64,000 nt of DNA from Zhongshania aliphaticivorans (GTDB lineage Bacteria > Pseudomonadota > Gammaproteobacteria > Pseudomonadales > Spongiibacteraceae): the NCBI RefSeq assembly GCF_001586255.1, contig NZ_CP014544.1, forward strand, positions 2,821,501 to 2,885,500, read 5' to 3'. The stretch's first letter is position 1. Every line of letters starts with the position of its first letter. Both the position numbers and the translations under genes were made by a program. The notes under the pieces were generated by a model, which was given only the letters and a program-made list of their open reading frames with translations, made no database searches and had not been told where the DNA came from. Below are positions 1 through 64,000 of the stretch, one piece after another.

Positions 1-1
1 T

Positions 2-469
2 GCCGGCACCGAAATTGCTAGCGACGCCAAGAAACTCATCATAGGCCGGAGCCTGCTACCCCATATTAAAGGCGAGGCCGAAACTGTCTACGGCCCAGAC
101 GACGCCGTGGGTTATGAGCTAGGCGGCAACGCGGCGCTGTTTCGCGGCGATTACAAACTGGTCAAAATCAACGGCAAGATCGCCGACGGCCAATGGCATT
201 TATACAATATTGCCGAAGACCCCGGCGAGACCAAGGACCTAAGCAAGGCAATGCCGGAACTACGCGCCGCGATGCTGGTTCAATACCAGCAGTACGCCAA
301 AGAAAATCAGGTCTTAGACATGCCCGCGGGCTACGACCACGAGCGGCAAGCCATCATTAACGGCATCAACGCCCGACTACCCAATCTGGGGCTTTACGCT
401 AGTGTTATCAGCGCCCTAGTAATACTCTTGCTGACAGTAAGAATATTTCGTACCCGCCGCAGGCAGTAG
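2..469 (+). CDS. Arylsulfatase, C-terminal part (5' end outside window)
   Basis: The frame is open from the left edge and ends at TAG. The translation matches the C-terminal part of the complete sulfatase at 2848-4683: both share a GRSLLP segment, DAVGYEL.G..ALF..DYKLV, QWHLYNIA.DPGET.DLS and a QQY.K....MPAG stretch. It ends, like that paralogue, in a hydrophobic helix followed by basic residues (TVRIFRTRRRQ), suggesting a tail anchor with the catalytic domain in the periplasm. The active-site CxPxR motif lies outside the window, so activity cannot be judged. The two genes look like an old tandem duplication with the 506 and 1513 genes between them. Confidence 0.88.
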   Translation, partial: AGTEIASDAKKLIIGRSLLPHIKGEAETVYGPDDAVGYELGGNAALFRGDYKLVKINGKIADGQWHLYNIAEDPGETKDLSKAMPELRAAMLVQYQQYAKENQVLDMPAGYDHERQAIINGINARLPNLGLYASVISALVILLLTVRIFRTRRRQ

Positions 470-505
470 TAGGCCATACCCGAATTCGACACTTGAGGTT
501 TCAAT

Positions 506-1411
506 ATGAGCTGGCAGAATTTTATTCTCAGCGCTGTCATCCGCCGCCGCCAACGGGGCACAATGAAATTAACGCCGGAGCACAGATTCAAGCGTCAAAG
601 AAAGTTTATGGCGATGGCTATCGGCAAGCCCAACCCCGCAGTTACCAGCAAGGCAGATAAGATCAGCGGCGTCGCGGTCGAGTGGCTCGTACCCAAGGGG
701 GTCGACAGTAGCCCGCATGCGCCAGTGTGCGTTTACTACCACGGCGGCGCCTTTATTATGGGCGGCATGAATAGCCACCGCCAAATGTGCAGCCAACTTG
801 CGGTAGACGCGAATATCGCGGTGCTCATGGTCGACTACCGGCTCGCCCCCGAACACCCCTACCCAGCCGCAACTGAAGATGCCGTCGCGGTCTATTTGGC
901 ACTGATCAACGCGGGCTATTCAGCGGCTAAAATAATCATTGCGGGCGACAGTGCAGGCGGTAATCTGGCGCTCACCACTCTGCAAAAGCTGCGTAACGAA
1001 GATCAGCCGAGCCCGGCCGGCGCCATACTGTATTCACCATGGTTAGATTTAAGCCATAACAGTGAATCCTTCACGAGCAATTCGCACAGCGATGTACTAC
1101 TGAACAAAACCCTGCTCGACGAAGCCGTGGCCTTGTACGCCCCCAACATATCCCGAGATGACCCCCGTATTTCGCCACTGTTCGGCAATGTCGCTGGGCT
1201 GCCACCGCTATTCATTATTGCCAGCGGCGCCGAAGTATTACTGGATGACGCCACGCGCCTGCAGCAAATGGTGGAACGTCAAAACGGTTATAGCACCTAC
1301 CTGGAATGGCCAAAACCACCCCATGCCTTTCCCGTAATGAGCCAATTTTTACCGGAAGCGCGAGCAGCCCTAAAACAGTCAGCCGCCTTTATTAGCAAGC
1401 ATATTGCCTAA
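506..1411 (+). CDS. Alpha/beta hydrolase, hormone-sensitive-lipase (family IV) type
   Basis: A 301-residue esterase of the HSL family. The oxyanion-hole motif appears as HGGA at residues 80-82 (HGGAF). The nucleophile Ser149 sits in GDSAGG, with acid Asp247 in the GAEVLLDD segment and His273 in PPHAF. These are the expected positions of the triad. The family hydrolyses short to medium acyl or aryl esters, and the substrate here is unknown. An internal ATG at residue 20 could be an alternative start. The gene follows the partial sulfatase by about 36 bases in the same direction, so the two are probably co-transcribed. There is no signal peptide, so the enzyme is likely cytoplasmic. Confidence 0.9.
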   Translation: MSWQNFILSAVIRRRQRGTMKLTPEHRFKRQRKFMAMAIGKPNPAVTSKADKISGVAVEWLVPKGVDSSPHAPVCVYYHGGAFIMGGMNSHRQMCSQLAVDANIAVLMVDYRLAPEHPYPAATEDAVAVYLALINAGYSAAKIIIAGDSAGGNLALTTLQKLRNEDQPSPAGAILYSPWLDLSHNSESFTSNSHSDVLLNKTLLDEAVALYAPNISRDDPRISPLFGNVAGLPPLFIIASGAEVLLDDATRLQQMVERQNGYSTYLEWPKPPHAFPVMSQFLPEARAALKQSAAFISKHIA

Positions 1412-1470
1412 GCAAAATCCCCACTTTCGTCGACGGCCACGCTTCCATAATGAGACTACCTGCTATATAT

Positions 1471-1487
1471 TGGCACATTAAGTGTCA
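1471..1487. promoter_or_regulatory. Predicted operator, TGGCAC-N5-GTGTCA palindrome (site 1)
   Basis: The sequence is TGGCACATTAAGTGTCA. The outer 6-bp arms are complementary apart from one G/T position. It lies 26 bases before the chosen start of the DJ-1-like gene and is embedded in AT-rich sequence (TATATAT before, TTATAT after) that could hold the -10 element. Near-identical sites occur at 9871, 12212 and 17316, each upstream of a gene start. It probably binds a TetR-family repressor; the 14344 product is a candidate, by inference only. Confidence 0.65.
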
Positions 1488-1512
1488 TTATATGAGCCAG
1501 ACGGATCACATC

Positions 1513-2385
1513 ATGAAAAACAAAATAATTATTACCGTCGCAATACTAATTAGCATCGCAGCCTTAAGCCGTTTAGCGCTGCCCACGGCCCTCCACAAAG
1601 CTGGCCTGCACCCAGACTACAACGGCCCGCGCTATGACATCGCCGCCGGTAAAAAAGCCCTTATCATCGGCAGCAATCACGCAACGCTAAATGCACCGGG
1701 CGAAACCGACGGCGATGCCACTGGCGTCGCAATTTCAGAAGTGACCCACCCCTACTACAGCTTTTTAGATGCCGGTATGCTGGTTGATGTCGCCAGTATT
1801 GATGGCGGTGAAATCCCGGTCGACCCAATGAGCCTCAAGTTTTTTATTATCAGCGAGCACGATGAGCGCTATCTTGAAGACCCAACGCTACAAGCAAAAA
1901 TGCAGAATTCCCTCGCCATCGGCAACGTTGATATTAGCCAGTACGATATTATTTTTATCGCGGGTGGCTGGGGCGCCGCCTATGATCTCGGCTATTCGCC
2001 AGTACTCGCCAACAAAATAAGCGAGGCCTACTACGCCGACCACCAGCCGGTAATCGCCGGGGTTTGTCACGGCGTACTCGGACTCATCAATGCCAAAGAC
2101 CGCGACGGTCAGCTACTAATAGCGGGCCGCCGAATGACCGGCGTGACCGACAAGCAGATAAAAGAACTGGGCGTTGCCATAACGCCGATGCACCCAGAAA
2201 CCGAACTCAAAAAAGCGGGTGCACAATTTGAAGCTAAAACCGCCTTTCGCGACTTTTTTGCCACCCACGTGGTCATCGACGATGAAAAACGCTTTGTCAC
2301 TGGTCAGAACCAAAATTCCGGTTTGGAAGCAGCTCATAAAGTGCTGATGCTCCTCGCCCAAAATAGGCATAACGATAAAAAATAA
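1513..2385 (+). CDS. DJ-1/PfpI-type class I glutamine amidotransferase-like protein, membrane-anchored
   Basis: A DJ-1/PfpI-superfamily protein of about 290 residues with an N-terminal hydrophobic segment (residues 3-20), so it is probably exported or anchored. The nucleophile elbow is visible as AGVCHG, Cys185 followed by His, preceded by the FIAGGWG strand and followed by the typical GLIN helix. Relatives include Hsp31-like chaperones/glyoxalases and intracellular-protease-like proteins; which activity applies is unknown. In-frame ATGs at 1450 and 1492 lie upstream, but the first would put the operator inside the gene and the second has no ribosome site, so 1513 is preferred (ACGGA nearby). 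It starts a tight run with the 2404 and 2848 genes. Confidence 0.83.
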   Translation: MKNKIIITVAILISIAALSRLALPTALHKAGLHPDYNGPRYDIAAGKKALIIGSNHATLNAPGETDGDATGVAISEVTHPYYSFLDAGMLVDVASIDGGEIPVDPMSLKFFIISEHDERYLEDPTLQAKMQNSLAIGNVDISQYDIIFIAGGWGAAYDLGYSPVLANKISEAYYADHQPVIAGVCHGVLGLINAKDRDGQLLIAGRRMTGVTDKQIKELGVAITPMHPETELKKAGAQFEAKTAFRDFFATHVVIDDEKRFVTGQNQNSGLEAAHKVLMLLAQNRHNDKK

Positions 2386-2403
2386 ATCTGTTAGGAGATC
2401 ACA

Positions 2404-2838
2404 GTGAAAAACACCCTAGGCTCAAAAATACTGCGCGCAATTGTGTGTATTCCCGCCATTATTTTTATCGTCACCGGTCTGCAATTTCTCTTAGATCCGG
2501 CAGCAGCGGTAAAGCAATTCGGCATGCCGCTATTAGACGGTGTCGGCCGCAGCAGCCAAATCGGTGATATGGCAGGCTTTTTCCTGACCTGCGGGCTATG
2601 TGTGCTTATTGCCGTGAGTACCGGCAAACGCGTTTGGTTTCATCCCGCCGCGATGCTCACCAGCATCACCGCCATGGGCAGAATACTGGCATGGCTGCTC
2701 CACGACGCCGCGCTGGCGATAAACCTAATTGCCCCCGAGATTATTTTCACCGCACTTTTTCTATTTGCCGCCAGCCGTCTACCTGCGCCCGCTGCGCCCA
2801 GTAAAGCCGCGAACCAAGCAACGTCAGACGCCGAGTGA
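2404..2838 (+). CDS. Small four-helix membrane protein, unknown function
   Basis: 144 residues with about four predicted membrane segments: roughly 10-30, 55-75, 80-98 and 110-128. It starts at GTG with a good ribosome site (AGGAG at 2393-2397). The pattern of a short loop with FLLDP...FG..L after the first helix recalls small DoxX/DUF4345-like inner-membrane proteins, but no diagnostic motif is seen. It sits 18 bases after the DJ-1-like gene and 9 bases before the sulfatase, so it belongs to the same transcript. The C-terminus is Ala/Pro-rich and probably cytoplasmic. Confidence 0.72.
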   Translation: MKNTLGSKILRAIVCIPAIIFIVTGLQFLLDPAAAVKQFGMPLLDGVGRSSQIGDMAGFFLTCGLCVLIAVSTGKRVWFHPAAMLTSITAMGRILAWLLHDAALAINLIAPEIIFTALFLFAASRLPAPAAPSKAANQATSDAE

Positions 2839-2847
2839 GGTCAGCCC

Positions 2848-4683
2848 ATGTTTACTAACACTATACGGCCCCGACCCAAGGCCTTGCTGCGCTATACCGT
2901 CGCTGCTGTACTTATCGCTGGACTCAGCACCCAAGTCTGGGCGACTGTGGCGGCCGATCACACGAGCAAACGGCCCAATATTGTCCTGATCTTGGCCGAC
3001 GACTTAGGCTTTACCGACAGCGCGCCCTATGGCAGCGAAATAAGCACCCCGGCATTGTCTGAGCTCGCCGACAACGGCATTAAATTTACCAATTACCACA
3101 CCGCCGCCAACTGCGCGCCGACACGCGCCATGCTCCTGACGGGTGTCGACAACCATCGCGCGGGCGTGTCCAATATTCCAGAGATGGTGCCCCCAGAACT
3201 ACAAAGCCACCCCCACTACCAAGGCACCCTCGGCAATAATATTGTGACGGTGGCGACACTGCTTCAAGACGCGGGCTACCACACGTATATGGTGGGCAAA
3301 TGGCATTTAGGCGCCACACCCGATCTGCTGCCCAGCAGTCGCGGCTTTGAACGCACCATCGCCATGGCCGACTCCGGCGCCGACAACTGGGAACAAAAGC
3401 CCTATTTAGCCATCTACGAAAAAGCCAATTGGTTTGCCGACGGCGAGCGCTACACCCTGCCAGACGACTTTTACTCTTCGCGCTTTATTGTCGACAAAAC
3501 CATTGAGTTTATCGACAGTAATATTAATGACGGTGCGCCCTTTTTTGCCTACCTTCCTTTTCAAGCGGTACACATGCCGGTACAAGCCCCCCAAGAATTT
3601 ATCGACCGCTATATGGGCGTATACGACACGGGCTGGGCAGCCCTGCGGGAACAGCGCCTAAAGCGCGCCGTTGCGCTCGGTATTGTGCCCCAGAGCACCG
3701 CAACCACAATGATGAATACCACCAAGGACTGGGAGCAGCTCAGCGCAGACCAAAAACGCTATGAAGCCAAACGCATGGCCGTTTACGCCGCCATGGTCGA
3801 AGCCATGGACTTCCACATCGCGCGCTTGGTGGCCTATTTAAAACAGACCGGCCAGTACGATAATACTATTTTTATCTTTGCCTCCGACAACGGCAGCGAG
3901 GCAACCGGCCCAGCCAATGCCCAAGCCGCAGCACTGCGCTTTGCGCTGCGCCAACAGGGGTATAGCAACGACTACGACACCCTCGGCCTCAAGGGCAGCT
4001 TTAATTCCCTGAGCCCCAGCTTTGCCAGTGCCTCGGCCTCGCCACTTGCCTATTACAAGTTTCACACTGGCGAGGGCGGCATGCGGGTGCCACTGATTAT
4101 TGCCGGTCAACCCATTGCCGCCAAACGGCACATCAGCCATGCCTTTTCCTTTGTTACCGATATCACTCCGACTATTCTGGAGTTAACGGGGGTAACACCA
4201 CCCCAAGTAAAGCATGGCAAGCTGCGCTATGGTGGCCGCGAAGTCGAAGCCATGATTGGTCGCAGTTTATTGCCGCTAATACGAGGCGACGTTGAGCGTC
4301 ACTACGGTGACGCCGACGAAGACGCCGTGGGCTATGAACTGGCCGGGCACGCCGCGCTGTTTCTTGGCGACTATAAACTGGTGCTCAACAAGCCGCCGGT
4401 CGGTGACAACCAATGGCATTTGTACAATATTGCTACTGATCCCGGTGAAACCACCGACCTAAGTGGCGTTGACGCCCCACGCCTACAACGAATGCTTAAT
4501 CTGTATCAACAGTACGAAAAGCGTAACGACATCCAAGCAATGCCTGCCGGTTTTGTCGGTGCCCGCCAAGTGGCCCTTAATGGTCTGCGCGACCGCTTTG
4601 GCGCCCAGATTATTATCGGCATTATCACCCTTATCATTCTGACGTCTTTCTACGCAATTTATCGGCAAAACCACTATGAGTGA
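2848..4683 (+). CDS. Arylsulfatase (formylglycine-dependent), exported and tail-anchored
   Basis: A 611-residue type I sulfatase. The N-terminal hydrophobic segment (about 13-33) is a signal peptide or anchor. Metal-binding Asp51-Asp52 follow the LILADD strand. Cys89 in CAPTR is the residue that would be converted to formylglycine, and GKWHLG and ASDNGSE follow as in the family. A C-terminal hydrophobic helix (about residues 588-604) predicts anchoring, with the active site in the periplasm. It would release sulfate from organic sulfate esters; the substrate is not readable. It overlaps the following DUF1330-like gene by 8 bases (ATGAGTGA), indicating translational coupling. It is paralogous to the fragment at the left edge. 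Confidence 0.93.
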   Translation: MFTNTIRPRPKALLRYTVAAVLIAGLSTQVWATVAADHTSKRPNIVLILADDLGFTDSAPYGSEISTPALSELADNGIKFTNYHTAANCAPTRAMLLTGVDNHRAGVSNIPEMVPPELQSHPHYQGTLGNNIVTVATLLQDAGYHTYMVGKWHLGATPDLLPSSRGFERTIAMADSGADNWEQKPYLAIYEKANWFADGERYTLPDDFYSSRFIVDKTIEFIDSNINDGAPFFAYLPFQAVHMPVQAPQEFIDRYMGVYDTGWAALREQRLKRAVALGIVPQSTATTMMNTTKDWEQLSADQKRYEAKRMAVYAAMVEAMDFHIARLVAYLKQTGQYDNTIFIFASDNGSEATGPANAQAAALRFALRQQGYSNDYDTLGLKGSFNSLSPSFASASASPLAYYKFHTGEGGMRVPLIIAGQPIAAKRHISHAFSFVTDITPTILELTGVTPPQVKHGKLRYGGREVEAMIGRSLLPLIRGDVERHYGDADEDAVGYELAGHAALFLGDYKLVLNKPPVGDNQWHLYNIATDPGETTDLSGVDAPRLQRMLNLYQQYEKRNDIQAMPAGFVGARQVALNGLRDRFGAQIIIGIITLIILTSFYAIYRQNHYE

Positions 4684-5116
4684 AACCCTGCACGTCGACT
4701 CAATCGAGCCCAGCGCCGAACAGCTAAAAGCCCTGCAAGCTATTGACCCCGAAGGCCCATTTCACTTTGTGAATTTTCTGGCCTTTAAAGACGAGGCTGA
4801 ATATCCGGCGGAGCATAAACTCGCAAAGGCTAAACTCAGCGGCAGCGACGCCTACGACAAATACGGCGCCGTCGCACTTGCGCAAATTATTCAACGCGGC
4901 GGAAGACTCATCACCCTAAATACAGTTGAACTCGAAGTGATTGGATCCTCTGGTCCTTGGCATCGCGTAGCCACCATGGAATACCCAAATATTGCGGCCT
5001 TTCTAGATATGATTGCAGACCCTGTCTACCAACAGGCCTTAGTTCATCGCGATGCGGGGCTCAAAGACACGATCGTCTTAGTGACACGGCCACAACTTAA
5101 AGCGCCCATTGGATAG
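4676..5116 (+). CDS. DUF1330-like small dimeric alpha-beta barrel protein
   Basis: 146 residues with no signal peptide. The core (FHFVNFLAFKDEAEY, then YDKYGAVALAQIIQRGGRLI, then VATMEYPNIAAFLDMIADPVYQQALVHRDAGLKD) follows the beta-alpha-beta layout of DUF1330/ferredoxin-like ABM proteins. In these, a late strand and helix place a Tyr/His/Arg near the cavity. Function is unknown for the family. It is translationally coupled to the upstream sulfatase, so it probably handles or senses the desulfated product, which is an inference from position only. Confidence 0.75.
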   Translation: MSETLHVDSIEPSAEQLKALQAIDPEGPFHFVNFLAFKDEAEYPAEHKLAKAKLSGSDAYDKYGAVALAQIIQRGGRLITLNTVELEVIGSSGPWHRVATMEYPNIAAFLDMIADPVYQQALVHRDAGLKDTIVLVTRPQLKAPIG

Positions 5117-5199
5117 TCTCTGGCCTAGGCAGTCAGGTATCCGACACTTGCTGGGGCTGGCTGAGTAACTGCACTCAAATGAATAGAGAACACTAGCGC

Positions 5200-6519
5200 A
5201 TGTTAAGAAAAATAGTTTTACTAATGACGCTCTGTACCATCGCCGTGGGTATCGTATTGGCTTATCGGACGTGGATCAGCTCGACAATTAGCGATGCCCG
5301 ATTCCAAGAAGTCGCCGATGGCGATGCTCACTTTTGGTTAATGCAGGGCGGCCCCAGCGATCGCAATATGCCCTGCACGATCTACTACAACTTCGACCAG
5401 CCTCTAGACGAAGCGACCGTGCGCCTGCGCATACAAGAGCTCGCAAACACCTACCAAATGTTTCAGCGCAATGTAGTCGAGATCGACGGTCTGCCCTACT
5501 GGCAATCAGTTAAGCCCGATTGGAGCGAAAATTTTCGCGTACTCAATGCAGACGATAACATCGAGGCCATCAGAATCGAAACCGACGCGCGGCTCTCCAA
5601 AGCAGCAAAACCCGGCGAGGGCCTGCCACTGTTTCGCGCCTATCTGTCAGCTGACCGCCGCCAGCTCATTTTTATATGGCATCATGTAATCTCCGACCTA
5701 GAAGGCATGTTTAACAAACACGCTAAACACCTATTCGCCGAACAGGGCGAGCGCACACATTTTGGCTACCAAATAGACGCCAACACCAAAACCGCTAGCA
5801 GCGCAGACACCTTAAAGCCCCTACGCAAATTACTAAATACCAACCGCTCCCTTGGCTTTAAGGGTAGCGGCTTCGAGGTCGAAAAGTTTGTATTGCCCGT
5901 ACAAGATCAAGCGCTAAATCGTCTTGCTCAGCGAGCGGGCTTGTCTATGAGTGATATTTTTTCCTTCATTACCCTGCGCGCAGTCACCCAATACCATACC
6001 GCTTTAGGAGATGCCGAGCATGTCGACCTCGTCCCCGTCTTAACCCCACTCAGCCTGCGCACAAGTGCCCTAGACCTTGACGAAGGCAATAACCGCGCAA
6101 CAAAGCAGTTTCCCTTTGTATTCCCCGAAGAAAACATAGCGGATATGTACACGCGTATTATTGCCTTGGCGCCTAGCGACTCATCCTATAATACCGCAGG
6201 CAAAAGCATGAAAATCGCCCGGCAATTCTCGTTACTAGAACCGATACTACGTAAAATTGCCATGCCAGATTATATCTCTAACTATTTCCCACTGGCGGAC
6301 ATCCCACTGGCCATTCATGATGCAAAACTCGTCAGTCACGCGCTAAGAGTGCCCATGGTACCTTTTGAACGCAGTAAATTTGCCTGGTCGAATTACAATG
6401 GCGAGGTCCAATTATTTCTGCATATCGACCCACAACTTGTCGATTCAGCGCTAATGCGCGCGTCATTTGAGAAAGCCGTTACAGAAGTGCTGCAATTTTT
6501 GGAAAATAGATCGCGATGA
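5200..6519 (+). CDS. Membrane-anchored condensation-domain/acyltransferase-like protein
   Basis: 439 residues with one N-terminal membrane segment (about 4-22). The chloramphenicol-acetyltransferase/condensation-fold signature is visible as HHVISD at 161-166 (HHxxxD), preceded by the LIFIWHHV strand. The later part, with SRYDLVPVLTPLSLR-like strands and an FPLADIPLAIHDAKL segment, fits the second half of the fold. This superfamily (NRPS condensation domains, PapA, WES/DGAT) makes ester or amide bonds with acyl-thioesters. It stands alone, without carrier or adenylation domains, and the anchor is unusual. Codon use resembles its neighbours. It follows the sulfatase operon by 83 bases; substrate unknown. 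Confidence 0.7.
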   Translation: MLRKIVLLMTLCTIAVGIVLAYRTWISSTISDARFQEVADGDAHFWLMQGGPSDRNMPCTIYYNFDQPLDEATVRLRIQELANTYQMFQRNVVEIDGLPYWQSVKPDWSENFRVLNADDNIEAIRIETDARLSKAAKPGEGLPLFRAYLSADRRQLIFIWHHVISDLEGMFNKHAKHLFAEQGERTHFGYQIDANTKTASSADTLKPLRKLLNTNRSLGFKGSGFEVEKFVLPVQDQALNRLAQRAGLSMSDIFSFITLRAVTQYHTALGDAEHVDLVPVLTPLSLRTSALDLDEGNNRATKQFPFVFPEENIADMYTRIIALAPSDSSYNTAGKSMKIARQFSLLEPILRKIAMPDYISNYFPLADIPLAIHDAKLVSHALRVPMVPFERSKFAWSNYNGEVQLFLHIDPQLVDSALMRASFEKAVTEVLQFLENRSR

Positions 6520-6613
6520 CAATCGTGTTTTAAATTAAACAATTGCCCCTAAAATGCTCCTATTTTGCAAAAACAGAATATGAGTCAAAAGACCTTAATA
6601 GCAGGAGAAAATA

Positions 6614-7255
6614 ATGATTAAAGTTTATGGCGTACACGGCTCGCCCTTCGTGCGTAAAGTATTTATCGCGCTGGACATAAAGGGTATTCCCTATGAAGTC
6701 GTGCAGCAAATGCCCTTTTCCCGCGACGCCGAATATCTCAAAATCAACCCCCTCGGTAAAGTCCCCGCACTGGTCGACGACGACCTCATACTTTGCGACT
6801 CAAAAGTAATTTGCCAGTATTTAGAAGACGCCTACCCCGAGGTTGCACTCTACCCCAAAGATCCGAAAGAACGGGCACGGGCACACTGGTACGAAGACCT
6901 CTGCGCCGGTCGCGTCGCCGAGCTTGCCTCTGGTATATTCTTCCAGCGCTTTATGCGGCCCTTTGTCCTCAAGCAAGAAGCCGACGAAGTACTGGTCGCC
7001 AAAATCATCGCCCGCGACCTGCCGCCGATGCTCGATTATTTAGAATCGCAAATCCCCGCCGACGGTTTTATCTTTGGCGACTTCATGATGGCCGATCTTA
7101 GCGTCATCAGTCCTTTTATAAACGCCGCCTACGCTGGCTACCAAGTCGATGCCACGCGTTGGCCTGCAGTGGCCGGATTGATCGCAAGAGTGAAAGAGCA
7201 ACCGCAGGTTAAAGCGGTATTGGCTAAAGAGGCTAAGGCCCTGGGATTAGGGTGA
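6614..7255 (+). CDS. Glutathione S-transferase family protein
   Basis: 213 residues with the two-domain GST layout. The N-terminal thioredoxin-like domain (VHGSPFVRKV..., NPLGKVPALVDDD, LCDSKVICQYLE) has the cis-Pro of the VPAL motif and the Ser of DSK/ES that binds the glutathione gamma-glutamyl group. An all-helical C-terminal domain follows, with FGDFMMADLS as the N-capping box. It starts with a strong ribosome site (GCAGGAGAAAATA before ATG) and ends the plus-strand block. It probably conjugates or isomerises an electrophilic intermediate, but the substrate is unknown. Confidence 0.9.
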   Translation: MIKVYGVHGSPFVRKVFIALDIKGIPYEVVQQMPFSRDAEYLKINPLGKVPALVDDDLILCDSKVICQYLEDAYPEVALYPKDPKERARAHWYEDLCAGRVAELASGIFFQRFMRPFVLKQEADEVLVAKIIARDLPPMLDYLESQIPADGFIFGDFMMADLSVISPFINAAYAGYQVDATRWPAVAGLIARVKEQPQVKAVLAKEAKALGLG

Positions 7256-7308
7256 TTGCTTAGAACGGCTCAGGTCTCATCTTTTACATCTATGTAAAGT
7301 TTGGGACT

Positions 7309-8025
7309 TTAGCCGGTTTGTTCATCCACGTCCCGTTGAATAAGCTCAGCAACATAATCACCCCACACCGTGTAAGCCTCAGCACCTGGATGAAAGCCAT
7401 CTGCCGCGATCCCAGCAAGATCACCCGAATACGGAATAGCCACGTAGATAGACGAACGCTCGCTTTCCGCCACAGCGCTCATCAACACATTAAATTGCTT
7501 CGCTCGCAAACCCAACCACCAACGCAATGGATTTGGCAGCGCAGGGAACAGATGCATAGGTGGAATGCAAGACAGATAGACCTTACGCACACCGAATTTT
7601 TCAGTGAGCAGCTGAACGATAAGCCGCACATTTTCAGCCCAAGCGCTCGCCCTATTTAGCCCGGTCACATCGTTTACACCAATAGAAACCACCGCGGTAT
7701 CAAACTCTTCCTGAGGCATTGCATGGAGCCTGTCCAGTAATTGACGAGAGGTGTCACCGGATTGCGCAATAAGTTTCCATCTCACTGCACTGGTTTTGCT
7801 GAGCGCTGCGACAAGTCTACCAGACAGTGCCTGCTGCTGATGGTCAACGCCAACACCCGCAGCCGCCGAGTCGCCAACAATGAGTAGACTCAGCCCTTTG
7901 CCCTGTCCCAATTGCCCGTAACGATGTCCCTCCGGTTCCGGAAGTTTAGGTGTCACGCGCTTAACGTGCTTGCCCTGAAGAAAAAGAACGGGGCCTATCA
8001 AGATTAACGCAAGGTGGTATAGCAC
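7309..8025 (-). CDS. SGNH/GDSL-type esterase
   Basis: 238 residues. The four SGNH blocks are present: GDSAAAGVG with the nucleophilic Ser, the block II Gly region (IAQSGDTS), GVND with the catalytic Asn, and DGFHPG with Asp and His near the C-terminus. A short N-terminal hydrophobic stretch (LYHLALILIGPVLFL) suggests an anchor or signal. The start is GTG, supported by AGGAAAATAA just upstream. It lies directly downstream of the minus-strand sulfatase (about 60 bases), so the pair is probably co-transcribed. It could remove an acyl group from the same substrate, which is an inference. Confidence 0.87.
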   Translation of the reverse strand: MLYHLALILIGPVLFLQGKHVKRVTPKLPEPEGHRYGQLGQGKGLSLLIVGDSAAAGVGVDHQQQALSGRLVAALSKTSAVRWKLIAQSGDTSRQLLDRLHAMPQEEFDTAVVSIGVNDVTGLNRASAWAENVRLIVQLLTEKFGVRKVYLSCIPPMHLFPALPNPLRWWLGLRAKQFNVLMSAVAESERSSIYVAIPYSGDLAGIAADGFHPGAEAYTVWGDYVAELIQRDVDEQTG

Positions 8026-8084
8026 TTATTTTCCTAAAAAAGCGAACAGGTAATTTACCACCGTCGCAGAAATCTACGCCAATA

Positions 8085-9752
8085 TCAATTCGGCCAATAA
8101 AGCGTCTCATCGCTCGGCGTTACAGGCTCATCCAAGGTCTTATCAATCGCCACCGGTATCTCAGCAACATAGGGGTAAAGGACTGGAGTTCTACCGGCTT
8201 GATGTTCTTGCAGCATCGCGGTGAGCTCAGCCACGACGTCTGGCTGCTGAGCGGCTAAATTAATTTGCTCGGTGGGGTCTACGGACAAGTCGAAAAGCCA
8301 CTGTTTTTTCGGGTTCTCAGATACTTGCAGTTTCCAGTCTTTGTGACGAACGACTTGGTAGTAACCGCTTTGCCAAAACAAGGTGTCTCTAGCCCACTCC
8401 CCGGTATGCTCGCCCATTGCCAGTGGCAATAAATTTGCGCCGTCGATGATTCGATCTTCCGGTAGCTTAGCTTGGGCGGCAGCGACCAAGGTTGGCAGAA
8501 AATCGATATGGGCGGCAGGTGTGTCGATGCTGGTGTTTCGCGCTATATGTGCTGGCCAGCGCATAAATAAGGGTACGCGAATACCGCCTTCAAACATGGT
8601 GAGTTTCCACCCCCGATACGGGGCATTAATATCTGGTATGCCGATGTAGCCAGCGCCGCCGTTGTCGCTGGAGAACACCACAATGGTATTGTCAGAAAGG
8701 CCTTCTTCTTTCAGCGTTGCTAAAATACGGCCAACACTGCGGTCTACTGCCCGTACCATGGCGGCGTATACCCTTGCCCGGTGAGGCTTAATGTCGCCAA
8801 CGGCTTCATAGTCTTCCCGAGTTGCCTGCAAAGGTGTGTGCGCACCCCAATGAGCGAGGTAGAGAAAGAAGGGACGATTTTTATTGGCTTTAATGATTTT
8901 TATCGATTCATCGGTCCAGTAATCAGTAAGGTAGCTCTTAGGTTCAAAGACCGGACCGCCATCATTAAAGGCGGCAGCGTAGCGCATTTTTGCCCACAGA
9001 AATTGGTCGATTGGATCAAAGTCAACTTTGGCATTGACCACATCAGGATGGTCAACCGGCAGATACAAGCCGCTGTGCATTAATAAACTTTGCTCAAAGC
9101 CCTGCTCTTCTGGGCTAAAACCTTTGCCTCGACCCAGATGCCATTTACCAATATGAGCGGTGTAGTAACCGCGATCGCGCAGGATTTCGGCAAGGGTAAT
9201 TTCAGAACTCGGCAGACCTTGCTCGTCAAAGGATGGGATTTTGTCCGCACCGGCTTTATTGTAAATGCTCGGCGGCAGGCCGTTATCATGGGACGAGGCA
9301 ATCATGGTTGCCATTGCCCCCATACCGTCTGGTGTCGGCGTAAATTCAAATCCGGTACGTGTTGGGTAGCGGCCGGTTAAGAGCATGGCCCGCGACGGCG
9401 CGCAGGTCCCTGCGCCGGAATAGGCCTGGCTAAAGTTAGCGCCACTGGCGGCCAGCTCATCAATATTGGGGGTTTGCACCTGGCCATTGGCCAGACCGCC
9501 GCCATAGGTAGATATGTCGTTAATACCTAGGTCATCGGCCAAAATCACAATGACATTGGGCGGACGATCTTGGCTCGCCGCGTCTGCCTGCGCTGGCCCC
9601 TGCTGCCAGTGTATGTCGCGGTTGGGCGCAACCTCATAAGCTCTGGCGGTCTGGAACTTCACCAAGGCCAACATAAGGTCGATTCGGTTCAGCCATGCGA
9701 TGCCCAATGCGGCGGGAATCACGATAAAGGAGGCAATTATTATTTTTTTCAT
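8085..9752 (-). CDS. Arylsulfatase (formylglycine-dependent), N-terminally anchored
   Basis: 555 residues. The signal anchor covers about residues 4-21. Asp73-Asp74 end the VILADD strand; Cys117 in CAPSR is the formylglycine site and Arg121 the stabilising arginine. GKWHLG, HWGAHTPLQ and SSDNGGAG complete the sulfatase core, and WKLQVSENPKKQWLFDLSVDPTE is the typical C-terminal subdomain. Unlike the 2848 sulfatase it has no C-terminal helix. It has its own promoter region with operator site 2 about 120 bases upstream. No formylglycine-generating enzyme is encoded in the window, so one must act from elsewhere in the genome. Confidence 0.93.
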   Translation of the reverse strand: MKKIIIASFIVIPAALGIAWLNRIDLMLALVKFQTARAYEVAPNRDIHWQQGPAQADAASQDRPPNVIVILADDLGINDISTYGGGLANGQVQTPNIDELAASGANFSQAYSGAGTCAPSRAMLLTGRYPTRTGFEFTPTPDGMGAMATMIASSHDNGLPPSIYNKAGADKIPSFDEQGLPSSEITLAEILRDRGYYTAHIGKWHLGRGKGFSPEEQGFEQSLLMHSGLYLPVDHPDVVNAKVDFDPIDQFLWAKMRYAAAFNDGGPVFEPKSYLTDYWTDESIKIIKANKNRPFFLYLAHWGAHTPLQATREDYEAVGDIKPHRARVYAAMVRAVDRSVGRILATLKEEGLSDNTIVVFSSDNGGAGYIGIPDINAPYRGWKLTMFEGGIRVPLFMRWPAHIARNTSIDTPAAHIDFLPTLVAAAQAKLPEDRIIDGANLLPLAMGEHTGEWARDTLFWQSGYYQVVRHKDWKLQVSENPKKQWLFDLSVDPTEQINLAAQQPDVVAELTAMLQEHQAGRTPVLYPYVAEIPVAIDKTLDEPVTPSDETLYWPN

Positions 9753-9870
9753 TGAGCGATCCTTTTGCCAAATCGAACAGTGCTATGCCACTAAACCTTA
9801 GTTTGAACTGGTGACTTAGGACTATCTGCTCCACGCTTGGCGTTAAATTAAAACAGCGACAGCATTATTA

Positions 9871-9887
9871 TGGCACTTATAGTGTCA
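9871..9887. promoter_or_regulatory. Predicted operator, TGGCAC-N5-GTGTCA palindrome (site 2)
   Basis: The sequence is TGGCACTTATAGTGTCA. It lies between the minus-strand cytochrome gene (3' end at 9957) and the minus-strand sulfatase start at 9752. It shares both arms exactly with site 1 while the central five bases differ, as expected for a dimeric repressor site. Confidence 0.65.
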
Positions 9888-9956
9888 TTTTATTCAAGTA
9901 CTGTAAACACCCCTAGAAATCCGCCCAGAGGCGAGCGTCTAATTTATCATCCGTCA

Positions 9957-12065
9957 CTATTTGATTAGGGCGTTTCCGGCGTCGCGACCACTGCGCTTTT
10001 GCAGGTAAAGCGATAGCAAATCGCTCGTTAAGGGCGAGGCATGGCCTCGACTCGCGACGGTCTTTAACACGGTAATGGCCTCGTCGAGTTGCCCGCGATT
10101 TTCCAAAGCAACCGCATAGCCATAGGCGAACTCAGGGCGATGGGGTGCGAGATCAAAAGCCTGCTTTAAACCGGCCAGCGCCCGCGCATAATCTTTTGCC
10201 CGAACCCAATACAAGCCAAGTTGGTACGCCGCATCCGCAGATTTAACATCTGCCTGCTGAGCCTCTTGCAACCAACTCAATTCCGCATCACTGCCCCTTG
10301 TCAGCATGGCCAGTTGCAGATACGGGTACACAAACGCCGCATCCAACTTAATAGCCTGCTGATATAGCTCAGCGGCTTCCGCCAGACGCCCTCGCGCTAA
10401 TTGGTAGTTGGCAAAATTAGCGGCAATTTGGGGGCTGTCCAGGTGGGTGTTCATCAGCGACTCATACTCCGTAAACAGCGCTGCCAGCTGAGCCGACTGC
10501 GCTTGACTCAGCTGCGCGGGTGCGGTACCGGCCAGCACCGGAGCCAATTCCATTCGCACCATTTTACTGTTGTCTGCCAATAGCGCGGACAGGCGGCGCC
10601 AGCGCTCCGCACTTGGCGCTTGCGCAAATGCCCGAACGCCAGCTGCTCTCACCAGCGGTGATGGGCTTTGAAGTTTGCTGAGCAACACATTTTGCTGGGC
10701 ATAGTCGTAGGGTGACAGCTGCGCTAATAAACTGGCCTCACGTATTGGCGACAAGGTATCAACAATGCTTTGGTAAAGTGCCATATTTGCCACCCCGCCG
10801 TCCGCCAATGTGGCAAAGTCCCGAGTCTTTTTCTGCGATGGACTCGTGACTTTGGGTAAGCGCTCCGACAACTTCGCCATTGGCATTTCAGCATGGCAGC
10901 TGCGGCAGGCATCGGGACTGCCCAATGATTTACTTAAAGCCGGATCAGGAATCACAAAGCGGTGATCCCGACGCGCATCAACGCCCATATACACGGTTGC
11001 CGGCATATGGCAGTCAACACAACCCGCCGAGCCAGTCTGGTGGCGGTGATGGCTGGGCACGGCAAAGGTATCGGCCTTGTGGCATTGCATGCACACGCCA
11101 TCGCCCTCGGCTCGCAGTTTCGCGCTGTGGGGCTCGTGGCAATTGCTGCACACGACGCCTGCGGCATGCATACGGCTCTGCAGGAATGAACCTAGCTCAA
11201 AGACTTCATCGCGAATTTGGCCGTCTTGGTAGTAAAAGGGCTGGTGCGGTAAAACCGGACTAACATGGTCAAAGAGCTCAGCCTTAGGATGCCAGCTGCC
11301 AATTTGCTCACTGCGAGTGTGGCATTGGGCGCAGCTTGAAAGCTGCGCGCCCACCGGCGGCGATTCACGACTGGCGATGGCTTGGTCTTGATGCCAAGCC
11401 CACTGCCCCCCATCTTTTAAACTGGCGGCAAAACCAGCATTTAGCGTATTTGGCTTAGCGCCAGCCGCCCAAGCGAGGTGTGCTTTTGCGTCGCCATGAC
11501 AGGCCGCGCAGGACACATTCACTTCATCAAAGCGCGTTGCGAAACTATCGCTGGCCGGATCATAAGCCTTTACTAAATTGGTGGAGTGGCAGCTCGCGCA
11601 GGAGGTATTCCAAGTAAAACCAGGGTGATCCCAGTTAAGATCGGATTCCAGCGCATACCAGCGCTGGCCGCCTGCAGATTGTGGTCGCGTATCCCAGGCA
11701 ACGGGAATCGCCTGGTAGCGGCCTCTTGGCAAACGCGCAAGATATTGTTGCAGGGGCGTGAAACCAAATACGTAGTCGATAGCATAGGTTTCGGCTGTTG
11801 CGCCCTCACCGATACTCACTTGATAACCGAGTTCGCCAATCGTAAAGCGAAACGCTAAGTCCTTATAGCGGGTAACTGAGCCGTCAAACACCCCCGCAAC
11901 GGTTTCCTGCGTCGCGGGCAACATGGCCTTGGCGTGGTGGGACTGTTCCCAGAGTGCGACTTCTTTTGCATGGCAAGCCCCACAAGCGCTATCGGCCACG
12001 GCCAAGGGCGCGTATAAAATAGCGAAAAGACACAATATTTTTAATCGTAACCAAGGGGTATTCAA
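9957..12065 (-). CDS. Octaheme c-type cytochrome with C-terminal TPR repeats
   Basis: About 702 residues, periplasmic. Eight CxxCH haem-binding motifs are present: CGACH, CASCH, CAACH, CAQCH, CSNCH, CMQCH, CVDCH and CRSCH. A long TPR-type region follows (for example NYQLARGRLAEAAELYQQAIKLD, and AYQLGLYWVRAKDYARALAGLKQAFDLAP). A HEAT-like stretch (SPLVRAAGVRAFAQAP) lies between. The best start is TTG at 12065, behind GAGGAAAAGG, giving a clean signal peptide (LKILCLFAILYAPLAVADS). The upstream ATG at 12146 lacks a ribosome site. Such proteins resemble cytochrome c554/NrfA-like scaffolds with unknown redox partners. It diverges from the 12273 GST gene across operator site 3. Confidence 0.88.
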   Translation of the reverse strand: MNTPWLRLKILCLFAILYAPLAVADSACGACHAKEVALWEQSHHAKAMLPATQETVAGVFDGSVTRYKDLAFRFTIGELGYQVSIGEGATAETYAIDYVFGFTPLQQYLARLPRGRYQAIPVAWDTRPQSAGGQRWYALESDLNWDHPGFTWNTSCASCHSTNLVKAYDPASDSFATRFDEVNVSCAACHGDAKAHLAWAAGAKPNTLNAGFAASLKDGGQWAWHQDQAIASRESPPVGAQLSSCAQCHTRSEQIGSWHPKAELFDHVSPVLPHQPFYYQDGQIRDEVFELGSFLQSRMHAAGVVCSNCHEPHSAKLRAEGDGVCMQCHKADTFAVPSHHRHQTGSAGCVDCHMPATVYMGVDARRDHRFVIPDPALSKSLGSPDACRSCHAEMPMAKLSERLPKVTSPSQKKTRDFATLADGGVANMALYQSIVDTLSPIREASLLAQLSPYDYAQQNVLLSKLQSPSPLVRAAGVRAFAQAPSAERWRRLSALLADNSKMVRMELAPVLAGTAPAQLSQAQSAQLAALFTEYESLMNTHLDSPQIAANFANYQLARGRLAEAAELYQQAIKLDAAFVYPYLQLAMLTRGSDAELSWLQEAQQADVKSADAAYQLGLYWVRAKDYARALAGLKQAFDLAPHRPEFAYGYAVALENRGQLDEAITVLKTVASRGHASPLTSDLLSLYLQKRSGRDAGNALIK

Positions 12066-12211
12066 CAGACCTTTTCCTCTGTACGCGACAGTCGCTTTGT
12101 CGCACTCGAACTTAGCACCACTATAGTCACTGCAGATAGATGCCATAAACGTATTGTTAATTCGCTTTTAACGGCGCTGAAGCGGTAGCGGCCATCGCTC
12201 CCGCATTATAT

Positions 12212-12228
12212 TGACACAGAATGTGCCA
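12212..12228. promoter_or_regulatory. Predicted operator, TGACAC-N5-GTGCCA (site 3, reverse orientation)
   Basis: The sequence is TGACACAGAATGTGCCA, i.e. TGGCACATTCTGTGTCA on the other strand. It lies in the divergent region between the cytochrome and GST genes. It overlaps a TTGACA -35-like hexamer (12211-12216), with TTATTT 17 bases further on as a possible -10 for the GST gene. A bound repressor would block that promoter and could control both directions. Confidence 0.65.
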
Positions 12229-12272
12229 CAATGTTATTTTCCAGCGACGATTATCGCTCACAAGGCGCAAGC

Positions 12273-13451
12273 ATGAGTACACCTTATAAGCTTTACGGCA
12301 TCCCCGCCTCGCTGTATACCGCGAAAGCGCGTAGCTACTTGCGCAAGCAAAAAATCGACTTTGTGGAGTATGCGGTATCTGATCCGTACTACCAAAAAAA
12401 CATTATTCCGCAGCTAGGGCGAATGATTATGCCCGTACTTGAAGCGCCTAACGGCGAGATTATTCAAGACAGCGCAGACATTATTCGCTACCTCGAAAAC
12501 GTGCACGCAAGCTTATCGCCAAGCCTGCCGAAAACACCGCTATTACAAGCTGTTGCCCATCTTTTTGAGTTATACGGTGGTGAGGGTTTACTCCGCCCCG
12601 CCATGCATTATCGCTGGAGTTTTGACGATGTGAATTTACACTACCTCCATTCAGAATTCGCTTGCTTGGCGCCACCTGGCACCGACGATGCCAGCTACCA
12701 ACAGATTTTTGACTTCAGCAGTGGCCTCATGCGCAAGGCCGCGCTTTCCTTTGGGGTAAATGAAAATAGCGCGCCGCTTGTTGAATCTTCCTACCGCGAA
12801 TTTTTAGATCTATTCTCAGCCCATTTGCGGCAACACCCCTATTTACTCGGCGCTAAGCCGACGCTGGGCGACTACGCGCTTATGGCGCCGCTCTACGCTC
12901 ACTTGTACCGCGACCCTAAGCCAGGCCAATTGATGCGTCAGCATGCACCGCTGGTGGCGCGCTGGGTAGAGCGGATGAATGCCCCAGAGAATAACTGGGC
13001 AGACCACTGTGCAGACCAAGCGGAATTTGAAGTCGACAATGAACTGCCAGATACCCTCAAATCGCTAATGCATTACATCGCCGTGGACTTCCTACCTGAG
13101 ATGTCCGCACATATTCAATTCACCAACAACTGGCTTGCCGAAAGGCCAGATCTTAAATCAGGCAGCAATGGCTGCGACAAGCCCAGCCAACGCTTTATAG
13201 GCAATGCCGAATTTGCATGGCGGGGCATAAAGCTACGCACCGCGGTACTGCCATATCGCTTTTATTTATTACAAAATTTGCAGGATCATTTTGACTCGGC
13301 GCCGCAGACAGATAAAGCCCTCATCCAAAACGCTTTCAAAGCCTGCGGCTTAGCTGACTTACTCACACTGCGAGTAACACGGCGCGTTGAGCGTCACAAT
13401 CATCTAGAAGTGTGGGGTAACCCCCTCCACTCAGTTTGCACGGCAAAATAA
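12273..13451 (+). CDS. Glutathione S-transferase-like protein with long C-terminal domain
   Basis: 392 residues, much longer than a typical 200-230-residue GST. The N-terminal thioredoxin-like domain reads YKLYGIPASLYTAKARSYLRKQKIDFVEY, then MPVLEAPNGEIIQDSADIIRYLE, with the cis-Pro and the Ser/Asp glutathione-contact box. The helical domain has GAKPTLGDYALMAPLYAHLYRDP. A further 130-residue tail (from about residue 265) is not assigned. Start 12273 (AAGGCGC upstream) is preferred over an ATG at 12231 that directly abuts the operator. It is followed 59 bases later by a second GST and is probably co-transcribed with it. Confidence 0.83.
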   Translation: MSTPYKLYGIPASLYTAKARSYLRKQKIDFVEYAVSDPYYQKNIIPQLGRMIMPVLEAPNGEIIQDSADIIRYLENVHASLSPSLPKTPLLQAVAHLFELYGGEGLLRPAMHYRWSFDDVNLHYLHSEFACLAPPGTDDASYQQIFDFSSGLMRKAALSFGVNENSAPLVESSYREFLDLFSAHLRQHPYLLGAKPTLGDYALMAPLYAHLYRDPKPGQLMRQHAPLVARWVERMNAPENNWADHCADQAEFEVDNELPDTLKSLMHYIAVDFLPEMSAHIQFTNNWLAERPDLKSGSNGCDKPSQRFIGNAEFAWRGIKLRTAVLPYRFYLLQNLQDHFDSAPQTDKALIQNAFKACGLADLLTLRVTRRVERHNHLEVWGNPLHSVCTAK

Positions 13452-13510
13452 ACGCGCAGCGCCATTATTTTAGCTAAAAGTTATTTACCCGCAATTTTGG
13501 AGTCACAATA

Positions 13511-14194
13511 ATGATCGACCTTTATACCGCCCCCACCCCCAACGGTCACAAAGCCTCCTGCACCTTGGAAGCGCTTGGTTTTGAATACAATACCCATTTT
13601 GTAAACATCACCGAGGGCGAACAGAAAAAGCCGGAATTTTTAGCAATTAATCCTAACGGGCGAATTCCCGCCATTGTCGACCGCGACTTGGGCGACTTCC
13701 CGATTTTTGAATCTGGCGCCATTATGATTCACCTCGCCGAAAAGGCGGGACGCTTACTGCCAACAGACGCTAAAGGCCGTGCAATGGTCATGCAATGGCT
13801 TATGTTTCAAATGGGCGGCGTAGGGCCAATGATGGGCCAAGCGAATGTATTTTTTCGCTATTTCCCTGAAAAAATACCTGCGGCAATTGATCGCTACCAA
13901 AATGAAAGTCGCCGCTTATTCGAAGTATTAGACAAACGCCTGAGCGAAAACCAATGGCTTGCCAAAGATTACTCAATAGCCGATATCGCCAATTGGTGCT
14001 GGGTACGCACCCACAAATGGTCTGGGGTATCTATCGACGGCCTCGATCATTTAGGACGCTGGCTAAATACCATGGGCGAGCAGCCCGGCATGCAAAAAGG
14101 CATTGAAGTGCCGTTTAGTCTCGATAATTTATTAGAAGACAAAGACGCCCAAAAGAAATTTACCGACAACGCAAATAAGCTCTTACAAAAATAG
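13511..14194 (+). CDS. Nu-class (YfcG/YghU-like) glutathione S-transferase
   Basis: 227 residues. The N-terminus ([23 protein letters not shown]) closely follows the YfcG pattern, with the Thr-Pro-Asn glutathione-binding turn. [11 protein letters not shown] carries the cis-Pro and [13 protein letters not shown] the gamma-glutamyl contact. The C-terminal domain has [17 protein letters not shown], a family hallmark. Known relatives are disulfide-bond reductases that bind two glutathiones. The ribosome site is TTTTGGAGTCACAATA. Cytoplasmic, and probably in one transcript with the preceding GST. Confidence 0.9.
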
Positions 14195-14205
14195 GCACCC
14201 GGTAA

Positions 14206-14260
14206 ACTAGTGGCATACCTCAGTCAAATAGACAGTAACAATGCCACTAGTTACAATGCC
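14206..14260. promoter_or_regulatory. Repeat-rich region upstream of tetR, probable autoregulatory operator
   Basis: A perfect 12-bp inverted repeat (AACTAGTGGCAT at 14205-14216 and its complement at 14241-14252) frames a 24-base spacer. Within it, 14230-14246 read on the minus strand is TGGCATTGTTACTGTCT, a degenerate form of the regulon palindrome that most resembles site 4. Two direct copies, AGTAACAATGCC (14234) and AGTTACAATGCC (14249), are 15 bases apart. There is no T-tract, so a terminator is unlikely. It lies about 85 bases before the TetR start. Confidence 0.5.
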
Positions 14261-14343
14261 CTAAATTCAAAGCCCGCGTAGTAATACAGCGTCTCATTGC
14301 GCCTATCGCGGCTCCAACAATCATACTCGCTAAGCGATTAATT

Positions 14344-14934
14344 ATGCCTAAAGACGCAACACCAGTAGAAAGTGATGGCCGCCGTCAACGCACCGAGCGC
14401 AGCCGCAGCGCCATCATTAATGCCGCCCTCGAATTAATCGAAGAAGGCGTACTGATCGCGACGGCTCAACAAATTACCGACCGCGCCAACGTCGGCATTC
14501 GCACCTTTTTTCGCCACTTTGAAGACATGGGCGCCCTCGCCCAAGCAGTTGATGAAAGTATTCGCGGGCAATACGAAGCGGCCATGCTCGACGCCGACCG
14601 CAGCGGCACACTTGAGGAGCGTATTCTGCATGCGGTGGAGCGTCACGCCGAGGTCTACGAGCAAAACTACAATATAATCTTAGCGACGACTGCCCAGCGC
14701 TGGCGCCTTGAAGTACTACAGCAAAACTACGCCCGCGTGCAAAAAGGCCTGCGCAAAGATCTTGATAACTGGCTACCCGAACTCAAGACCATTGCCTCGT
14801 CACAACGCGAAGCCATAGATGCTATTGCCTCTTTTGAGATGTGGCACCGGCTTAGAGAACATCAGGGCCTAAGCGTCAAAACCTGTATAGAGATAATTAA
14901 CGGCCTGCTACTAAACCTGACCCAAAGCGCTTAA
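14344..14934 (+). CDS. TetR-family transcriptional regulator
   Basis: 196 residues. The N-terminal helix-turn-helix domain spans about residues 18-65: the RSRSAIINAALELIEEG helix, then TAQQITDRANVGIRTFFRHFEDMGALAQAV with the recognition helix and the F..HF segment. The C-terminal two thirds form the ligand and dimer domain with no recognisable ligand motif. It sits in the middle of the cluster of genes that carry the 17-bp palindrome, and repeat-rich DNA precedes it, so it is the best candidate for the regulon repressor. That link is inference. It is followed by the SDR gene after 66 bases. Confidence 0.88.
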   Translation: MPKDATPVESDGRRQRTERSRSAIINAALELIEEGVLIATAQQITDRANVGIRTFFRHFEDMGALAQAVDESIRGQYEAAMLDADRSGTLEERILHAVERHAEVYEQNYNIILATTAQRWRLEVLQQNYARVQKGLRKDLDNWLPELKTIASSQREAIDAIASFEMWHRLREHQGLSVKTCIEIINGLLLNLTQSA

Positions 14935-15000
14935 ACACCTCGACTAGCAATATTTGGTCGTAAGGTGTAAGCCCTCATCGTAAAACAAGGATCATATAAT

Positions 15001-15765
15001 ATGAGCACTAATCTGTTTGATTTAACTGGAAAAGTGGCGCTGGTTACCGGCGCAAGCCGTGGCATCGGCGAAGCCATTGCCCGACTTTTGGCCGAGCAAG
15101 GTGCCCATGTTATTGTCTCTAGCCGTAAAATTGACGACTGTCACACCGTCGCCAATAGTATTATTGCCGCAGGTCACCGCGCGGAAGCCTTGGCCTGCCA
15201 CGTTGGTGATATGGAACAAATTGCCGATATTTTTCAAACAATTCGTAAGCAACATGGCAAGCTCGATATCCTAGTGAATAACGCTGCCGCCAACCCCTAC
15301 TTCGGCGACGTGCTCGATACCGACTTGGCGGCTTACAATAAAACGGTAGACGTAAATATACGCGGCTATTTCTTTATGAGCGTCGAAGGCGGCAAAATCA
15401 TGCGCGACAATGGCGGTGGCGTCATTATTAACACCGCATCGGTCAACGCGCTACAGCCCGGTGATATGCAGGGCATTTACTCTATTACCAAGGCCGCCGT
15501 GGTCAATATGACCAAGACCTTTGCCAAAGAATGCGCGAAACACAATATCCGCTGCAACGCGATATTGCCCGGTTTAACAAAAACCAAGTTCGCCAGCGCA
15601 CTCTTTACTCACGATAAAATATACGAAGCCGCCATGGAAAAAATCCCCATGCGTCGCCACGCCGAACCACAGGAAATGGCCGGCACCGTGCTGTATTTGG
15701 CATCCAACGCCAGCAGCTATACCACCGGCGAATGCATTGTTGTTGACGGTGGTCTAACGCTTTAA
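15001..15765 (+). CDS. Short-chain dehydrogenase/reductase (SDR), classical type
   Basis: 254 residues with all classical SDR elements: TGASRGIG (16-23) for NAD(P) binding, NNAA (93-96), Ser147 and the catalytic YSITK (Tyr160, Lys164). PGLTKT follows, and a C-terminal Gly-rich strand (TGECIVVDGGLTL). The Arg and Lys after the first glycines and after SS (SSRK) suggest NADP preference. It is probably a 3-oxoacyl- or alcohol/ketone oxidoreductase; the substrate cannot be read. It is translated behind the tetR gene and ends just before a convergent minus-strand gene. Confidence 0.92.
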   Translation: MSTNLFDLTGKVALVTGASRGIGEAIARLLAEQGAHVIVSSRKIDDCHTVANSIIAAGHRAEALACHVGDMEQIADIFQTIRKQHGKLDILVNNAAANPYFGDVLDTDLAAYNKTVDVNIRGYFFMSVEGGKIMRDNGGGVIINTASVNALQPGDMQGIYSITKAAVVNMTKTFAKECAKHNIRCNAILPGLTKTKFASALFTHDKIYEAAMEKIPMRRHAEPQEMAGTVLYLASNASSYTTGECIVVDGGLTL

Positions 15766-15777
15766 ACAAGCAAGGGA

Positions 15778-15805
15778 TTCGCCGCGCCGTGACAAGCGCG
15801 GCGAA
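15778..15805. terminator. Stem-loop between convergent genes (probable bidirectional terminator)
   Basis: A perfect 10-bp stem, TTCGCCGCGC and its complement, with an 8-base loop. It lies between the SDR stop and the stop of the convergent DsbA-like gene. There is no clear T-run on either side, so termination strength is uncertain. Confidence 0.6.
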
Positions 15806-15807
15806 AC

Positions 15808-17181
15808 TCAGCCAGCCTTGAGCAAGCGCTGAATTTCGCGGCTAAATAACCAAAGGCGATCTTGACCCCACAGCGCCATCACTTGATTACCGTCCTTATC
15901 TAACAAACGAAAACTCGGCACGCCCCATAAACCAGCCTCGTACATAGCCAGCCGATTTTGTTCGACCATCGCTTCCCAGCGCGTATCCGCCAATTGCTCC
16001 TTAGCCATCTGCCAGTCCAGTCCCGCCTGCTCAACAACCTCCTGCAAACCACTCAATTTATTAGTATTCACCCCTTCCGCAAAGGCCAACCGCAAAAAGC
16101 TGGAGAGCAGAGCATTGCCCTTGCCCTGCTCACACGCCCAGGGATAGATTGCGTAACAGCGCCGCACTGGGTCACCAATAGGGTCGTAAATAGGGCCGAA
16201 TGGCACGCCGCTCGCCCGCGCCTCACGACCGCAATCAGTCATAATATAAGCCCCCTTGACTCGCGTTGCCGGAACACCGCGCATGACCATTGGCAATACC
16301 GGCCGCACTACAAGCTTAACGCCACTGTCTGCGGCCAGTTTTAGTGCCCGATCAAAGATGATGGCGGTATAAGGGCTGCGCAAAGAGGGGTAAATTTCAA
16401 AGGTCAGCGAGCCATTATCTTTTAGCTCGCCGATTTCTACCGCTTTACGTGGTGCTAACGGCGCGGCATCTGGCTGCTTATCGACTCCTAGCGTCGCCAG
16501 TCGGGCTTCTAAATGGTAGAGACGGTCAACACCCCAATACCACTCCTTGCCATAGTAAAACATCGCGCCGGAATAATGACCGAGCACAGCGCGTTGCGCA
16601 TTACCCTGCTGAATACGCGCCGCGGTGACTTCAGGGCTTGCAGCGCCTAGCCTCTCAGCAAGGGCGGCCAGCGTCGTCTGATCGTGATTCCATAGCGCTG
16701 TGCTCACCTCAACGAGGCAATCAATAAACCCCTGCGCAGTTTGCCTAGCCAGTATCGCCTGCGCTTGATCCACAAGCGCCTTAGGCGGCTGGGTGTTGCC
16801 ATGGGGAAAATGCAAACCGTAGTGTGGCGCAATGTGAATGGCATCTTGCCGAGCAAGATCACTCAGCAATTGGGGCTCAGGGGCATTTGCGTCTTGTGAC
16901 GCGGATACCAAATGGCAGACCACCGTCACGTCGTAGCGCTTACTGATTGCCGACAATAACTGCGCGCTGAGGTGGCTGTAGCCATCATCAACTTGATGAA
17001 AATATTCCACAATATGTGGAGAGCCAGCGCTATGACGACGGCGCTCAAATTTAGCGCGCAGTTTAGCTTGGTAGCGCAAACTCGCAAGCCTTGACATAAA
17101 CAGTTTTGAGGTCAGCCAGCGATATAGTCGGCTCGGTTCAGAGCTTGATACGCCGCCCTGATTTTTAAAATTTTCAGACAT
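15808..17181 (-). CDS. Double DsbA-like (2-hydroxychromene-2-carboxylate isomerase/kappa-GST type) protein
   Basis: 457 residues without signal peptide. Two thioredoxin-fold DsbA-like halves are visible. The first begins IVEYFHQVDDGYSHLSAQLL (about 58-77). The second begins LTFEIYPSLRSPYTAIIFDRAL (about 250-271) and ends with GVPSFRLLDKDG, the cis-Pro loop, and GQDRLWLF, both typical of HCCA isomerase/kappa-GST relatives. Neither half has a CxxC redox pair, so a disulfide role is unlikely and glutathione-dependent isomerase-type chemistry is more plausible. It diverges from the lipoprotein hydrolase gene across operator site 4. The two-domain fusion is unusual. Confidence 0.78.
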   Translation of the reverse strand: MSENFKNQGGVSSSEPSRLYRWLTSKLFMSRLASLRYQAKLRAKFERRRHSAGSPHIVEYFHQVDDGYSHLSAQLLSAISKRYDVTVVCHLVSASQDANAPEPQLLSDLARQDAIHIAPHYGLHFPHGNTQPPKALVDQAQAILARQTAQGFIDCLVEVSTALWNHDQTTLAALAERLGAASPEVTAARIQQGNAQRAVLGHYSGAMFYYGKEWYWGVDRLYHLEARLATLGVDKQPDAAPLAPRKAVEIGELKDNGSLTFEIYPSLRSPYTAIIFDRALKLAADSGVKLVVRPVLPMVMRGVPATRVKGAYIMTDCGREARASGVPFGPIYDPIGDPVRRCYAIYPWACEQGKGNALLSSFLRLAFAEGVNTNKLSGLQEVVEQAGLDWQMAKEQLADTRWEAMVEQNRLAMYEAGLWGVPSFRLLDKDGNQVMALWGQDRLWLFSREIQRLLKAG

Positions 17182-17315
17182 GGTCGACCTCTTTCATCCA
17201 CTGTCACGTTATAGCGCGACAATCATTATTATTCAGTCGAAAAGCAACTTTTAACACAGCACATAAGTCGGCCATTGACTCCTTTCTTTACAAATGACAT
17301 GTTACCCGCAAGTAT

Positions 17316-17332
17316 TGACACTCACAATGCCA
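17316..17332. promoter_or_regulatory. Predicted operator, TGACAC-N5-ATGCCA (site 4, reverse orientation)
   Basis: The sequence is TGACACTCACAATGCCA, i.e. TGGCATTGTGAGTGTCA on the other strand. It lies in the divergent region between the double DsbA-like gene and the metallo-hydrolase gene. It overlaps TTGACA (17315-17320), with TATTCT at 17340 as a possible -10. One arm differs from sites 1-3 by one base (TGGCAT). Confidence 0.6.
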
Positions 17333-17381
17333 TTACAAGTATTCTAATATGAATAAACGCCAATTGATGCCGGAATAGATA

Positions 17382-18449
17382 ATGAAAAAATACAATAAAT
17401 TAATAAGCCTGCTATTTCTTTTCGCACTTACTGGCTGCATGCCCTCGGGCCTGAGCAAACTGATTCTTGAAAAAGGCATCACAGCGCGCATGTCGGCCAA
17501 TACCCTCGCTGAACTCGACGACGGCCTGCATCTTGCGCTTTGCGGCGCAGGCGGACCGATGCCAGCGCCCAATGCGTCTGGCCCCTGCGTACTCGTTATT
17601 GCTGGCGAGCGTATGTTTGTTGTTGATGCGGGCACCGATGGCGTTAGAAATATTGCGCGCATGGGCTACCCGATTAACCAGCTTGAAGCGGTTTTCCTCA
17701 CTCACTTTCACTCCGATCACATCGACGGTTTAGGTGAAATGGCTACGCTGCGCTGGGCGAGCGGCGCAAACGCATCGCCACTGCGCGTTTATGGCCCCGA
17801 AGGCGTCGACAATGTCGTCGACGGTTTCAATCTCAGCTACAGCCAAGATGCCCTTTACCGCCACGCCCACCACGGCGACGTCGTCGCGCCAATGAGCGGC
17901 GCTGGGCTTATGGCGCAAGGCTTTAGCAAACCAGCGCAGGGTGAACTTACGGTGCTTCTTGCAGATGAGCATTTGACCATTGAAGCCTTGGCCGTTAACC
18001 ACGCCCCAATTGACCCTGCAGTTGCTTACCGCTTTAGCTATAAAGGACGCACACTGCTAATTAGCGGCGACACCGTAAAATCAGCCAACATTGAAAAATT
18101 TGCGAAGAATATCGACCTACTGGTGCACGAAGCGCTAGCGCCCAACTTAGTTACCATGATGAACGAAGTCGCCCATAAGACCGGCAATACCGTTATGGAG
18201 CATATAACACATGACATCTTGAATTATCACGCCAGCCCCATCGAAGCCGCAGAAACCGCCCGAGATGCGAACGTTGGGCACTTAGTGTATTACCATATTG
18301 TGCCGCCACTCGTGATTCCTGGGCAAAAAGCGCTTTACCTGAATGGCGCAGACAAAATATTTAAAAATTACACCATTGGCGAAGATGGTGTGGCGTTCAG
18401 TCTGCCCGCAGGTTCTAAAAAAATAATTCAGACGCAACACGGACTATAG
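17382..18449 (+). CDS. Lipoprotein metallo-beta-lactamase-fold hydrolase
   Basis: 355 residues. A lipoprotein signal ends at LTGC with lipidated Cys19; Met at position +2 does not point to inner-membrane retention. The metal motif THFHSDHIDG gives His108, His110, Asp112 and His113. Later residues (NHAPIDPAVAYRF and SGDTVKS) supply the bridging Asp and further ligands. The layout resembles RNase Z/arylsulfatase-like MBL hydrolases; some alkyl or aryl sulfatases have this fold. An envelope location next to three formylglycine sulfatases fits a role in ester or sulfate-ester cleavage, which is inference. Operator site 4 lies about 50 bases upstream. Confidence 0.87.
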   Translation: MKKYNKLISLLFLFALTGCMPSGLSKLILEKGITARMSANTLAELDDGLHLALCGAGGPMPAPNASGPCVLVIAGERMFVVDAGTDGVRNIARMGYPINQLEAVFLTHFHSDHIDGLGEMATLRWASGANASPLRVYGPEGVDNVVDGFNLSYSQDALYRHAHHGDVVAPMSGAGLMAQGFSKPAQGELTVLLADEHLTIEALAVNHAPIDPAVAYRFSYKGRTLLISGDTVKSANIEKFAKNIDLLVHEALAPNLVTMMNEVAHKTGNTVMEHITHDILNYHASPIEAAETARDANVGHLVYYHIVPPLVIPGQKALYLNGADKIFKNYTIGEDGVAFSLPAGSKKIIQTQHGL

Positions 18450-18758
18450 GCAGACAGCAAACATAATCTGCGTCGCTTAACGGCAACTAAATCCCCAGAA
18501 CATAGCGCGAGGACAATCGGACTCTCGCTATGGCAAATTCAAGTTTCTTATCTCGGAACGCATCTTTTTAACAAAGCTGCTATACCTTATAACAACAGCG
18601 CGATGCAGGCTTATTGCCAATGTGATTTGCCTTGCGCTTGACGGCGCTGATTGAAAACAGTGAACTCCTAGCGGCAAAGCGACTCTAAGCCTGCGTTGTC
18701 ACCATCGGCTGTTATTGATCACTCAGCGGCAGTTTTTACGTTTCAAACGGGGAAAAAC
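18450..18758. other. Intergenic stretch, no gene recognised
   Basis: About 300 bases separating the sulfatase/GST region from the conserved block. A weak inverted repeat (CATAGCG...CGCTATG, 18501-18532) could be a terminator remnant, but it has an unpaired base and no T-run. A good ribosome site (GGGGAAAAAC) at its right end serves the PLDc_N gene. Nothing else is seen. Confidence 0.5.
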
Positions 18759-18944
18759 ATGGACCTTCAGATCACTGGTGTACTCGGGTTTCTTATTTTT
18801 ATCGCCGATATTTGGGCCATTCTCAATATTGTGCAAAGCAAAGAAAGCTCCGCCACCAAGTTATTATGGATAGTTTTAATCCTGTTTTTACCCGTGCTAG
18901 GCCTAGCCATCTGGTGGTTTGCCGGTCCTCGCGACCCGCGCTAA
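18759..18944 (+). CDS. PLDc_N-domain small membrane protein
   Basis: 61 residues: two membrane segments (about 5-22 and 36-54) separated by a short charged loop (QSKESSATK), ending in WWFAGPRDPR. This is the pattern of free-standing PLDc_N (phospholipase D-nuclease N-terminal) proteins, which have no catalytic residues. Start 18759 is chosen for GGGGAAAAAC just upstream; a TTG at 18696 would add an unsupported leader. It precedes the permease gene by 12 bases and heads the run. Confidence 0.8.
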   Translation: MDLQITGVLGFLIFIADIWAILNIVQSKESSATKLLWIVLILFLPVLGLAIWWFAGPRDPR

Positions 18945-18956
18945 TTTCGCCCTTAA

Positions 18957-20063
18957 ATGCCTATACCAACGCTAGGGAATAAACCTCCCGTGGAAACCAT
19001 GCCCCAAAAACCGGCTGATTGGCCGCTTAAAATCATTGCTATTCTGGCCATACTCTACACATTACAAGTGGCTAGGGATGTCATGCTGCCAATTACCTTG
19101 GCGCTCATTTTCTCGCTGCTATTAAGCCCCGCCGTAAGTCGCTTACAGGCCTTGCGCCTACCGCGCAGCCTCGCGGCACTGCTGGTGATGGGCGTTTGCC
19201 TAGGCATAGCCGGTGCTGGCATTTACGCTCTTGCCAAACCCGCCAGCCAATGGCTCCAGCGCGTACCAGAGGCCGTTGAAATAGTTCGCGAGCAACTCAG
19301 CAACGTCAATGCCGACAGCCCCGACGTTGACGCGGCCACCCGCAGCATCGACTCGCTCGCCAAAGAGCTCAGCACCACCCCCGGCAGCCCCGGCTTAACC
19401 AAGGTAGTGATTAGCGATGCGGGCTGGCGCTCAGAACTGGGCGAAACCGCAAAGAATTTTGGGGTTTACGGCACCCTGAGTATTATTCTCTTATTCTTCC
19501 TGCTAACGTCTGGGGAAGCTTTAATGCGGCGCTTTATTCACAGCCTACCCGCCCAGCGCGACAAAGCCGTGGTCACCCGTATAGCCGAGCGCGCCCAAAC
19601 GCAGATGTCGCGTTATTTAATGACGATTACCGCCGTCAATGTGTCAGTAGGCTGCATAACGGCGCTTGCATTATATGTGCTAGATTTTCCTGACCCCGCG
19701 TTGTGGGGCGCAGTAGCGGCACTGCTGCGCTATATCCCCTATCTTGGGGTCAGTATGACCTTGATTCTGTTGAGCATAGTAAGCGCGGTGAGCTACCCGA
19801 CCGCCGCAGCCATGATCGTGGTGCCGGTGAGTTATGGGCTGTTTACCGCTGGCATTGGCCAGTTTGTCGACCCCTTTGTGCACGGCTTCCGCTTCAGCCT
19901 CAATCCGATTGTGGTGTTTCTGTGGATTTTTTTCTGGGGCTGGCTGTGGGGGGCACCTGGCGTATTACTGGCCGTGCCGCTACTCACGCTTTTCCAGGTT
20001 GTTTGCCAACACACAGAGCGCCTGCTCCCCATCGCCCATATTATAGGGAATACCAATGACTAA
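18957..20063 (+). CDS. AI-2E family transporter (PerM/YdiK-like permease)
   Basis: 368 residues with about eight membrane helices: paired helices near the N-terminus (WPLKIIAILAILYTLQVARDVMLPITLAL), a soluble middle stretch (about residues 105-160), then FGVYGTLSIILLFFLLTSGE and a C-terminal bundle ending FFWGWLWGAPGVLLAVPLLTLFQ, the family hallmark. Family members export diverse small molecules or ions (AI-2, Na+/H+), so the substrate is not predictable. An internal ATG at residue 15 is an alternative start. The end overlaps the amidoligase start by 8 bases, coupling the two. Confidence 0.88.
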   Translation: MPIPTLGNKPPVETMPQKPADWPLKIIAILAILYTLQVARDVMLPITLALIFSLLLSPAVSRLQALRLPRSLAALLVMGVCLGIAGAGIYALAKPASQWLQRVPEAVEIVREQLSNVNADSPDVDAATRSIDSLAKELSTTPGSPGLTKVVISDAGWRSELGETAKNFGVYGTLSIILLFFLLTSGEALMRRFIHSLPAQRDKAVVTRIAERAQTQMSRYLMTITAVNVSVGCITALALYVLDFPDPALWGAVAALLRYIPYLGVSMTLILLSIVSAVSYPTAAAMIVVPVSYGLFTAGIGQFVDPFVHGFRFSLNPIVVFLWIFFWGWLWGAPGVLLAVPLLTLFQVVCQHTERLLPIAHIIGNTND

Positions 20064-21072
20064 GCCCTTAGATGCCTATCGCAAGCAACTTTGGCCGCTA
20101 CCTATGCAACTGCACACCCGTGCTGGCGACGTGCGTCGCCTTGGGGTAGAAATTGAATTTACCGGGATGGAAATAGACGCCATTGTCGACAGCATTATTA
20201 ATCAGTACGGCGGCCGCGCCGAGGCCCTTTCTGATTACGAGATTAATGTTGTGGAGACGTCGCTGGGTCAATTTGGTGTTGAACTGGATTTTTCATACAT
20301 CAAGCGTATCAGCCGCGAGCGCCATGAATCTGCCGACAGCAACGACCTCGAAGAATTGGCCGAGGCCATTGTGGGCGCTATCGCCAAACAGCTAGTACCC
20401 TTTGAAGTTGTCGCGCCGCCAATCGACATGACGGACTTATGGCAGCTAGAAGACCTTTTTCTGACGCTGCGTAATAGCGATGCCCAAGGCACCCACGCCT
20501 CGGCTAAAAACGCCTTTGGCCTACAGCTCAACCCCGAGATGCCAGATTGCGAGGCCGCCACTATTCTCAATTATTTGCGCGCCTTTTTATGTTTGTACGA
20601 GTGGTTAAAAATGCGCTGCGATGTCGACTTCAGTCGCCGCCTAACCTCCTATGTCGACCCCTTTGGCAAAGACTATATACGCAAGATTCTCAAGCCCAGC
20701 TATGAACCTACAATCGAAGAGCTAATTGACGATTACTTGGAGTTTAATCCTACCCGCAACCGCGCCTTGGATATGCTGCCCCTGTTCGCCCATATCGACG
20801 AGCCACGGCTGCGCGCCAAAGTGGATGACGACCGCGTGAAAGCGCGGCCGACCCTGCACTATCGCCTGCCTAATAGTTTAATTGACGATCCACAATGGGG
20901 CTTAATTCATCCCTACCGAGACTGGCTGCAAGTGGACAATTTGGCCATGGACAAAGCCCGCCTCGAAACGGTGTGTCGGGCTTACCGCAATTATTTAGAT
21001 AACCCAACCGCCAATTTATTCACCAATTGGTCGCACAGCGTTAGCCAATGGTTGATACCGGAGCTGCTGTGA
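20056..21072 (+). CDS. Amidoligase (glutamine-synthetase-like COOH-NH2 ligase fold)
   Basis: 338 residues of the putative amidoligase family (PF12224). The first metal/ATP motif is LGVEIEFTG with Glu32 and Glu34. A second, FGVELD, lies at about 73-78, and NAFGLQLNPEM (about 155-165) matches the third acidic strand. The family is predicted to form peptide-like amide bonds with ATP. The gene starts inside the permease gene, and its stop overlaps the GTG start of the next gene (GTGA), so permease, ligase and amidotransferase are translationally coupled. A class I glutamine amidotransferase-fold partner is known for this family and is thought to reverse or edit the linkage. The target molecule is unknown. 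Confidence 0.85.
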   Translation: MTKPLDAYRKQLWPLPMQLHTRAGDVRRLGVEIEFTGMEIDAIVDSIINQYGGRAEALSDYEINVVETSLGQFGVELDFSYIKRISRERHESADSNDLEELAEAIVGAIAKQLVPFEVVAPPIDMTDLWQLEDLFLTLRNSDAQGTHASAKNAFGLQLNPEMPDCEAATILNYLRAFLCLYEWLKMRCDVDFSRRLTSYVDPFGKDYIRKILKPSYEPTIEELIDDYLEFNPTRNRALDMLPLFAHIDEPRLRAKVDDDRVKARPTLHYRLPNSLIDDPQWGLIHPYRDWLQVDNLAMDKARLETVCRAYRNYLDNPTANLFTNWSHSVSQWLIPELL

Positions 21073-21734
21073 GTCGACCATTAATTGGCGTTACCGGCGA
21101 CGACACGCGCCTGCCGCTGGCTTGGTGGTTTATTCGCCTAGCGCTACAGCGCTGTGGCGCAGAGGCCTATCGCCTCACCCCCAGCCACAGCGCTATACCC
21201 AAAAATCTGGACGGTATTATTATTAGTGGCGGCGATGATATTGATCAGCGCCTTTACCTGCCCGACGCACCCGAAATTGCGCCAATCAATCGCGCCCGTG
21301 ACCGCTTTGAAATGATCGCCTTGGAACTCAGCCTCAGCCGTAATTTACCTATTTTGGGTATCTGTCGTGGCGCGCAATTATTAAATGTGGTGCTAGGAGG
21401 TACCTTGCATAGCGACCTCAGCGAAATGCGCCGCCTTACCTCGAATAAGCGCATGCTGCTACCACGCAAAACCCTGCACCTAGAAACCTATAGCAAGCTT
21501 TTCGATATTCTTGGCAAAGAGCAGTGCAAAATAAATAGCCTCCACCACCAAGCAATCAAAGACCTAGGCCAGGATTTGCGGGTTGCGGGCCGGGACGCCG
21601 ACTATATTATTCAAGCAGTAGAAGACCCTGAGCACCCCTGCCGCATCGGTGTGCAATGGCATCCGGAATACCTGCCATTTCAATTACGGCAATTGCATTT
21701 GTTTCGCCACTTAGTTGCGAGCGCCTGCCTGTGA
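21069..21734 (+). CDS. Class I glutamine amidotransferase-fold gamma-glutamyl hydrolase (peptidase C26 type)
   Basis: 221 residues. The catalytic nucleophile Cys99 lies in GICRGAQLLNV. His198 and Glu200 lie in VQWHPEYL, completing the triad. ISGGDDIDQRLY in the first half is the family's substrate-side loop, as in PuuD-type gamma-glutamyl-GABA hydrolases. The start is the GTG at 21069, which overlaps the amidoligase TGA; the upstream ATG at 21048 lies inside that gene. It probably hydrolyses an isopeptide or gamma-glutamyl amide made by its partner, which is inference. Its own stop overlaps the next gene (GTGA). Confidence 0.9.
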   Translation: MSRPLIGVTGDDTRLPLAWWFIRLALQRCGAEAYRLTPSHSAIPKNLDGIIISGGDDIDQRLYLPDAPEIAPINRARDRFEMIALELSLSRNLPILGICRGAQLLNVVLGGTLHSDLSEMRRLTSNKRMLLPRKTLHLETYSKLFDILGKEQCKINSLHHQAIKDLGQDLRVAGRDADYIIQAVEDPEHPCRIGVQWHPEYLPFQLRQLHLFRHLVASACL

Positions 21735-22156
21735 TTTCCTCTTATCTACTCTTGTTTGCGGTTGCCTTTGGCGCCGCCACCCTGCTGCCCTTTTACTCTG
21801 AGATTTTATTGGTAAGCCAGTTGCGCGAAGGCCTGCACCCCGGCTGGCTATGGCTAGCCGCCACCACCGGCAATACCTTGGGCGCCGGCGTGAATTGGTG
21901 GATGGGCGCAAAACTTGTGCAATACGCTGACCGGCGGTGGTTTCCGGCCCGCAAAGCCGATATTCAGCGCGCCCAAAACTGGTTTACCCGCTACGGTAAA
22001 TGGACCTTACTCATGTCGTGGATGCCCATTGGCGGCGACGCCCTCACCGTTGTTGGCGGTATGATGAAGGTACCCGCCCCCGCTTTTTTCATCTTAGTCG
22101 GCATCGGCAAAGGCGTGCGTTATGCCCTGGTAATTATTGGTTTAGCCGCCTTTTAA
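21731..22156 (+). CDS. YqaA-family (VTT/SNARE-associated type) small membrane protein
   Basis: 141 residues from the GTG at 21731, which overlaps the amidotransferase TGA. The family features are visible: ATLLPFYSEILL in the first helix, the GNTLGAGVNWWMGA helix with its Gly/Asn reentrant motif, the RYGKWTLLMSWMPIGGDALTVVGGMMKVP segment, and a last helix. The VTT superfamily is linked to lipid or small-molecule transport across membranes. An upstream ATG at 21656 overlaps the previous gene by 79 bases and is disfavoured. It is the fourth coupled gene of the run. Confidence 0.87.
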   Translation: MISSYLLLFAVAFGAATLLPFYSEILLVSQLREGLHPGWLWLAATTGNTLGAGVNWWMGAKLVQYADRRWFPARKADIQRAQNWFTRYGKWTLLMSWMPIGGDALTVVGGMMKVPAPAFFILVGIGKGVRYALVIIGLAAF

Positions 22157-22205
22157 GCGCAAATCAGCGTAGAATAAGGCCTCCTGAAATACCGCGAGTT
22201 AGACC

Positions 22206-22742
22206 ATGGCCTTAAATGCCACGCTGTTCAAAACCACCCTCGATGTCAGTGATATTCGTCGTCACTATTATCAAACCCATCAGTTTACGGTGGCACGCCA
22301 CCCCTCAGAAACCGATGAACGCATGATGCTGCGAATCCTCGCCTTTGCGCTCTATGCCGATGAGCATCTGGAGTTTACCAAAGGCCTGAGCACTGACGAC
22401 GAACCCGATTTATGGCTTAAGTCGCTCACCGGCGAAATAGACCTGTGGATCGAACTCGGCCTGCCCAGCGAAAAGCGCATGCGCAAGGCCCGGGGTATTG
22501 CCAAACAAGTTGTACTGTTAATTTACGGCGGCCGCACGGCACAAATGTGGTGGGACGAACACGGCGCTAAAATTGATCGTTACGGCAATGTTCGGGTCAT
22601 TGAAGTGAACCCAGAAGACTCCGCCGTGCTCACCGCCATGGCTCAGCGCACCATGAAACTACAGTGCACAATCGACGAAGGCTCGGTGTGGTTTTCTGAC
22701 GCCACCAGCAATGTTGACGTACAACTGATTAAGCGCTGCTAG
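22206..22742 (+). CDS. yaeQ: YaeQ family protein
   Basis: 178 residues that match YaeQ over nearly the whole length: MALNATLFKTTLDVSDIRRHYYQ, then RHPSETDERMMLRILAFALYADE, DLWLKSLTGEIDLWIELGLP, and YGGRTAQMWWDEHG. The fold is PD-(D/E)XK nuclease-like with an E...D-x-W arrangement, but the cellular role is not established (originally reported to compensate for RfaH loss). It starts 49 bases after the YqaA gene, so it may be read through from that run or have its own promoter. Cytoplasmic. Confidence 0.93.
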   Translation: MALNATLFKTTLDVSDIRRHYYQTHQFTVARHPSETDERMMLRILAFALYADEHLEFTKGLSTDDEPDLWLKSLTGEIDLWIELGLPSEKRMRKARGIAKQVVLLIYGGRTAQMWWDEHGAKIDRYGNVRVIEVNPEDSAVLTAMAQRTMKLQCTIDEGSVWFSDATSNVDVQLIKRC

Positions 22743-22850
22743 ACAAAAAACATGAGAATACCCAAGCTCTAAAATGACAGTGTTAACGTAGAGCCTGGGT
22801 CTTCAATCACTTATGCAAGGCTCTTTTAAAGAGCGCACAGGAGAGCGCAC

Positions 22851-23279
22851 ATGTTTCGTTTTTTAATAGTCATTGGTGTCAGCGCACTAACTGCCTGTAG
22901 CAATGCCCCGATGAAAAGCCAGGCCAGCACGCAATTCGCTCCCTGCCCCAGCGCCCCACACTGTGTATCCAGCTTAGCAACTGACAGTAAACACATTGCC
23001 GCCATTTCGGTTAATTCAGCTCAGGAGTGGCAGCGGCTGCAAACAACACTCTTAGCCATGCCCCGCACCGAGGCCGTCGAGCGCCAAGCCCAATACCTCC
23101 ACGCGGTGAGTCACAGTGCAATTATGCGCTACAAAGATGATATTGAATTGCGCTATAGCCCAAATGAAAATCGCGTCGATGTGCGCAGCGCATCACGCAT
23201 TGGCTATTACGATTTTGGGGTTAATCGCAAACGCATCGAAGCACTGCGCGAGCAGTTTAATGCCGGGCACGCACCTTAA
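22851..23279 (+). CDS. DUF1499-family lipoprotein
   Basis: 142 residues. A lipoprotein signal ends at LTACS, with the lipidated Cys at about residue 16. The DUF1499 pattern is seen as FAPCPSAPHCVSSLA, then a middle stretch with MRYKDDIELRYSPNENRVDVRSASRIGYYDFGVNRKRIEALR. The function of the family is unknown. Ribosome site AGGAGAGCGCAC precedes the start. The 3' end overlaps the minus-strand AraC gene by 4 bases. Confidence 0.86.
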   Translation: MFRFLIVIGVSALTACSNAPMKSQASTQFAPCPSAPHCVSSLATDSKHIAAISVNSAQEWQRLQTTLLAMPRTEAVERQAQYLHAVSHSAIMRYKDDIELRYSPNENRVDVRSASRIGYYDFGVNRKRIEALREQFNAGHAP

Positions 23280-24298
23280 GTCGAGATTTGTTGCTGATAA
23301 CGCCGCGGAGACAAACCGGTTTCCCGCTTAAATGCGCGATTAAATGCGCTTTGTTCTGAATAGCCTAATAATAGCGCTATTTCACTTAAGGTTAGCCGCT
23401 TATCCCGCAGATACTCCTGTGCTAACTGCGTGCGGGTTTGCGCCAAGATCACCTTAAAGCTCAAACCCTGCTCACTAAGGCGTCGAAACAAGGTGCGCTC
23501 CGACATATTCAGAGTCGCGGCGACCTGCGCAGAATTTGCGCGACCACTTTGCATGGCCCGCAGCAGCGCTTTGCGCAGGCCTTGAATAAACCCTTCACTA
23601 TCGGGCAGCACGGCGAGTGCCGCTTGCGCCTGACGCTCTAATAGTAATTTCAAGCCGGGGTCGCTATTACTTACCGGCAAATCTAAATACGCCGTGGGAA
23701 ATTCCAATGCGGTACAGCTTTGCGCAAAGCCCACCGGCGCGCCAAAAACGTCGATATAGGCTTGGCCATCGTCGGGCTGCGCAAAGGTAAAATTCACCGC
23801 CAGAGGGCGCAGGTCGGGCCGGCCAGTCATTAGCCGCAAAAAGCGCAGTAATCCGCCTACCAGCACCTCGTCCGACAAGCGGGTAGACGGCCCGTAATTT
23901 GCGCTCCAACTCAAGACCATGCGCTCGCCCTGCAATTCAATGCTGGCCTTGTCGCCGTCGTGCAGCAGGCCTTGATAGCGCTGAAACTCCAGTAGCGCTT
24001 CGGCCACCGTATCGCTGGCGAGGGTCAAATAGCCCAACATGCCCAAATGGGCGGGCTGTACGCGCTGGCCTAAGTCCAAACCAATATGCCGACGAGGAAA
24101 ACGCTGTTGCAGACGATCTAATAAAGCCCACCATTGACCAAAGCTAATCCGACTACTGGGGCTAAAGCTTTGCAGCTGGGCATATAATTCGCAGTGAATA
24201 TCGCCTTCGCTGCGCATAAAATCGCGAAGCAAACCGGCCAAATCGCCGCTGACCTGCAATTCTGCTAGTTGTAATGCCGCCACCCGTCGCACTCCCAC
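23276..24298 (-). CDS. AraC-family transcriptional regulator (arabinose-binding-type N-terminal domain)
   Basis: 340 residues. The N-terminal ligand domain (about 1-200) is of the type found in OruR/ArgR-like regulators. The C-terminal AraC DNA-binding domain has two helix-turn-helix units: ATLNMSERTLFRRLSEQGLSF and LTLSEIALLLGYSEQSAFNRAFKRETGLSPRRYQQ. The start is GTG. It diverges from the sterol-desaturase-like gene, so it probably controls that gene, though no operator was recognised. Two other AraC genes of this kind are in the window (43960 and 45167). Confidence 0.9.
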   Translation of the reverse strand: MGVRRVAALQLAELQVSGDLAGLLRDFMRSEGDIHCELYAQLQSFSPSSRISFGQWWALLDRLQQRFPRRHIGLDLGQRVQPAHLGMLGYLTLASDTVAEALLEFQRYQGLLHDGDKASIELQGERMVLSWSANYGPSTRLSDEVLVGGLLRFLRLMTGRPDLRPLAVNFTFAQPDDGQAYIDVFGAPVGFAQSCTALEFPTAYLDLPVSNSDPGLKLLLERQAQAALAVLPDSEGFIQGLRKALLRAMQSGRANSAQVAATLNMSERTLFRRLSEQGLSFKVILAQTRTQLAQEYLRDKRLTLSEIALLLGYSEQSAFNRAFKRETGLSPRRYQQQIST

Positions 24299-24449
24299 TA
24301 TTTACTCTGAATAGTCCACATCATCGGCACAATGGCAGGAAATGTCAAAAAGGTGTCTGGCTTAGTCAATTTATTTCCGTCCAGACCGCCTATTCTTAAC
24401 ACTCCAGCGATCATGTACTCTGCTGTTTGCTTATTAACGAGGCTTTCTC

Positions 24450-25340
24450 ATGCAAGACGTTTTCCACGCCCTGTTTTTTGTCACGGCCTTTGGCGCTCTC
24501 TTTCTCGCGATTATTGGCGCGGAATACCTCTATGTGCGTAAAACCGGCCAAACCGGGGTTTACCACCCCCGCGAGACGCTGGCCAACTTGACCGCGGGCC
24601 TGTCCTATAAGGTGGTCGACGGTATTGCCATCGCACTGTTCATTCAGGCTTTTTACCTAAGCGTTTACGAGTGGGGTTTGCAGTGGCAACCCGAGGCGTC
24701 GGTATTGAGTATTGCGGCGCTCATTGTGTTTATCGATTTTTGCTTTTATGTAAATCACGTCATGATGCACAAAGTGCGCTGGTTTTGGAGCGGCCATATA
24801 ACCCACCACTCCTCCGAGCACATGAACTTTTCAACCGCACTGCGCCAAAACTTTACTTTTGCCCTGTCGGGCACCTGGGTATTGTGGTGGCTGCCCGCCG
24901 CCTTAGTCGGTTTTGACAAGGACTGGGTGCTATTGGCAATTGAAGGTAACTTACTCTATCAGTTCTTTTTACACACCGAGCAAGTAGGTAGATTGGGCTT
25001 TGTCGAAAAAGTCATGAACACCCCGTCTCATCACCGCGTTCACCACGGCAGTAACCCTGCGCAGATCGACCGCAACTTCGGTGGCATTTTTATCTTCTGG
25101 GATAAAATATTCAACACCTTCCGCGACGAGGCCGATGCCGGAGAAATCAAATACGGTGTTACGCACATGCCAGCTAAGCCCTATAACCCCTGGTATTTAC
25201 AGACTCACGGCTGGGTAGAATTGGCGCAGGACGTGTGGCGTTATAAAGATTTACGAATTTTGTACAAGCACCCTGAATGGGTGGACGAAGTCTATGCCAA
25301 CAAGGCAGTCAAAACGGAGTGGCTGGGCGAAAAGGCCTGA
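24450..25340 (+). CDS. Sterol desaturase/fatty acid hydroxylase family protein
   Basis: 296 residues, integral membrane. The histidine-rich di-iron motifs are complete: HVMMH (103-107), HITHHSSEH (116-124) and HHRVHH (194-199). About four membrane helices lie around them. The family inserts hydroxyl groups or double bonds into lipid-like substrates using O2. The substrate (sterol, carotenoid, fatty acid, alkylglycerol) cannot be read. It is divergent from the AraC gene; a weak hairpin at 25334 follows. Confidence 0.92.
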   Translation: MQDVFHALFFVTAFGALFLAIIGAEYLYVRKTGQTGVYHPRETLANLTAGLSYKVVDGIAIALFIQAFYLSVYEWGLQWQPEASVLSIAALIVFIDFCFYVNHVMMHKVRWFWSGHITHHSSEHMNFSTALRQNFTFALSGTWVLWWLPAALVGFDKDWVLLAIEGNLLYQFFLHTEQVGRLGFVEKVMNTPSHHRVHHGSNPAQIDRNFGGIFIFWDKIFNTFRDEADAGEIKYGVTHMPAKPYNPWYLQTHGWVELAQDVWRYKDLRILYKHPEWVDEVYANKAVKTEWLGEKA

Positions 25341-25352
25341 ACACCTCAGGCC
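25334..25352. terminator. Hairpin between convergent genes
   Basis: GGCCTGA, five-base loop, TCAGGCC: a 7-bp stem overlapping the TGA stop of the hydroxylase gene, just before the stop of the convergent VOC gene. There is no T-run, so it is only a weak candidate. Confidence 0.4.
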
Positions 25353-25360
25353 ATCGTAAG

Positions 25361-25717
25361 CTAGGCTGGCTCGGACCACACCGCAAATTCATTGCCACTG
25401 GGTTCAGCAAAATGAAAACGGCGACCGCCGGGAAAGTCATAAATTTCTTTTAGAATAATCCCACCAGCCCGCACCACCTCGTTGCGGGTTTCTTCTAGGG
25501 TCGCACTGTAAAATACCAGCAAAGCACTGCCGTTTTCCACTTTGGCACTTAGTGGCGCACGGTAAAAGCCACCATCTAAGCCTTCATCGGCAAACGCGGT
25601 ATAATCTGCACCGTAGTCGGTAAAAGACCAGCCAAAGGCCTTGCTAAAAAAGGCTTTGGTGGCCTCAATATCCGCCGCCGCTAGTTCGACATAATTGAGT
25701 TTGCCGTGAGTATTCAT
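25361..25717 (-). CDS. VOC-family (glyoxalase-fold) protein
   Basis: 118 residues: one beta-alpha-beta-beta-beta vicinal-oxygen-chelate unit with LNYVELAAADIEATKAFFSKAFGW at the start and GGRRFHFAEPSGNEFAVWS at the end. The Glu/His residues that could bind a metal are only partly conserved, so it may be a ligand-binding protein instead of an enzyme. Ribosome site GAGGTGGT precedes the ATG. Confidence 0.88.
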   Translation of the reverse strand: MNTHGKLNYVELAAADIEATKAFFSKAFGWSFTDYGADYTAFADEGLDGGFYRAPLSAKVENGSALLVFYSATLEETRNEVVRAGGIILKEIYDFPGGRRFHFAEPSGNEFAVWSEPA

Positions 25718-25755
25718 GTACCACCTCGTTTAATCGGCTAGCTGTGCCTAGACGC

Positions 25756-26064
25756 TTAGTTCAATATTTCGATAATTTCTAAGGTTGCCGCAAGCAAGCG
25801 CAGACGCCGATCTTCGATTTCAACAGTGACATAGCCGTAGTTATCAATTGGCTCGATTATATGGCCATGGCTGTATATATCGCGATCCAAATGGTGGCCC
25901 ACCGCTAACTTCTTCTGCCAACCTGGTGGCAGAGAACGGCCCTCCGCGACCTTTTTCTGTAAGCCCGGTGGCAGTGACTTACCCTCTTGTTTGGCCATGG
26001 CTGGCGTTGTCGCCAGCAGTAAACCAGAAGCCATAATAATGCCTAACATCGCTGTTATTTTCAT
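25756..26064 (-). CDS. Small exported protein with LPPG repeats (CigR-like)
   Basis: 102 residues. A signal peptide (MKITAMLGIIMASGLLLATTPAMA) is followed by two tandem copies of a short repeat (KSLPPGLQKKVAEG and RSLPPGWQKKLAVG). A compact C-terminal domain follows (YSHGHIIEPIDNYGYVTVEIEDRRLRLL). This resembles the anti-virulence regulator CigR family and other YcfJ/RcnB-like periplasmic proteins. The function here is unknown. Confidence 0.82.
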   Translation of the reverse strand: MKITAMLGIIMASGLLLATTPAMAKQEGKSLPPGLQKKVAEGRSLPPGWQKKLAVGHHLDRDIYSHGHIIEPIDNYGYVTVEIEDRRLRLLAATLEIIEILN

Positions 26065-26221
26065 AATGATCCAACCTCATTGAACGTCGAAAAAATCGCT
26101 ATCACAGCTCAGACCATCAATAGCGAACTAAGTGCTATTAAGGCCTGCACCTGGAATTTTAGCTCGCCATCGGCATTTCCCCTATACTGGGCGGCCATCC
26201 TCGCCAAGATTAAGCTGAACT

Positions 26222-26563
26222 ATGCGCAAAAAAGACAAAAAAGCTGAAAACGACATCATAGAGGTGTTAACCCAAGCCTGTGATGAAGCCTTAAGCACCA
26301 TTGCCGATTTCCGCTGGCTCAGCCATGAATTGGACTACAGTAACATCCAGCAAAGCTTGACCGTGCGCTGTGTATTTGATGCCGATGCGGACCTTAAGAC
26401 GCTAAGCAGCAGCCCAGAGGGCTTAGCCTTAAAGCAGTTAATTCGCGACAAACTTCGCAGTGTCGGCTATTTGCCCGGCAATAATATGAATTGGATCGAG
26501 TTTGAACTTGCCAGCCCCAAAGGCAAGCGCAAGGGCACGGCTAGCGAACGCAAAGTTCACTAA
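26222..26563 (+). CDS. Small conserved protein of unknown function
   Basis: 113 residues, Lys-rich at both ends, no signal or membrane segment. The central part (VLTQACDEALSTIADFRWLSHELDYSNIQQSLTVRCVFD) resembles short gammaproteobacterial proteins sometimes labelled Fis-family regulators, although no helix-turn-helix can be seen here. So I do not assign a DNA-binding role. The C-terminus (KGKRKGTASERKVH) is strongly basic. Good ORF codon use and an adjacent hairpin support a real gene. Confidence 0.72.
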   Translation: MRKKDKKAENDIIEVLTQACDEALSTIADFRWLSHELDYSNIQQSLTVRCVFDADADLKTLSSSPEGLALKQLIRDKLRSVGYLPGNNMNWIEFELASPKGKRKGTASERKVH

Positions 26564-26565
26564 GC

Positions 26566-26581
26566 AAGCCCTCACGGGCTT
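26566..26581 (+). terminator. Short hairpin after the small conserved gene
   Basis: AAGCCC, loop TCAC, GGGCTT, followed by AGTATATTT. A short GC-containing stem close to the 3' end; the following tract is only partly T-rich. Confidence 0.45.
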
Positions 26582-26696
26582 AGTATATTTACCCCATTTC
26601 CCAAGCTATTGTTGCCGCGATATTGTTATTGACCTGTAACTCAGGCGACAATACCTTTTTACCTAAACTCGTGACTTTAATAAGAAGGAAATCACT

Positions 26697-27122
26697 ATGT
26701 TTGAACCCTCAGCAATTCTCGCGCCCATTATGGTTTTGGTCATGTGGAGCTTTGTCATGATGATTTGGATGGCAGTGACCCGCCTACCCGCAATCCCAAA
26801 GCTTAAACTGGGCCGCGATGCTGGCCAACGCACTAGCGACCTGGGCAAACAAATGCCGCCCCATATTCAGTGGAAGGCCGACAACTACAACCACCTGATG
26901 GAACAACCGACCATTTTCTATGCAACCGCCATCGTCTTAGCGCTGCTCGGCGCGGGAGAAGGTTTTAACCTAATGCTGGCATGGTTTTATGTTGGCGGCC
27001 GTATTGTACACAGCCTTGTTCACGCAACAAGCAACGTGGTTATGGTGCGCTTCAGCCTGTTTTTCATAACCTCGATCGCGCTAATTATTATGGCGGCCAG
27101 AGCCTGCCTGCTCATCTTTTAA
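26697..27122 (+). CDS. MAPEG-family membrane protein
   Basis: 141 residues with four predicted membrane helices. The MAPEG signature lies in the loop and second helix (NHLMEQPTIFYATAIVLALLG) and later (AWFYVGGRIVHSLVHATSNVVMVRFSLF). The family includes microsomal glutathione transferases and related proteins. With the GST genes earlier in the window a detoxification role is possible, but this copy is not linked to the operator sites. Ribosome site AGAAGGAAATCACT lies upstream. Confidence 0.9.
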   Translation: MFEPSAILAPIMVLVMWSFVMMIWMAVTRLPAIPKLKLGRDAGQRTSDLGKQMPPHIQWKADNYNHLMEQPTIFYATAIVLALLGAGEGFNLMLAWFYVGGRIVHSLVHATSNVVMVRFSLFFITSIALIIMAARACLLIF

Positions 27123-27157
27123 GGCACTATTACTAAGTCTTAAAACACGGAGACAGC

Positions 27158-27205
27158 AAAAGGCGCTGGCTAAGCCCACCTAGCGGCAGGGCTTAGCAGC
27201 GCTTT
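27158..27205. terminator. Strong stem-loop between convergent genes
   Basis: A long stem formed by GCTAAGCCC and GGGCTTAGC. It is extended by AAAGGCGCTG pairing with CAGCGCTTT through a single bulged G. It is followed on the plus strand by CTTATTATT. It sits between the MAPEG gene and the small minus-strand gene and would serve both. Confidence 0.75.
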
Positions 27206-27229
27206 CTTATTATTCAATCTTGCTGAGTT

Positions 27230-27418
27230 TTATACCGCTTCGGTAATTAACGCATTACTGATGCGAACCGCACGATGAGGCTGAAACTGCGGCCCGTTTA
27301 ACTGTTCTATTTTCCCGCCGCCGTTTAAAAACTCATCGACCTGCCGAGAGATCTCCGCTCTCAAGCTTTGCTGATATTGATTAGAATGGGTGCCGTGTTG
27401 CTTTATATAACGATCCAT
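27230..27418 (-). CDS. Small hydrophilic protein of unknown function
   Basis: 62 residues, no signal or membrane segment, with charged helix-like N-terminal half (QYQQSLRAEISRQVDEFLNGGGKIEQL). Preceded by AAGGGG seven bases before the ATG. The strong terminator beyond its 3' end and the convergent arrangement support a real gene. No family is recognised. Confidence 0.6.
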   Translation of the reverse strand: MDRYIKQHGTHSNQYQQSLRAEISRQVDEFLNGGGKIEQLNGPQFQPHRAVRISNALITEAV

Positions 27419-27520
27419 ACCTCAACCCCTTAACAATTTAGCCTACAAGCCACCTGCTCAGCGGCAAAGAGAATGCTATAGGGAAGAAATGACATTTTAG
27501 GGATGGTTTTATGACAGCTT

Positions 27521-27552
27521 TAAAAAATAAAGGCCGCAATGCGACCTTTATT
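27521..27552 (-). terminator. Rho-independent terminator of the acyl-CoA ligase gene
   Basis: On the minus strand: AATAAAGGTCGC, loop ATT, GCGGCCTTTATT, then TTTTTA. A 12-bp stem with one mismatch and a T-tract, 24 bases beyond the stop codon of the ligase gene. Confidence 0.85.
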
Positions 27553-27575
27553 AGCAGAATGACCTAAGCCTAAGA

Positions 27576-29183
27576 CTACACGGCAGGCATCTCGTCAGCC
27601 ATTTCCCGCAAGAGGTTTTTAGCCACTTTATCTAAGGTTGCACGGGGAAATTCATCAACAATATACACGGCGCGCGGCACTTTAAAATCGGCCAAATTCG
27701 CCTTGCAGTGGTCGATAATAGTTTGTGCGAACACCGCATTATCTTCGGGCGCGCCCCAACCTTTAATTACAAACGCCACTGGCACCATGTCTAACATGTC
27801 GTGGGCTTTTGCAACAACAGCAACTTCGCCAATACCACCACCAGGCACTTGCATACACACTTCTTCAACCTGACGCGAAGAGACATTTTCGCCCCCCACT
27901 TTTAAAGCGTCTTTATCGCGGTCGCTGAAATAGAAGTTACCTTCGTCGCCGACATGCACCATATCGCCGGTTTTAAACCAGCCGTTAGGTGTAAACGCTT
28001 TGGCCATGGCCTCGGGATTTTTATAGTATTCCAAAAACAAGTTCACACCCCGTGTACCCTGCACCCACAGCTCGCCGATTTCGCCTTTTTTACAGGTAGC
28101 ACCGGTCTCTGGATTCACAACCGCAAGATGATAGCCCGGTGTCGGTTTACCGATAGAACCCTGGGGCCAGTCACTGACAAAATCAGATCGCGTTGCGTGG
28201 GTAACGGTTTCAGTCATACCCCAGCTGGCAAATGACTTGGCCTTAAGCCAGCCTTCAATGTCTTTCCAGATAATGCCCATTGGCATGACCTTTAAGCTGT
28301 GTTGCTCCGGCACCGCCTCCATACCAATCGCCTTAAAGACAAAGGGAATCATAGAACAGTGAGATACTTGGTATTTCTCAATCACTGCCCAAAACCGGCT
28401 GGCAGAAAACTTGGGCATTAACACTGCCGTGCCGCCCACCCCTAGCGAACCCCAGAATGCCCAGCTTTGGCAGTTAACATGGAAGAACGGTAAAAAGCCA
28501 AGGTAGACGCTGTCGCCATTCATTCCCATGCTGCTGGAACCCATGGTGCCCGACCACAGCGCATTGGCATGGGTATGCACCACCGCCTTAGGTAGCGAGG
28601 TCGTTCCCGACGTAAACATAATGCCGGCAGGTAACATCGGTTCTGCAGCACGTGTCGGCAGGCTTGCCGCATCGCCATACAGACTGCCGAATTTATCGCC
28701 GCCACTTGGCGCGTCCGCCGCCTCGCCGGAATTATCGTCGGTAACCACAATCCACTTCAGCTCTTTGGCGTGGGCCTTTATTTCGTCGTAAAACTTGGGC
28801 TGCGTAATTGCACCCACCGCTTCGGTGTGGCCGGCAAAGTAGGTGATTTCGCCACCCACCGAGCGGGTATTGGTGGTGACACCAACAGCCCCGATTTTGG
28901 CACAGGCATACCATGCCAAAACCATTTCCGGGCAATTCTCCGCGTGAATCATGATTTTGTCGTGCTTGCGTACGCCCTTGGCATACAAGCCCGCCGCAAT
29001 GCGGCTTGTCTCAGCATCAAAGGCGCTATAGGTCCAACGCTTGTCCTCGCCGGAGCGCGGTTCCCAAATCATAAACGGATGATCCGGCTTAACTCGCGCC
29101 CAGTGACGCAGCCGCTGGGGAATATCCTGATCGGCAAAGTCAAATTCGGCGGCGCCAACCGCAATATCCAAATCCATGCTCAT
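27576..29183 (-). CDS. Acyl-CoA synthetase (AMP-forming), CaiC/FadD-like
   Basis: About 535 residues of the ANL superfamily. The P-loop motif is TSGTTSLPKAVVH (about 195-207). The adenine-binding segment (SWGMTETVT), the GELWVQG strand, the hinge motif TGDMVHVGDEGNFYFSDRDKD and the C-terminal Lys region (FPRATLDKVAKNLLRE) are present. It would activate a carboxylic acid to its CoA thioester via an acyl-AMP. The start at 29183 follows AGAGGAAGG; an ATG further upstream is less likely. It is a single-gene unit with its own terminator. Confidence 0.92.
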   Translation of the reverse strand: MSMDLDIAVGAAEFDFADQDIPQRLRHWARVKPDHPFMIWEPRSGEDKRWTYSAFDAETSRIAAGLYAKGVRKHDKIMIHAENCPEMVLAWYACAKIGAVGVTTNTRSVGGEITYFAGHTEAVGAITQPKFYDEIKAHAKELKWIVVTDDNSGEAADAPSGGDKFGSLYGDAASLPTRAAEPMLPAGIMFTSGTTSLPKAVVHTHANALWSGTMGSSSMGMNGDSVYLGFLPFFHVNCQSWAFWGSLGVGGTAVLMPKFSASRFWAVIEKYQVSHCSMIPFVFKAIGMEAVPEQHSLKVMPMGIIWKDIEGWLKAKSFASWGMTETVTHATRSDFVSDWPQGSIGKPTPGYHLAVVNPETGATCKKGEIGELWVQGTRGVNLFLEYYKNPEAMAKAFTPNGWFKTGDMVHVGDEGNFYFSDRDKDALKVGGENVSSRQVEEVCMQVPGGGIGEVAVVAKAHDMLDMVPVAFVIKGWGAPEDNAVFAQTIIDHCKANLADFKVPRAVYIVDEFPRATLDKVAKNLLREMADEMPAV

Positions 29184-29314
29184 AAGCCTTCCTCTGTTAT
29201 TTGTATGCACTGACTAAACTGCAGCCGCGTGGCGTAAGCGCGACCAGATAAGCCATCTTAACCAAGCCAGAAAATGGGCTCTATGACATTTCCACTCAAT
29301 TCCCCCGCCAGTGA

Positions 29315-30544
<1,230 letters not shown>

Positions 30545-30593
30545 AATTTATTCGGCTTTGTAGCCCCCAAGGGCATTCGCTGCGCTCATATGG

Positions 30594-30691
30594 ATACCTG
30601 CCTACGCAGGTATGACTCCGTAGCAACAGCTATAACATCGTAGTAGCGTAGTAGGCATTAAATTTAATGTCGCTCCTGCGTAGGCAGGAGC
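30594..30691. repeat. Pair of REP-like hairpins in opposite orientation
   Basis: ATACCTGC-CTAC-GCAGGTAT at 30594-30613 and GCTCCTGC-GTAG-GCAGGAGC at 30672-30691. Each is a perfect 8-bp stem with a 4-base loop. The cores are CCTGCCTACGCAGG and its complement, so the two copies are inverted relative to each other, a BIME-like arrangement 58 bases apart. They lie downstream of dapE in a 350-base gap without genes. Confidence 0.65.
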
Positions 30692-30755
30692 CCATCCCCG
30701 TAACGGAATCAAAGTCTGACGCATTCGCTATAAGCTGAAAAAATCTCATATTATA

Positions 30756-30784
30756 GACAAAGAGCTCAGCCAGAGCTCTTTGTC
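30756..30784 (-). terminator. Perfect 12-bp stem-loop, possible terminator of the lipoprotein hydrolase gene
   Basis: GACAAAGAGCTC, loop AGCCA, GAGCTCTTTGTC. It lies about 115 bases beyond the 3' end of the minus-strand hydrolase gene. On the minus strand it is followed by TATAATATGAG, so the T-run is inside the stem; the role is uncertain. Confidence 0.5.
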
Positions 30785-30897
30785 ACACGCAGTCATACTG
30801 GGCCGCTAGATATCTGCGCGTTAAACTCAAGAAATAACACTGCGTCATTCACGCCATCGTTTTAGTACCCGCTAACGCTAACGTACCAACATATGCC

Positions 30898-32154
30898 TTA
30901 TTGAAACTCGGCCGGGTCCGGCACGACGCCATTACCACGATAATTTTTTTCAAGACCATTAATTCGTGTTGCACTATCGTGCAAATAAGAGAGATGCGGG
31001 TGACCGCCTTCTAAAATGGCCAATGCCGAGGTGTCACCGCGCAAGTAATAATTCATCCAAGCCAATGAGTAGCTAGCAGCTATTTCCCGCCCCCAGGTCG
31101 CGGTGGGTATTAAGGGGTAATTGGTGTGCTGGCCGTGACTGGAAGCTTCCGCCACAATAAATGCCCGATCACTGGCAAGGCTATCGTAAAGCGGCCTAAC
31201 CACCGCCGGGTTTGCAAATGGAATAGGGGCTATGGGGCCGTCGTGGTCGCCGGTCTGGATCATGATGGGAATCGGGCTCGCGCTCACCGACTCACCCACG
31301 GGTGCAGCCGCCACGCCAGCTTTAATGCGCACCGGGTTGGGCTCTGTGGCGTTTGCCGCCTCCTGCTCTTGAACCCGCAGAACCGCACCTGCGCCCATGC
31401 TATGGCCGATGACACCTACTTGTTCTGCATTCAGTACACTGGCAACCGACGACTGTTTAAACAGATAATTCATCGCGTCTTGAGCATCATGTAAATTATT
31501 GCCGGGATCACCTTCAACCTCATCGTCAGAATGACCTTGGCCACTAAAATCAAAGGCAAACACCATATAGCCATTGTCCGCAAATAAACGATGCCACCAG
31601 CGGTACATACCCACATTGGTATTCAAACCCTGCAGTGCAAAAATAACGGGAAATGGCCCCTCTTTAGGACTGCCTTTTGCCGCGTAAGGCAAAACAATTT
31701 CACCATATAATTTAGTGCCATAGCGATTCAGAAATTCGACAGGGATTAAAGCGACTTCGGCATTCTCATAAGGGTGGCCATACCAGTGATAGGCGTGCTG
31801 GAGACGTGAGCCATCTTGCAACTGGGCAAAGGTAGAGCGCACCATGTGCTCGACAATAATCGGATCGCTAATATCGTTTATGGTGTACCCAAAGGCGACG
31901 GGATCAAATAGGCGATTAGCGATATTAGCCGGCAGCATGCTAGCCAGTTCATCGCCATTGCTGACAATGGGCTCAAACTGTTCAGGCGCTGGCGGCGGAT
32001 TTTCACCCTGCTGAGACGCTGGCCACGACGCCAAACTACCTGCCTCAGCCGCACCGCCAGCGTTTGAACTACCCGAATTTGAACTGCCGCCGCAGGCTGC
32101 CAAGATAGCACTGGCCAATATCACACATACCAATCGCACTATTATTTTCTCCAT
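30898..32154 (-). CDS. Lipoprotein alpha/beta hydrolase (chlorophyllase/PAF-acetylhydrolase-like)
   Basis: About 418 residues. The lipoprotein signal ends at LAAC (Cys about 21), then a Gly/Ser/Asn-rich linker. The hydrolase core has VIFALQG (oxyanion strand), VGVIGHSMGAGAVLR with the nucleophile Ser, IQTGDHDGP as the acid loop and a late His in SSHGQHTNYPL. It is outer-membrane or periplasmic by its lipidation. Start 32154 is chosen since the upstream ATG at 32226 gives a second hydrophobic leader that does not fit a signal. Substrate unknown, and no operon partner is close. Confidence 0.87.
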   Translation of the reverse strand: MEKIIVRLVCVILASAILAACGGSSNSGSSNAGGAAEAGSLASWPASQQGENPPPAPEQFEPIVSNGDELASMLPANIANRLFDPVAFGYTINDISDPIIVEHMVRSTFAQLQDGSRLQHAYHWYGHPYENAEVALIPVEFLNRYGTKLYGEIVLPYAAKGSPKEGPFPVIFALQGLNTNVGMYRWWHRLFADNGYMVFAFDFSGQGHSDDEVEGDPGNNLHDAQDAMNYLFKQSSVASVLNAEQVGVIGHSMGAGAVLRVQEQEAANATEPNPVRIKAGVAAAPVGESVSASPIPIMIQTGDHDGPIAPIPFANPAVVRPLYDSLASDRAFIVAEASSHGQHTNYPLIPTATWGREIAASYSLAWMNYYLRGDTSALAILEGGHPHLSYLHDSATRINGLEKNYRGNGVVPDPAEFQ

Positions 32155-32333
32155 CGCTATTAAAATTCCGATTAAACCTACCTTAATTAAAATAGGACGC
32201 CAGCACAGATTTAAGTGAATCCACACTATACGCTTTCGCGCTAATTTATCACTGACTGATTAGCTAGGAATACTATGCAAACACTGAGCAGGTTTGAATC
32301 ACTATTTAAGGTAATTCACCATAGCCCATAGTT

Positions 32334-33086
32334 TTAACTCCATAATGCGCTGAGCGGAGTACTTGGCGTAAAGTGCGTTGCGCATTGCGCTTGCAGTAAC
32401 TCACCGCAAGCTAAGGCATCAGTTAAGGCATGATGTTGTCGATAATAGGGCAAATGATAGCGAGTGCGGCTATCCGTGAGACGAATCGAGCTAGGCTGGC
32501 GCCCCATTAGGCCATTCCACAAAGTCTGCCGCCAGGTACGAGTATATCTCGCTTCAATTTCCATCGTATCGATAACGGGGAATTCAATTCCTTCTTGGAT
32601 ATGGCGCATCAATGCCGCATGCAGAAACCGTCGCTCAATCGCGCTGTAATGGACAACAACTGTCTTGCCCTGCAAATGTGCGAGCAGAGTATCAATAATG
32701 GTGGAAAACTCAGGGGCATCTTCTACAACAGAATGCGTAATGCCATGAATCATGACTGAGCTTGAATGCAGGCGTGTTTCTGGTTTAATGACCCAATGCC
32801 TTGCACCGTTGCAGCGTATCCGACTTATAGTCATAGGCACTAAACCGATACTAACTATGCTGTCGCGACGCGGATCTAGGCCTGTTGTTTCAAAATCCAA
32901 AGCCACCAAAGACACATCGGCAATTGGGGTAGACGCGGCAACAACGCCGTGTTGATAAAAAGCCTTTAAGCTTGGATGTTTACTCGCCTCAGCCAAAAAA
33001 GCAAAACGACTAGACCAATCCAATCGCTTGCCCTGCGGCATCGCTTGGGCTTGACCGGAAAGTTGATTTTTAGCGAGATAAAACAC
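32334..33086 (-). CDS. DnaQ-like 3'-5' exonuclease
   Basis: 250 residues. ALDFETTGLDPRRDSIVSIG gives Exo I with catalytic Asp and Glu. VHYSAIERRFL is the Exo II-type region, and HHALTDALACGEL is Exo III with the His and Asp. An N-terminal stretch of about 60 residues precedes the nuclease. It lies 9 bases downstream of the cNMP/CBS/NTase gene, and this pairing is common in gammaproteobacteria next to acetate-uptake genes. DNA or RNA may be the substrate; the physiological role is unknown. Confidence 0.9.
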   Translation of the reverse strand: MFYLAKNQLSGQAQAMPQGKRLDWSSRFAFLAEASKHPSLKAFYQHGVVAASTPIADVSLVALDFETTGLDPRRDSIVSIGLVPMTISRIRCNGARHWVIKPETRLHSSSVMIHGITHSVVEDAPEFSTIIDTLLAHLQGKTVVVHYSAIERRFLHAALMRHIQEGIEFPVIDTMEIEARYTRTWRQTLWNGLMGRQPSSIRLTDSRTRYHLPYYRQHHALTDALACGELLQAQCATHFTPSTPLSALWS

Positions 33087-33095
33087 AAAAGCCTC

Positions 33096-34976
33096 TCAAC
33101 TTATCCTACCCGGCTGATACCTGAATTTTAAAAAACGCTGGGCATTGCTTAGTATTTGAAACGCTTCTTTAAGATTTTTCCGTTCAAAGTCCGACAAATG
33201 CTCAGGCTCAATATTGTTGTCTGGCTCACGCTTCAATTCAATATCCAAAGCTTGGTGACGAATTCTGACCATCGCAATAAATTCCAGTGCATCTCGCAAA
33301 TCAAGGCCCCTACCGGGGGGTAATATCCCTGCTGCGATAATATCTTCTAGGCGTTCAAAGGTATTACGCGCCGACGACCCCACCGCCAAGGTATGCACAC
33401 GCACAAGGTCGGCAATGGGGCCGGTACCTCGACGCTTCATATTGATTGAATTCGTTTGGCGACCATCGGTTTCCATCACAAAATCTTTAAAGAAACCCAG
33501 TGGCGGCGTTCTGAGCAAGGCGTTACGGGCCATACAAGCTAAAAAGCGCGCATTGGTTTGCGCCTTTTGGCGAATCAACTGATTCAACTCTTCCGCCCAT
33601 TGGCACTGCCCCCACACGCCTTCTAAATCGAAGAAAATAGCGCTGTGTAGCAATGACTCCGCGGTGGGTTTCTCAACCCATTCATTAAAATATTGCTGCC
33701 AAACGGCTAGAGGTTGGCGCCACTTCGTGTTGCTGGCCATTATATTGCCAGTGCAATAACTGTAGCCACAGCGTGCCAAACCGTCACTAACAAAATTCGC
33801 CAAGGCGCTAAAATACGCGTCGTGCTGCTCAGCGACAAAGCTATTATCAAGAATAAGGGCGTTGTCTTGATCTGTAACAATAAGCTGTTCACCCCGCGCC
33901 ATTGAGCCCAAGGCTAAAAAGCAATAAGGCACGGGAGGGGCGCCCAACTCCGCCTCGCCCAGCTCGCATAAGCGCTGTTTAAAACTGCGGCCTATCACCG
34001 CCATCGCACTCCCAATCATTTGGGAATTAGCGTCCTGATGAACCATGCGCGCGAAACAGGCTTGAGCTTCTGGCAGAAGCACGGCAAGCTCATCAACACT
34101 TTGGGCATTAAAAATACTTTTGACAACAAACAAGCTGTTTTGCGACTCGTAACGCAAAATATCAAGATGACTAATCAAGCCAACCGGTACGCCCTTTTTC
34201 AATACGGGCAGATGCTGCACCTTGTATTTAAGCATTAGCATCATCGCGTCGAAGACAAACTGATGACTTTGCACATAAATCAATTCGGTGGTCATAATAT
34301 CAGCCACGGGAATGTCGCTGCTTAAGCCCATCGCCACTAGGCGCCCGCGAATATCCAAGTCGGTAACAATACCAACCACCTGAGCTGGCCGCCCTGACGA
34401 GTCCTGTTCGTCAAGGGTGATTAGCAACGAGGATACGTTTTCCTCAGTCATGCGAATCGCGGCCTGATGCACGGTCGTGGTGCTCGACACCGTAACGGGT
34501 AAGGTGGTGATTAAAGTGCTTATTTTAGCGGTAAGCAAGGAGTCGTCGTCTTCGCCTTTGGCAATAGATTGACGCAAACGCGTCTGGTCTTCCACTTCAA
34601 CAAAGTCAGCAAAATGCTCGAAATTATCGAATAAATAATTAAATGTCTCGTCACTAATGAGGTATACCAAGGTATCTTCTAGGGCTGTCACGGGAAAGCG
34701 AACTGGGCGATTCAACATTAAGCTTTGCTCGCCGAAAAATTCACCTACACCTAAGCGATTATAAAGTTGCCCGTCTCGTCGAAAAACCTCAACCGCACCA
34801 CTGCGGATCACATACCATTGATGATTATCTTGCCCCAAGGCCAAAATAGCCGACTGCGCCCGGTAATACGCGACCTCAACATTTGCAGCTACCGTAGCCA
34901 GCACGTCATCCGGTAAATTTGCAAATGGCGGGTGACGCCTAAAAAAATCCAATACTTCGGATTGCTCGGCCAGCAT
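33096..34976 (-). CDS. cNMP-binding, CBS-pair, DUF294 nucleotidyltransferase signalling protein
   Basis: 626 residues in four parts. A cyclic-nucleotide-binding domain (about 10-130) has RSGAVEVFR and GEFFGEQSLM. A CBS pair (about 150-275) has MTTELIYVQSHQFVFDAMMLML and HLPVLKKGVPVGLISHLDILR. A DUF294 nucleotidyltransferase (about 315-450) reads ALGSMARGEQLIVTDQDNALI, with the GS..R.E and D-x-D metal site. A DUF294_C helical domain follows. Such proteins resemble GlnD/GlnE regulators and may modify a partner protein in response to nucleotides. It is 9 bases upstream of the exonuclease; the target is unknown. Confidence 0.9.
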   Translation of the reverse strand: MLAEQSEVLDFFRRHPPFANLPDDVLATVAANVEVAYYRAQSAILALGQDNHQWYVIRSGAVEVFRRDGQLYNRLGVGEFFGEQSLMLNRPVRFPVTALEDTLVYLISDETFNYLFDNFEHFADFVEVEDQTRLRQSIAKGEDDDSLLTAKISTLITTLPVTVSSTTTVHQAAIRMTEENVSSLLITLDEQDSSGRPAQVVGIVTDLDIRGRLVAMGLSSDIPVADIMTTELIYVQSHQFVFDAMMLMLKYKVQHLPVLKKGVPVGLISHLDILRYESQNSLFVVKSIFNAQSVDELAVLLPEAQACFARMVHQDANSQMIGSAMAVIGRSFKQRLCELGEAELGAPPVPYCFLALGSMARGEQLIVTDQDNALILDNSFVAEQHDAYFSALANFVSDGLARCGYSYCTGNIMASNTKWRQPLAVWQQYFNEWVEKPTAESLLHSAIFFDLEGVWGQCQWAEELNQLIRQKAQTNARFLACMARNALLRTPPLGFFKDFVMETDGRQTNSINMKRRGTGPIADLVRVHTLAVGSSARNTFERLEDIIAAGILPPGRGLDLRDALEFIAMVRIRHQALDIELKREPDNNIEPEHLSDFERKNLKEAFQILSNAQRFLKFRYQPGRIS

Positions 34977-35045
34977 TATCCTACTCCGTGATTGACTATT
35001 AGGCTCGGCCAGAAATTCTTCCAGACGAGCCCCACCAAGTTACTA

Positions 35046-36671
35046 TTATCTGGGCTCAGACATCAGACCCTTAATCATCGAAAATGCGGCAACCAACAAC
35101 ACCAGAGTAAACGGTAGGCCTGTCGACACGGCCATTGCCTGCAAAGCGACCAGTCCGCCACCCAAAATAAGTGCGACGGCAACCAAGCCTTCAAATAAGC
35201 ACCAGAATACCCGCTGCGGCGTTGGCGAATCGACCTTGCCCCCGGCAGAAATCACGTCTATTACCAGCGACCCGGAATCAGACGAGGTAACAAAAAACAC
35301 GATTACCAACACAATAGCAATAAACGACGTGATGCTGGATAACGGCAATACATCGAGCATGCCAAATAGCTGTAAGGGTAAATCAGCTTCAACCACTTTT
35401 TGATAACCATCAGTCACAACTTGCTTTATCGCAGTGCCACCAAATGCCGTCATCCAAAATACACAGGCCGTAGACGGTATCAGTAACACAGAAATAATAA
35501 ATTCCCGCACCGTGCGACCACGTGAAACTCGGGCGATAAACATCCCCACAAATGGGCTCCACGATATCCACCACGCCCAATAAAATGCCGTCCAACCGGA
35601 GGCAAAATTACTGTCTTCGCGGCCTACCGGGTTGGCTAGTTCCGGCAAGTAGCGGAAATAGGCAATGATGTTGTCAATAAAGCCGGTGGCGATTGCCAAC
35701 GTTGGGCCAACAATCACTACAAAAGCCAGCAACAGCATCGCGAGCATCATATTGATTTCAGACAATCTTTTAACGCCGGCGTCCAAGCCCTTTACCACAG
35801 ATATCAGCGCAATGGCGGTGATCCCGATGACAAGCAGGATTTGCGTGGTTCCGCCCAAGGGAATACCAAATAAATAATTCAAGCCCGAGGCTGCTTGAGA
35901 TGCGCCTAAACCCAATGACGTCGCCAAGCCGAATATCGTTGCCAACACCGCCAAAATATCGATGATATGCCCAGGCCAACCCCAAATCCGCTCACCTAAG
36001 AGCGGGTAAAATACCGAGCGAATCGTTAACGGCAAGCCCTTGTTGAAAGAAAACAAGGCTAAGCCCAAGGCCATTACCGCGTAAATAGCCCACGGGTGCA
36101 GCGCCCAATGATAAATTGTTGCCGCCATCGCCAAACGTTCAGCTGACTCGGCATCGCCCACGGCGCCACCTAAAGGAGCCCAGTCACTGCGCACGCCATT
36201 CTCGGCTGCGGTACCTGCAAATGAGGTCGTGAAATGCGTCAGCGGCTCAGATACGCCGTAAAACATCAGACCAATGCCCATGCCAGCGGCAAACAGCATC
36301 GAAAACCAGCCTAAATAGCTATAGTCTGGCGTAGCCTCCGTACCACCCAAGCGCACACGCCCTAGTGGCGAGACCACTAGCACCAAACATATCAGTACAA
36401 AAACGTTTGCTGCACTAATAAAAAACCAATCTAAGTTAGACGTTAGCCAATTCCGCACGCCACTGAACATCGGCTCGGCTTGCTCTTGAAAAAACAGCGT
36501 AAGCGCAACAAAGGCAATTACCGCGAAAGCAGAGATAGCAAACACCCTATTGTGTATATCTAAGCCAAATGGCCCTATATTCAACACAATATTGTCTTGG
36601 CCTACTTGATAGTCGGTATCTATTGGAGTGACCTGGCCATCAGGAACCATGGGATCCTTATTATCTGTCAT
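35046..36671 (-). CDS. BCCT-family betaine/choline/carnitine transporter
   Basis: 541 residues with 12 predicted membrane helices. Family motifs are visible: GMGIGLMFYGVSEPLTHF in helix 4 and YWAWWISWSPFVGMFIARVSRGRTVREFI in the helix 8 region, including the Trp-rich substrate site. The C-terminus is short, so osmosensing by a long tail is unlikely. It imports compatible solutes or other quaternary amines using Na+ or H+. The porin gene is just upstream (53 bases), in the same direction. Confidence 0.94.
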   Translation of the reverse strand: MTDNKDPMVPDGQVTPIDTDYQVGQDNIVLNIGPFGLDIHNRVFAISAFAVIAFVALTLFFQEQAEPMFSGVRNWLTSNLDWFFISAANVFVLICLVLVVSPLGRVRLGGTEATPDYSYLGWFSMLFAAGMGIGLMFYGVSEPLTHFTTSFAGTAAENGVRSDWAPLGGAVGDAESAERLAMAATIYHWALHPWAIYAVMALGLALFSFNKGLPLTIRSVFYPLLGERIWGWPGHIIDILAVLATIFGLATSLGLGASQAASGLNYLFGIPLGGTTQILLVIGITAIALISVVKGLDAGVKRLSEINMMLAMLLLAFVVIVGPTLAIATGFIDNIIAYFRYLPELANPVGREDSNFASGWTAFYWAWWISWSPFVGMFIARVSRGRTVREFIISVLLIPSTACVFWMTAFGGTAIKQVVTDGYQKVVEADLPLQLFGMLDVLPLSSITSFIAIVLVIVFFVTSSDSGSLVIDVISAGGKVDSPTPQRVFWCLFEGLVAVALILGGGLVALQAMAVSTGLPFTLVLLVAAFSMIKGLMSEPR

Positions 36672-36723
36672 CAGATTATCCTTAGTACGTGTGTTAGTTT
36701 ATGTGTGTATGCATTTCCTAGGC

Positions 36724-38031
36724 TCAAAAGTAGTATCCGATATTGATATTAAAGCGCTGCTCGTAATCACCGCTATCACCGGCACCACTGCCACCCACAA
36801 AGGGCTGATTTTTAGCATGCACCCAGTCAAAGTAAGTGAACAGACCACCTGCCGCGACCGACACTCCTGTAACGTTCATAACCGTATTTGCGGTGTCATC
36901 TGACTTGTCGTAAACAACGCCGTAGTTATTATAAAATTGCAGACCTGTTACTGCGCCAAAGTTGACGGGTAAATCGTAAGCGACATTTAGCGTGGTAGAC
37001 GTCGCTTCTGCAGCAATGGTGTCGTAGAAGGAGTAGGCGCCAACGGCAATTTGCTCTAGCTGATCAATGTCGTAGCGATATTCACTGTGCTGTAACTGCA
37101 AATGCCAGCGTTGATATTGGCTATTGGCGTGTAATGCCAAAGCCTGATAATCGCCCGCCCTGCTCTGACCGTCATGTATACCGCCACTCAGCGCAGACAC
37201 GCCCACTTCTGTCCTTAGCTCGCCTTGTTTAAAATGATAGGCAAAGCGCCCACTAAAGGTGTTGTATTCAGCCAAGGCTTGGCCAGGTTCATCATAAATT
37301 CCTTCACCTGCCGTACGAGCGCCGACAATATCGTAGGAGTAGCGATCTGAGCGATTATCAACGTATCCGTCTACGCCACCGAGCTCATCATTTTTAAAGA
37401 AGCCTAAATCTAACTGCCAATTATTAGCAACACTACGCTTGAACACGACACCCAGATCAAAATCGTCTTCCAAACCCAGATAATAATTGGTGCTGAAAAA
37501 ATAGTTTTGCGAATTATAGGGGCTATTACCAAAGGGCACCTTAGTGATACCTGCGTTCACTTCCCAGTTCTCGCTAAATTGATAACCTACATAGGCGTAT
37601 TTAATCGCCGTCATATAATCAAAGAAGCGAATTTCGCCATTGAGCGACACATCGCCGATTTCGCCTCGCAGATTCAATCGAAAGATATCGAAATCGAAAT
37701 CGCCACCGCGATCCTTATTGCCTTCGCTATAGGACGTATAATTGAAATTGGTACGAATCGCGCCCCCTACCGTGATGCCATCCTCAGACTTCGCTTTCTC
37801 CGGCGCAGCGCTATTATCTGTCTTCTGCTCCGCAAGTGTTTGAGCATTTACCGCCACACTTGTCGTATTGGCTTTGGCCTGCTCTTCAATTTCGGCCAGT
37901 TTAGCCTGCAGGGCAGAAATTTGGGCTTTGAGGCTATCTAACTCTGCGGCGGAAACGGACACCGTTTGAGCATAAACAGGACCAACAAAAGTACTGGCGA
38001 GCAAAATCGATAATAAACGATGCTTATTCAT
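36724..38031 (-). CDS. Outer-membrane porin-like beta-barrel
   Basis: 435 residues. A signal peptide (LLSILLASTFVGPVYA) precedes a coiled-coil stretch (about 27-58: AAELDSLKAQISALQAKLAEIEEQ). The remainder is amphipathic strands (for example DFDFDIFRLNLRGEIGDVSLNGEIRFFDYMTAIKYAYVGY), ending in aromatic Phe as porins do. The coiled coil plus barrel layout is typical of trimeric DcaP/OprP-like porins. It is probably the outer-membrane partner of the downstream BCCT transporter. Confidence 0.88.
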   Translation of the reverse strand: MNKHRLLSILLASTFVGPVYAQTVSVSAAELDSLKAQISALQAKLAEIEEQAKANTTSVAVNAQTLAEQKTDNSAAPEKAKSEDGITVGGAIRTNFNYTSYSEGNKDRGGDFDFDIFRLNLRGEIGDVSLNGEIRFFDYMTAIKYAYVGYQFSENWEVNAGITKVPFGNSPYNSQNYFFSTNYYLGLEDDFDLGVVFKRSVANNWQLDLGFFKNDELGGVDGYVDNRSDRYSYDIVGARTAGEGIYDEPGQALAEYNTFSGRFAYHFKQGELRTEVGVSALSGGIHDGQSRAGDYQALALHANSQYQRWHLQLQHSEYRYDIDQLEQIAVGAYSFYDTIAAEATSTTLNVAYDLPVNFGAVTGLQFYNNYGVVYDKSDDTANTVMNVTGVSVAAGGLFTYFDWVHAKNQPFVGGSGAGDSGDYEQRFNINIGYYF

Positions 38032-38569
38032 GATTATTTCCTACGATTAAAAATTGGACTAAGCTAGCGAATCGGCTATCACTTCTAAATTCATTTAGCG
38101 GAGTATAAGAAATGCGCTTTTGGTTCAGCGAAAATAATGGACGCAATGGCTTTTCATTTCAAAAATCAACTGTTCTGCGCCATAATATTAATTCGACATT
38201 CACATTAGTGATGTTTTGACAAACTTGCTTTTATGCGACGAAATAGCATTATTAGGTCTCGTCGCCGATCTACTTACTCGCCTAGCCATTCTTCTAACGA
38301 TCTATACGCCTACGCTCATTTTCAACAATATCTAAAGTAAGCGCCAACGCTGACACCCCACCACCTTAGCATTAGTGACGCTGATTCGCGACAGCTGAGT
38401 ACGTCAGCAAATTTCCTATTATTATTGCCACTCAACGTATTGCCAACAATTCGCTTCAGAATAGTTACTATAAGCCTCATATCCAACATTAAAGCTGAGT
38501 ATAGACCAGCACACCGAGTCCGCCAGCTTTTCAGTTAACTTGAACTCGGGAAGCGATTTCACAGGACCA
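38032..38569. other. AT-rich gap, no gene recognised
   Basis: About 540 bases between the porin gene and the nucleoid-associated gene. It is AT-rich, carries no ORF with good coding character, and no repeat was recognised. It forms the left flank of the AT-rich islet. Confidence 0.5.
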
Positions 38570-39586
38570 TTACGTTTCTTTTCGTGCTTTTATGTTGACT
38601 ACCGCCTGAAATCCATCTTGGTTATCGGTAATGGAAACCCCCGACACGGAGTATTTTGAATCACTTATCACCAGACCCACACCGGCTCTTACTCTGACTC
38701 GACTGGTTATTGGCTTTGCTTGCTTCGCGAAGTCTTGAGACTTAATTTCGTAATCATCGGCGATATCAACTCCGGTGCTGCTTACCACACCAGATATCAC
38801 TTCAGACAAGGCCTCTGAATCAATGTATTGAGAGGAAATATCCTTTATCTCTGCTATCGATGTAATTTCTGAGGAGTTTATTTTTTCGGTGATTTTCTCG
38901 TTCAAATCAGCAACATCTTGAGAATCTTCAATTTTCGAACTTATCCCCTTCAATATAGAACCACATATCTTTGCGTAGGATTTTGACGTTGCTCTTGGCG
39001 ATACCTTTAGAAAGGAATCCTTCCAGTATTTGGTCTTCTGCCCAAGATTGTCGACAACAAAAACACCTTGTTCATTAGGAAGCACTAAGGCTCCCTTTTG
39101 AATTTTATTCAGCGATATACCCGATCTTTCAATAATGTCAAATGAATCCGATGATTCCGCTATTTCAAGAAAATAATCTTTATTTTCTATTTTCAATATT
39201 GCAAGGCCGCTAGACTCTACATCGTCAACTTTAAGCCCAGTAAAGAGTAAAAAGACAAGATCACCAGAAGATATATTTTGATGTGTTGATGTTGCGTATA
39301 AATGCTTGGCTATCGCCTGTGTTTGCAGTACAAAATCACTCTGCTCAGCAAATAGCTTTCCAGTAATATTAGAGACAGTATTCAGTGATAAGTCAGACTC
39401 ATGAAAGAAATCGTATATCTCTTTCTGCTTTGCGAGCGGACTTAAGTAGCTTTTAATAAGTAGTTCAGCCAATGACTCACTGACTTCCGACTCACTTTCT
39501 GCGAGACGCATACCCTCTTCGCGGACTTTATTACCCACTCGATGCACCACGATATTACTTAATCGCGCAGTACTTACATCAACCAT
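38570..39586 (-). CDS. NA37/YejK-like nucleoid-associated protein
   Basis: 338 residues. The N-terminal motif (ARLSNIVVHRVGNKVREEGMRLAESE) and the DLVFLLFTGL...AILKIENKDYFLEIAESSDSFDIIE stretch are characteristic of the 37-kDa nucleoid-associated protein family. The sequence is Ser/Ile/Asp/Lys-rich with AT-rich codons, unlike the neighbours, which is typical of transferred DNA. It stands alone: no nuclease, methyltransferase or transposase gene is next to it. The C-terminus is Lys-rich. Function of family members includes DNA binding, but no target is known here. Confidence 0.82.
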   Translation of the reverse strand: MVDVSTARLSNIVVHRVGNKVREEGMRLAESESEVSESLAELLIKSYLSPLAKQKEIYDFFHESDLSLNTVSNITGKLFAEQSDFVLQTQAIAKHLYATSTHQNISSGDLVFLLFTGLKVDDVESSGLAILKIENKDYFLEIAESSDSFDIIERSGISLNKIQKGALVLPNEQGVFVVDNLGQKTKYWKDSFLKVSPRATSKSYAKICGSILKGISSKIEDSQDVADLNEKITEKINSSEITSIAEIKDISSQYIDSEALSEVISGVVSSTGVDIADDYEIKSQDFAKQAKPITSRVRVRAGVGLVISDSKYSVSGVSITDNQDGFQAVVNIKARKET

Positions 39587-39906
39587 TACTTACTCCACTC
39601 ATTATAAATAATTGACAGCAATTCGGCCCCCAATCAATATCGAACACGTATCTGATTAAAAAATATGCCACCAGCAGATTATTTCCACTAGAACAATTGA
39701 AACATTTTGAAACGCTATTCAGCTGGTATGCTGTGCGTATTGTACCGACACTGGGAGATCGCCGCAGTAATCTGTACGACATTAATTAATTCAGACAGAC
39801 GACGCACCCGCTATATCACTATTTCGGCGGATGATGCCCCTACACAGACGGGTTCAGCTGCAAGCAGATGGCGGAATGCCCTTTATCAGAGATCACCCGC
39901 CGAAGG
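39587..39906. other. Gap of AT-rich character with an orphan coding fragment
   Basis: About 320 bases. Apart from the fragment at 39616-39789 nothing recognisable is seen. Base composition rises to that of the flanking chromosome from about 39790 on, so the right border of the AT-rich islet may lie there. Confidence 0.45.
39616..39789 (+). pseudogene. Possible 3' remnant of a protein gene
   Basis: An open frame without start codon, ending at TAA, that translates to a protein-like stretch: KKYATSRLFPLEQLKHFE followed by TLFSWYAVRIVPTLGDRR and SNLYDIN. The composition looks like a real C-terminus, but I could not identify the family and there is no upstream frame. It may be a leftover of a transferred gene, or chance. 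Confidence 0.35.
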
Positions 39907-40797
39907 TTAACGCAGGCGAGAATGAGCGCTTATTAAGGCAACAAACTTTGGTAAAAGCGGTACTGGTAGATCGTGGCCCATGCCATCAAACAATTCAAGA
40001 CGAGCACCGGGAATATGTTTGGCGGTGTCTATACCGCCATCGACCGGCACCAGAGGGTCACTTTTGCCATGAATCACCAGGGTCGGCGCAGTAATCGTTT
40101 TTAAGGCGTCGACTCGGCTACCGCAGGACGATATTGCGGCCAATTGTCGAGCAATTCCAGCCGGGTAATAACTGCGCCGGTAAGCGAGGAGCAGCCTTTC
40201 GCGCAACTCAGCATCGCTAGGCGGGTATGCTGGACTGCCAATAATTCGCCAGGTTTGCATTGCCGTATTGAGATATGATGCCTCATCTTTTGCCGACGCC
40301 GCCGCGAGCCTCAGCAACACTTTGGCGCGGGGCTGAGGTAAACGAGGATTGCCGCTTGTCGACATAATCGAGGTCAACGTCAGTACGCGCTCCGGGTAGT
40401 TGGCGGCCAGCAATTGAGCAATCATCCCGCCCATAGACGCACCGACGATATGAGCCGATTCAATATTTAAGGCATCTAACAGCAATACCGTATCCTTGGC
40501 CATATCCGTCAACTGATAGGGGACCGCTAAGCGAAAGCCCAGCTTAGAGGCCAACAACATTTTAACGACGCCGGGTGCCCGTACACCCCCAAGCTTATGA
40601 GACAGACCCACATCGCGATTATCAAACCGTATGACTCTAAACCCTTTCGCCGCCAAGGCCACACAGAATGACTCTGGCCAAGACACCATCTGCATGCCCA
40701 AGCCCATAATCAACACCATCGCCGGGTGTCCGGCGTCGCCAAACTCTTGAACAGCCAGCTCAATATCACCCACTTTTATGCGCTTTTCAGTGTTCAT
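39907..40797 (-). CDS. Alpha/beta hydrolase
   Basis: 296 residues. The oxyanion strand LIMGLGMQMVSW, the nucleophile elbow VGASMGGMIAQLLA, the acid in VIHGKSDPLVP and a His in FDGMGHDLP form the usual triad. The sequence resembles aromatic-acid or carboxyl-ester hydrolases of the fold. Cytoplasmic. The substrate is not known, and no operon partner is close. Confidence 0.9.
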   Translation of the reverse strand: MNTEKRIKVGDIELAVQEFGDAGHPAMVLIMGLGMQMVSWPESFCVALAAKGFRVIRFDNRDVGLSHKLGGVRAPGVVKMLLASKLGFRLAVPYQLTDMAKDTVLLLDALNIESAHIVGASMGGMIAQLLAANYPERVLTLTSIMSTSGNPRLPQPRAKVLLRLAAASAKDEASYLNTAMQTWRIIGSPAYPPSDAELRERLLLAYRRSYYPAGIARQLAAISSCGSRVDALKTITAPTLVIHGKSDPLVPVDGGIDTAKHIPGARLELFDGMGHDLPVPLLPKFVALISAHSRLR

Positions 40798-41010
40798 GAG
40801 ACCTCGAATAGTGGGTGCTACCGCACCTAAGGAAATACATCTAGGGTATGCTAAGCAAAGTAAAAAATGGCTGCCCGCCTTTCCCCACTAAAAGCACACG
40901 CCCTGCAAACAGTTACCATACAAAATACACCTATATTAAGGCGCAAGATGACTATAGCGCTCGCGGAGCCACTAACAAAGGCAAAAACTCAGGCCTTGCG
41001 GCGGCGTGAT

Positions 41011-41532
41011 TTAAACCGGCCCACACCGGCTCTGTTTAAGCGCCGCTAAGGCGGCAGAGGCCTCACCTATTGCCGATGCCCGCAGCAGCATAATGCCCCG
41101 CTGACTCGGTGACTGGATAACTTCGCCGGAATAGTCCTCAGGATTGCTGTTAGGGCCGATCAAAGTCACCTTAACATGCGTACCAGCGCGGTACCGGCCA
41201 TCGCCGCGATTGCTCATACCAGCATAATTATCAGTATTCATCTGGTCAAACTGCATAGACCAATAGCGCTCCGGCACCTTAGCCTCAATCAACAGCGGCC
41301 TTTCTGCCAAGTTGTAAATACAACTGCCATAGAATAGATCTGGACTGGGCCGCACCACCTCACGGCTGGCTTCGTCAGCGCGAGGTTTAATATACAAGGT
41401 GTTGTAAGCCTGCTTTACGCCACCGCGATGGTAGAGAACTTCCATCACAAGATTCGGTAGCGCAAGGGCGAGAAGATACTGGCCAAGATAGCCACAGAGT
41501 AGAATACCGAGACACCACTTGAGAAACTTCAT
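41011..41532 (-). CDS. DUF1254-like protein, small anchored form
   Basis: 173 residues with one N-terminal membrane segment (about 3-25). The middle part (SPDLFYGSCIYNLAERPLLIEAKVPERYWSMQFDQMNTDNYAG) has the SPDLxYS/VGxYxL pattern and tyrosine-rich character of DUF1254. Usually DUF1254 and DUF1214 are fused in one protein; here they are on two genes with an ATGA overlap (41529-41532), so they are translated together. Function unknown. Confidence 0.75.
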   Translation of the reverse strand: MKFLKWCLGILLCGYLGQYLLALALPNLVMEVLYHRGGVKQAYNTLYIKPRADEASREVVRPSPDLFYGSCIYNLAERPLLIEAKVPERYWSMQFDQMNTDNYAGMSNRGDGRYRAGTHVKVTLIGPNSNPEDYSGEVIQSPSQRGIMLLRASAIGEASAALAALKQSRCGPV

Positions 41533-42128
41533 GAGCAGCTCTCCAACGTAACCCTAGGTAGGGGAGCCGAGTGCGGTTGCTCAAGATAAGCCTTACCAGG
41601 CGTATAGAGGCGCAATAACAAATCAAAATCGTGCCCTGAACGCTTACGCCAAGACGCCGCCCCCGAAGGCCCGACCGGTAGCCAGTTTGCAGTTTGCTCC
41701 TCGGCACCCACATAAATCACCCAGCTGCCGTCTGGGTTGCGGAGGATATTCTCGTTATTGAAGGAGTAGCGCTTGTGCGGGTTTGGTATCAGAAAGTTGT
41801 CCCAACCATAGGCTGTGACACTCCACCAGTCGGCGTCGTAGTCTTTACCTTCTATTCGATAGCGACAATTCAAACTTAGCGCCTGTCCGTCCAACGAATC
41901 CAGCCGGTAGTACATGGAATTTTCGCGAGTAGAGGCCAGCAAACCGCCCATAGCTATAGTTGCTTTTAGCATGATTCCGGCGTCAGTTGAGCCTGTGCTC
42001 ACATTAGTGACCCAATTACCGTTATGCACACTCATTGCCCCAAGACCGCTACCAATATTGCGTACCAAAAAAAAGACCGATAAAGCCAGCGTCAGCAGCG
42101 CCACAGCAAGCACACGAATCACCTTCAT
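41529..42128 (-). CDS. DUF1214-domain protein, anchored
   Basis: 199 residues with one N-terminal hydrophobic segment (about 5-22). The DUF1214 core is visible in WWSVTAYGWDNFLIPNPHKRYSFNNENILRNPDGSW and a following ANWLPVGPSG..F.L.LRLYTP tail, typical of the family (a predicted small-molecule-binding beta fold). Coupled to the DUF1254-like gene downstream by an ATGA overlap. A larger DUF1214 protein is encoded at 56732. Confidence 0.85.
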   Translation of the reverse strand: MKVIRVLAVALLTLALSVFFLVRNIGSGLGAMSVHNGNWVTNVSTGSTDAGIMLKATIAMGGLLASTRENSMYYRLDSLDGQALSLNCRYRIEGKDYDADWWSVTAYGWDNFLIPNPHKRYSFNNENILRNPDGSWVIYVGAEEQTANWLPVGPSGAASWRKRSGHDFDLLLRLYTPGKAYLEQPHSAPLPRVTLESCS

Positions 42129-42544
42129 TTGCGGGTGGCTCCTTATTATTTATATATCAGCGCCCTATAATGCCGTGAATACCCGTGGCAGCCTAGCCAT
42201 TGCAACATAAAACTCGCTTTAAGCCGTGCGGCCAGACGCCTACAATTCATTAAATCTAAGGCAATTTCTTCCGCGTGTGAGCTGACGACATTACGGCCAT
42301 TTAAAGCGCCTAAAACATCGTCTCACCCTCATTATTTCATTAGTACTAGCCATACCTCGCTGCGTCTCACCAAGTGCGCCGGCTGATCACAGCAAAACTG
42401 GCCGTTTAGGCTTGCTCATTGACCTAATTCCCCCTCTCTTATCGCATCTTTCATTGATAAAGTTCGCAATCTATCGCCGACAAGAATTTGGCTCGATCAA
42501 AAAATAAAGGCCGCGCGTGCCGGCAACACAGCAGAGGAAATATT
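42129..42544. other. Intergenic stretch, no gene recognised
   Basis: About 415 bases between the divergent DUF1214 and P450 genes. No ORF, repeat or operator was recognised. A ribosome site (CAGAGGAAATATT) precedes the P450 start. Confidence 0.5.
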
Positions 42545-43795
42545 ATGAGTCAGTGCCCATTTGCCAATCTACTGAGCTTGGATACCTATCAAAATGGAAT
42601 GCCCTACGAAGAGCTCGCTCGAATTCGAGCGCAAGGGTCAATGATGTACATGGAAGATCCAGAGAATGGCGTGCCATATTGGGCCGTTGTTAAACGCGAC
42701 GCACTGGACTTTGTCTCGCAAAACCCAGACCTATTTTCGTCAAACTTGCAGGGTGCTTTCCCAATGGAAGTACACGAAAGCGAGAAAGAGATCCAAGCGA
42801 TTATGCAGGAGAACATCATTATCTCCATGGATCCGCCTAAGCACATGAAGTACCGCAAAATCGTCAGAGATGCCTTTACGCCCAAAGCGGTGAACAATAT
42901 GGAGACGTGGTTGCGCGAGAGCGCACGCGCCATTATTGATCGTGTCGCCAGCAAGGGGGAATGTGAGTTTGTAGAAGATATTGCCGCAGAACTGCCCTTA
43001 ATGGCCATTCTTGAGCTACTTGGTGTTCCTCAAGAAGACCGTAAGCAGTTTTTTGAGTGGACAAACATCATGGCCTTCGCCGATGATCCAGACCTCGCCA
43101 CCAGTCGCGACGAAGCCAACACAGTGAGCTTTGAGGTCATGGGCTACGCCGCTGAACTCGCCGCTAAGCAGCGCGCAAACCCCACTAGTCAGGTTGTTGA
43201 GGCTTTATTAAACGGGGAAGTCGACGGCCAGAAAGTCACCGAAGAAATGTTCGCCTGGATGTTCATATTGATTATGGTTGGCGGCAATGAAAGTACCCGC
43301 ACTGCGACGGCACACGGCATGCGTCTCTTAATGGAGCACCCGGACCAGCTTCAACACCTCGTAGACCACCCAGAAGATATCGCCGATGCCGTTGAAGAAA
43401 TGCTCCGTTACAACACGGCGTTTATTGCGATGCGCCGGACAGCGACCCAAGATATTGAATGGAACGGTTACAATATAAAGAAGGGCGATAAAGTCGTATT
43501 ACATTACCATGCAGTTAATCACGATGAAGATGTATTCGGCGAAGATGCGATGAAATTTGATATTCACCGCGCCAAAAAAATGCCGACACTACGCAGGGAA
43601 ATGCGCGCATTTGGCATTGGTGAACATTTTTGCTTGGGCATGAATTTAGCCCGCATGGAATTAAATATTATTTTTGAAGAACTGATTCCACGTATTCCCA
43701 ATCCGAAATTTGCCGGCGACGTAACCTATATGCGTTCCTTTTTTATTAACACAATTAAATCAATGCCGATCACCTTTGATCCCGTCTCTGCATAA
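42545..43795 (+). CDS. Cytochrome P450 (bacterial soluble type)
   Basis: 416 residues. The haem-ligand loop is FGIGEHFCLGMN with Cys363. The I-helix is GGNESTRTAT in place of the usual (A/G)Gx(D/E)T(T/S), with Glu and Ser-Thr retained. The K-helix ExxR lies in EEMLRYN. Start 42545 is chosen for CAGAGGAAATATT; an upstream ATG at 42488 has no ribosome site. It needs a ferredoxin and reductase, none of which is adjacent. It hydroxylates an unknown, probably hydrophobic, substrate. The AraC gene at 43960 faces it. Confidence 0.93.
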   Translation: MSQCPFANLLSLDTYQNGMPYEELARIRAQGSMMYMEDPENGVPYWAVVKRDALDFVSQNPDLFSSNLQGAFPMEVHESEKEIQAIMQENIIISMDPPKHMKYRKIVRDAFTPKAVNNMETWLRESARAIIDRVASKGECEFVEDIAAELPLMAILELLGVPQEDRKQFFEWTNIMAFADDPDLATSRDEANTVSFEVMGYAAELAAKQRANPTSQVVEALLNGEVDGQKVTEEMFAWMFILIMVGGNESTRTATAHGMRLLMEHPDQLQHLVDHPEDIADAVEEMLRYNTAFIAMRRTATQDIEWNGYNIKKGDKVVLHYHAVNHDEDVFGEDAMKFDIHRAKKMPTLRREMRAFGIGEHFCLGMNLARMELNIIFEELIPRIPNPKFAGDVTYMRSFFINTIKSMPITFDPVSA

Positions 43796-43839
43796 GGCGG
43801 CAAAGCAGATATTGGACGCCGTTTAAACCTAAAAACGTC

Positions 43840-43870
43840 TGGCGTGACTCTATTGCAGAGGGTCACGCCA
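43840..43870. terminator. Hairpin between convergent P450 and AraC genes
   Basis: TGGCGTGAC and GTCACGCCA form a 9-bp stem with an imperfectly paired CT/AG extension and a small loop. There is no T-run beyond it. It lies between two convergent stop codons, so a bidirectional terminator is plausible. Confidence 0.5.
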
Positions 43871-43959
43871 AACTACCCGAAGCAAACCATCAAACACAAA
43901 TCACATACTAAACAAGGCTGTTGATCTGTTTACGGTCACAACCAAGTACAGCCCAGCCC

Positions 43960-44973
43960 TCAGCCAGCTTGTAAAATTGCCCGAAAGCGACCTGGCGCTT
44001 GACCATACCAGCGTTTAAATGCCTTTTGAAAAGCACTCTGATCACTAAACCCTAGCGCCGCAGAAATATCCAACAAAGCCAATTCACTCTGCGACATCAG
44101 CCTAAGTGAGCGCTCACGACGAGTCGCATCAACGAGGCTTTTATAGCTTGTTGCCGTACTGTTTAAACGTCGCTGCAATGTGCGTGTCCCGATGCCAAGC
44201 TGCGCCGAGATATCCTCAAGACGAGGCACACCGTCTGCCAACTGGTCAATAATACAGTCGCGCACCTCTTTTATTAAACGGACTTCATACTGCAAATTTG
44301 ACATCTCAATGCGGGCAGCCTGCTCTAACGATTTGTATATTGCGGGGTGCGGATACAGTGTTGGCTGGTCCAATAATGCCCGGCCAAAATGCACCGCATT
44401 TACTTTTTTGCCAAATTTAACCGGCGCCTCAAACAAGTCAGCCATTTGCTGCTCACGACCGCCCCCACTATGGGCAAAATGCACTTCTCGACGTGTTGCG
44501 CCTTTATCTAACATGGGTTTATTCACGCGGTACCAATTCGCAAAGAAAAACTCAACGACATGGCGAGATGCTTGTTTACGCGCAGGCAGTAGCCAACTCA
44601 AACAGGCTGTTTCGCTGTTAATCTCGCTGAGCACCATATCGCCATGATCAATTAATAAGCGAGAATAACGCTGCATAGCATCGACCGCCTCGCGACTATT
44701 TGCCGCACTCATGCCGAGATAGTCCACCATCCCCCATGGCGTGCGCGAACAATCTGTACCAGCATGAGCACCTAAACAAGGGTCATTCAACAAACTTGCA
44801 CCGGCGTCGAGGGTTAATTCAAATAATCGCAGCGGCACCCTGCCCTGCTCACTGAGATGGTCCAGTGGATCTAAGCGCAGCACTGACTGCAACTGCCGAG
44901 CACTGACACCCTGGGCACCAAGATACGCTAATAGGTTATCGAGATAATCTTTACACACTGTAGGCGTTCGCAT
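43960..44973 (-). CDS. AraC-family transcriptional regulator (OruR-like)
   Basis: 337 residues. N-terminal arabinose-binding-type ligand domain (about 1-215), then an AraC domain with ISAQLGIGTRTLQRRLNSTATSY and LALLDISAALGFSDQSAFQKAFKRWYGQAPGRFR. Ribosome site AAAGGGAGTGGAAA precedes the ATG. It is divergent from the AraC gene at 45167 and convergent with the P450 gene. Either may be its target, which is inference. Confidence 0.9.
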   Translation of the reverse strand: MRTPTVCKDYLDNLLAYLGAQGVSARQLQSVLRLDPLDHLSEQGRVPLRLFELTLDAGASLLNDPCLGAHAGTDCSRTPWGMVDYLGMSAANSREAVDAMQRYSRLLIDHGDMVLSEINSETACLSWLLPARKQASRHVVEFFFANWYRVNKPMLDKGATRREVHFAHSGGGREQQMADLFEAPVKFGKKVNAVHFGRALLDQPTLYPHPAIYKSLEQAARIEMSNLQYEVRLIKEVRDCIIDQLADGVPRLEDISAQLGIGTRTLQRRLNSTATSYKSLVDATRRERSLRLMSQSELALLDISAALGFSDQSAFQKAFKRWYGQAPGRFRAILQAG

Positions 44974-45166
44974 TTTCCACTCCCTTTAGTATGACTGCTG
45001 CCGCGGCCATACCAACACGCAGCTATTATTGTAGGCGGCTGAAACAAGCCTTTGTCACCCACAGACTAACAAGTTAAGAGATAAACTTGTCCCCCTCCGC
45101 CCCCTAAAGTATTATCATTAGTGACCGTCAATTTTTATCATTTATGGCCAAAATAGTTTATTCATT

Positions 45167-46207
45167 GTGCAATTAATCGAAATGGAGCAGCTCGGCGCCC
45201 GATTACTACGGGTTCTGTGGCGCTTATTGCAACAACACTACCCCGAGATCGACTGCGCCGAGCTAGGCCGACGCTGTAATCTTGGCGAGGAATGGTGGCA
45301 GAACCAAAGCAGTAACAAGCTGGTGAATACCTTGGTGCTGCTAAACGCGTTGCGCAGTCACGACGCACCAGCCATTGCCTTAGAGCTGGGTGATCTCGCG
45401 GAACTCAGTGATCTAGGCTTGCTTGGCTATGCCATGCTGACAGCCGCCAATTGCGAGCAAGCAACGAATATTAGTTGCCACGCATTCAGCGAAGCCAGTT
45501 TTCTAGTAAGGGTCAAGCTCGAGCGCGCCGAGCAACATGGTCTAATCCAGTTTCAACTTACCGACAATGCGCTCCCCATCGAGCAGCTCATTTTAGAGCT
45601 GTGCAGCGTCGCCGCATGGCGCTATGTCCAAGCCATATTGCCTGAGGGGCGGTCAGCCGTGCCCGACTATGTTGAGCTCAGTTGCAGCCCACCAGATCAC
45701 GCCGCCCGGTATAGCGAGCTGCTGGGCTGTACCGTACATTTTGACTCGCCAAGAAATACTATCGCGCTGCCAATAGCGTGGTTGTCGCGCCCCATCCCCA
45801 GCGGCAATGAGCAGGCGCTCATTGCTTGCTCTCACCACGTCCAACAAATGTTTGGCGACAGCTATCGCAGTGCAGGGATTGTTCCTCAAGTAAAACGCCT
45901 GTTAATGGCAAGACCTCAGGACTGTCGCTTTAAACTAGAAAACACCGCCAAATTACTGCGCTTAAGTCCGCGCAGTCTGCGGCGGCATTTAGATCAGTCA
46001 GGCAGCAGTTTCCGAAAAATCTGCCTCGACGTGCGTATGGAGCTAGCCCGTGAATACTTATACAACACGCGTATGAGCCTGAAGCAAATCGCTTACCAGC
46101 TGGGCTACAAACACCCTAGTAACTTCAATCGAGCTTTCAGTGACTACTACGGAAACTCACCTCAAGCGATGCGCCGAGCCAATCACGCCGCCTTCCAACA
46201 AGTGTAA
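45167..46207 (+). CDS. AraC-family transcriptional regulator
   Basis: 346 residues. N-terminal ligand-binding domain (about 1-220) and a C-terminal AraC domain: TAKLLRLSPRSLRRHLDQSGSSF, then MSLKQIAYQLGYKHPSNFNRAFSDYYGNSPQAMRR. The start at GTG 45167 and the ATG at 45182 are both possible. It is divergent from the AraC gene at 43960, so the two share an intergenic region. It is followed by the thiolase-like gene in the same direction and is a likely regulator of it. Confidence 0.88.
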   Translation: MQLIEMEQLGARLLRVLWRLLQQHYPEIDCAELGRRCNLGEEWWQNQSSNKLVNTLVLLNALRSHDAPAIALELGDLAELSDLGLLGYAMLTAANCEQATNISCHAFSEASFLVRVKLERAEQHGLIQFQLTDNALPIEQLILELCSVAAWRYVQAILPEGRSAVPDYVELSCSPPDHAARYSELLGCTVHFDSPRNTIALPIAWLSRPIPSGNEQALIACSHHVQQMFGDSYRSAGIVPQVKRLLMARPQDCRFKLENTAKLLRLSPRSLRRHLDQSGSSFRKICLDVRMELAREYLYNTRMSLKQIAYQLGYKHPSNFNRAFSDYYGNSPQAMRRANHAAFQQV

Positions 46208-46340
46208 ATAGCCTTGGCGCAGCGCGACATAATTGGCATCACAAGCGCTACTGCTGCCGCGCTCAAAACCCCACAATATGCAGCCTATTGGCGCCAATTT
46301 CTGCGCTTATTCGCGCTATATTATTGAAACGGGACTCCTT

Positions 46341-47873
46341 ATGAATGCAGCCGACAACACCCCCATCCTGGTCGGCGTCAGCCAGCGTACTTATCGCGAC
46401 ACCGGCAACCCGAATCGTACGCCCACTGATGCCCTGCACGACGCCCTAGAGCTCGCGCTACAAAATAGCGGACGCGGCGAAGCACTGCGCGGTGCCATCG
46501 ACACCCTGTGCACTGAACCGAGTCTGCTCGAGGTATCTGCTGAACTCGGTGCATTAATCAGCCGTTTTCCCGGTCCAGAACTCGTTAAGCGCCTTGGACT
46601 CAAGGATGCGCGCTGCCTCAAAGCCCCCGATGGCGGAAACGGCCCGCAAATGCTAATTAACCATTTCGCCAAGGAGTTAAACCAAGGCCAGCGCCGCGCT
46701 GTGGCTATTTGCGGCGGTGAACTGACGGCCAGTTTCAAAAGCCTACTCGGTGGTGGTGGCGACATCAGCCACTGGCCAAACGACGTAAAAGGCGATACTC
46801 AACAACCTTGGGCTGAGCGCAGCGGGACCCACTCGGAAGAGCTCCGCCACAATTTATGGCTGCCTACCCATATGTACGCGTTGTTTGAAAATGCCCTGCG
46901 CCATCGCTATGGACACAGCTTAAGCGAGCACCAAGAGCACATGGGTAAAATTATGCAGGGCCTAAGCGACACCGCCGCCGCCAATCCAGATGCATGGTCA
47001 TACCAGCGGCCACGCAGTGCTAAACAACTCGTCAGCTTCGAAGAGCGCAGCCCCTGTCTCGCACTACCGTACAACAAATATCTCTGCGCGCAGATGAATA
47101 TCGATATGGCTGCCGCCGTCATCATGACGACGGTTGCTACCGCCCGCGAGTTGGGTATAAATGAAGATCAGTGGATATACCTCAACGGCTGCGCGGACGT
47201 TAACGAAGTGTGGTACGTCGCCGAACGCGCGGACTTATCGCGCTCTGGCGCAGTCGCTCTCGCTGGCGAAACCGCACTTGCACGTGCGGGATGCCATATT
47301 GACGATATCGCCTTAATGGACATTTATAGCTGCTTCCCCAGTGCGGTAGAAATGGCCTGCGATGCTTTAAATATAGACCCATTCGGCCAACGCCCCCTCA
47401 GTATAACCGGCGGCCTGCCTTATTTTGGCGGCCCCGGTCACGGCTATAGCCTGCATGCCGTTGTCACGCTGGTAGAGCAACTTCGTGAACGCCCTAATGA
47501 CAAGGGGCTAATCACGGCTAACGGCTGGTATATGACCAAAGAATCTATCGGTATTTACAGCGCAAAGCCAAGCGAGATGCACTGGCAGCGCGGGGACGAC
47601 GCCGCCTTGCAAGCTCAGATTGATGCTCAGCCCCACCACCACATCGACGGCGCCCCCAGCGGCCATGGCCACGTCGACAGCTTCACTGTGGTCTGCGACA
47701 ACAACGGGCCACAGCAGGGTATTATTATTGGCAGCCTAGACAGTGGCGCCCGCTTCGTCGCCCATACTGAGCAAGACGATGCGCTATTTGCACAGCTGAT
47801 GAGCGAAGACGTAATAGGCCAACGCGGCGTAGTCTCCAGCGGTGAGCAACACAATCTATTTCGTTTTAAATAG
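46341..47873 (+). CDS. Thiolase-like protein (acetyl-CoA acetyltransferase/SCP-x type)
   Basis: About 510 residues. The N-terminal thiolase fold is recognisable in PILVGVSQRTYRDTGNPNRTPTDALHDALELAL. The mid part is RRAVAICGGE, the active-site region YSCFPSAVEMAC, and GGLPYFGGPGHGYSLHAVVTLVEQL with the catalytic His region. A C-terminal beta domain (about 400-510) is added, as in thiolase-like protein type 1. Such proteins act in side-chain breakdown of steroids or similar acyl-CoAs, or as aldolase/acyltransferase partners. The ATG at 46341 matches the family start and lies behind GGGACTCCTT; upstream ATGs are disfavoured. Confidence 0.88.
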   Translation: MNAADNTPILVGVSQRTYRDTGNPNRTPTDALHDALELALQNSGRGEALRGAIDTLCTEPSLLEVSAELGALISRFPGPELVKRLGLKDARCLKAPDGGNGPQMLINHFAKELNQGQRRAVAICGGELTASFKSLLGGGGDISHWPNDVKGDTQQPWAERSGTHSEELRHNLWLPTHMYALFENALRHRYGHSLSEHQEHMGKIMQGLSDTAAANPDAWSYQRPRSAKQLVSFEERSPCLALPYNKYLCAQMNIDMAAAVIMTTVATARELGINEDQWIYLNGCADVNEVWYVAERADLSRSGAVALAGETALARAGCHIDDIALMDIYSCFPSAVEMACDALNIDPFGQRPLSITGGLPYFGGPGHGYSLHAVVTLVEQLRERPNDKGLITANGWYMTKESIGIYSAKPSEMHWQRGDDAALQAQIDAQPHHHIDGAPSGHGHVDSFTVVCDNNGPQQGIIIGSLDSGARFVAHTEQDDALFAQLMSEDVIGQRGVVSSGEQHNLFRFK

Positions 47874-47882
47874 CACAAAATT

Positions 47883-47924
47883 GAGCCATAAAAAAACCGG
47901 CAATTGCCGGTTTTTTTATGGCTC
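47883..47924. terminator. Perfect 42-base palindromic bidirectional terminator
   Basis: GAGCCATAAAAAAACCGGCA-type left arm and its exact complement: 21-bp arms without loop mismatch. It contains a GC stem (ACCGGCAATTGCCGGT) flanked by A-run and T-run. It serves both the thiolase-like gene and the convergent alcohol dehydrogenase gene. Confidence 0.95.
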
Positions 47925-47936
47925 AGCACACTAACA

Positions 47937-49169
47937 CTAGGCGAATGCAGCAGCTCTCTCGGTAGTGCTTAGCAATGTCGCCAAAATAGCCTGACACTCT
48001 GCTCGGCTCATCAGAATAGGCACCGGATAAGCCGCGCCTTCCTTAACCGCAGCGGCAGCAATAGCCGGAATATCCGCTTTGTTTAAACTATCTAACTGGC
48101 CAGGAATACCTAAGCGTCGATTTAAGTCAGCGATAGCATCAATGAATTTCTCAGCCGCTTTTTCATCACTATCACCACTGCCAGCCACGTCGATAAGTCG
48201 GCCTAATTTCGCCAGCGGCTCCTGTGCAGCCTTCGCCATAAAACGCAGAACTTCAGGCATTACTAATGCGTTAGCTAAGCCATGAGGCGTTCCGTACTGA
48301 CGACCCAGCTGATGCGCAATTGCATGCACATTGCCCACGCCAGCATCGTTGATTGCCATGCCGGAATAATAGGCTGCAATCGCCATTTGCTCACGCGCTA
48401 CCGCATCACTACCGTCACGATAGGCGCGGGGCAAATACTCAAAAATCATTTTTACCGACGCGTAACCGTAGGCATTACTACTGTCGGTGCCCCATAGACT
48501 AATATAGGTTTCGATTGCATGGGTTAAGGCATCCATTCCCGTTGCCGCGGTGATCGCCGCCGGCATGCCGAGCAGCAAATCGGCGTCGAGCGCGACGGCT
48601 TTTGGCAGCATTTTGGGGTCGGCAATAAAAAATTTCTCATGGCTTTGCTGATCAGAAATTACCGCGGCTATCGTCGCTTCCGAACCGGTGCCAGACGTTG
48701 TTGGCAGTGCAAATAACGGTAAGGGCGCCTTCTTCACTTTAAAGTAGCCAACTAATTTCCTGCCGTCTCTGCCATTAGTCGCCGCTGATGCAATAGTTTT
48801 CGCGCAGTCAATTGACGAGCCGCCACCAATAGCCAATACCGCATCGCAGTTATATTCGGCTTGCAACGCCAAGCCAGCATCGACCATAGAAAAAGTCGGA
48901 TCGGGCAATGTTCCATCGTAAATCGTACAGACAAGGCCTTCCTCTGTCAGAACATCAACGGCACGGGCAACGATACCCAGCTCAACCAAGGGTTTATCAC
49001 TCACTACTAGCACTTTCCGGATGCCCTGGCGTGCAATGTGCCGACATAGCTGCGCCGTGCTACCTTGGCCAGTAAACGCCATATATGCCAGCGACGGCAT
49101 CAGTTTAAAGGGGATAGCTATCAATGCTAAATAGCTGCGCTGTAATAAAGTTCTTAAAAACTTACTCAT
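47937..49169 (-). CDS. Iron-containing alcohol dehydrogenase (group III)
   Basis: About 410 residues. The family features are GGGSSIDCAKTIA (NAD-binding), ALPTTSGTGSEAT, and the metal-ligand region DALTHAIETYISLW and GNVHAIAHQLGRQYGTPHGLANALV with the His/Asp ligands. Start 49169 follows CTGGAGTTTAAA; an upstream ATG at 49208 is less supported. An N-terminal hydrophobic stretch is present, so membrane association is possible. It would interconvert an alcohol and an aldehyde or ketone. The acyl-CoA ligase gene is just upstream (84 bases), so the two may be co-transcribed. Confidence 0.93.
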   Translation of the reverse strand: MSKFLRTLLQRSYLALIAIPFKLMPSLAYMAFTGQGSTAQLCRHIARQGIRKVLVVSDKPLVELGIVARAVDVLTEEGLVCTIYDGTLPDPTFSMVDAGLALQAEYNCDAVLAIGGGSSIDCAKTIASAATNGRDGRKLVGYFKVKKAPLPLFALPTTSGTGSEATIAAVISDQQSHEKFFIADPKMLPKAVALDADLLLGMPAAITAATGMDALTHAIETYISLWGTDSSNAYGYASVKMIFEYLPRAYRDGSDAVAREQMAIAAYYSGMAINDAGVGNVHAIAHQLGRQYGTPHGLANALVMPEVLRFMAKAAQEPLAKLGRLIDVAGSGDSDEKAAEKFIDAIADLNRRLGIPGQLDSLNKADIPAIAAAAVKEGAAYPVPILMSRAECQAILATLLSTTERAAAFA

Positions 49170-49253
49170 TTTAAACTCCAGTTGGTCAATGACCGAAAAC
49201 CACTTCACTTATTGCGATATCAAGTTGCTCAAACTAAGGTGTCTTAGTGGCCA

Positions 49254-50807
49254 CTAGACCACTTCGCCTTGGTATTTGGGAACAATGTTAGCCCGCAGCT
49301 CTTTTTTCAATATTTTGCCGCTTGGGTTCCTTGGCAGCGCAGCCACGTATTCCAAGTATTTGGGCGTTTTAAAACCCGCCAGCGACTCTCGACAGTGACT
49401 AGTCAGCTCCTCAATGCTAATCTCGCCTTGATCACCAGCCACTATAACCGCCAATGCAACCTCGCCCCACTTCTCATCAGGCACACCAATCACAGCAACA
49501 TCTGCAATTTTAGGGTGGCTCATAAGTACGTTCTCTATTTCAGCAGGGTAGATATTTTCACCCCCCGATATAATCAAATCCTTCACTCGATCCTTAAGAA
49601 AAAGATAGCCATCTTCGTCGAGATAACCGGCATCGCCCGTGTGTAACCAACCATCGACAAGCGTCTTAGCGGTTGCTTCCTCAGATTTCCAATACCCCTT
49701 CATCACCTGTGGACCACGCCCTAATATTTCGCCGACTTCGCCGATAGGCAGGGTATTGCCCTTGTCATCAACCACCCGCAGCTCGGTGCCAAACACCGCT
49801 CGACCACATGAGCGCAGAAGTTCAGGCTTGCCCTGCAAAGCGCGCATATGGTCTTCGTTAGTTAAAAAGGTCAAGGCCGTGGTGGACTCAGTCTGTCCGT
49901 ATCCTTGATAAAACTCGCAGTCAAAGACCGCCAAACAACGCTTTAGCAAATCCACCGAAATCGGTGATGCGCCATAGTTAATCCAACGGAGATTAGAAAA
50001 ATCGTATTTCTCTATATCCGGCACACACGCCAGAGAGAATTGCAGCATGACGGGAACAACCGACACATAGCTTATATTCTCGTTGGCCATTGTTTCGATC
50101 ATACCCACAGGATCATAGTCCCGATGTAGGACGAGATCGCAGCCGTAATAAATCGCCATTAAGGCGCCAACCAAACCGAGGGCGTGAAAGGTGGGGGCAA
50201 TGATTAAGGCACGATCCCCTGCCCGTGGCGCACGACCAGTTGTCAGCGGGGCTTGGATACTATTGCAGATCAAATTACGGTGAGTTAGTAAAGTGCCTTT
50301 GGGCAGACCGGTGGTGCCACTGGTGTACATTTGAAAGAGAACATCATCACCGTGAATAATTAATGGGGCAGGCTCACCAGCATTCCCAATCCAGCGGTCT
50401 AAAGGTGTGGCCCCATCGAGTTCGCCAACAATCGAAACCTGCTCAACTCCCGCGAGATAACTGCCGACCAAGGGCGCAAATTCACCGTCAATGAACAACA
50501 CGCGCGCTTCGGCATTTTCCGCGATAAAGCCCACTTCATCAGCGGTAAGTCGGTAGTTAATACCAACCGGCACCACGCCCGCTCGCGCGCAGCCCAAAAA
50601 AACCAAGAAATTTTTCAGCGAATTTTTACTGAGTATTGCCACCCGCTCACCTTTAGCAACACCGCCAGTCTGCAAGCGGGCTGCCACCCGGCCAATTTGT
50701 TGCCAGGCTTGGGCATAAGTCAGCTGCTCGTTGGCGTCACTGCCAAATGATGCATCGGGCCGCATTTTCACTTGAAAGGCCAAATAATCCATAAAACTAT
50801 CAAACAT
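49254..50807 (-). CDS. Long-chain acyl-CoA synthetase-like ligase (AMP-forming)
   Basis: 517 residues of the ANL superfamily. The P-loop is YTSGTTGLPKGTLLTH (about 172-187). GYGQTESTT, GEILGRGPQVMKGYW, the TGDAGYLDEDGYLFLKDRVKDLIISGG hinge and C-terminal PRNPSGKILKKELR with the catalytic Lys are all in place. It activates a carboxylic acid to acyl-CoA. It is followed directly by the alcohol dehydrogenase, suggesting a chain alcohol to aldehyde to acid to CoA ester, which is inference. The upstream gap (50808-51190) contains no other gene. Confidence 0.94.
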   Translation of the reverse strand: MFDSFMDYLAFQVKMRPDASFGSDANEQLTYAQAWQQIGRVAARLQTGGVAKGERVAILSKNSLKNFLVFLGCARAGVVPVGINYRLTADEVGFIAENAEARVLFIDGEFAPLVGSYLAGVEQVSIVGELDGATPLDRWIGNAGEPAPLIIHGDDVLFQMYTSGTTGLPKGTLLTHRNLICNSIQAPLTTGRAPRAGDRALIIAPTFHALGLVGALMAIYYGCDLVLHRDYDPVGMIETMANENISYVSVVPVMLQFSLACVPDIEKYDFSNLRWINYGASPISVDLLKRCLAVFDCEFYQGYGQTESTTALTFLTNEDHMRALQGKPELLRSCGRAVFGTELRVVDDKGNTLPIGEVGEILGRGPQVMKGYWKSEEATAKTLVDGWLHTGDAGYLDEDGYLFLKDRVKDLIISGGENIYPAEIENVLMSHPKIADVAVIGVPDEKWGEVALAVIVAGDQGEISIEELTSHCRESLAGFKTPKYLEYVAALPRNPSGKILKKELRANIVPKYQGEVV

Positions 50808-51190
50808 CTATTCATTCCTCTTTGTATCATTACGCGAGCGGCAAATTGACGGTAAAAAAGTGATAGCAATTACACGTTTAAAAAACTCATTAAGAAAAAT
50901 TGCGGATATAAAAGTCACTTTTTATTATTAATAAGTAAGCAAAAACCAACAGAGCTAGGCTATCAGTGTCTCGGATTAGGGGTTAGTCCTGGGGTGCCTG
51001 AAGTTGGCATCGCCCGACCAAAAACATAAGCTACGACACATCTATAGCTGCGGCTAGCCGCGTCCTTGGCGTTGTTGGCACATACCGACTAAGGCCGTCG
51101 CGCGCCGACTAGACCTCATTACGCCACTGCCATAGTGTGCCCGCTAGAACACGCCCCACCCAATGGCGACGGTCAGTAATGAGGAAAAAA
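50808..51190. other. Intergenic stretch, divergent promoters
   Basis: About 380 bases between the divergent acyl-CoA ligase and second P450 genes. It is AT-rich near the ligase side and GC-rich near the P450 side, and it must hold both promoters. No repeat or operator was recognised. A ribosome site (GAGGAAAAAA) precedes the P450 start. Confidence 0.5.
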
Positions 51191-52549
51191 ATGAATAGCC
51201 AGAGTATTGATCAAGCAGAGCTTCCACGACGTCCAAATCGCAGCCTTTCCCACATTCCTGGAACAAGCGGGCTTCCTGTCTTTGGCCAGACCTTTAGCTT
51301 TTTGCGCAATTACAAAGCCTTAACTGAACTGCGCTTCAAAAAATACGGAAAAATTTCCAGAGGCAACACCCTCTTCCAGCACAGCCTTACTCTACTCGGC
51401 CCCGAGGCCAATGAAGTTGTACTCAAAAACAGCGAAGCACAATTTTCCAGCATGCTGGCATGGAACCCGCTGCTTGACCGCTTATTCCCGAATGGTTTGA
51501 TGCTTAAAGATGCGGAGGCACATCGCTATGATCGCAAAATCCTTCAAGGTGCTTTCAAAAAAAGTGCCATTGAAGGCTATTTAGACACCATGAACCCCCA
51601 GCTAGAACGCGGCTTAGCAGCGTGGCCAAAAGGCCAAGAATTTCATTTCCAGCACACGGTAAAGAAATTACTACTGGAAGTAGCGGCCGAAGTTTTTCTC
51701 GGCGTTGAAATGGGCCCAGAGGCCAGCGGCGTCAACCAGGCGTTTGTCGATACCATGTTGGCGTCAATGGCGGTGGTAAAGTTGCCGATACCCGGCACCC
51801 TTTGGCACCGGGGACTGCGTGGTCGGCAGCACTTAGAAGACTTTGTTATGGCGCACATCGACACCAAGCGCCGCGAGCAGGGTCGCGATATTTTTTCCCA
51901 AATATGTCACGCCACAGATGAAGACGGCAACCATTTTTCCGACGAAGCTGTTCGCGACCATATTATCTTTTTACTATTTGCCGCTCACGACACCACAACA
52001 AGTACGCTGTGCTCGATCATTTTCGCCTTAGCTAAAAATCCCGAGTGGCAGCAGCGACTTCGAGAAGAGTACAAGGCCCTTGGCAAACCCCAATTAGAAT
52101 ACGACGACCTAGGGCAACTGGAAGACAGTAAACTGGTCTTCAAAGAAGCCCTGCGAATGTACCCGCCGGTACCCGCGATTCCGCGTCGCACCCTAAAAGA
52201 CATGGAGCTTTTCGGTTATCACATACCCAAAAATACTGCGGTAGCGATATCCCCACTCTTCACCCATTACATGGAAGAATATTGGAGCGAGCCCACTAAG
52301 TTTGATCCAGAGCGATTTTCTAAAGCGCGCGCCGAAGACAAGAAGCACTTTTTCCAATGGGTGCCCTTCGGCGGTGGCGCCCATAAATGCTTGGGTTTGA
52401 ATTTTGCCGAAGTGCAAACCAAACTATTCCTTTTCCATCTGCTGACCCGTTACCAAATACAGGTTAAAGAAGGCTACGACATGCCGCGCAACTGGGTGCC
52501 CCTCATCTTCCCCGCAGACGGCTTACCAGTGACATTCATACCTTTGTAA
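51191..52549 (+). CDS. Cytochrome P450 (CYP26/CYP120/CYP51-like type)
   Basis: 452 residues. The loop around the haem ligand is FGGGAHKCLGLN with Cys400. The I-helix is AAHDTTTST, with Asp-Thr-Thr. The K-helix EALRMYPP gives ExxR. The N-terminal PGTSGLPVFGQTFSFLRN is the proline-rich hinge of eukaryotic-like or CYP26/CYP120 P450s, unlike the first P450 in the window. Start 51191 is chosen for GAGGAAAAAA seven bases upstream. It is followed by a terminator and a thioesterase-like gene. Sterol-, retinoid- or terpenoid-like substrates are typical for the type. Confidence 0.93.
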   Translation: MNSQSIDQAELPRRPNRSLSHIPGTSGLPVFGQTFSFLRNYKALTELRFKKYGKISRGNTLFQHSLTLLGPEANEVVLKNSEAQFSSMLAWNPLLDRLFPNGLMLKDAEAHRYDRKILQGAFKKSAIEGYLDTMNPQLERGLAAWPKGQEFHFQHTVKKLLLEVAAEVFLGVEMGPEASGVNQAFVDTMLASMAVVKLPIPGTLWHRGLRGRQHLEDFVMAHIDTKRREQGRDIFSQICHATDEDGNHFSDEAVRDHIIFLLFAAHDTTTSTLCSIIFALAKNPEWQQRLREEYKALGKPQLEYDDLGQLEDSKLVFKEALRMYPPVPAIPRRTLKDMELFGYHIPKNTAVAISPLFTHYMEEYWSEPTKFDPERFSKARAEDKKHFFQWVPFGGGAHKCLGLNFAEVQTKLFLFHLLTRYQIQVKEGYDMPRNWVPLIFPADGLPVTFIPL

Positions 52550-52574
52550 AACCTACTTGCTTGCAAACGAATCG

Positions 52575-52602
52575 CGGCGCCCGGTAACGGACGCCGTTTT
52601 TT
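52575..52602 (+). terminator. Rho-independent terminator of the second P450 gene
   Basis: CGGCGCCCG, loop GTAA, CGGACGCCG, then TTTTTTA. A 9-bp stem with one mismatch and a clear T-tract, 26 bases beyond the P450 stop. Confidence 0.85.
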
Positions 52603-52628
52603 ATTGCCCGACTATTGGACACCACCCC

Positions 52629-53072
52629 ATGACAAACACCTTCTTTCCACACTGTTCTGAATCTGACTGGCAAACCATGCCAATGGTGGCCGGACGCTCT
52701 TTCGACGCCCAAATGGGCGCCTTTGAATTTCGTAAAGTTTCCACGAGTAAAGCGCAGGCGCGGTTCAGCACCAATGAAGACAGTCGAAATATTCAGTACG
52801 GTTTGCACGGTGGTTTCCTCGCAGCCTGCGCCGAACAGGCGTTCTACTTACCCTTGTACACCGATCGCTGCGTTGCGCTCGGTCGCGTTGTCACCATTGA
52901 TTTCAATATGCAATTTTTCCAAGGCGGCGAGATCGGCCAGGACATCATCGCCGATATCGAACTAATGAAAGAAACAGGAAGAATGGGCTTTACCCGTGGC
53001 ACGCTCAATCAAAACGAACATTGCCTGTGCAGTTTCAATGCAACGCTCCGCAAGTTAGCGCCCCAGGCATAA
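52629..53072 (+). CDS. PaaI-like hotdog-fold thioesterase/acyl-CoA-binding protein
   Basis: About 147 residues. The hotdog central part, NIQYGLHGGFLAACAEQAFYLP, has the HGG motif and the following Asp/Glu helix of PaaI-like thioesterases. It is followed by VTIDFNMQFFQGG and a strand pattern with DIIADIELMKETGRMGFTRGTL. It probably hydrolyses an acyl-CoA formed in the pathway. The ATG at 52629 fits the family start; an upstream ATG at 52557 overlaps the P450 terminator. Confidence 0.82.
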   Translation: MTNTFFPHCSESDWQTMPMVAGRSFDAQMGAFEFRKVSTSKAQARFSTNEDSRNIQYGLHGGFLAACAEQAFYLPLYTDRCVALGRVVTIDFNMQFFQGGEIGQDIIADIELMKETGRMGFTRGTLNQNEHCLCSFNATLRKLAPQA

Positions 53073-53095
53073 AAAAGCCCAGCAAAAGCTGGGCT
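53071..53095 (-). terminator. Rho-independent terminator of the TonB receptor gene (minus strand)
   Basis: On the minus strand: AGCCCAGC, loop TTTT, GCTGGGCT, then TTTTT. An 8-bp GC-rich stem with T-run, 22 bases beyond the receptor stop codon; it may also stop plus-strand transcripts. Confidence 0.85.
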
Positions 53096-53116
53096 AAACC
53101 AACAAAACGGCGGTAC

Positions 53117-55489
53117 TTAAAAGCGCAATACACCCTCTACCGCAACACTGCGCGGCGCATCGGTTGCCGCAAAGTGAGCACCAACAAATAATGGAACATC
53201 ATTGCCGCTTGAGCGGGTCATTTCATTCGTTAAGTTTTTGGCAATCAGCGCGACTTCCCAACCCTTGGCAAAGTTCAGCAGTGACAGGCGACCATTGATT
53301 TTGTAGTAGGCTTCCTGCAAATCAGACTCGTCGCGATCTTGGGTGTAAAAGTATTCATCGCTGTAATTCAGGTCCAGCTGCACACGCAATTCCATTGCAT
53401 CGCCAATAGGCTGAATATACTGGCTGGTTAAACTCGCCGACACTTCAGGCGCATAATCCGTCCCGGCGCCAGACAGATCCTGACGACAATCAGGATTACC
53501 GGCCCGGTAGGCAGCATCGGTTTGCTCTGCATTACACGGCCCATCCACAAACGAGGTGAAGTAAGAGTCCAGCCACGCCATTGAGGCACCCACGGTTAAG
53601 CGCTCACTCAATGCCCAACGCAGATCAGCCTCAACACCTTGCGTAATAGATTCAGCCGCATTGCCAGCCACATAGCCTGTTAAGGTAAAATTACTGACTT
53701 GGCGATCCATAAATTCAGTATAGAATACGGCCGCATTAAATGTTGCCGCACCATCGAGTAAGGTGGTTTTTATGCCCAACTCGAAAGTGTCGGCTTCTTC
53801 ATCTTCATAGGTAAATGCATCTTGGCTAGCCGTGGTATCGCTGGCATTAAAGCCGCCATCTTTAAAGCCTTTGGCGTAACGAAAATAGGTCATTACGTCT
53901 TCGACGGCATACCATTGCAGATTAAACGCCGGAGAGACATTAGCCACTTTGCGCGCATTGCTAATATTGTGATTTTCTGAATTATTTAACGCACCAGCAA
54001 TAATCGCATACAGCGGATTGACGGTGCGCTCTTTAGAACGAAACTCGGCAACATCTAAATATTTGCTCGCCACTTTTTCGTCCTGCCCCCAACGAAGACC
54101 AAAGGTCGCGCTGAGCGTCTCGGTGATATTCCATGTTGCTTGCCCAAATACCGCCACGCTGTCGGTGGTCTGATCAAATTCGGTATAGGTCGCCAACTGG
54201 GTTGGCAACGACAAGCTTAAACCCGGAATCGGCAAGGTACTTGGTATGCCCAGCGCAGCAAAGTCCAAGTTAAGCCATAGTGTACTGTTTAGCTCTTGGG
54301 TGTGCGCGTAAACACCGGCGATAAAGTCGATGCGCTCGCCAGCGCTACCCGCAATTCGAAACTCCTGGCTCAGCTGAGTGAAATCCTCAGTATTTTCAGT
54401 GCCGATAAACTCCAGATCAGTAAAATCAGCATCTAAATTAAAGGTAAAATCAAACTGGGAATAACCGGTAATACTTGTCAGAGTAATTGTATCTGACACC
54501 TCATAGTCTAAGGTCAGTACCGCAGCATCACTGTTATTTTGGGTCATCGCTGGCTGCCAAGCAAACTGCTTGTCGGATTTTCGACGATCAAGCTGACCAT
54601 CCTCGCGAGGGTCTATTTCGTCCTCCAAATTAAACGACAGCAAGGGCAGAGGTAATGAAATAGGTAAATCAATCGGCAAGGCAATATTTGATTGGTACAA
54701 ATTAAACGTACCGGTATTATCGGTAAGCTGAAAGCTGGTACCGGTTAAACCAAAATCAGATCGCTCCATTTTAAGATTCACGTCTAGCTTGTCACTCGCG
54801 TCCCAGCGCAGTGCTAAACGCAGGGATTCATCAGCGCGCTGCGCCTCATTGCGATCAAGAATAAAATTTTCGACATAGCCCTCTTCATCAAGCCGCTTGT
54901 ACGCCGCACGGGCAGAAAAGCTGTCCCCCATGGGAATATTCAATACCGCTGTCATCTCATTCGCACCCAGCTCCGAATTGTGCTGGTAGCTCAGCTCACC
55001 GCTTAGCTCTTCAGTTGGACGGCTAGTAGTAATATTCACTGCGCCAGCGATGGTGTTCTTCCCAAAAAGTGTTCCCTGCGGCCCTTTCAGTACTTCAACC
55101 AAGGCAATATCAAGAAATGGCGCCTGAAATTGTTGGCCCCGTCCCGCGTAAATACCGTCGATAAACATACCTACCGATTGTTCAAATCCGCGGTTATCAC
55201 CTGAGCCAACGCCACGGATATACACCGCGTTCCCTTGTCCAGTGACCGCCATTTTAAAGTTAGGCACATAGGCAGTCAGCTCCTCAATACGCTGAAGACC
55301 CGCATCGCGTATCTTGGCACCGTCAACTGCAGCTACCGCGACCGGGACGTCTTGCAAGCTTTGTTGCTGTTTCTGGGCCGTAACAATCACCTCTTCGAGC
55401 TGCGGGCGGCCACTTTCTCCAGCTGCAAATCCGGCAGCGGGGATCACCATCAGCGCCAAGGCGCCACTCCGTAGTTTGCTGTTCAGCAT
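53117..55489 (-). CDS. TonB-dependent outer-membrane receptor
   Basis: 790 residues. The signal peptide (ALALMVIPAAGFAAG) is followed by the TonB box region (LEEVIVTAQKQQQSLQDVP), the plug domain (for example YIRGVGSGDNRGFEQSVGMFIDGIYAGRG and LKGPQGTLFGKNTIAGAVNI), then a 22-strand barrel ending in VEGVLRF with the terminal Phe. The sequence resembles receptors for carbohydrates or hydrophobic substrates, not siderophore types. Ribosome site AAGGAAGGATT precedes the start. It is well placed to import a large substrate for the P450 and CoA-ligase genes next to it. Confidence 0.95.
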   Translation of the reverse strand: MLNSKLRSGALALMVIPAAGFAAGESGRPQLEEVIVTAQKQQQSLQDVPVAVAAVDGAKIRDAGLQRIEELTAYVPNFKMAVTGQGNAVYIRGVGSGDNRGFEQSVGMFIDGIYAGRGQQFQAPFLDIALVEVLKGPQGTLFGKNTIAGAVNITTSRPTEELSGELSYQHNSELGANEMTAVLNIPMGDSFSARAAYKRLDEEGYVENFILDRNEAQRADESLRLALRWDASDKLDVNLKMERSDFGLTGTSFQLTDNTGTFNLYQSNIALPIDLPISLPLPLLSFNLEDEIDPREDGQLDRRKSDKQFAWQPAMTQNNSDAAVLTLDYEVSDTITLTSITGYSQFDFTFNLDADFTDLEFIGTENTEDFTQLSQEFRIAGSAGERIDFIAGVYAHTQELNSTLWLNLDFAALGIPSTLPIPGLSLSLPTQLATYTEFDQTTDSVAVFGQATWNITETLSATFGLRWGQDEKVASKYLDVAEFRSKERTVNPLYAIIAGALNNSENHNISNARKVANVSPAFNLQWYAVEDVMTYFRYAKGFKDGGFNASDTTASQDAFTYEDEEADTFELGIKTTLLDGAATFNAAVFYTEFMDRQVSNFTLTGYVAGNAAESITQGVEADLRWALSERLTVGASMAWLDSYFTSFVDGPCNAEQTDAAYRAGNPDCRQDLSGAGTDYAPEVSASLTSQYIQPIGDAMELRVQLDLNYSDEYFYTQDRDESDLQEAYYKINGRLSLLNFAKGWEVALIAKNLTNEMTRSSGNDVPLFVGAHFAATDAPRSVAVEGVLRF

Positions 55490-55780
55490 AATCCTTCCTT
55501 ATCGATATTATTGAGCAGGATGGTGTCACAATGTCTCACAGGAGGATTGTTTAGCAATGTCAGCTGTGTCGCCAAGCGACATTCCAGCAAATGACAAAAC
55601 GTGTCCGCGGCTTAAAACCCGACACCTATTACACATAAGTACAAAAGATGTTTTAAGCGGACGCGAATAATACTTAGGAGCTTAATCACGCCGAGTCCTT
55701 TATCTAAGCCCATCGAAGGGTAGACGCCCGCCACGACATCTACCCGCTCCGAGATAAAATCCCGTCAATTCAGCCTATCG

Positions 55781-56680
55781 CTATGGCGTAACAATACGTT
55801 TAATTAAAGCTTTGATCTGATGACGATCATAGCTAAGTACCGCCATATCCTCAGCCGCTGGCTCATAGCTCACCGTAGCTCCGGCGCCTGCAAACATAAT
55901 GACATTGGGGAACATGGGGTGATCGTCTTCTCTAACCTCAAGTTCCAGCGGATTTCCCACTGCCTCAAACCACAACTCAAGATATTCCTTCCAACTGTAA
56001 TTCTCGTCGCCAACGAGATAGCCCTTGCCCGGCTCGCCTTTATTCAAAGCATTCAGCGCCGCCTGTGCAAGCGAACGAGAACTGATGTGGTTGGTGCCTC
56101 CCTTGGGCGCGAATACCGGTAGGCCCGGAATATTGCCCCGCGCGTATTGCTCCAGCGCACTGATATAAGGCACGTCCATGCCGGGGATATTACCGAGGAC
56201 AAACGGTGCATTTATGCTGCACACCGAGAACTTTTCATTACTCAGCGCGCGGACGGCCACGTCGGTATTATGGCGCGAGGTGACATAGGGGCAAACGCCG
56301 ATCTGCTGCGGCGCAACTTGCGGGTAAAAAGTCCCCACCATCACTGCCCTGCTAAACCCTGCGTCCCGAGCAGCGGCAAAGAAACGGGGTACTGCCTCAT
56401 CATTTACCTTCGTGTAAAAGTCCTGAGGGGAAACAGAGCCGTCTTGGGGAATATTGCGAATATCCGCCGCGGCTGAGAATACCAGCCAATCGAAGCCGTT
56501 CAGGCGGCCATCAGAAAAATCGTCATTGATGTAGTCGCCTTGGAGAAACGGCATATCAGCCAGCCCCGGCACTGTCGTCGGCTTGCGGGACATCAGCGTT
56601 ACCGCATGACCGTTTTCTTGCAAGTAAAGTGCAATCTCGCCGCCGATTAAGCCCGTACCGCCTACCACTAATACCTTCAT
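55781..56680 (-). CDS. NAD-dependent epimerase/dehydratase-like atypical SDR
   Basis: 299 residues. The N-terminal Rossmann motif VLVVGGTGLIGGEIALYL (GxxGxxG) matches extended SDRs. The catalytic YxxxK is not clearly present: the expected region is VCPYVTSRHNT. So it may be an atypical SDR that binds NAD without dehydrogenating (as in NmrA-like or isoflavone-reductase-like proteins). The C-terminal domain is variable. It is followed upstream by the DUF1214 gene after 51 bases, so these may be co-transcribed. Confidence 0.85.
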   Translation of the reverse strand: MKVLVVGGTGLIGGEIALYLQENGHAVTLMSRKPTTVPGLADMPFLQGDYINDDFSDGRLNGFDWLVFSAAADIRNIPQDGSVSPQDFYTKVNDEAVPRFFAAARDAGFSRAVMVGTFYPQVAPQQIGVCPYVTSRHNTDVAVRALSNEKFSVCSINAPFVLGNIPGMDVPYISALEQYARGNIPGLPVFAPKGGTNHISSRSLAQAALNALNKGEPGKGYLVGDENYSWKEYLELWFEAVGNPLELEVREDDHPMFPNVIMFAGAGATVSYEPAAEDMAVLSYDRHQIKALIKRIVTP

Positions 56681-56731
56681 GATTTATTCCTTTGTTGAAA
56701 CTAAATTATTCGGTTTCTCGACCATCCGACC

Positions 56732-58126
56732 TTAAAACACGCGAAAGCGCCGCTGAACATGCCGTTGGCGCAATGCCACTTGCTGTTGTCGCTGCGCCTG
56801 ACTAACAACGGGCGTAGATTCCGGCAAGTACTCTCGAATTTTGTCAAAAGCCACTTTTTGCACGGTAAGGCTGGGCCACTGCTCAGGCTTGGGCGTTTCG
56901 CTGTAAGCCCAGCGCGGCGCAAGAAAGCCTTCGCGGTGGCCGCTGGTATCCAACCAGTTTGGCACCCCAGGGTCGCTGTGCGCTACCACCAAACGGATGA
57001 CGCCGTCCGCATCTGCTGTCATTTGATGGCCGTTTAAACTGCTGATACGGTTGGCGTAATCTATAGATTCACCCCACAGATTACTTAACTGAAAGCCGAT
57101 ATAGTTGGGCGGCAACTGAATTCGATTCTCAATAATTAGCGCCTCCCCCTCTTCCAATTCAAAAACCCCGCCCGCGTAGAGATTGGTGCTCATACCGCCG
57201 CCTGTCGCGCCGGATGCGACATTGATGTTATTGAAGGCATTGCGTTTAAACGCCACCCCCGGAATTGAACCGGGGCGCTCGCCGTAAGTGCCCATTGGAA
57301 TAGTCCAGAAGGCATTCCAAAAATGCACCTGATTGCGCACCAATTGCCCAAGCTCACGCAGCTGCGCTGCAGCGCTTTCTGCCGAATACGCTGGCGACGG
57401 CCCTGCTACCGCTAAAGGGGTAATCTCAAAATGAATAGCCTCTTCATATTCCCAGTCGTTAAATAGCTGACGGCCGCTTACATAGTTGGCGTAACGCTCT
57501 GGGCCAAGTTCAGGGTCTGCTGGGTGGGGCCTATCGACGATTTTTAAGGTCGAGATAAAATTTCCGTCATACCCTGCGGGCTTTTCCGGCGCCAGTAAAA
57601 TATCAAAACTGCCGTCGGCATTGACCGCTATGCACGAGGAGTCAAGACGCCCGGTCTGGGCCTTCATTCCCGGCCGCAATTCACTCAGCTCACCGGAATC
57701 CCCCGCTAGGCCACCGGCAGTGGCTTCAAAAATAAGATAGTGAGGCGCCTTGCGCACCCCCGCCTTTGACTCTCCGCCACGCCAATGTTGAGAGTCCCCC
57801 ATTTCGCCGTGAATCCGGTAGCTTGCGCGGCCGTCGATAGGCGTGAAAAAATAAATACCATCGGCGTTATCAATAGTGCCGCGATTAATCGCACTCAAAG
57901 CATTGCGAAATTGGGGGCGCTGGGGATCACTGTGAAATGCGCGCTCTACCGCACTGTGCATATAGCCCATTAGATAGCGGTAACCCTCGGCCAAATTGCG
58001 ATCACTTGTCGGCGGCGGCATGAGATCGGGATTGTCGATAGCCTCACGGGCTTGCTGTAAAGACCCAATCATCTCATCCCAAGCCGTGCGCAAGGCTTGC
58101 TGCGCTGTCTTTGCATCCATGGTCAT
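56732..58126 (-). CDS. DUF1214-domain protein, long cytoplasmic-type form
   Basis: 464 residues without signal peptide. The first half (about 1-230) is a helix-rich domain unassigned here, with YRYLMGYMHSAVERAF and GMKAQTGRLDSS. The second half contains DUF1214 (RIQLPPNYIGFQLSNLWGESIDYANRISSLNGHQMTADADGVIRLVVAHSDPGVPNWLDTSG). Ribosome site AACAGGAGAATATTAA precedes the start and is part of the inverted repeat at 58139. Many relatives are found next to steroid- and hydrocarbon-degradation genes; no function is known. Confidence 0.86.
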   Translation of the reverse strand: MTMDAKTAQQALRTAWDEMIGSLQQAREAIDNPDLMPPPTSDRNLAEGYRYLMGYMHSAVERAFHSDPQRPQFRNALSAINRGTIDNADGIYFFTPIDGRASYRIHGEMGDSQHWRGGESKAGVRKAPHYLIFEATAGGLAGDSGELSELRPGMKAQTGRLDSSCIAVNADGSFDILLAPEKPAGYDGNFISTLKIVDRPHPADPELGPERYANYVSGRQLFNDWEYEEAIHFEITPLAVAGPSPAYSAESAAAQLRELGQLVRNQVHFWNAFWTIPMGTYGERPGSIPGVAFKRNAFNNINVASGATGGGMSTNLYAGGVFELEEGEALIIENRIQLPPNYIGFQLSNLWGESIDYANRISSLNGHQMTADADGVIRLVVAHSDPGVPNWLDTSGHREGFLAPRWAYSETPKPEQWPSLTVQKVAFDKIREYLPESTPVVSQAQRQQQVALRQRHVQRRFRVF

Positions 58127-58138
58127 TTAATATTCTCC

Positions 58139-58156
58139 TGTTCAGTTTTCTGAACA
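58139..58156. promoter_or_regulatory. Inverted repeat TGTTCAG-N4-CTGAACA before the DUF1214 gene
   Basis: A perfect 7-bp inverted repeat just upstream of the ribosome site of the DUF1214 gene, between the sulfotransferase and DUF1214 genes. It has the shape of a TetR-type operator; the TetR gene at 59563 is nearby. An RNA hairpin affecting translation start is the alternative. No second copy was found. Confidence 0.45.
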
Positions 58157-58169
58157 ACAAAAAAACGCG

Positions 58170-59306
58170 TCATTGCGTGGCCTGCGGCCACGCGAAGTCA
58201 TCAAAAAACACCGCTAGCTCTTTCTCGATACGCTCTGGCGACAATTCATAGTCGTCTATGCTGTAGGCAAACCGGGTACTGTGACTGCGTTCTTTATCTT
58301 CTTGAGCAAGTAAATAACGATCGAACTCTGGCGATACGGTCATATTGAATGCCTCGTAGACCTGTAACACCGTAGACCGGGGCTGCCGTGTAAGCTGGCG
58401 ATAATCAAGCACGATTTGTGGGGTATTCGGATGGCGCGCCAATACCTGTCGCGGATGCTGAAAGGTCTCGAATGACACTTCAGTTAAGGCTCGCAACGAC
58501 GCGTCATAATCCTCCCGCCGCCAGCCCTTGGCTCTCCAGCTGACTTCAACCAATTTCAGTACACTCGGTATGCACTCACGAGGATCGCGCACCACTACTG
58601 CGATACGGGCATCAGGAAAGGTCTCGATGAGCGACTCTACCCAACCACTCATCACCGGGTTTTTACTGAGATGAATACCACTACCACCATTGAGTAATAA
58701 TTGGCGTTTAACGCACTCGCGATAGTGACGCAACCAACGACGACGCTTTTTCACTGGCATTTCGTCAACATGGAAAAGGTCAATCACGTCCATCATCGGT
58801 ACATCCAAGGCCCACTGCTGGGTAAGAAACGCGCCGCGCATCACGAATTGGTCCTCCTCTGAGTTCCACAAACTCATATCGTGAATGTGGCGATATTTGC
58901 CAAAGGTTTTTTCATCCCAGGCCATTAGCCGCTTTTTAATCGGACCACCAAACACATATTGATCGACCCAGCCGAGACCGCGAATAATTTTTTTCTGGAG
59001 CAGCGAGGGAAAGAAGGTCTCCCAATACAGAAAGTAACTGAAGGTTTCGCCATCGGCGGCCAATAGGCGATGAATCAAGGTGGAGCCACTGCGCGCATGC
59101 CCCACCACAAAGACCGGCTGGCGAATCTTTTGGCGCCACAAGCGCGGAAAAAAAAGGTAGTCCAATACAAAACAAAGACCGTGAATAAGGGTTATCAGCG
59201 GCACTAAAAAGACAAGCCGGAATAGCATGCGTCGACGCCCACGCCAAACTTTTAGCGACCACACATGGCGTAGCACCCGCCAGTAATATTCAATATCAAA
59301 GTACAT
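58170..59306 (-). CDS. Sulfotransferase (PAPS-dependent) family protein, membrane-associated
   Basis: 378 residues. The 5'-phosphosulfate-binding loop lies in VVGHARSGSTLIHRLL (about 68-82, with the P-loop-like GSGST). The later RDPRECIPSVLKL gives the 3'-phosphate-binding Arg/Ser. The N-terminal part has a hydrophobic stretch (about 29-52), suggesting association with the membrane. It would transfer sulfate from PAPS to a hydroxyl or amine. Its presence along with three sulfatases elsewhere in the window suggests that sulfated compounds matter to this organism, as inference. It is close upstream of the DUF1214 gene. Confidence 0.88.
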   Translation of the reverse strand: MYFDIEYYWRVLRHVWSLKVWRGRRRMLFRLVFLVPLITLIHGLCFVLDYLFFPRLWRQKIRQPVFVVGHARSGSTLIHRLLAADGETFSYFLYWETFFPSLLQKKIIRGLGWVDQYVFGGPIKKRLMAWDEKTFGKYRHIHDMSLWNSEEDQFVMRGAFLTQQWALDVPMMDVIDLFHVDEMPVKKRRRWLRHYRECVKRQLLLNGGSGIHLSKNPVMSGWVESLIETFPDARIAVVVRDPRECIPSVLKLVEVSWRAKGWRREDYDASLRALTEVSFETFQHPRQVLARHPNTPQIVLDYRQLTRQPRSTVLQVYEAFNMTVSPEFDRYLLAQEDKERSHSTRFAYSIDDYELSPERIEKELAVFFDDFAWPQATQ

Positions 59307-59562
59307 AATAAAGGGTCCGTTAAATTGAGCTGTCAGCTGACTTTACGTCCCCGCCAGGACTGCAACAACTCGCGTTTATGACCATTCACTTCAATCACAA
59401 ACCCCTGATATACGGGAGCTTCAAGCTCTTTCAACGTGCAAATAAGAAACTACTCACGTTTACGCCTTCTGTTAAATCGGCAACAGCTACCCCGAATGCA
59501 GGGCGCAAAGTAGCCACGATTTGCTACAGTTGGGTGGTTCATATACACAATGGGTTTCGACA

Positions 59563-60222
59563 ATGAAAAAATTACCACCAGAACCCCGTCGTCGGCCGAG
59601 TCAGAGCCGCTCAAAAGTATTGGTAGACGCCATTATCCAAGCCTGCAAACAGGTATTGGCCGACGAGGGCGAAGAGCGCCTTACAACCAACCGCATCGCC
59701 GAAGTTGCCGGAGTGACCATTGGCTCCCTTTACCAATACTTCCCAAATAAAGAGGCCATACTCGCCAATCTGCTCAGCGAAGAATTTGCTGCGGCAAGTG
59801 ACCAAGTCTGCCGAGAAGTGACGCCCCGGGTTGCCGCACAGATTGGGATTTCCCTGCGCGCCACCATCCACGAGCTCATTCACGTCACCGCGGAATTACA
59901 TCTGCGCTACCTACGACTGCACGGCAGCTTTTATCGGGAGTATCACGATTTTTTTGATTTTCACGGCAAGGTCAACAAACACATGACCGAGGTTTTCCAC
60001 CAACCGTCATGGCAAGATTGGTTACCTGATCTATTAAAAAAATACAAAAGCGAAATTATCGTCAGTGATCTCGATCAGGCCGCGTTTATAAGCGCGAATA
60101 TCATTGAAGGCTTAATAAGCACAGCGCTAAAGGACAGGCCCGAGTGGCTTGAGAGTGAGGTTTATCTCGACAATATTGAAACTGCCGTGATGAATTTTTT
60201 ACAGGGCTGTAACGGGGAATAG
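59563..60222 (+). CDS. TetR-family transcriptional regulator
   Basis: 219 residues. The N-terminal helix-turn-helix (about 12-60) is RSKVLVDAIIQACKQVLADEGEERLTTNRIAEVAGVTIGSLYQYFPNKEAIL, with the recognition helix and the F/Y motif. The C-terminal domain is a TetR ligand-binding helix bundle. Start 59563 (ATG after ATTTCGACA) fits the family; an upstream ATG at 59521 is unsupported. Divergent from the sulfotransferase gene, so it may control the sulfotransferase-DUF1214-epimerase block. Confidence 0.9.
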   Translation: MKKLPPEPRRRPSQSRSKVLVDAIIQACKQVLADEGEERLTTNRIAEVAGVTIGSLYQYFPNKEAILANLLSEEFAAASDQVCREVTPRVAAQIGISLRATIHELIHVTAELHLRYLRLHGSFYREYHDFFDFHGKVNKHMTEVFHQPSWQDWLPDLLKKYKSEIIVSDLDQAAFISANIIEGLISTALKDRPEWLESEVYLDNIETAVMNFLQGCNGE

Positions 60223-60242
60223 TGTGTATGGGGAGCTGTGTA

Positions 60243-60267
60243 CGCTGAGCAATCGGATTGCCCAGCG
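60243..60267. terminator. Stem-loop between convergent TetR and TonB receptor genes
   Basis: CGCTGAGCAAT, loop CGG, ATTGCCCAGCG. An 11-bp stem with one mismatch between two converging stop codons. There is no long T-run. Confidence 0.55.
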
Positions 60268-60286
60268 TCACTTCTCTATTTAAACT

Positions 60287-62758
60287 TTACCGCTGCCAAG
60301 TATAAATGAAGTCCAAGCCAACACTACGCGGCTCGCCAAACATGACCGAACGGCCCGCTTCCGGCAAATTGTGAATATTATTGATGCTGTACTCTTCGTC
60401 GAGCAAATTCTTACTCCACAGCGCAATATCAACATCGCCATCAAACAGTGTCAGGTCGTATAAACCAAGGCGAGCGTTCAGCACCGCAAACGCGGCTTGA
60501 CGGTCTATTTGGAAGGTCGAGGTATCTCTTCTTACCCCACCATTGCGCTCATCAGTAAAGGAATAGGTCGCATTAAAGGCCAGGCGCTGACCAGTATTAC
60601 CCTGCCAAATACTCCAATCCATGGCCGCGGTATAGGCGTGACGTGGCGCTGAGTCAAACACAAAGCCGTCGTCAATTTCCCCAGACAGCGGGTTAGCGCT
60701 AGGGTCAATACTGGCAGCAAGATAGGCATAATTAAAAATCAGCACCAGATCTTCGTGGGCCAACCATGTTGTATCAAATTCAAAGCCCTGTAGGGTAGAT
60801 TCATCGGAATTCGCAACGGTGGTATCGCTCACCGCGTTCGGTATACCGAAATTAAGCTGCTGGCCTTCAAAAATTTGCACAAACACATCGGCATTAACTT
60901 GCACTCTATTCTCAAACAGGCGCGACTTAATACCCAGCTCATAGGCCGTTACTTTCTCTGGATCAAAACCTTGGCTAAAACGCTCCGCGCCGCCGGCGTT
61001 GACGGGTTCTCGCGTATTAAAGCCACCACTTTTATAGGCTTCATTACGCTTGGCATAAAGGTTAATTTCATCGCTAAGGTCAAAGGCGGCAACCAGGCTA
61101 TAGGACTGGTCGTCAAAATCGCGGTCACCGTAGGCATCGTAAAACACTTCCGGAAGCTGGGTAGCAATATCCATATCATCCCGGTCAGTATTGTCACCGT
61201 CACCAGGGGTTACTAAAAAGCTAATCTGCCGCCGCTGCTGACGCGCTTTACGATTGTCTTGCGAATGCCTAAAGCCCAAGGTAAAGCTTAAGCGATTCTC
61301 TAGTATCTGCGGCCGCCAAGCCAACTGCATGAAAGCAGCCATTGCGGTGTTTTCTATATAGGCATTCTGCTGAGTCATAACTTCAATGCGGTTGCCGGTA
61401 TTATTGCCGTCTTGAGCACTGCCTAGCGGCGCAGAAAGTAAATGGCCGACTTCGTCTGCCCCCTGGTGCGCAGTTTCTTCAAAATAATATAAACCCGCGA
61501 TATAAGACAAACGATCGTCCAGCAGGCCGCCAGAGAACTGAAGCTCATGAGACGACTGTTCTTGGGTGATGTCGGGCTGAAAGCCATCATAGAAAACGCT
61601 TCGGCCTATGCAAACAGGGGTACATGGCGCAGTACCACCCGCAAGGGGCGCGACAGGAAAGCCAAGCAGAGCATTATTATCAAGGCGATAGCCGTCGGTG
61701 CGAGCACCAGTGCCTAAATTGGTAGGCGTACTGTCAAAGAGCGAACGCTGGGCATAGATATATTTAATCGCTAAATGCTCACTGTAATCCCAGTTAAGGC
61801 TCAGCTGATGGCCGTCAATAATATTATCCGCCTCGACAAGATCGACCGGAGAATGCATTTTATCTGGGCGGCGCCCCGACACATTAAAGTCGTAAAACTG
61901 GCGGGCACCAGAGTTAATCAAATTGGTAATGGCGATGCCAGAATTTGCGCCGGGGTTTGGAATATCTTCCGACGGCAATACCGCAGAATAAGCCATATTG
62001 GTGTTGGCCACATCGGCCTTGTCGTAGGCGTAATCAAGCCGAATTGTGTCTCCGATATCCCAGCCAAAATCGACTCGGTAACCTGTGGTTGCTGAATCAC
62101 CAAAGTCACCACCCAAGCCGGTGTTTTCAATATAGCCGTCAACAGATTTTTCAAGATAGGAAAGTTTTAATGCCGAGCCCTGCCAAAGCGGCAGGTTTAA
62201 CATGCTTTTACTGGTAAACAGATTACGGTCGCCGTAGGTCAAGCTTTGCTTTAGCAACAGCGCATCTGGATCAGGACGGCGAGTGACGAGGTTCACCGCA
62301 CCGCCGGTGGAGTTGCGACCGTATAAGGTGCCCTGCGGCCCGCGCAAAACCTCAATACGGCTTAAGTCCGCAATCTCAGTTGCCAGGGACGAGGAGCGCG
62401 CAATATAGGCACCGTCGATATACACCCCCACCGGCGGGTCTTGGGTTATCTGGGCGTCAACAAGTCCTATACCGCGAATATAAATTCGCAAGGTGGTGGT
62501 GTTAATTGGAAACGGCTGAATATTTAACGAGGGGACATTATTCGCCAAATCGCCAATACTACCGATACCCTCACGCGCCAGGGCCTCTTCATTAAATGCA
62601 TCCATCGCGATTGGCGTGTCTTGTAAAGATTCCGCCTTTTTCTGGGCCGTAACGATGACCTCTTCTAGCATCATATTCTTTTGCTGGGCAAAGCTGGATG
62701 TCGACACTAAAGCAAACACCGAACCAAGCGCTAGTGCGCAATGAGCAAGGGACTTCAT
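60287..62758 (-). CDS. TonB-dependent outer-membrane receptor
   Basis: 823 residues. Signal peptide (LALGSVFALVSTSSFAQ), TonB box region (LEEVIVTAQKKAESLQDTP), plug (RIYIRGIGLVDAQITQDPPVGVYIDGAYIARS and LRGPQGTLYGRNSTGGAVNLVT) and barrel ending FIYTWQR. Its terminal residue is Arg in place of an aromatic one, which is slightly unusual. It is similar to receptors seen in sterol- and hydrocarbon-degrading marine bacteria, so it could take up hydrophobic or large substrates. It is a single-gene unit with no visible operator nearby. Confidence 0.95.
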   Translation of the reverse strand: MKSLAHCALALGSVFALVSTSSFAQQKNMMLEEVIVTAQKKAESLQDTPIAMDAFNEEALAREGIGSIGDLANNVPSLNIQPFPINTTTLRIYIRGIGLVDAQITQDPPVGVYIDGAYIARSSSLATEIADLSRIEVLRGPQGTLYGRNSTGGAVNLVTRRPDPDALLLKQSLTYGDRNLFTSKSMLNLPLWQGSALKLSYLEKSVDGYIENTGLGGDFGDSATTGYRVDFGWDIGDTIRLDYAYDKADVANTNMAYSAVLPSEDIPNPGANSGIAITNLINSGARQFYDFNVSGRRPDKMHSPVDLVEADNIIDGHQLSLNWDYSEHLAIKYIYAQRSLFDSTPTNLGTGARTDGYRLDNNALLGFPVAPLAGGTAPCTPVCIGRSVFYDGFQPDITQEQSSHELQFSGGLLDDRLSYIAGLYYFEETAHQGADEVGHLLSAPLGSAQDGNNTGNRIEVMTQQNAYIENTAMAAFMQLAWRPQILENRLSFTLGFRHSQDNRKARQQRRQISFLVTPGDGDNTDRDDMDIATQLPEVFYDAYGDRDFDDQSYSLVAAFDLSDEINLYAKRNEAYKSGGFNTREPVNAGGAERFSQGFDPEKVTAYELGIKSRLFENRVQVNADVFVQIFEGQQLNFGIPNAVSDTTVANSDESTLQGFEFDTTWLAHEDLVLIFNYAYLAASIDPSANPLSGEIDDGFVFDSAPRHAYTAAMDWSIWQGNTGQRLAFNATYSFTDERNGGVRRDTSTFQIDRQAAFAVLNARLGLYDLTLFDGDVDIALWSKNLLDEEYSINNIHNLPEAGRSVMFGEPRSVGLDFIYTWQR

Positions 62759-62961
62759 AGTTTCACTCCCATGAAATGTAGTTTTTATTAAGGTGTTAAT
62801 GAGAATATTAGGGAGATAGTAAAGAAGTTACTTTCCAGCAAACACAGCAAAAACGGTCAAGCTAATGCTCATATTAATCCTAATGTGTCACCCAACTACA
62901 GGCTTATAAGTTCTGCCGCTGAGCACACACAAGTATTACCGCTTGCTATAAGCCATAGTTA

Positions 62962-64000
62962 TTACTGACTTACAGGGTAATCGCAATAGCCTTCGGGGCC
63001 CGGCGAATAAAGTAAACGCGGGTTCATCTCAGCCAGTGACAATTCATTTGCAAAGCGATGTGGTAAATCTGGATTGGCAATAAATGCCCGCCCAAACGAC
63101 ACCGCCGCAATCTGCGGATCTGCCAACGCCGCTTCTGCCTCATCGCGGCTATAGCTGTCATTCACAATGAGCGGACCACTAAAATGCGCTTTCGCCAAGG
63201 CGATATTATCTTGAATTTTAGGCATGCGAATGACGTGCAAATACGCCAAGCCCATTTGGTCGACCGCATCGAGCAAGGCCGCGAATGTCGCGCAGTGATC
63301 GTCATCTTGCAGATCATTAAAGGGGTTGCCAGGGCAAATTCGCATACCAACACGATCAGCGCCGTCTACCGCCGTCATTGCCGCTAATAACTCAAGCACG
63401 AAACGTAAGCGATTTTCTAAGCAGCCGCCGTATTGGTCGCCGCGGTGATTTGTACCAGTGCTAAGAAACTGAGCGGGAAGATAGCCACTGGTGCAGTGCA
63501 ATTCAACGCCATCAAATCCGGCGGCAAATGCCATCTTTGTCGCGCTTACATAATCGGCAATGGTTTGTTCAATATCGTCTAGGCTCATTGCCACCGGCAT
63601 TACAAAGTCTTGCATACCGGCTTCAGTATAAATTTGACCTTGGGCTGGAATCGCCGAGGGCGCGACGGTTCTTATCCCTGCCGCTTTGTTATCGCTGTGG
63701 GCCACCCGGCCACAGTGCATTAGCTGCAGCACAATTTTGCCACCCCGCGCATGCACCGCATCGCAAACCTCCGCCCATGCCGCTTGCTGAGCCTGAGTGT
63801 ACATACCTGGCGTGCGACAATAACCTTTGCCTTCCGCGCTAGGATGGCAACCCTCGGTAATAATGAGACCGGCACCAGCACGCTGGGCGTAGTAGTCCTT
63901 CATTATCTGATTAGGCATATCACCCTGCGCATCAGCGCGGGAGCGGGTCATGGGCGCCATAATCACACGATTCGCCAAACTCATTCTGCCCAGCTTTACG
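62962..64000 (-). CDS. Old Yellow Enzyme-family alkene reductase (5' end outside window)
   Basis: The frame continues open to the right edge: VKLGRMSLANRVIMAPMTRSRA matches the family N-terminus, so the start is a little outside the window and the ATG at 63984 is internal. FMN-binding and active-site features are visible: LQLMHCGRVAHS, FDGVELHCTSGYLPAQFLS, NHRGDQYGGCLENRLRF and VSFGRAFIANPDLP. It reduces activated C=C double bonds using NAD(P)H. In the family the active-site pair is usually His-His or His-Asn; here His followed by an aromatic residue region (VELHCTSGYL) with HCT in place of HAAHGYL is unusual. Confidence 0.93.
   Translation of the reverse strand, partial: VKLGRMSLANRVIMAPMTRSRADAQGDMPNQIMKDYYAQRAGAGLIITEGCHPSAEGKGYCRTPGMYTQAQQAAWAEVCDAVHARGGKIVLQLMHCGRVAHSDNKAAGIRTVAPSAIPAQGQIYTEAGMQDFVMPVAMSLDDIEQTIADYVSATKMAFAAGFDGVELHCTSGYLPAQFLSTGTNHRGDQYGGCLENRLRFVLELLAAMTAVDGADRVGMRICPGNPFNDLQDDDHCATFAALLDAVDQMGLAYLHVIRMPKIQDNIALAKAHFSGPLIVNDSYSRDEAEAALADPQIAAVSFGRAFIANPDLPHRFANELSLAEMNPRLLYSPGPEGYCDYPVSQ

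Follow-up and report, generated by a model that had tools for sequence, protein, structure and literature searches.

Described TetR-family regulons and sulfatase clusters

KstR and FadR are TetR-family repressors of catabolic regulons. The PA3973 regulon is likewise described as one in which a TetR-family repressor controls catabolism (PMC9736018). The locus studied here, found in a stretch of 64,000 nucleotides (hereafter the window), has several properties in common with such regulons, including a regulator with a TetR_N domain and an all-helical fold, palindromic operators, and a regulator gene that is placed among the predicted targets. It differs from the PA3973 regulon in its gene set and in having its own operator, TGRCA-N7-TGYCA, while the motif given in the report on PA3973 is SAAGRNMTGAACG (PMC9736018). 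The structure model of the regulator encoded at 14344 (pLDDT 87) is all-helical with TetR-type neighbours, and EthR, EthR2, RcdA, and DesT are among its closest PDB folds, at 11-20% identity.

The second group of comparable systems is the marine sulfatase clusters acting on algal polysaccharides. Sulfatase 2 of this locus scores best against carrageenan sulfatases; however, unlike those clusters, no glycoside hydrolase or polysaccharide lyase was present among the 19 ORFs scanned here, and the relatives of this cluster carry acyl-CoA enzymes and TonB receptors. The product of 17382-18449, a putative arylsulfatase, resembles the MBL-fold arylsulfatase 8gyg both in sequence and in its HxHxDH motif; 8gyg is its best solved relative (E 1.2e-25 over residues 52-327), and PNGM-1 and RNase Z rank behind it. 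Among the matches listed in a literature search, no description of this cluster, motif, or regulon was found, and searches on DUF2855 alone and on DUF1330 together with sulfatase and GST returned nothing.

Operators and genes in the window

The four operator copies proposed in the first-pass annotation are all located where it placed them, and all are intergenic (Table 1). Three kin genomes, G001, G019, and the near relative G002, were used for comparison. Operator 1 (matrix score 34.6, the site itself being in the matrix training set) falls within the longest ORF call, which starts at 1450, yet lies 25 bp ahead of the likely start of the DJ-1 gene, and G002 has its counterpart at the same place. 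The orthologue of the second sulfatase gene is preceded by a site in G001, G002, and G019. Operator 3 overlaps a TTGACA hexamer at 12211 and stands 2 bp ahead of the first ATG of the long GST gene and about 45 bp ahead of its likelier start at 12273; a site is located between the same divergent cytochrome/GST pair in G001 and G002, and before the GST gene in G019. Operator 4 has a counterpart in G002, and MBL genes in Halieaceae and SAR92/Porticoccaceae loci are repeatedly preceded by sites as well.

Table 1. Operator copies and genes of the cluster, with positions in the window
Feature	Position	Strand	Remarks
Operator 1	1471..1487	+	Exact TGGCAC-N5-GTGTCA; upstream of the DJ-1/DUF4345/sulfatase/DUF1330 run
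DJ-1/PfpI-type protein	1513..2385	+	N-terminal hydrophobic stretch
DUF4345-like protein	2404..2838	+	21 bits, under the Pfam cut-off of 26.5
Type I sulfatase 1	2848..4683	+	CAPTR motif; Pfam Sulfatase
DUF1330 protein	4676..5116	+	Pfam
Type I sulfatase 2	8085..9752	-	CAPSR motif; Pfam Sulfatase; top-scoring solved relatives are carrageenan sulfatases
Operator 2	9871..9887	+	Exact match; 118 bp upstream of the second sulfatase gene
Octaheme c-type cytochrome with TPR repeats	9957..12146	-	Eight CXXCH motifs
Operator 3	12212..12228	-	Exact match; between the divergent octaheme cytochrome/TPR and long GST genes
Long GST-fold protein	12231..13451	+	406 aa as called
GST, disulfide-bond oxidoreductase type	13511..14194	+	Under the NCBIfam cut-off
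Degenerate operator	14230..14246	-	97 bp upstream of tetR; 3 mismatches
TetR-family regulator, proposed operator reader	14344..14934	+	Pfam TetR_N 28.4 bits, cut-off 24
Short-chain dehydrogenase	15001..15765	+	Family search
DsbA-like protein	15808..17181	-	Family search
Operator 4	17316..17332	-	One mismatch (TGGCAT); between the divergent DsbA-like and MBL-fold hydrolase genes
MBL-fold hydrolase	17382..18449	+	N-terminal signal-like stretch; HFHSDH motif

The degenerate copy that had been noted ahead of the TetR gene was also recovered, with a matrix score of 11.1; it overlaps a promoter-like hexamer TAGACA at 14229, and G002 carries it with one base changed and the consensus preserved. Three other candidates were rejected: a long inverted repeat at about 14209-14255, which is not preserved in G002; a candidate at 487 (matrix score 14.0, unchanged in G002), which is just ahead of a hydrolase start at 506 and may be a ribosome-binding region; and a palindrome at 12677 inside the GST gene, with one mismatch in G002, which was taken as chance. 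As for the genes, both type I sulfatases carry the formylglycine CxPS/TR motif in the Sulfatase domain, and the motif count agrees with the earlier naming of the cytochrome as octaheme.

That the remaining 46 kb holds no further copy is correct, because the best copy outside 1471-17332 (at 44904) carries 2 mismatches. Allowing as many as 3 mismatches gives 54 hits in the window against 47.8 expected, which is no enrichment, and the operator signal is confined to the class of 0-1 mismatch. While the proposed sites stand, the form TGGCAC-N5-GTGTCA drew the operator too narrowly, and it is better read as a symmetric palindrome of 21-25 bp, WWTGRCAY-N5-RTGYCAWW.

Over the whole genome (4,204,359 bases), TGGCAYN5GTGTCA has five matches and the pattern read backwards has one. 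Four of these five lie within 15.9 kb, for which the rough chance under random placement is 1e-6, and the fifth (L001) sits inside a long ORF outside the cluster, which looks like a catalase-peroxidase gene. Without flanks, TGRCAYN5RTGYCA shows no genome-wide excess (9 positions, control 9); with the WW flanks, three positions are kept, all in the cluster (control 1), and the site at 12212 fails one base of these flanks. Non-random placement over the genome was confirmed with such IUPAC patterns in place of a matrix, the sites being confined to the cluster.

Recurrence in relatives and coupling to tetR

Sites upstream of orthologous genes recur in related species, namely in G001, G002, G019, Halieaceae, and SAR92/Porticoccaceae. 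In the kin genomes, every flanked site lies no more than 25 kb from the tetR orthologue (5/5 in G001, 6/6 in G019, and 4/4 in G002; 15/15). Among 80 TetR-relative loci, 46 flanked sites were found, with 35 loci having one, while 200 scrambled palindromes gave a mean of 0.06 and at most 2; the 57 non-redundant loci held 30 sites, compared with a mean of 0.04 for 180 scrambled controls. The survey of locus sites omitted eight loci as copies of genome stretches, with L086 and L087 having no substitute there. For the intergenic pattern WWTGNCAN7TGNCAWW, 47 sites were counted, and none of the ten control pairs gave any.

Sites with a single constant gap were located directly ahead of tetR genes whose products share as little as about 35% identity with the regulator, and the loci concerned include some titled Alphaproteobacteria and Myxococcota. 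Of 58 non-redundant loci, 16 have TGRCA-N7-TGYCA ahead of tetR and 42 have no exact match there, and any other gap occurs at most once. The top control half-sites in this test (TRGCA in 12 loci; the largest count in another control is 7) probably share letters with the real half-site.

The sites were also associated with the presence of the regulator. A site precedes orthologues of the MBL and sulfatase 2 genes in 15 of the 33 rows from genomes with TetR and in none of the 16 from genomes without it (Fisher p 0.0008, the rows not being independent), and when the matrix-training genomes and G002 are left out, the counts are 9/25 versus 0/16 (p 0.007). One of the 15 matches (the MBL gene of G066) is weak and 397 bp away, and no site was found upstream of the target orthologue in L217. 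Since the orthologues in TetR-lacking rows are more distant (at most 59% identity), site loss there is confounded with divergence. Seven of the 17 genomes with TetR lack the main form of the flanked site, and 79 genomes without it hold 32 flanked sites versus 13 for the reversed pattern (hand tally). In G023 and G073 the sites are scattered genome-wide, and 9 of 11 are in promoter positions, several of them before cluster-type or acyl-CoA genes. A site in G006 (C1:2999782), 63 kb from tetR and in the early part of an ORF call, may or may not be an operator.

In the relatives, the regulon adds TonB receptors and acyl-CoA enzymes, including acyl-CoA ligases and a FadB-like enzyme. The set in relatives is wider than the four promoters by which the regulon was first defined.

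Residue 51 of TetR adjoins the recognition helix. Where this residue is Gly, 5 of 114 half-sites have T as base 3; where it is any other residue, 22 of 40 do. Before tetR itself, the half-site reads TGACA in three Luminiphilus/Halieaceae loci whose TetR has Ser51, and TGCCA in eight sister loci whose TetR has Gly51. This covariation amounts to 2-3 independent changes and is not significant in a paired test (p 0.5). Such paired changes of site and helix offer a natural series for studying shifts in TetR DNA specificity.

Proposed circuit and alternative readings

The link to TetR, inferred in the first-pass annotation, has now gained comparative support from proximity, from the sites before tetR, from presence/absence, and from covariation. 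Because of the confinement of the sites, the fixed gap, the presence/absence coupling, and the covariation, the regulon is well supported and the 14344 product is very probably the reader of the operators; that the operators exist, are conserved, and are coupled to tetR can be read from the compared sequences themselves. With high confidence, we propose that a dimer of this protein would bind WWTGRCAY-N5-RTGYCAWW at four neighbouring promoters and, less strongly, at its own, and would keep the catabolic genes silent until the regulator is released by a ligand.

A different regulator encoded elsewhere might instead read the operators, with TetR as a passenger of the cluster. This would be consistent with the weak own-promoter copy in the window and with the flanked sites in some TetR-lacking genomes, but it is quite unlikely given the sites directly before distant tetR genes at one fixed gap, the coupled presence and absence, and the covariation with residue 51; moreover, TetR is the sole regulator family seen by Pfam among the 19 ORFs scanned in window positions 1-20 kb, three of which have no family. 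That the sites are not operators at all is very improbable. The sigma-54 promoter consensus is TGGCAC-N5-TTGCW, whose -24 box equals the TGGCAC arm, but the sites read GTGTCA where the -12 box is expected, the -12 GC is missing, and the element is palindromic, with conserved two-fold symmetry. The copy at 9870-9888 scores also as a terminator-like hairpin, but the listed sites share, by eye, no T run behind the palindrome, and chance is ruled out by the scrambled-palindrome, gap, and half-site controls.

Repressor sites usually overlap the -35 region, and two of the sites, those at 12212 and 14230, each share bases with a -35-like hexamer (at 12211 and 14229, respectively), although such consensus matches are hardly above chance overall (21 vs 18.2). 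This argues against TetR being mainly an activator, or dual, instead of a plain repressor, which we consider unlikely; in its favour, the placement of the sites relative to promoters is judged from weak consensus matches, and some TetR-family proteins also activate, as in the example of LuxR (PMC9736018). Repression by covering the promoter is what site position and family precedent suggest.

The circuit would govern the breakdown of some compound that is perhaps sulfated, and an intermediate of this breakdown is the most likely ligand. A desulfated lipophilic acid, or the corresponding CoA ester, may perhaps be guessed for it, since two type I sulfatases and a putative MBL-fold arylsulfatase are encoded here and relatives carry TonB receptors, a FadB-like enzyme, and acyl-CoA ligases; sterol sulfates, chlorosulfolipids, and aryl sulfates are our guesses for the substrate. 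It is possible, and proposed here tentatively, that the regulator belongs to a TetR subfamily with its own code, TGRCA-N7-TGYCA (shifting toward TGTCA with residues other than Gly at position 51), in Spongiibacteraceae, Halieaceae, SAR92/Porticoccaceae, Microbulbifer, some Alphaproteobacteria, and Myxococcota, which would control uptake and breakdown of one class of sulfated lipophilic compound, common in the sea, for which no regulon is described. Sulfatase, GST, DUF, and cytochrome genes that are poorly annotated and occur in several marine bacterial groups would then form one testable pathway with a sensor, and the inducer of one promoter would point to the substrate of the entire gene set.

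Operator copies in the window and the host genome

A pattern search of the window recovered all four operator copies at the positions reported in the first-pass annotation, and all four are intergenic, in keeping with the promoter placement it had proposed.

Operator copies and associated genes, in window coordinates
Feature	Position	Strand	Location
Operator 1471	1471-1487	+	Intergenic, upstream of the DJ-1/DUF4345/sulfatase/DUF1330 run
Operator 9871	9871-9887	+	Intergenic, upstream of sulfatase 2
Operator 12212	12212-12228	-	Intergenic, between octaheme cytochrome and long GST
Operator 17316	17316-17332	-	Intergenic, between DsbA-like and MBL-fold genes
Weak copy 14230	14230-14246	-	Before tetR
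Sulfatase 2	8085-9752	-	
tetR	14344-14934	+	
MBL-fold gene	17382-18449	+	

The random scatter over the genome that would have argued against a regulon was not seen: TGGCAYN5GTGTCA occurs five times in the whole 4.20-Mb genome, with four copies in this cluster and the fifth inside a long ORF, presumably catalase-peroxidase-like. The unflanked degenerate palindrome TGRCAYN5RTGYCA was found at nine positions genome-wide, the same as its control, and the operator pattern at three mismatches showed no excess in the window (54 matches vs 47.8 by chance). With WW flanks (WWTGRCAY-N5-RTGYCAWW, the flanked palindrome), three positions were left in the host genome, all in the cluster. Since the unflanked form equals its control, the signal is carried by clustering and flanks. 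No operator copy at 0-1 mismatch was found in 42488-62758, a second catabolic-looking block encoding two P450s, AraC-type regulators, a thiolase-like protein, an Fe-ADH, an AMP ligase, two TonB receptors and a sulfotransferase. Elsewhere in the window, an Amidoligase_2 family protein (20056-21069) is encoded directly downstream of an AI-2E-type transporter gene.

In domain content and fold the regulator is an ordinary member of the TetR family, and the solved structures listed for it have only 11 to 20% identity. No literature on this regulon, motif or cluster was found among the open-licence papers searched. The predicted regulon is rated as new but of an already known type, with unusually good comparative support.

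Recurrence of the sites among TetR relatives

TetR relatives (E <= 1e-15) are present in 17 of 96 genomes, the host genome counted among the 17. By hand tally, there are 36 flanked palindromes in these 17 genomes and 32 in the remaining 79, vs 3 and 13 for the reversed-pattern control. The roughly 2.5-fold excess in the 79 genomes (32 vs 13) suggests that a similar box may be read there by other proteins, or by TetR relatives that fall short of the cut-off. In seven of the 17 (G003, G005, G008, G029, G049, G066, G088) the main form of the flanked site is absent, and several of them carry variants with TGTCA half-sites.

All flanked sites lie within 25 kb of tetR in comparison genomes G001 (5/5), G002 (4/4) and G019 (6/6 of those found, in a genome 89% complete). 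Sites recur upstream of orthologues in related species, as a shared regulon had been expected to show; the four G002 copies lie ahead of the same promoters as those in the window. In G001 and G019 the genes downstream of the sites are sulfatase 2, the long GST, another GST transcribed divergently from tetR, a TonB receptor and a zinc-type dehydrogenase, with an acyl-CoA ligase additionally in G019. Sites in G023 are spread over contigs, six of seven in promoter positions (including a DUF1330-like/sulfatase 2 pair and an acyl-CoA dehydrogenase) and one inside a gene, while three of four in G073 fall before an SDR, before a GST-like gene or near tetR, the fourth being inside a gene. A 439-aa window protein (5200-6519), which has no match in Pfam or NCBIfam and whose HHVISD stretch resembles a condensation/acyltransferase motif, showed no counterpart at 1e-10 in the corresponding stretch of G002, which is otherwise collinear.

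Among more distant relatives, the best 80 of 445 confirmed stretches around TetR relatives (TetR identity 99 to about 35%; 1.33 Mb) hold 46 flanked palindromes in 35 loci, vs a mean of 0.06 and a largest count of 2 for 200 permuted half-site palindromes. Because many of the 80 loci are near-copies, a non-redundant set of 57 loci plus the window (TetR identity <80%) was drawn from them; the 57 loci hold 30 flanked sites, in 23 loci (180 permuted palindromes: mean 0.04, largest 7). In this set of 58, intergenic WWTGNCAN7TGNCAWW occurs 47 times, vs none for any of ten control pairs.

Sites with a matrix score >=15 number 136 over all stretches examined, including 11 inside called ORFs and three without a gene start near. 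The rest were grouped by similarity of the downstream gene, with names resting on scans of one or few members each: MBL (23), long GST (22), tetR (19), sulfatase (17), DUF1330-related membrane protein (14; likeness by BLAST in 2/14, three members without a Pfam hit), TonB-type (8) and DUF2855-type (7), followed by smaller groups of DsbA-like, FadB-like, DJ-1, dehydrogenase, SDR and acyl-CoA ligase genes; related species contribute to these counts, and the loci were mostly chosen as tetR neighbours. The DUF2855 protein (10788-11888 in locus L063; 8692-9780 in L131) recurs as a cluster neighbour in G019 and as a direct operator neighbour in L131 and for six similar proteins; no mention of it was found in the open-licence papers searched.

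The TetR protein as candidate reader

The link between operator and TetR, proposed in the first-pass annotation, gains comparative support from three arguments, which together suggest that TetR is the probable reader. One is that sites precede tetR genes themselves: 16 of the 58 non-redundant loci have TGRCA-N7-TGYCA in the 350 bp before tetR, vs at most one locus for any other gap between 0 and 20. The top control half-site there, TRGCA (12 loci), has TGGCA in common with the real half-site.

Another is that MBL and sulfatase 2 orthologues carry a site (p <=0.01) only where a TetR relative is present, in 15/33 rows vs 0/16, an imperfect control since orthologues from genomes without the relative are also more distant. 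Of the 15 positive rows, four contributed to the matrix and two more are near-copies of those four; with such genomes removed, the comparison stands at 9/25 vs 0/16 (p 0.007). Three more rows with TetR have a TGTCA variant site (p about 0.02), and for some of the misses the site lies upstream of the gene that comes before in the run (MBL in G001 and G019, sulfatase 2 in G023).

The last is that half-site base 3 varies with TetR residue 51, which directly precedes the third helix (52-58) in the predicted model: it is T in 22/40 half-sites with a residue other than Gly at 51, vs 5/114 with Gly51. On the tree, only 3 to 4 changes of this residue are seen, and a paired test gave p 0.5, with too few pairs. 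The clearest single case is in the Luminiphilus/Halieaceae loci, where L088, L089 and L104 have Ser51 vs Gly51 in eight sister loci, several of them near-copies of one another.

Predicted working and substrate

Operator 12212 overlaps a TTGACA hexamer and weak copy 14230 overlaps TAGACA, so that a TetR dimer bound there would keep RNA polymerase off the putative promoters of the GST gene and of tetR itself; likely start codons follow the remaining sites at about 25 to 135 bp. No glycosidase was found among the 19 window ORFs scanned. The window gene set comprises two type I sulfatases, GST-fold enzymes, an SDR and the octaheme cytochrome, and the MBL-fold product is possibly an MBL-type arylsulfatase, judging from its sequence. 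In relatives the set extends to TonB receptors, acyl-CoA ligases, dehydrogenases and hydrolases, and together these genes would point to a sulfated, lipophilic substrate more than to a polysaccharide.
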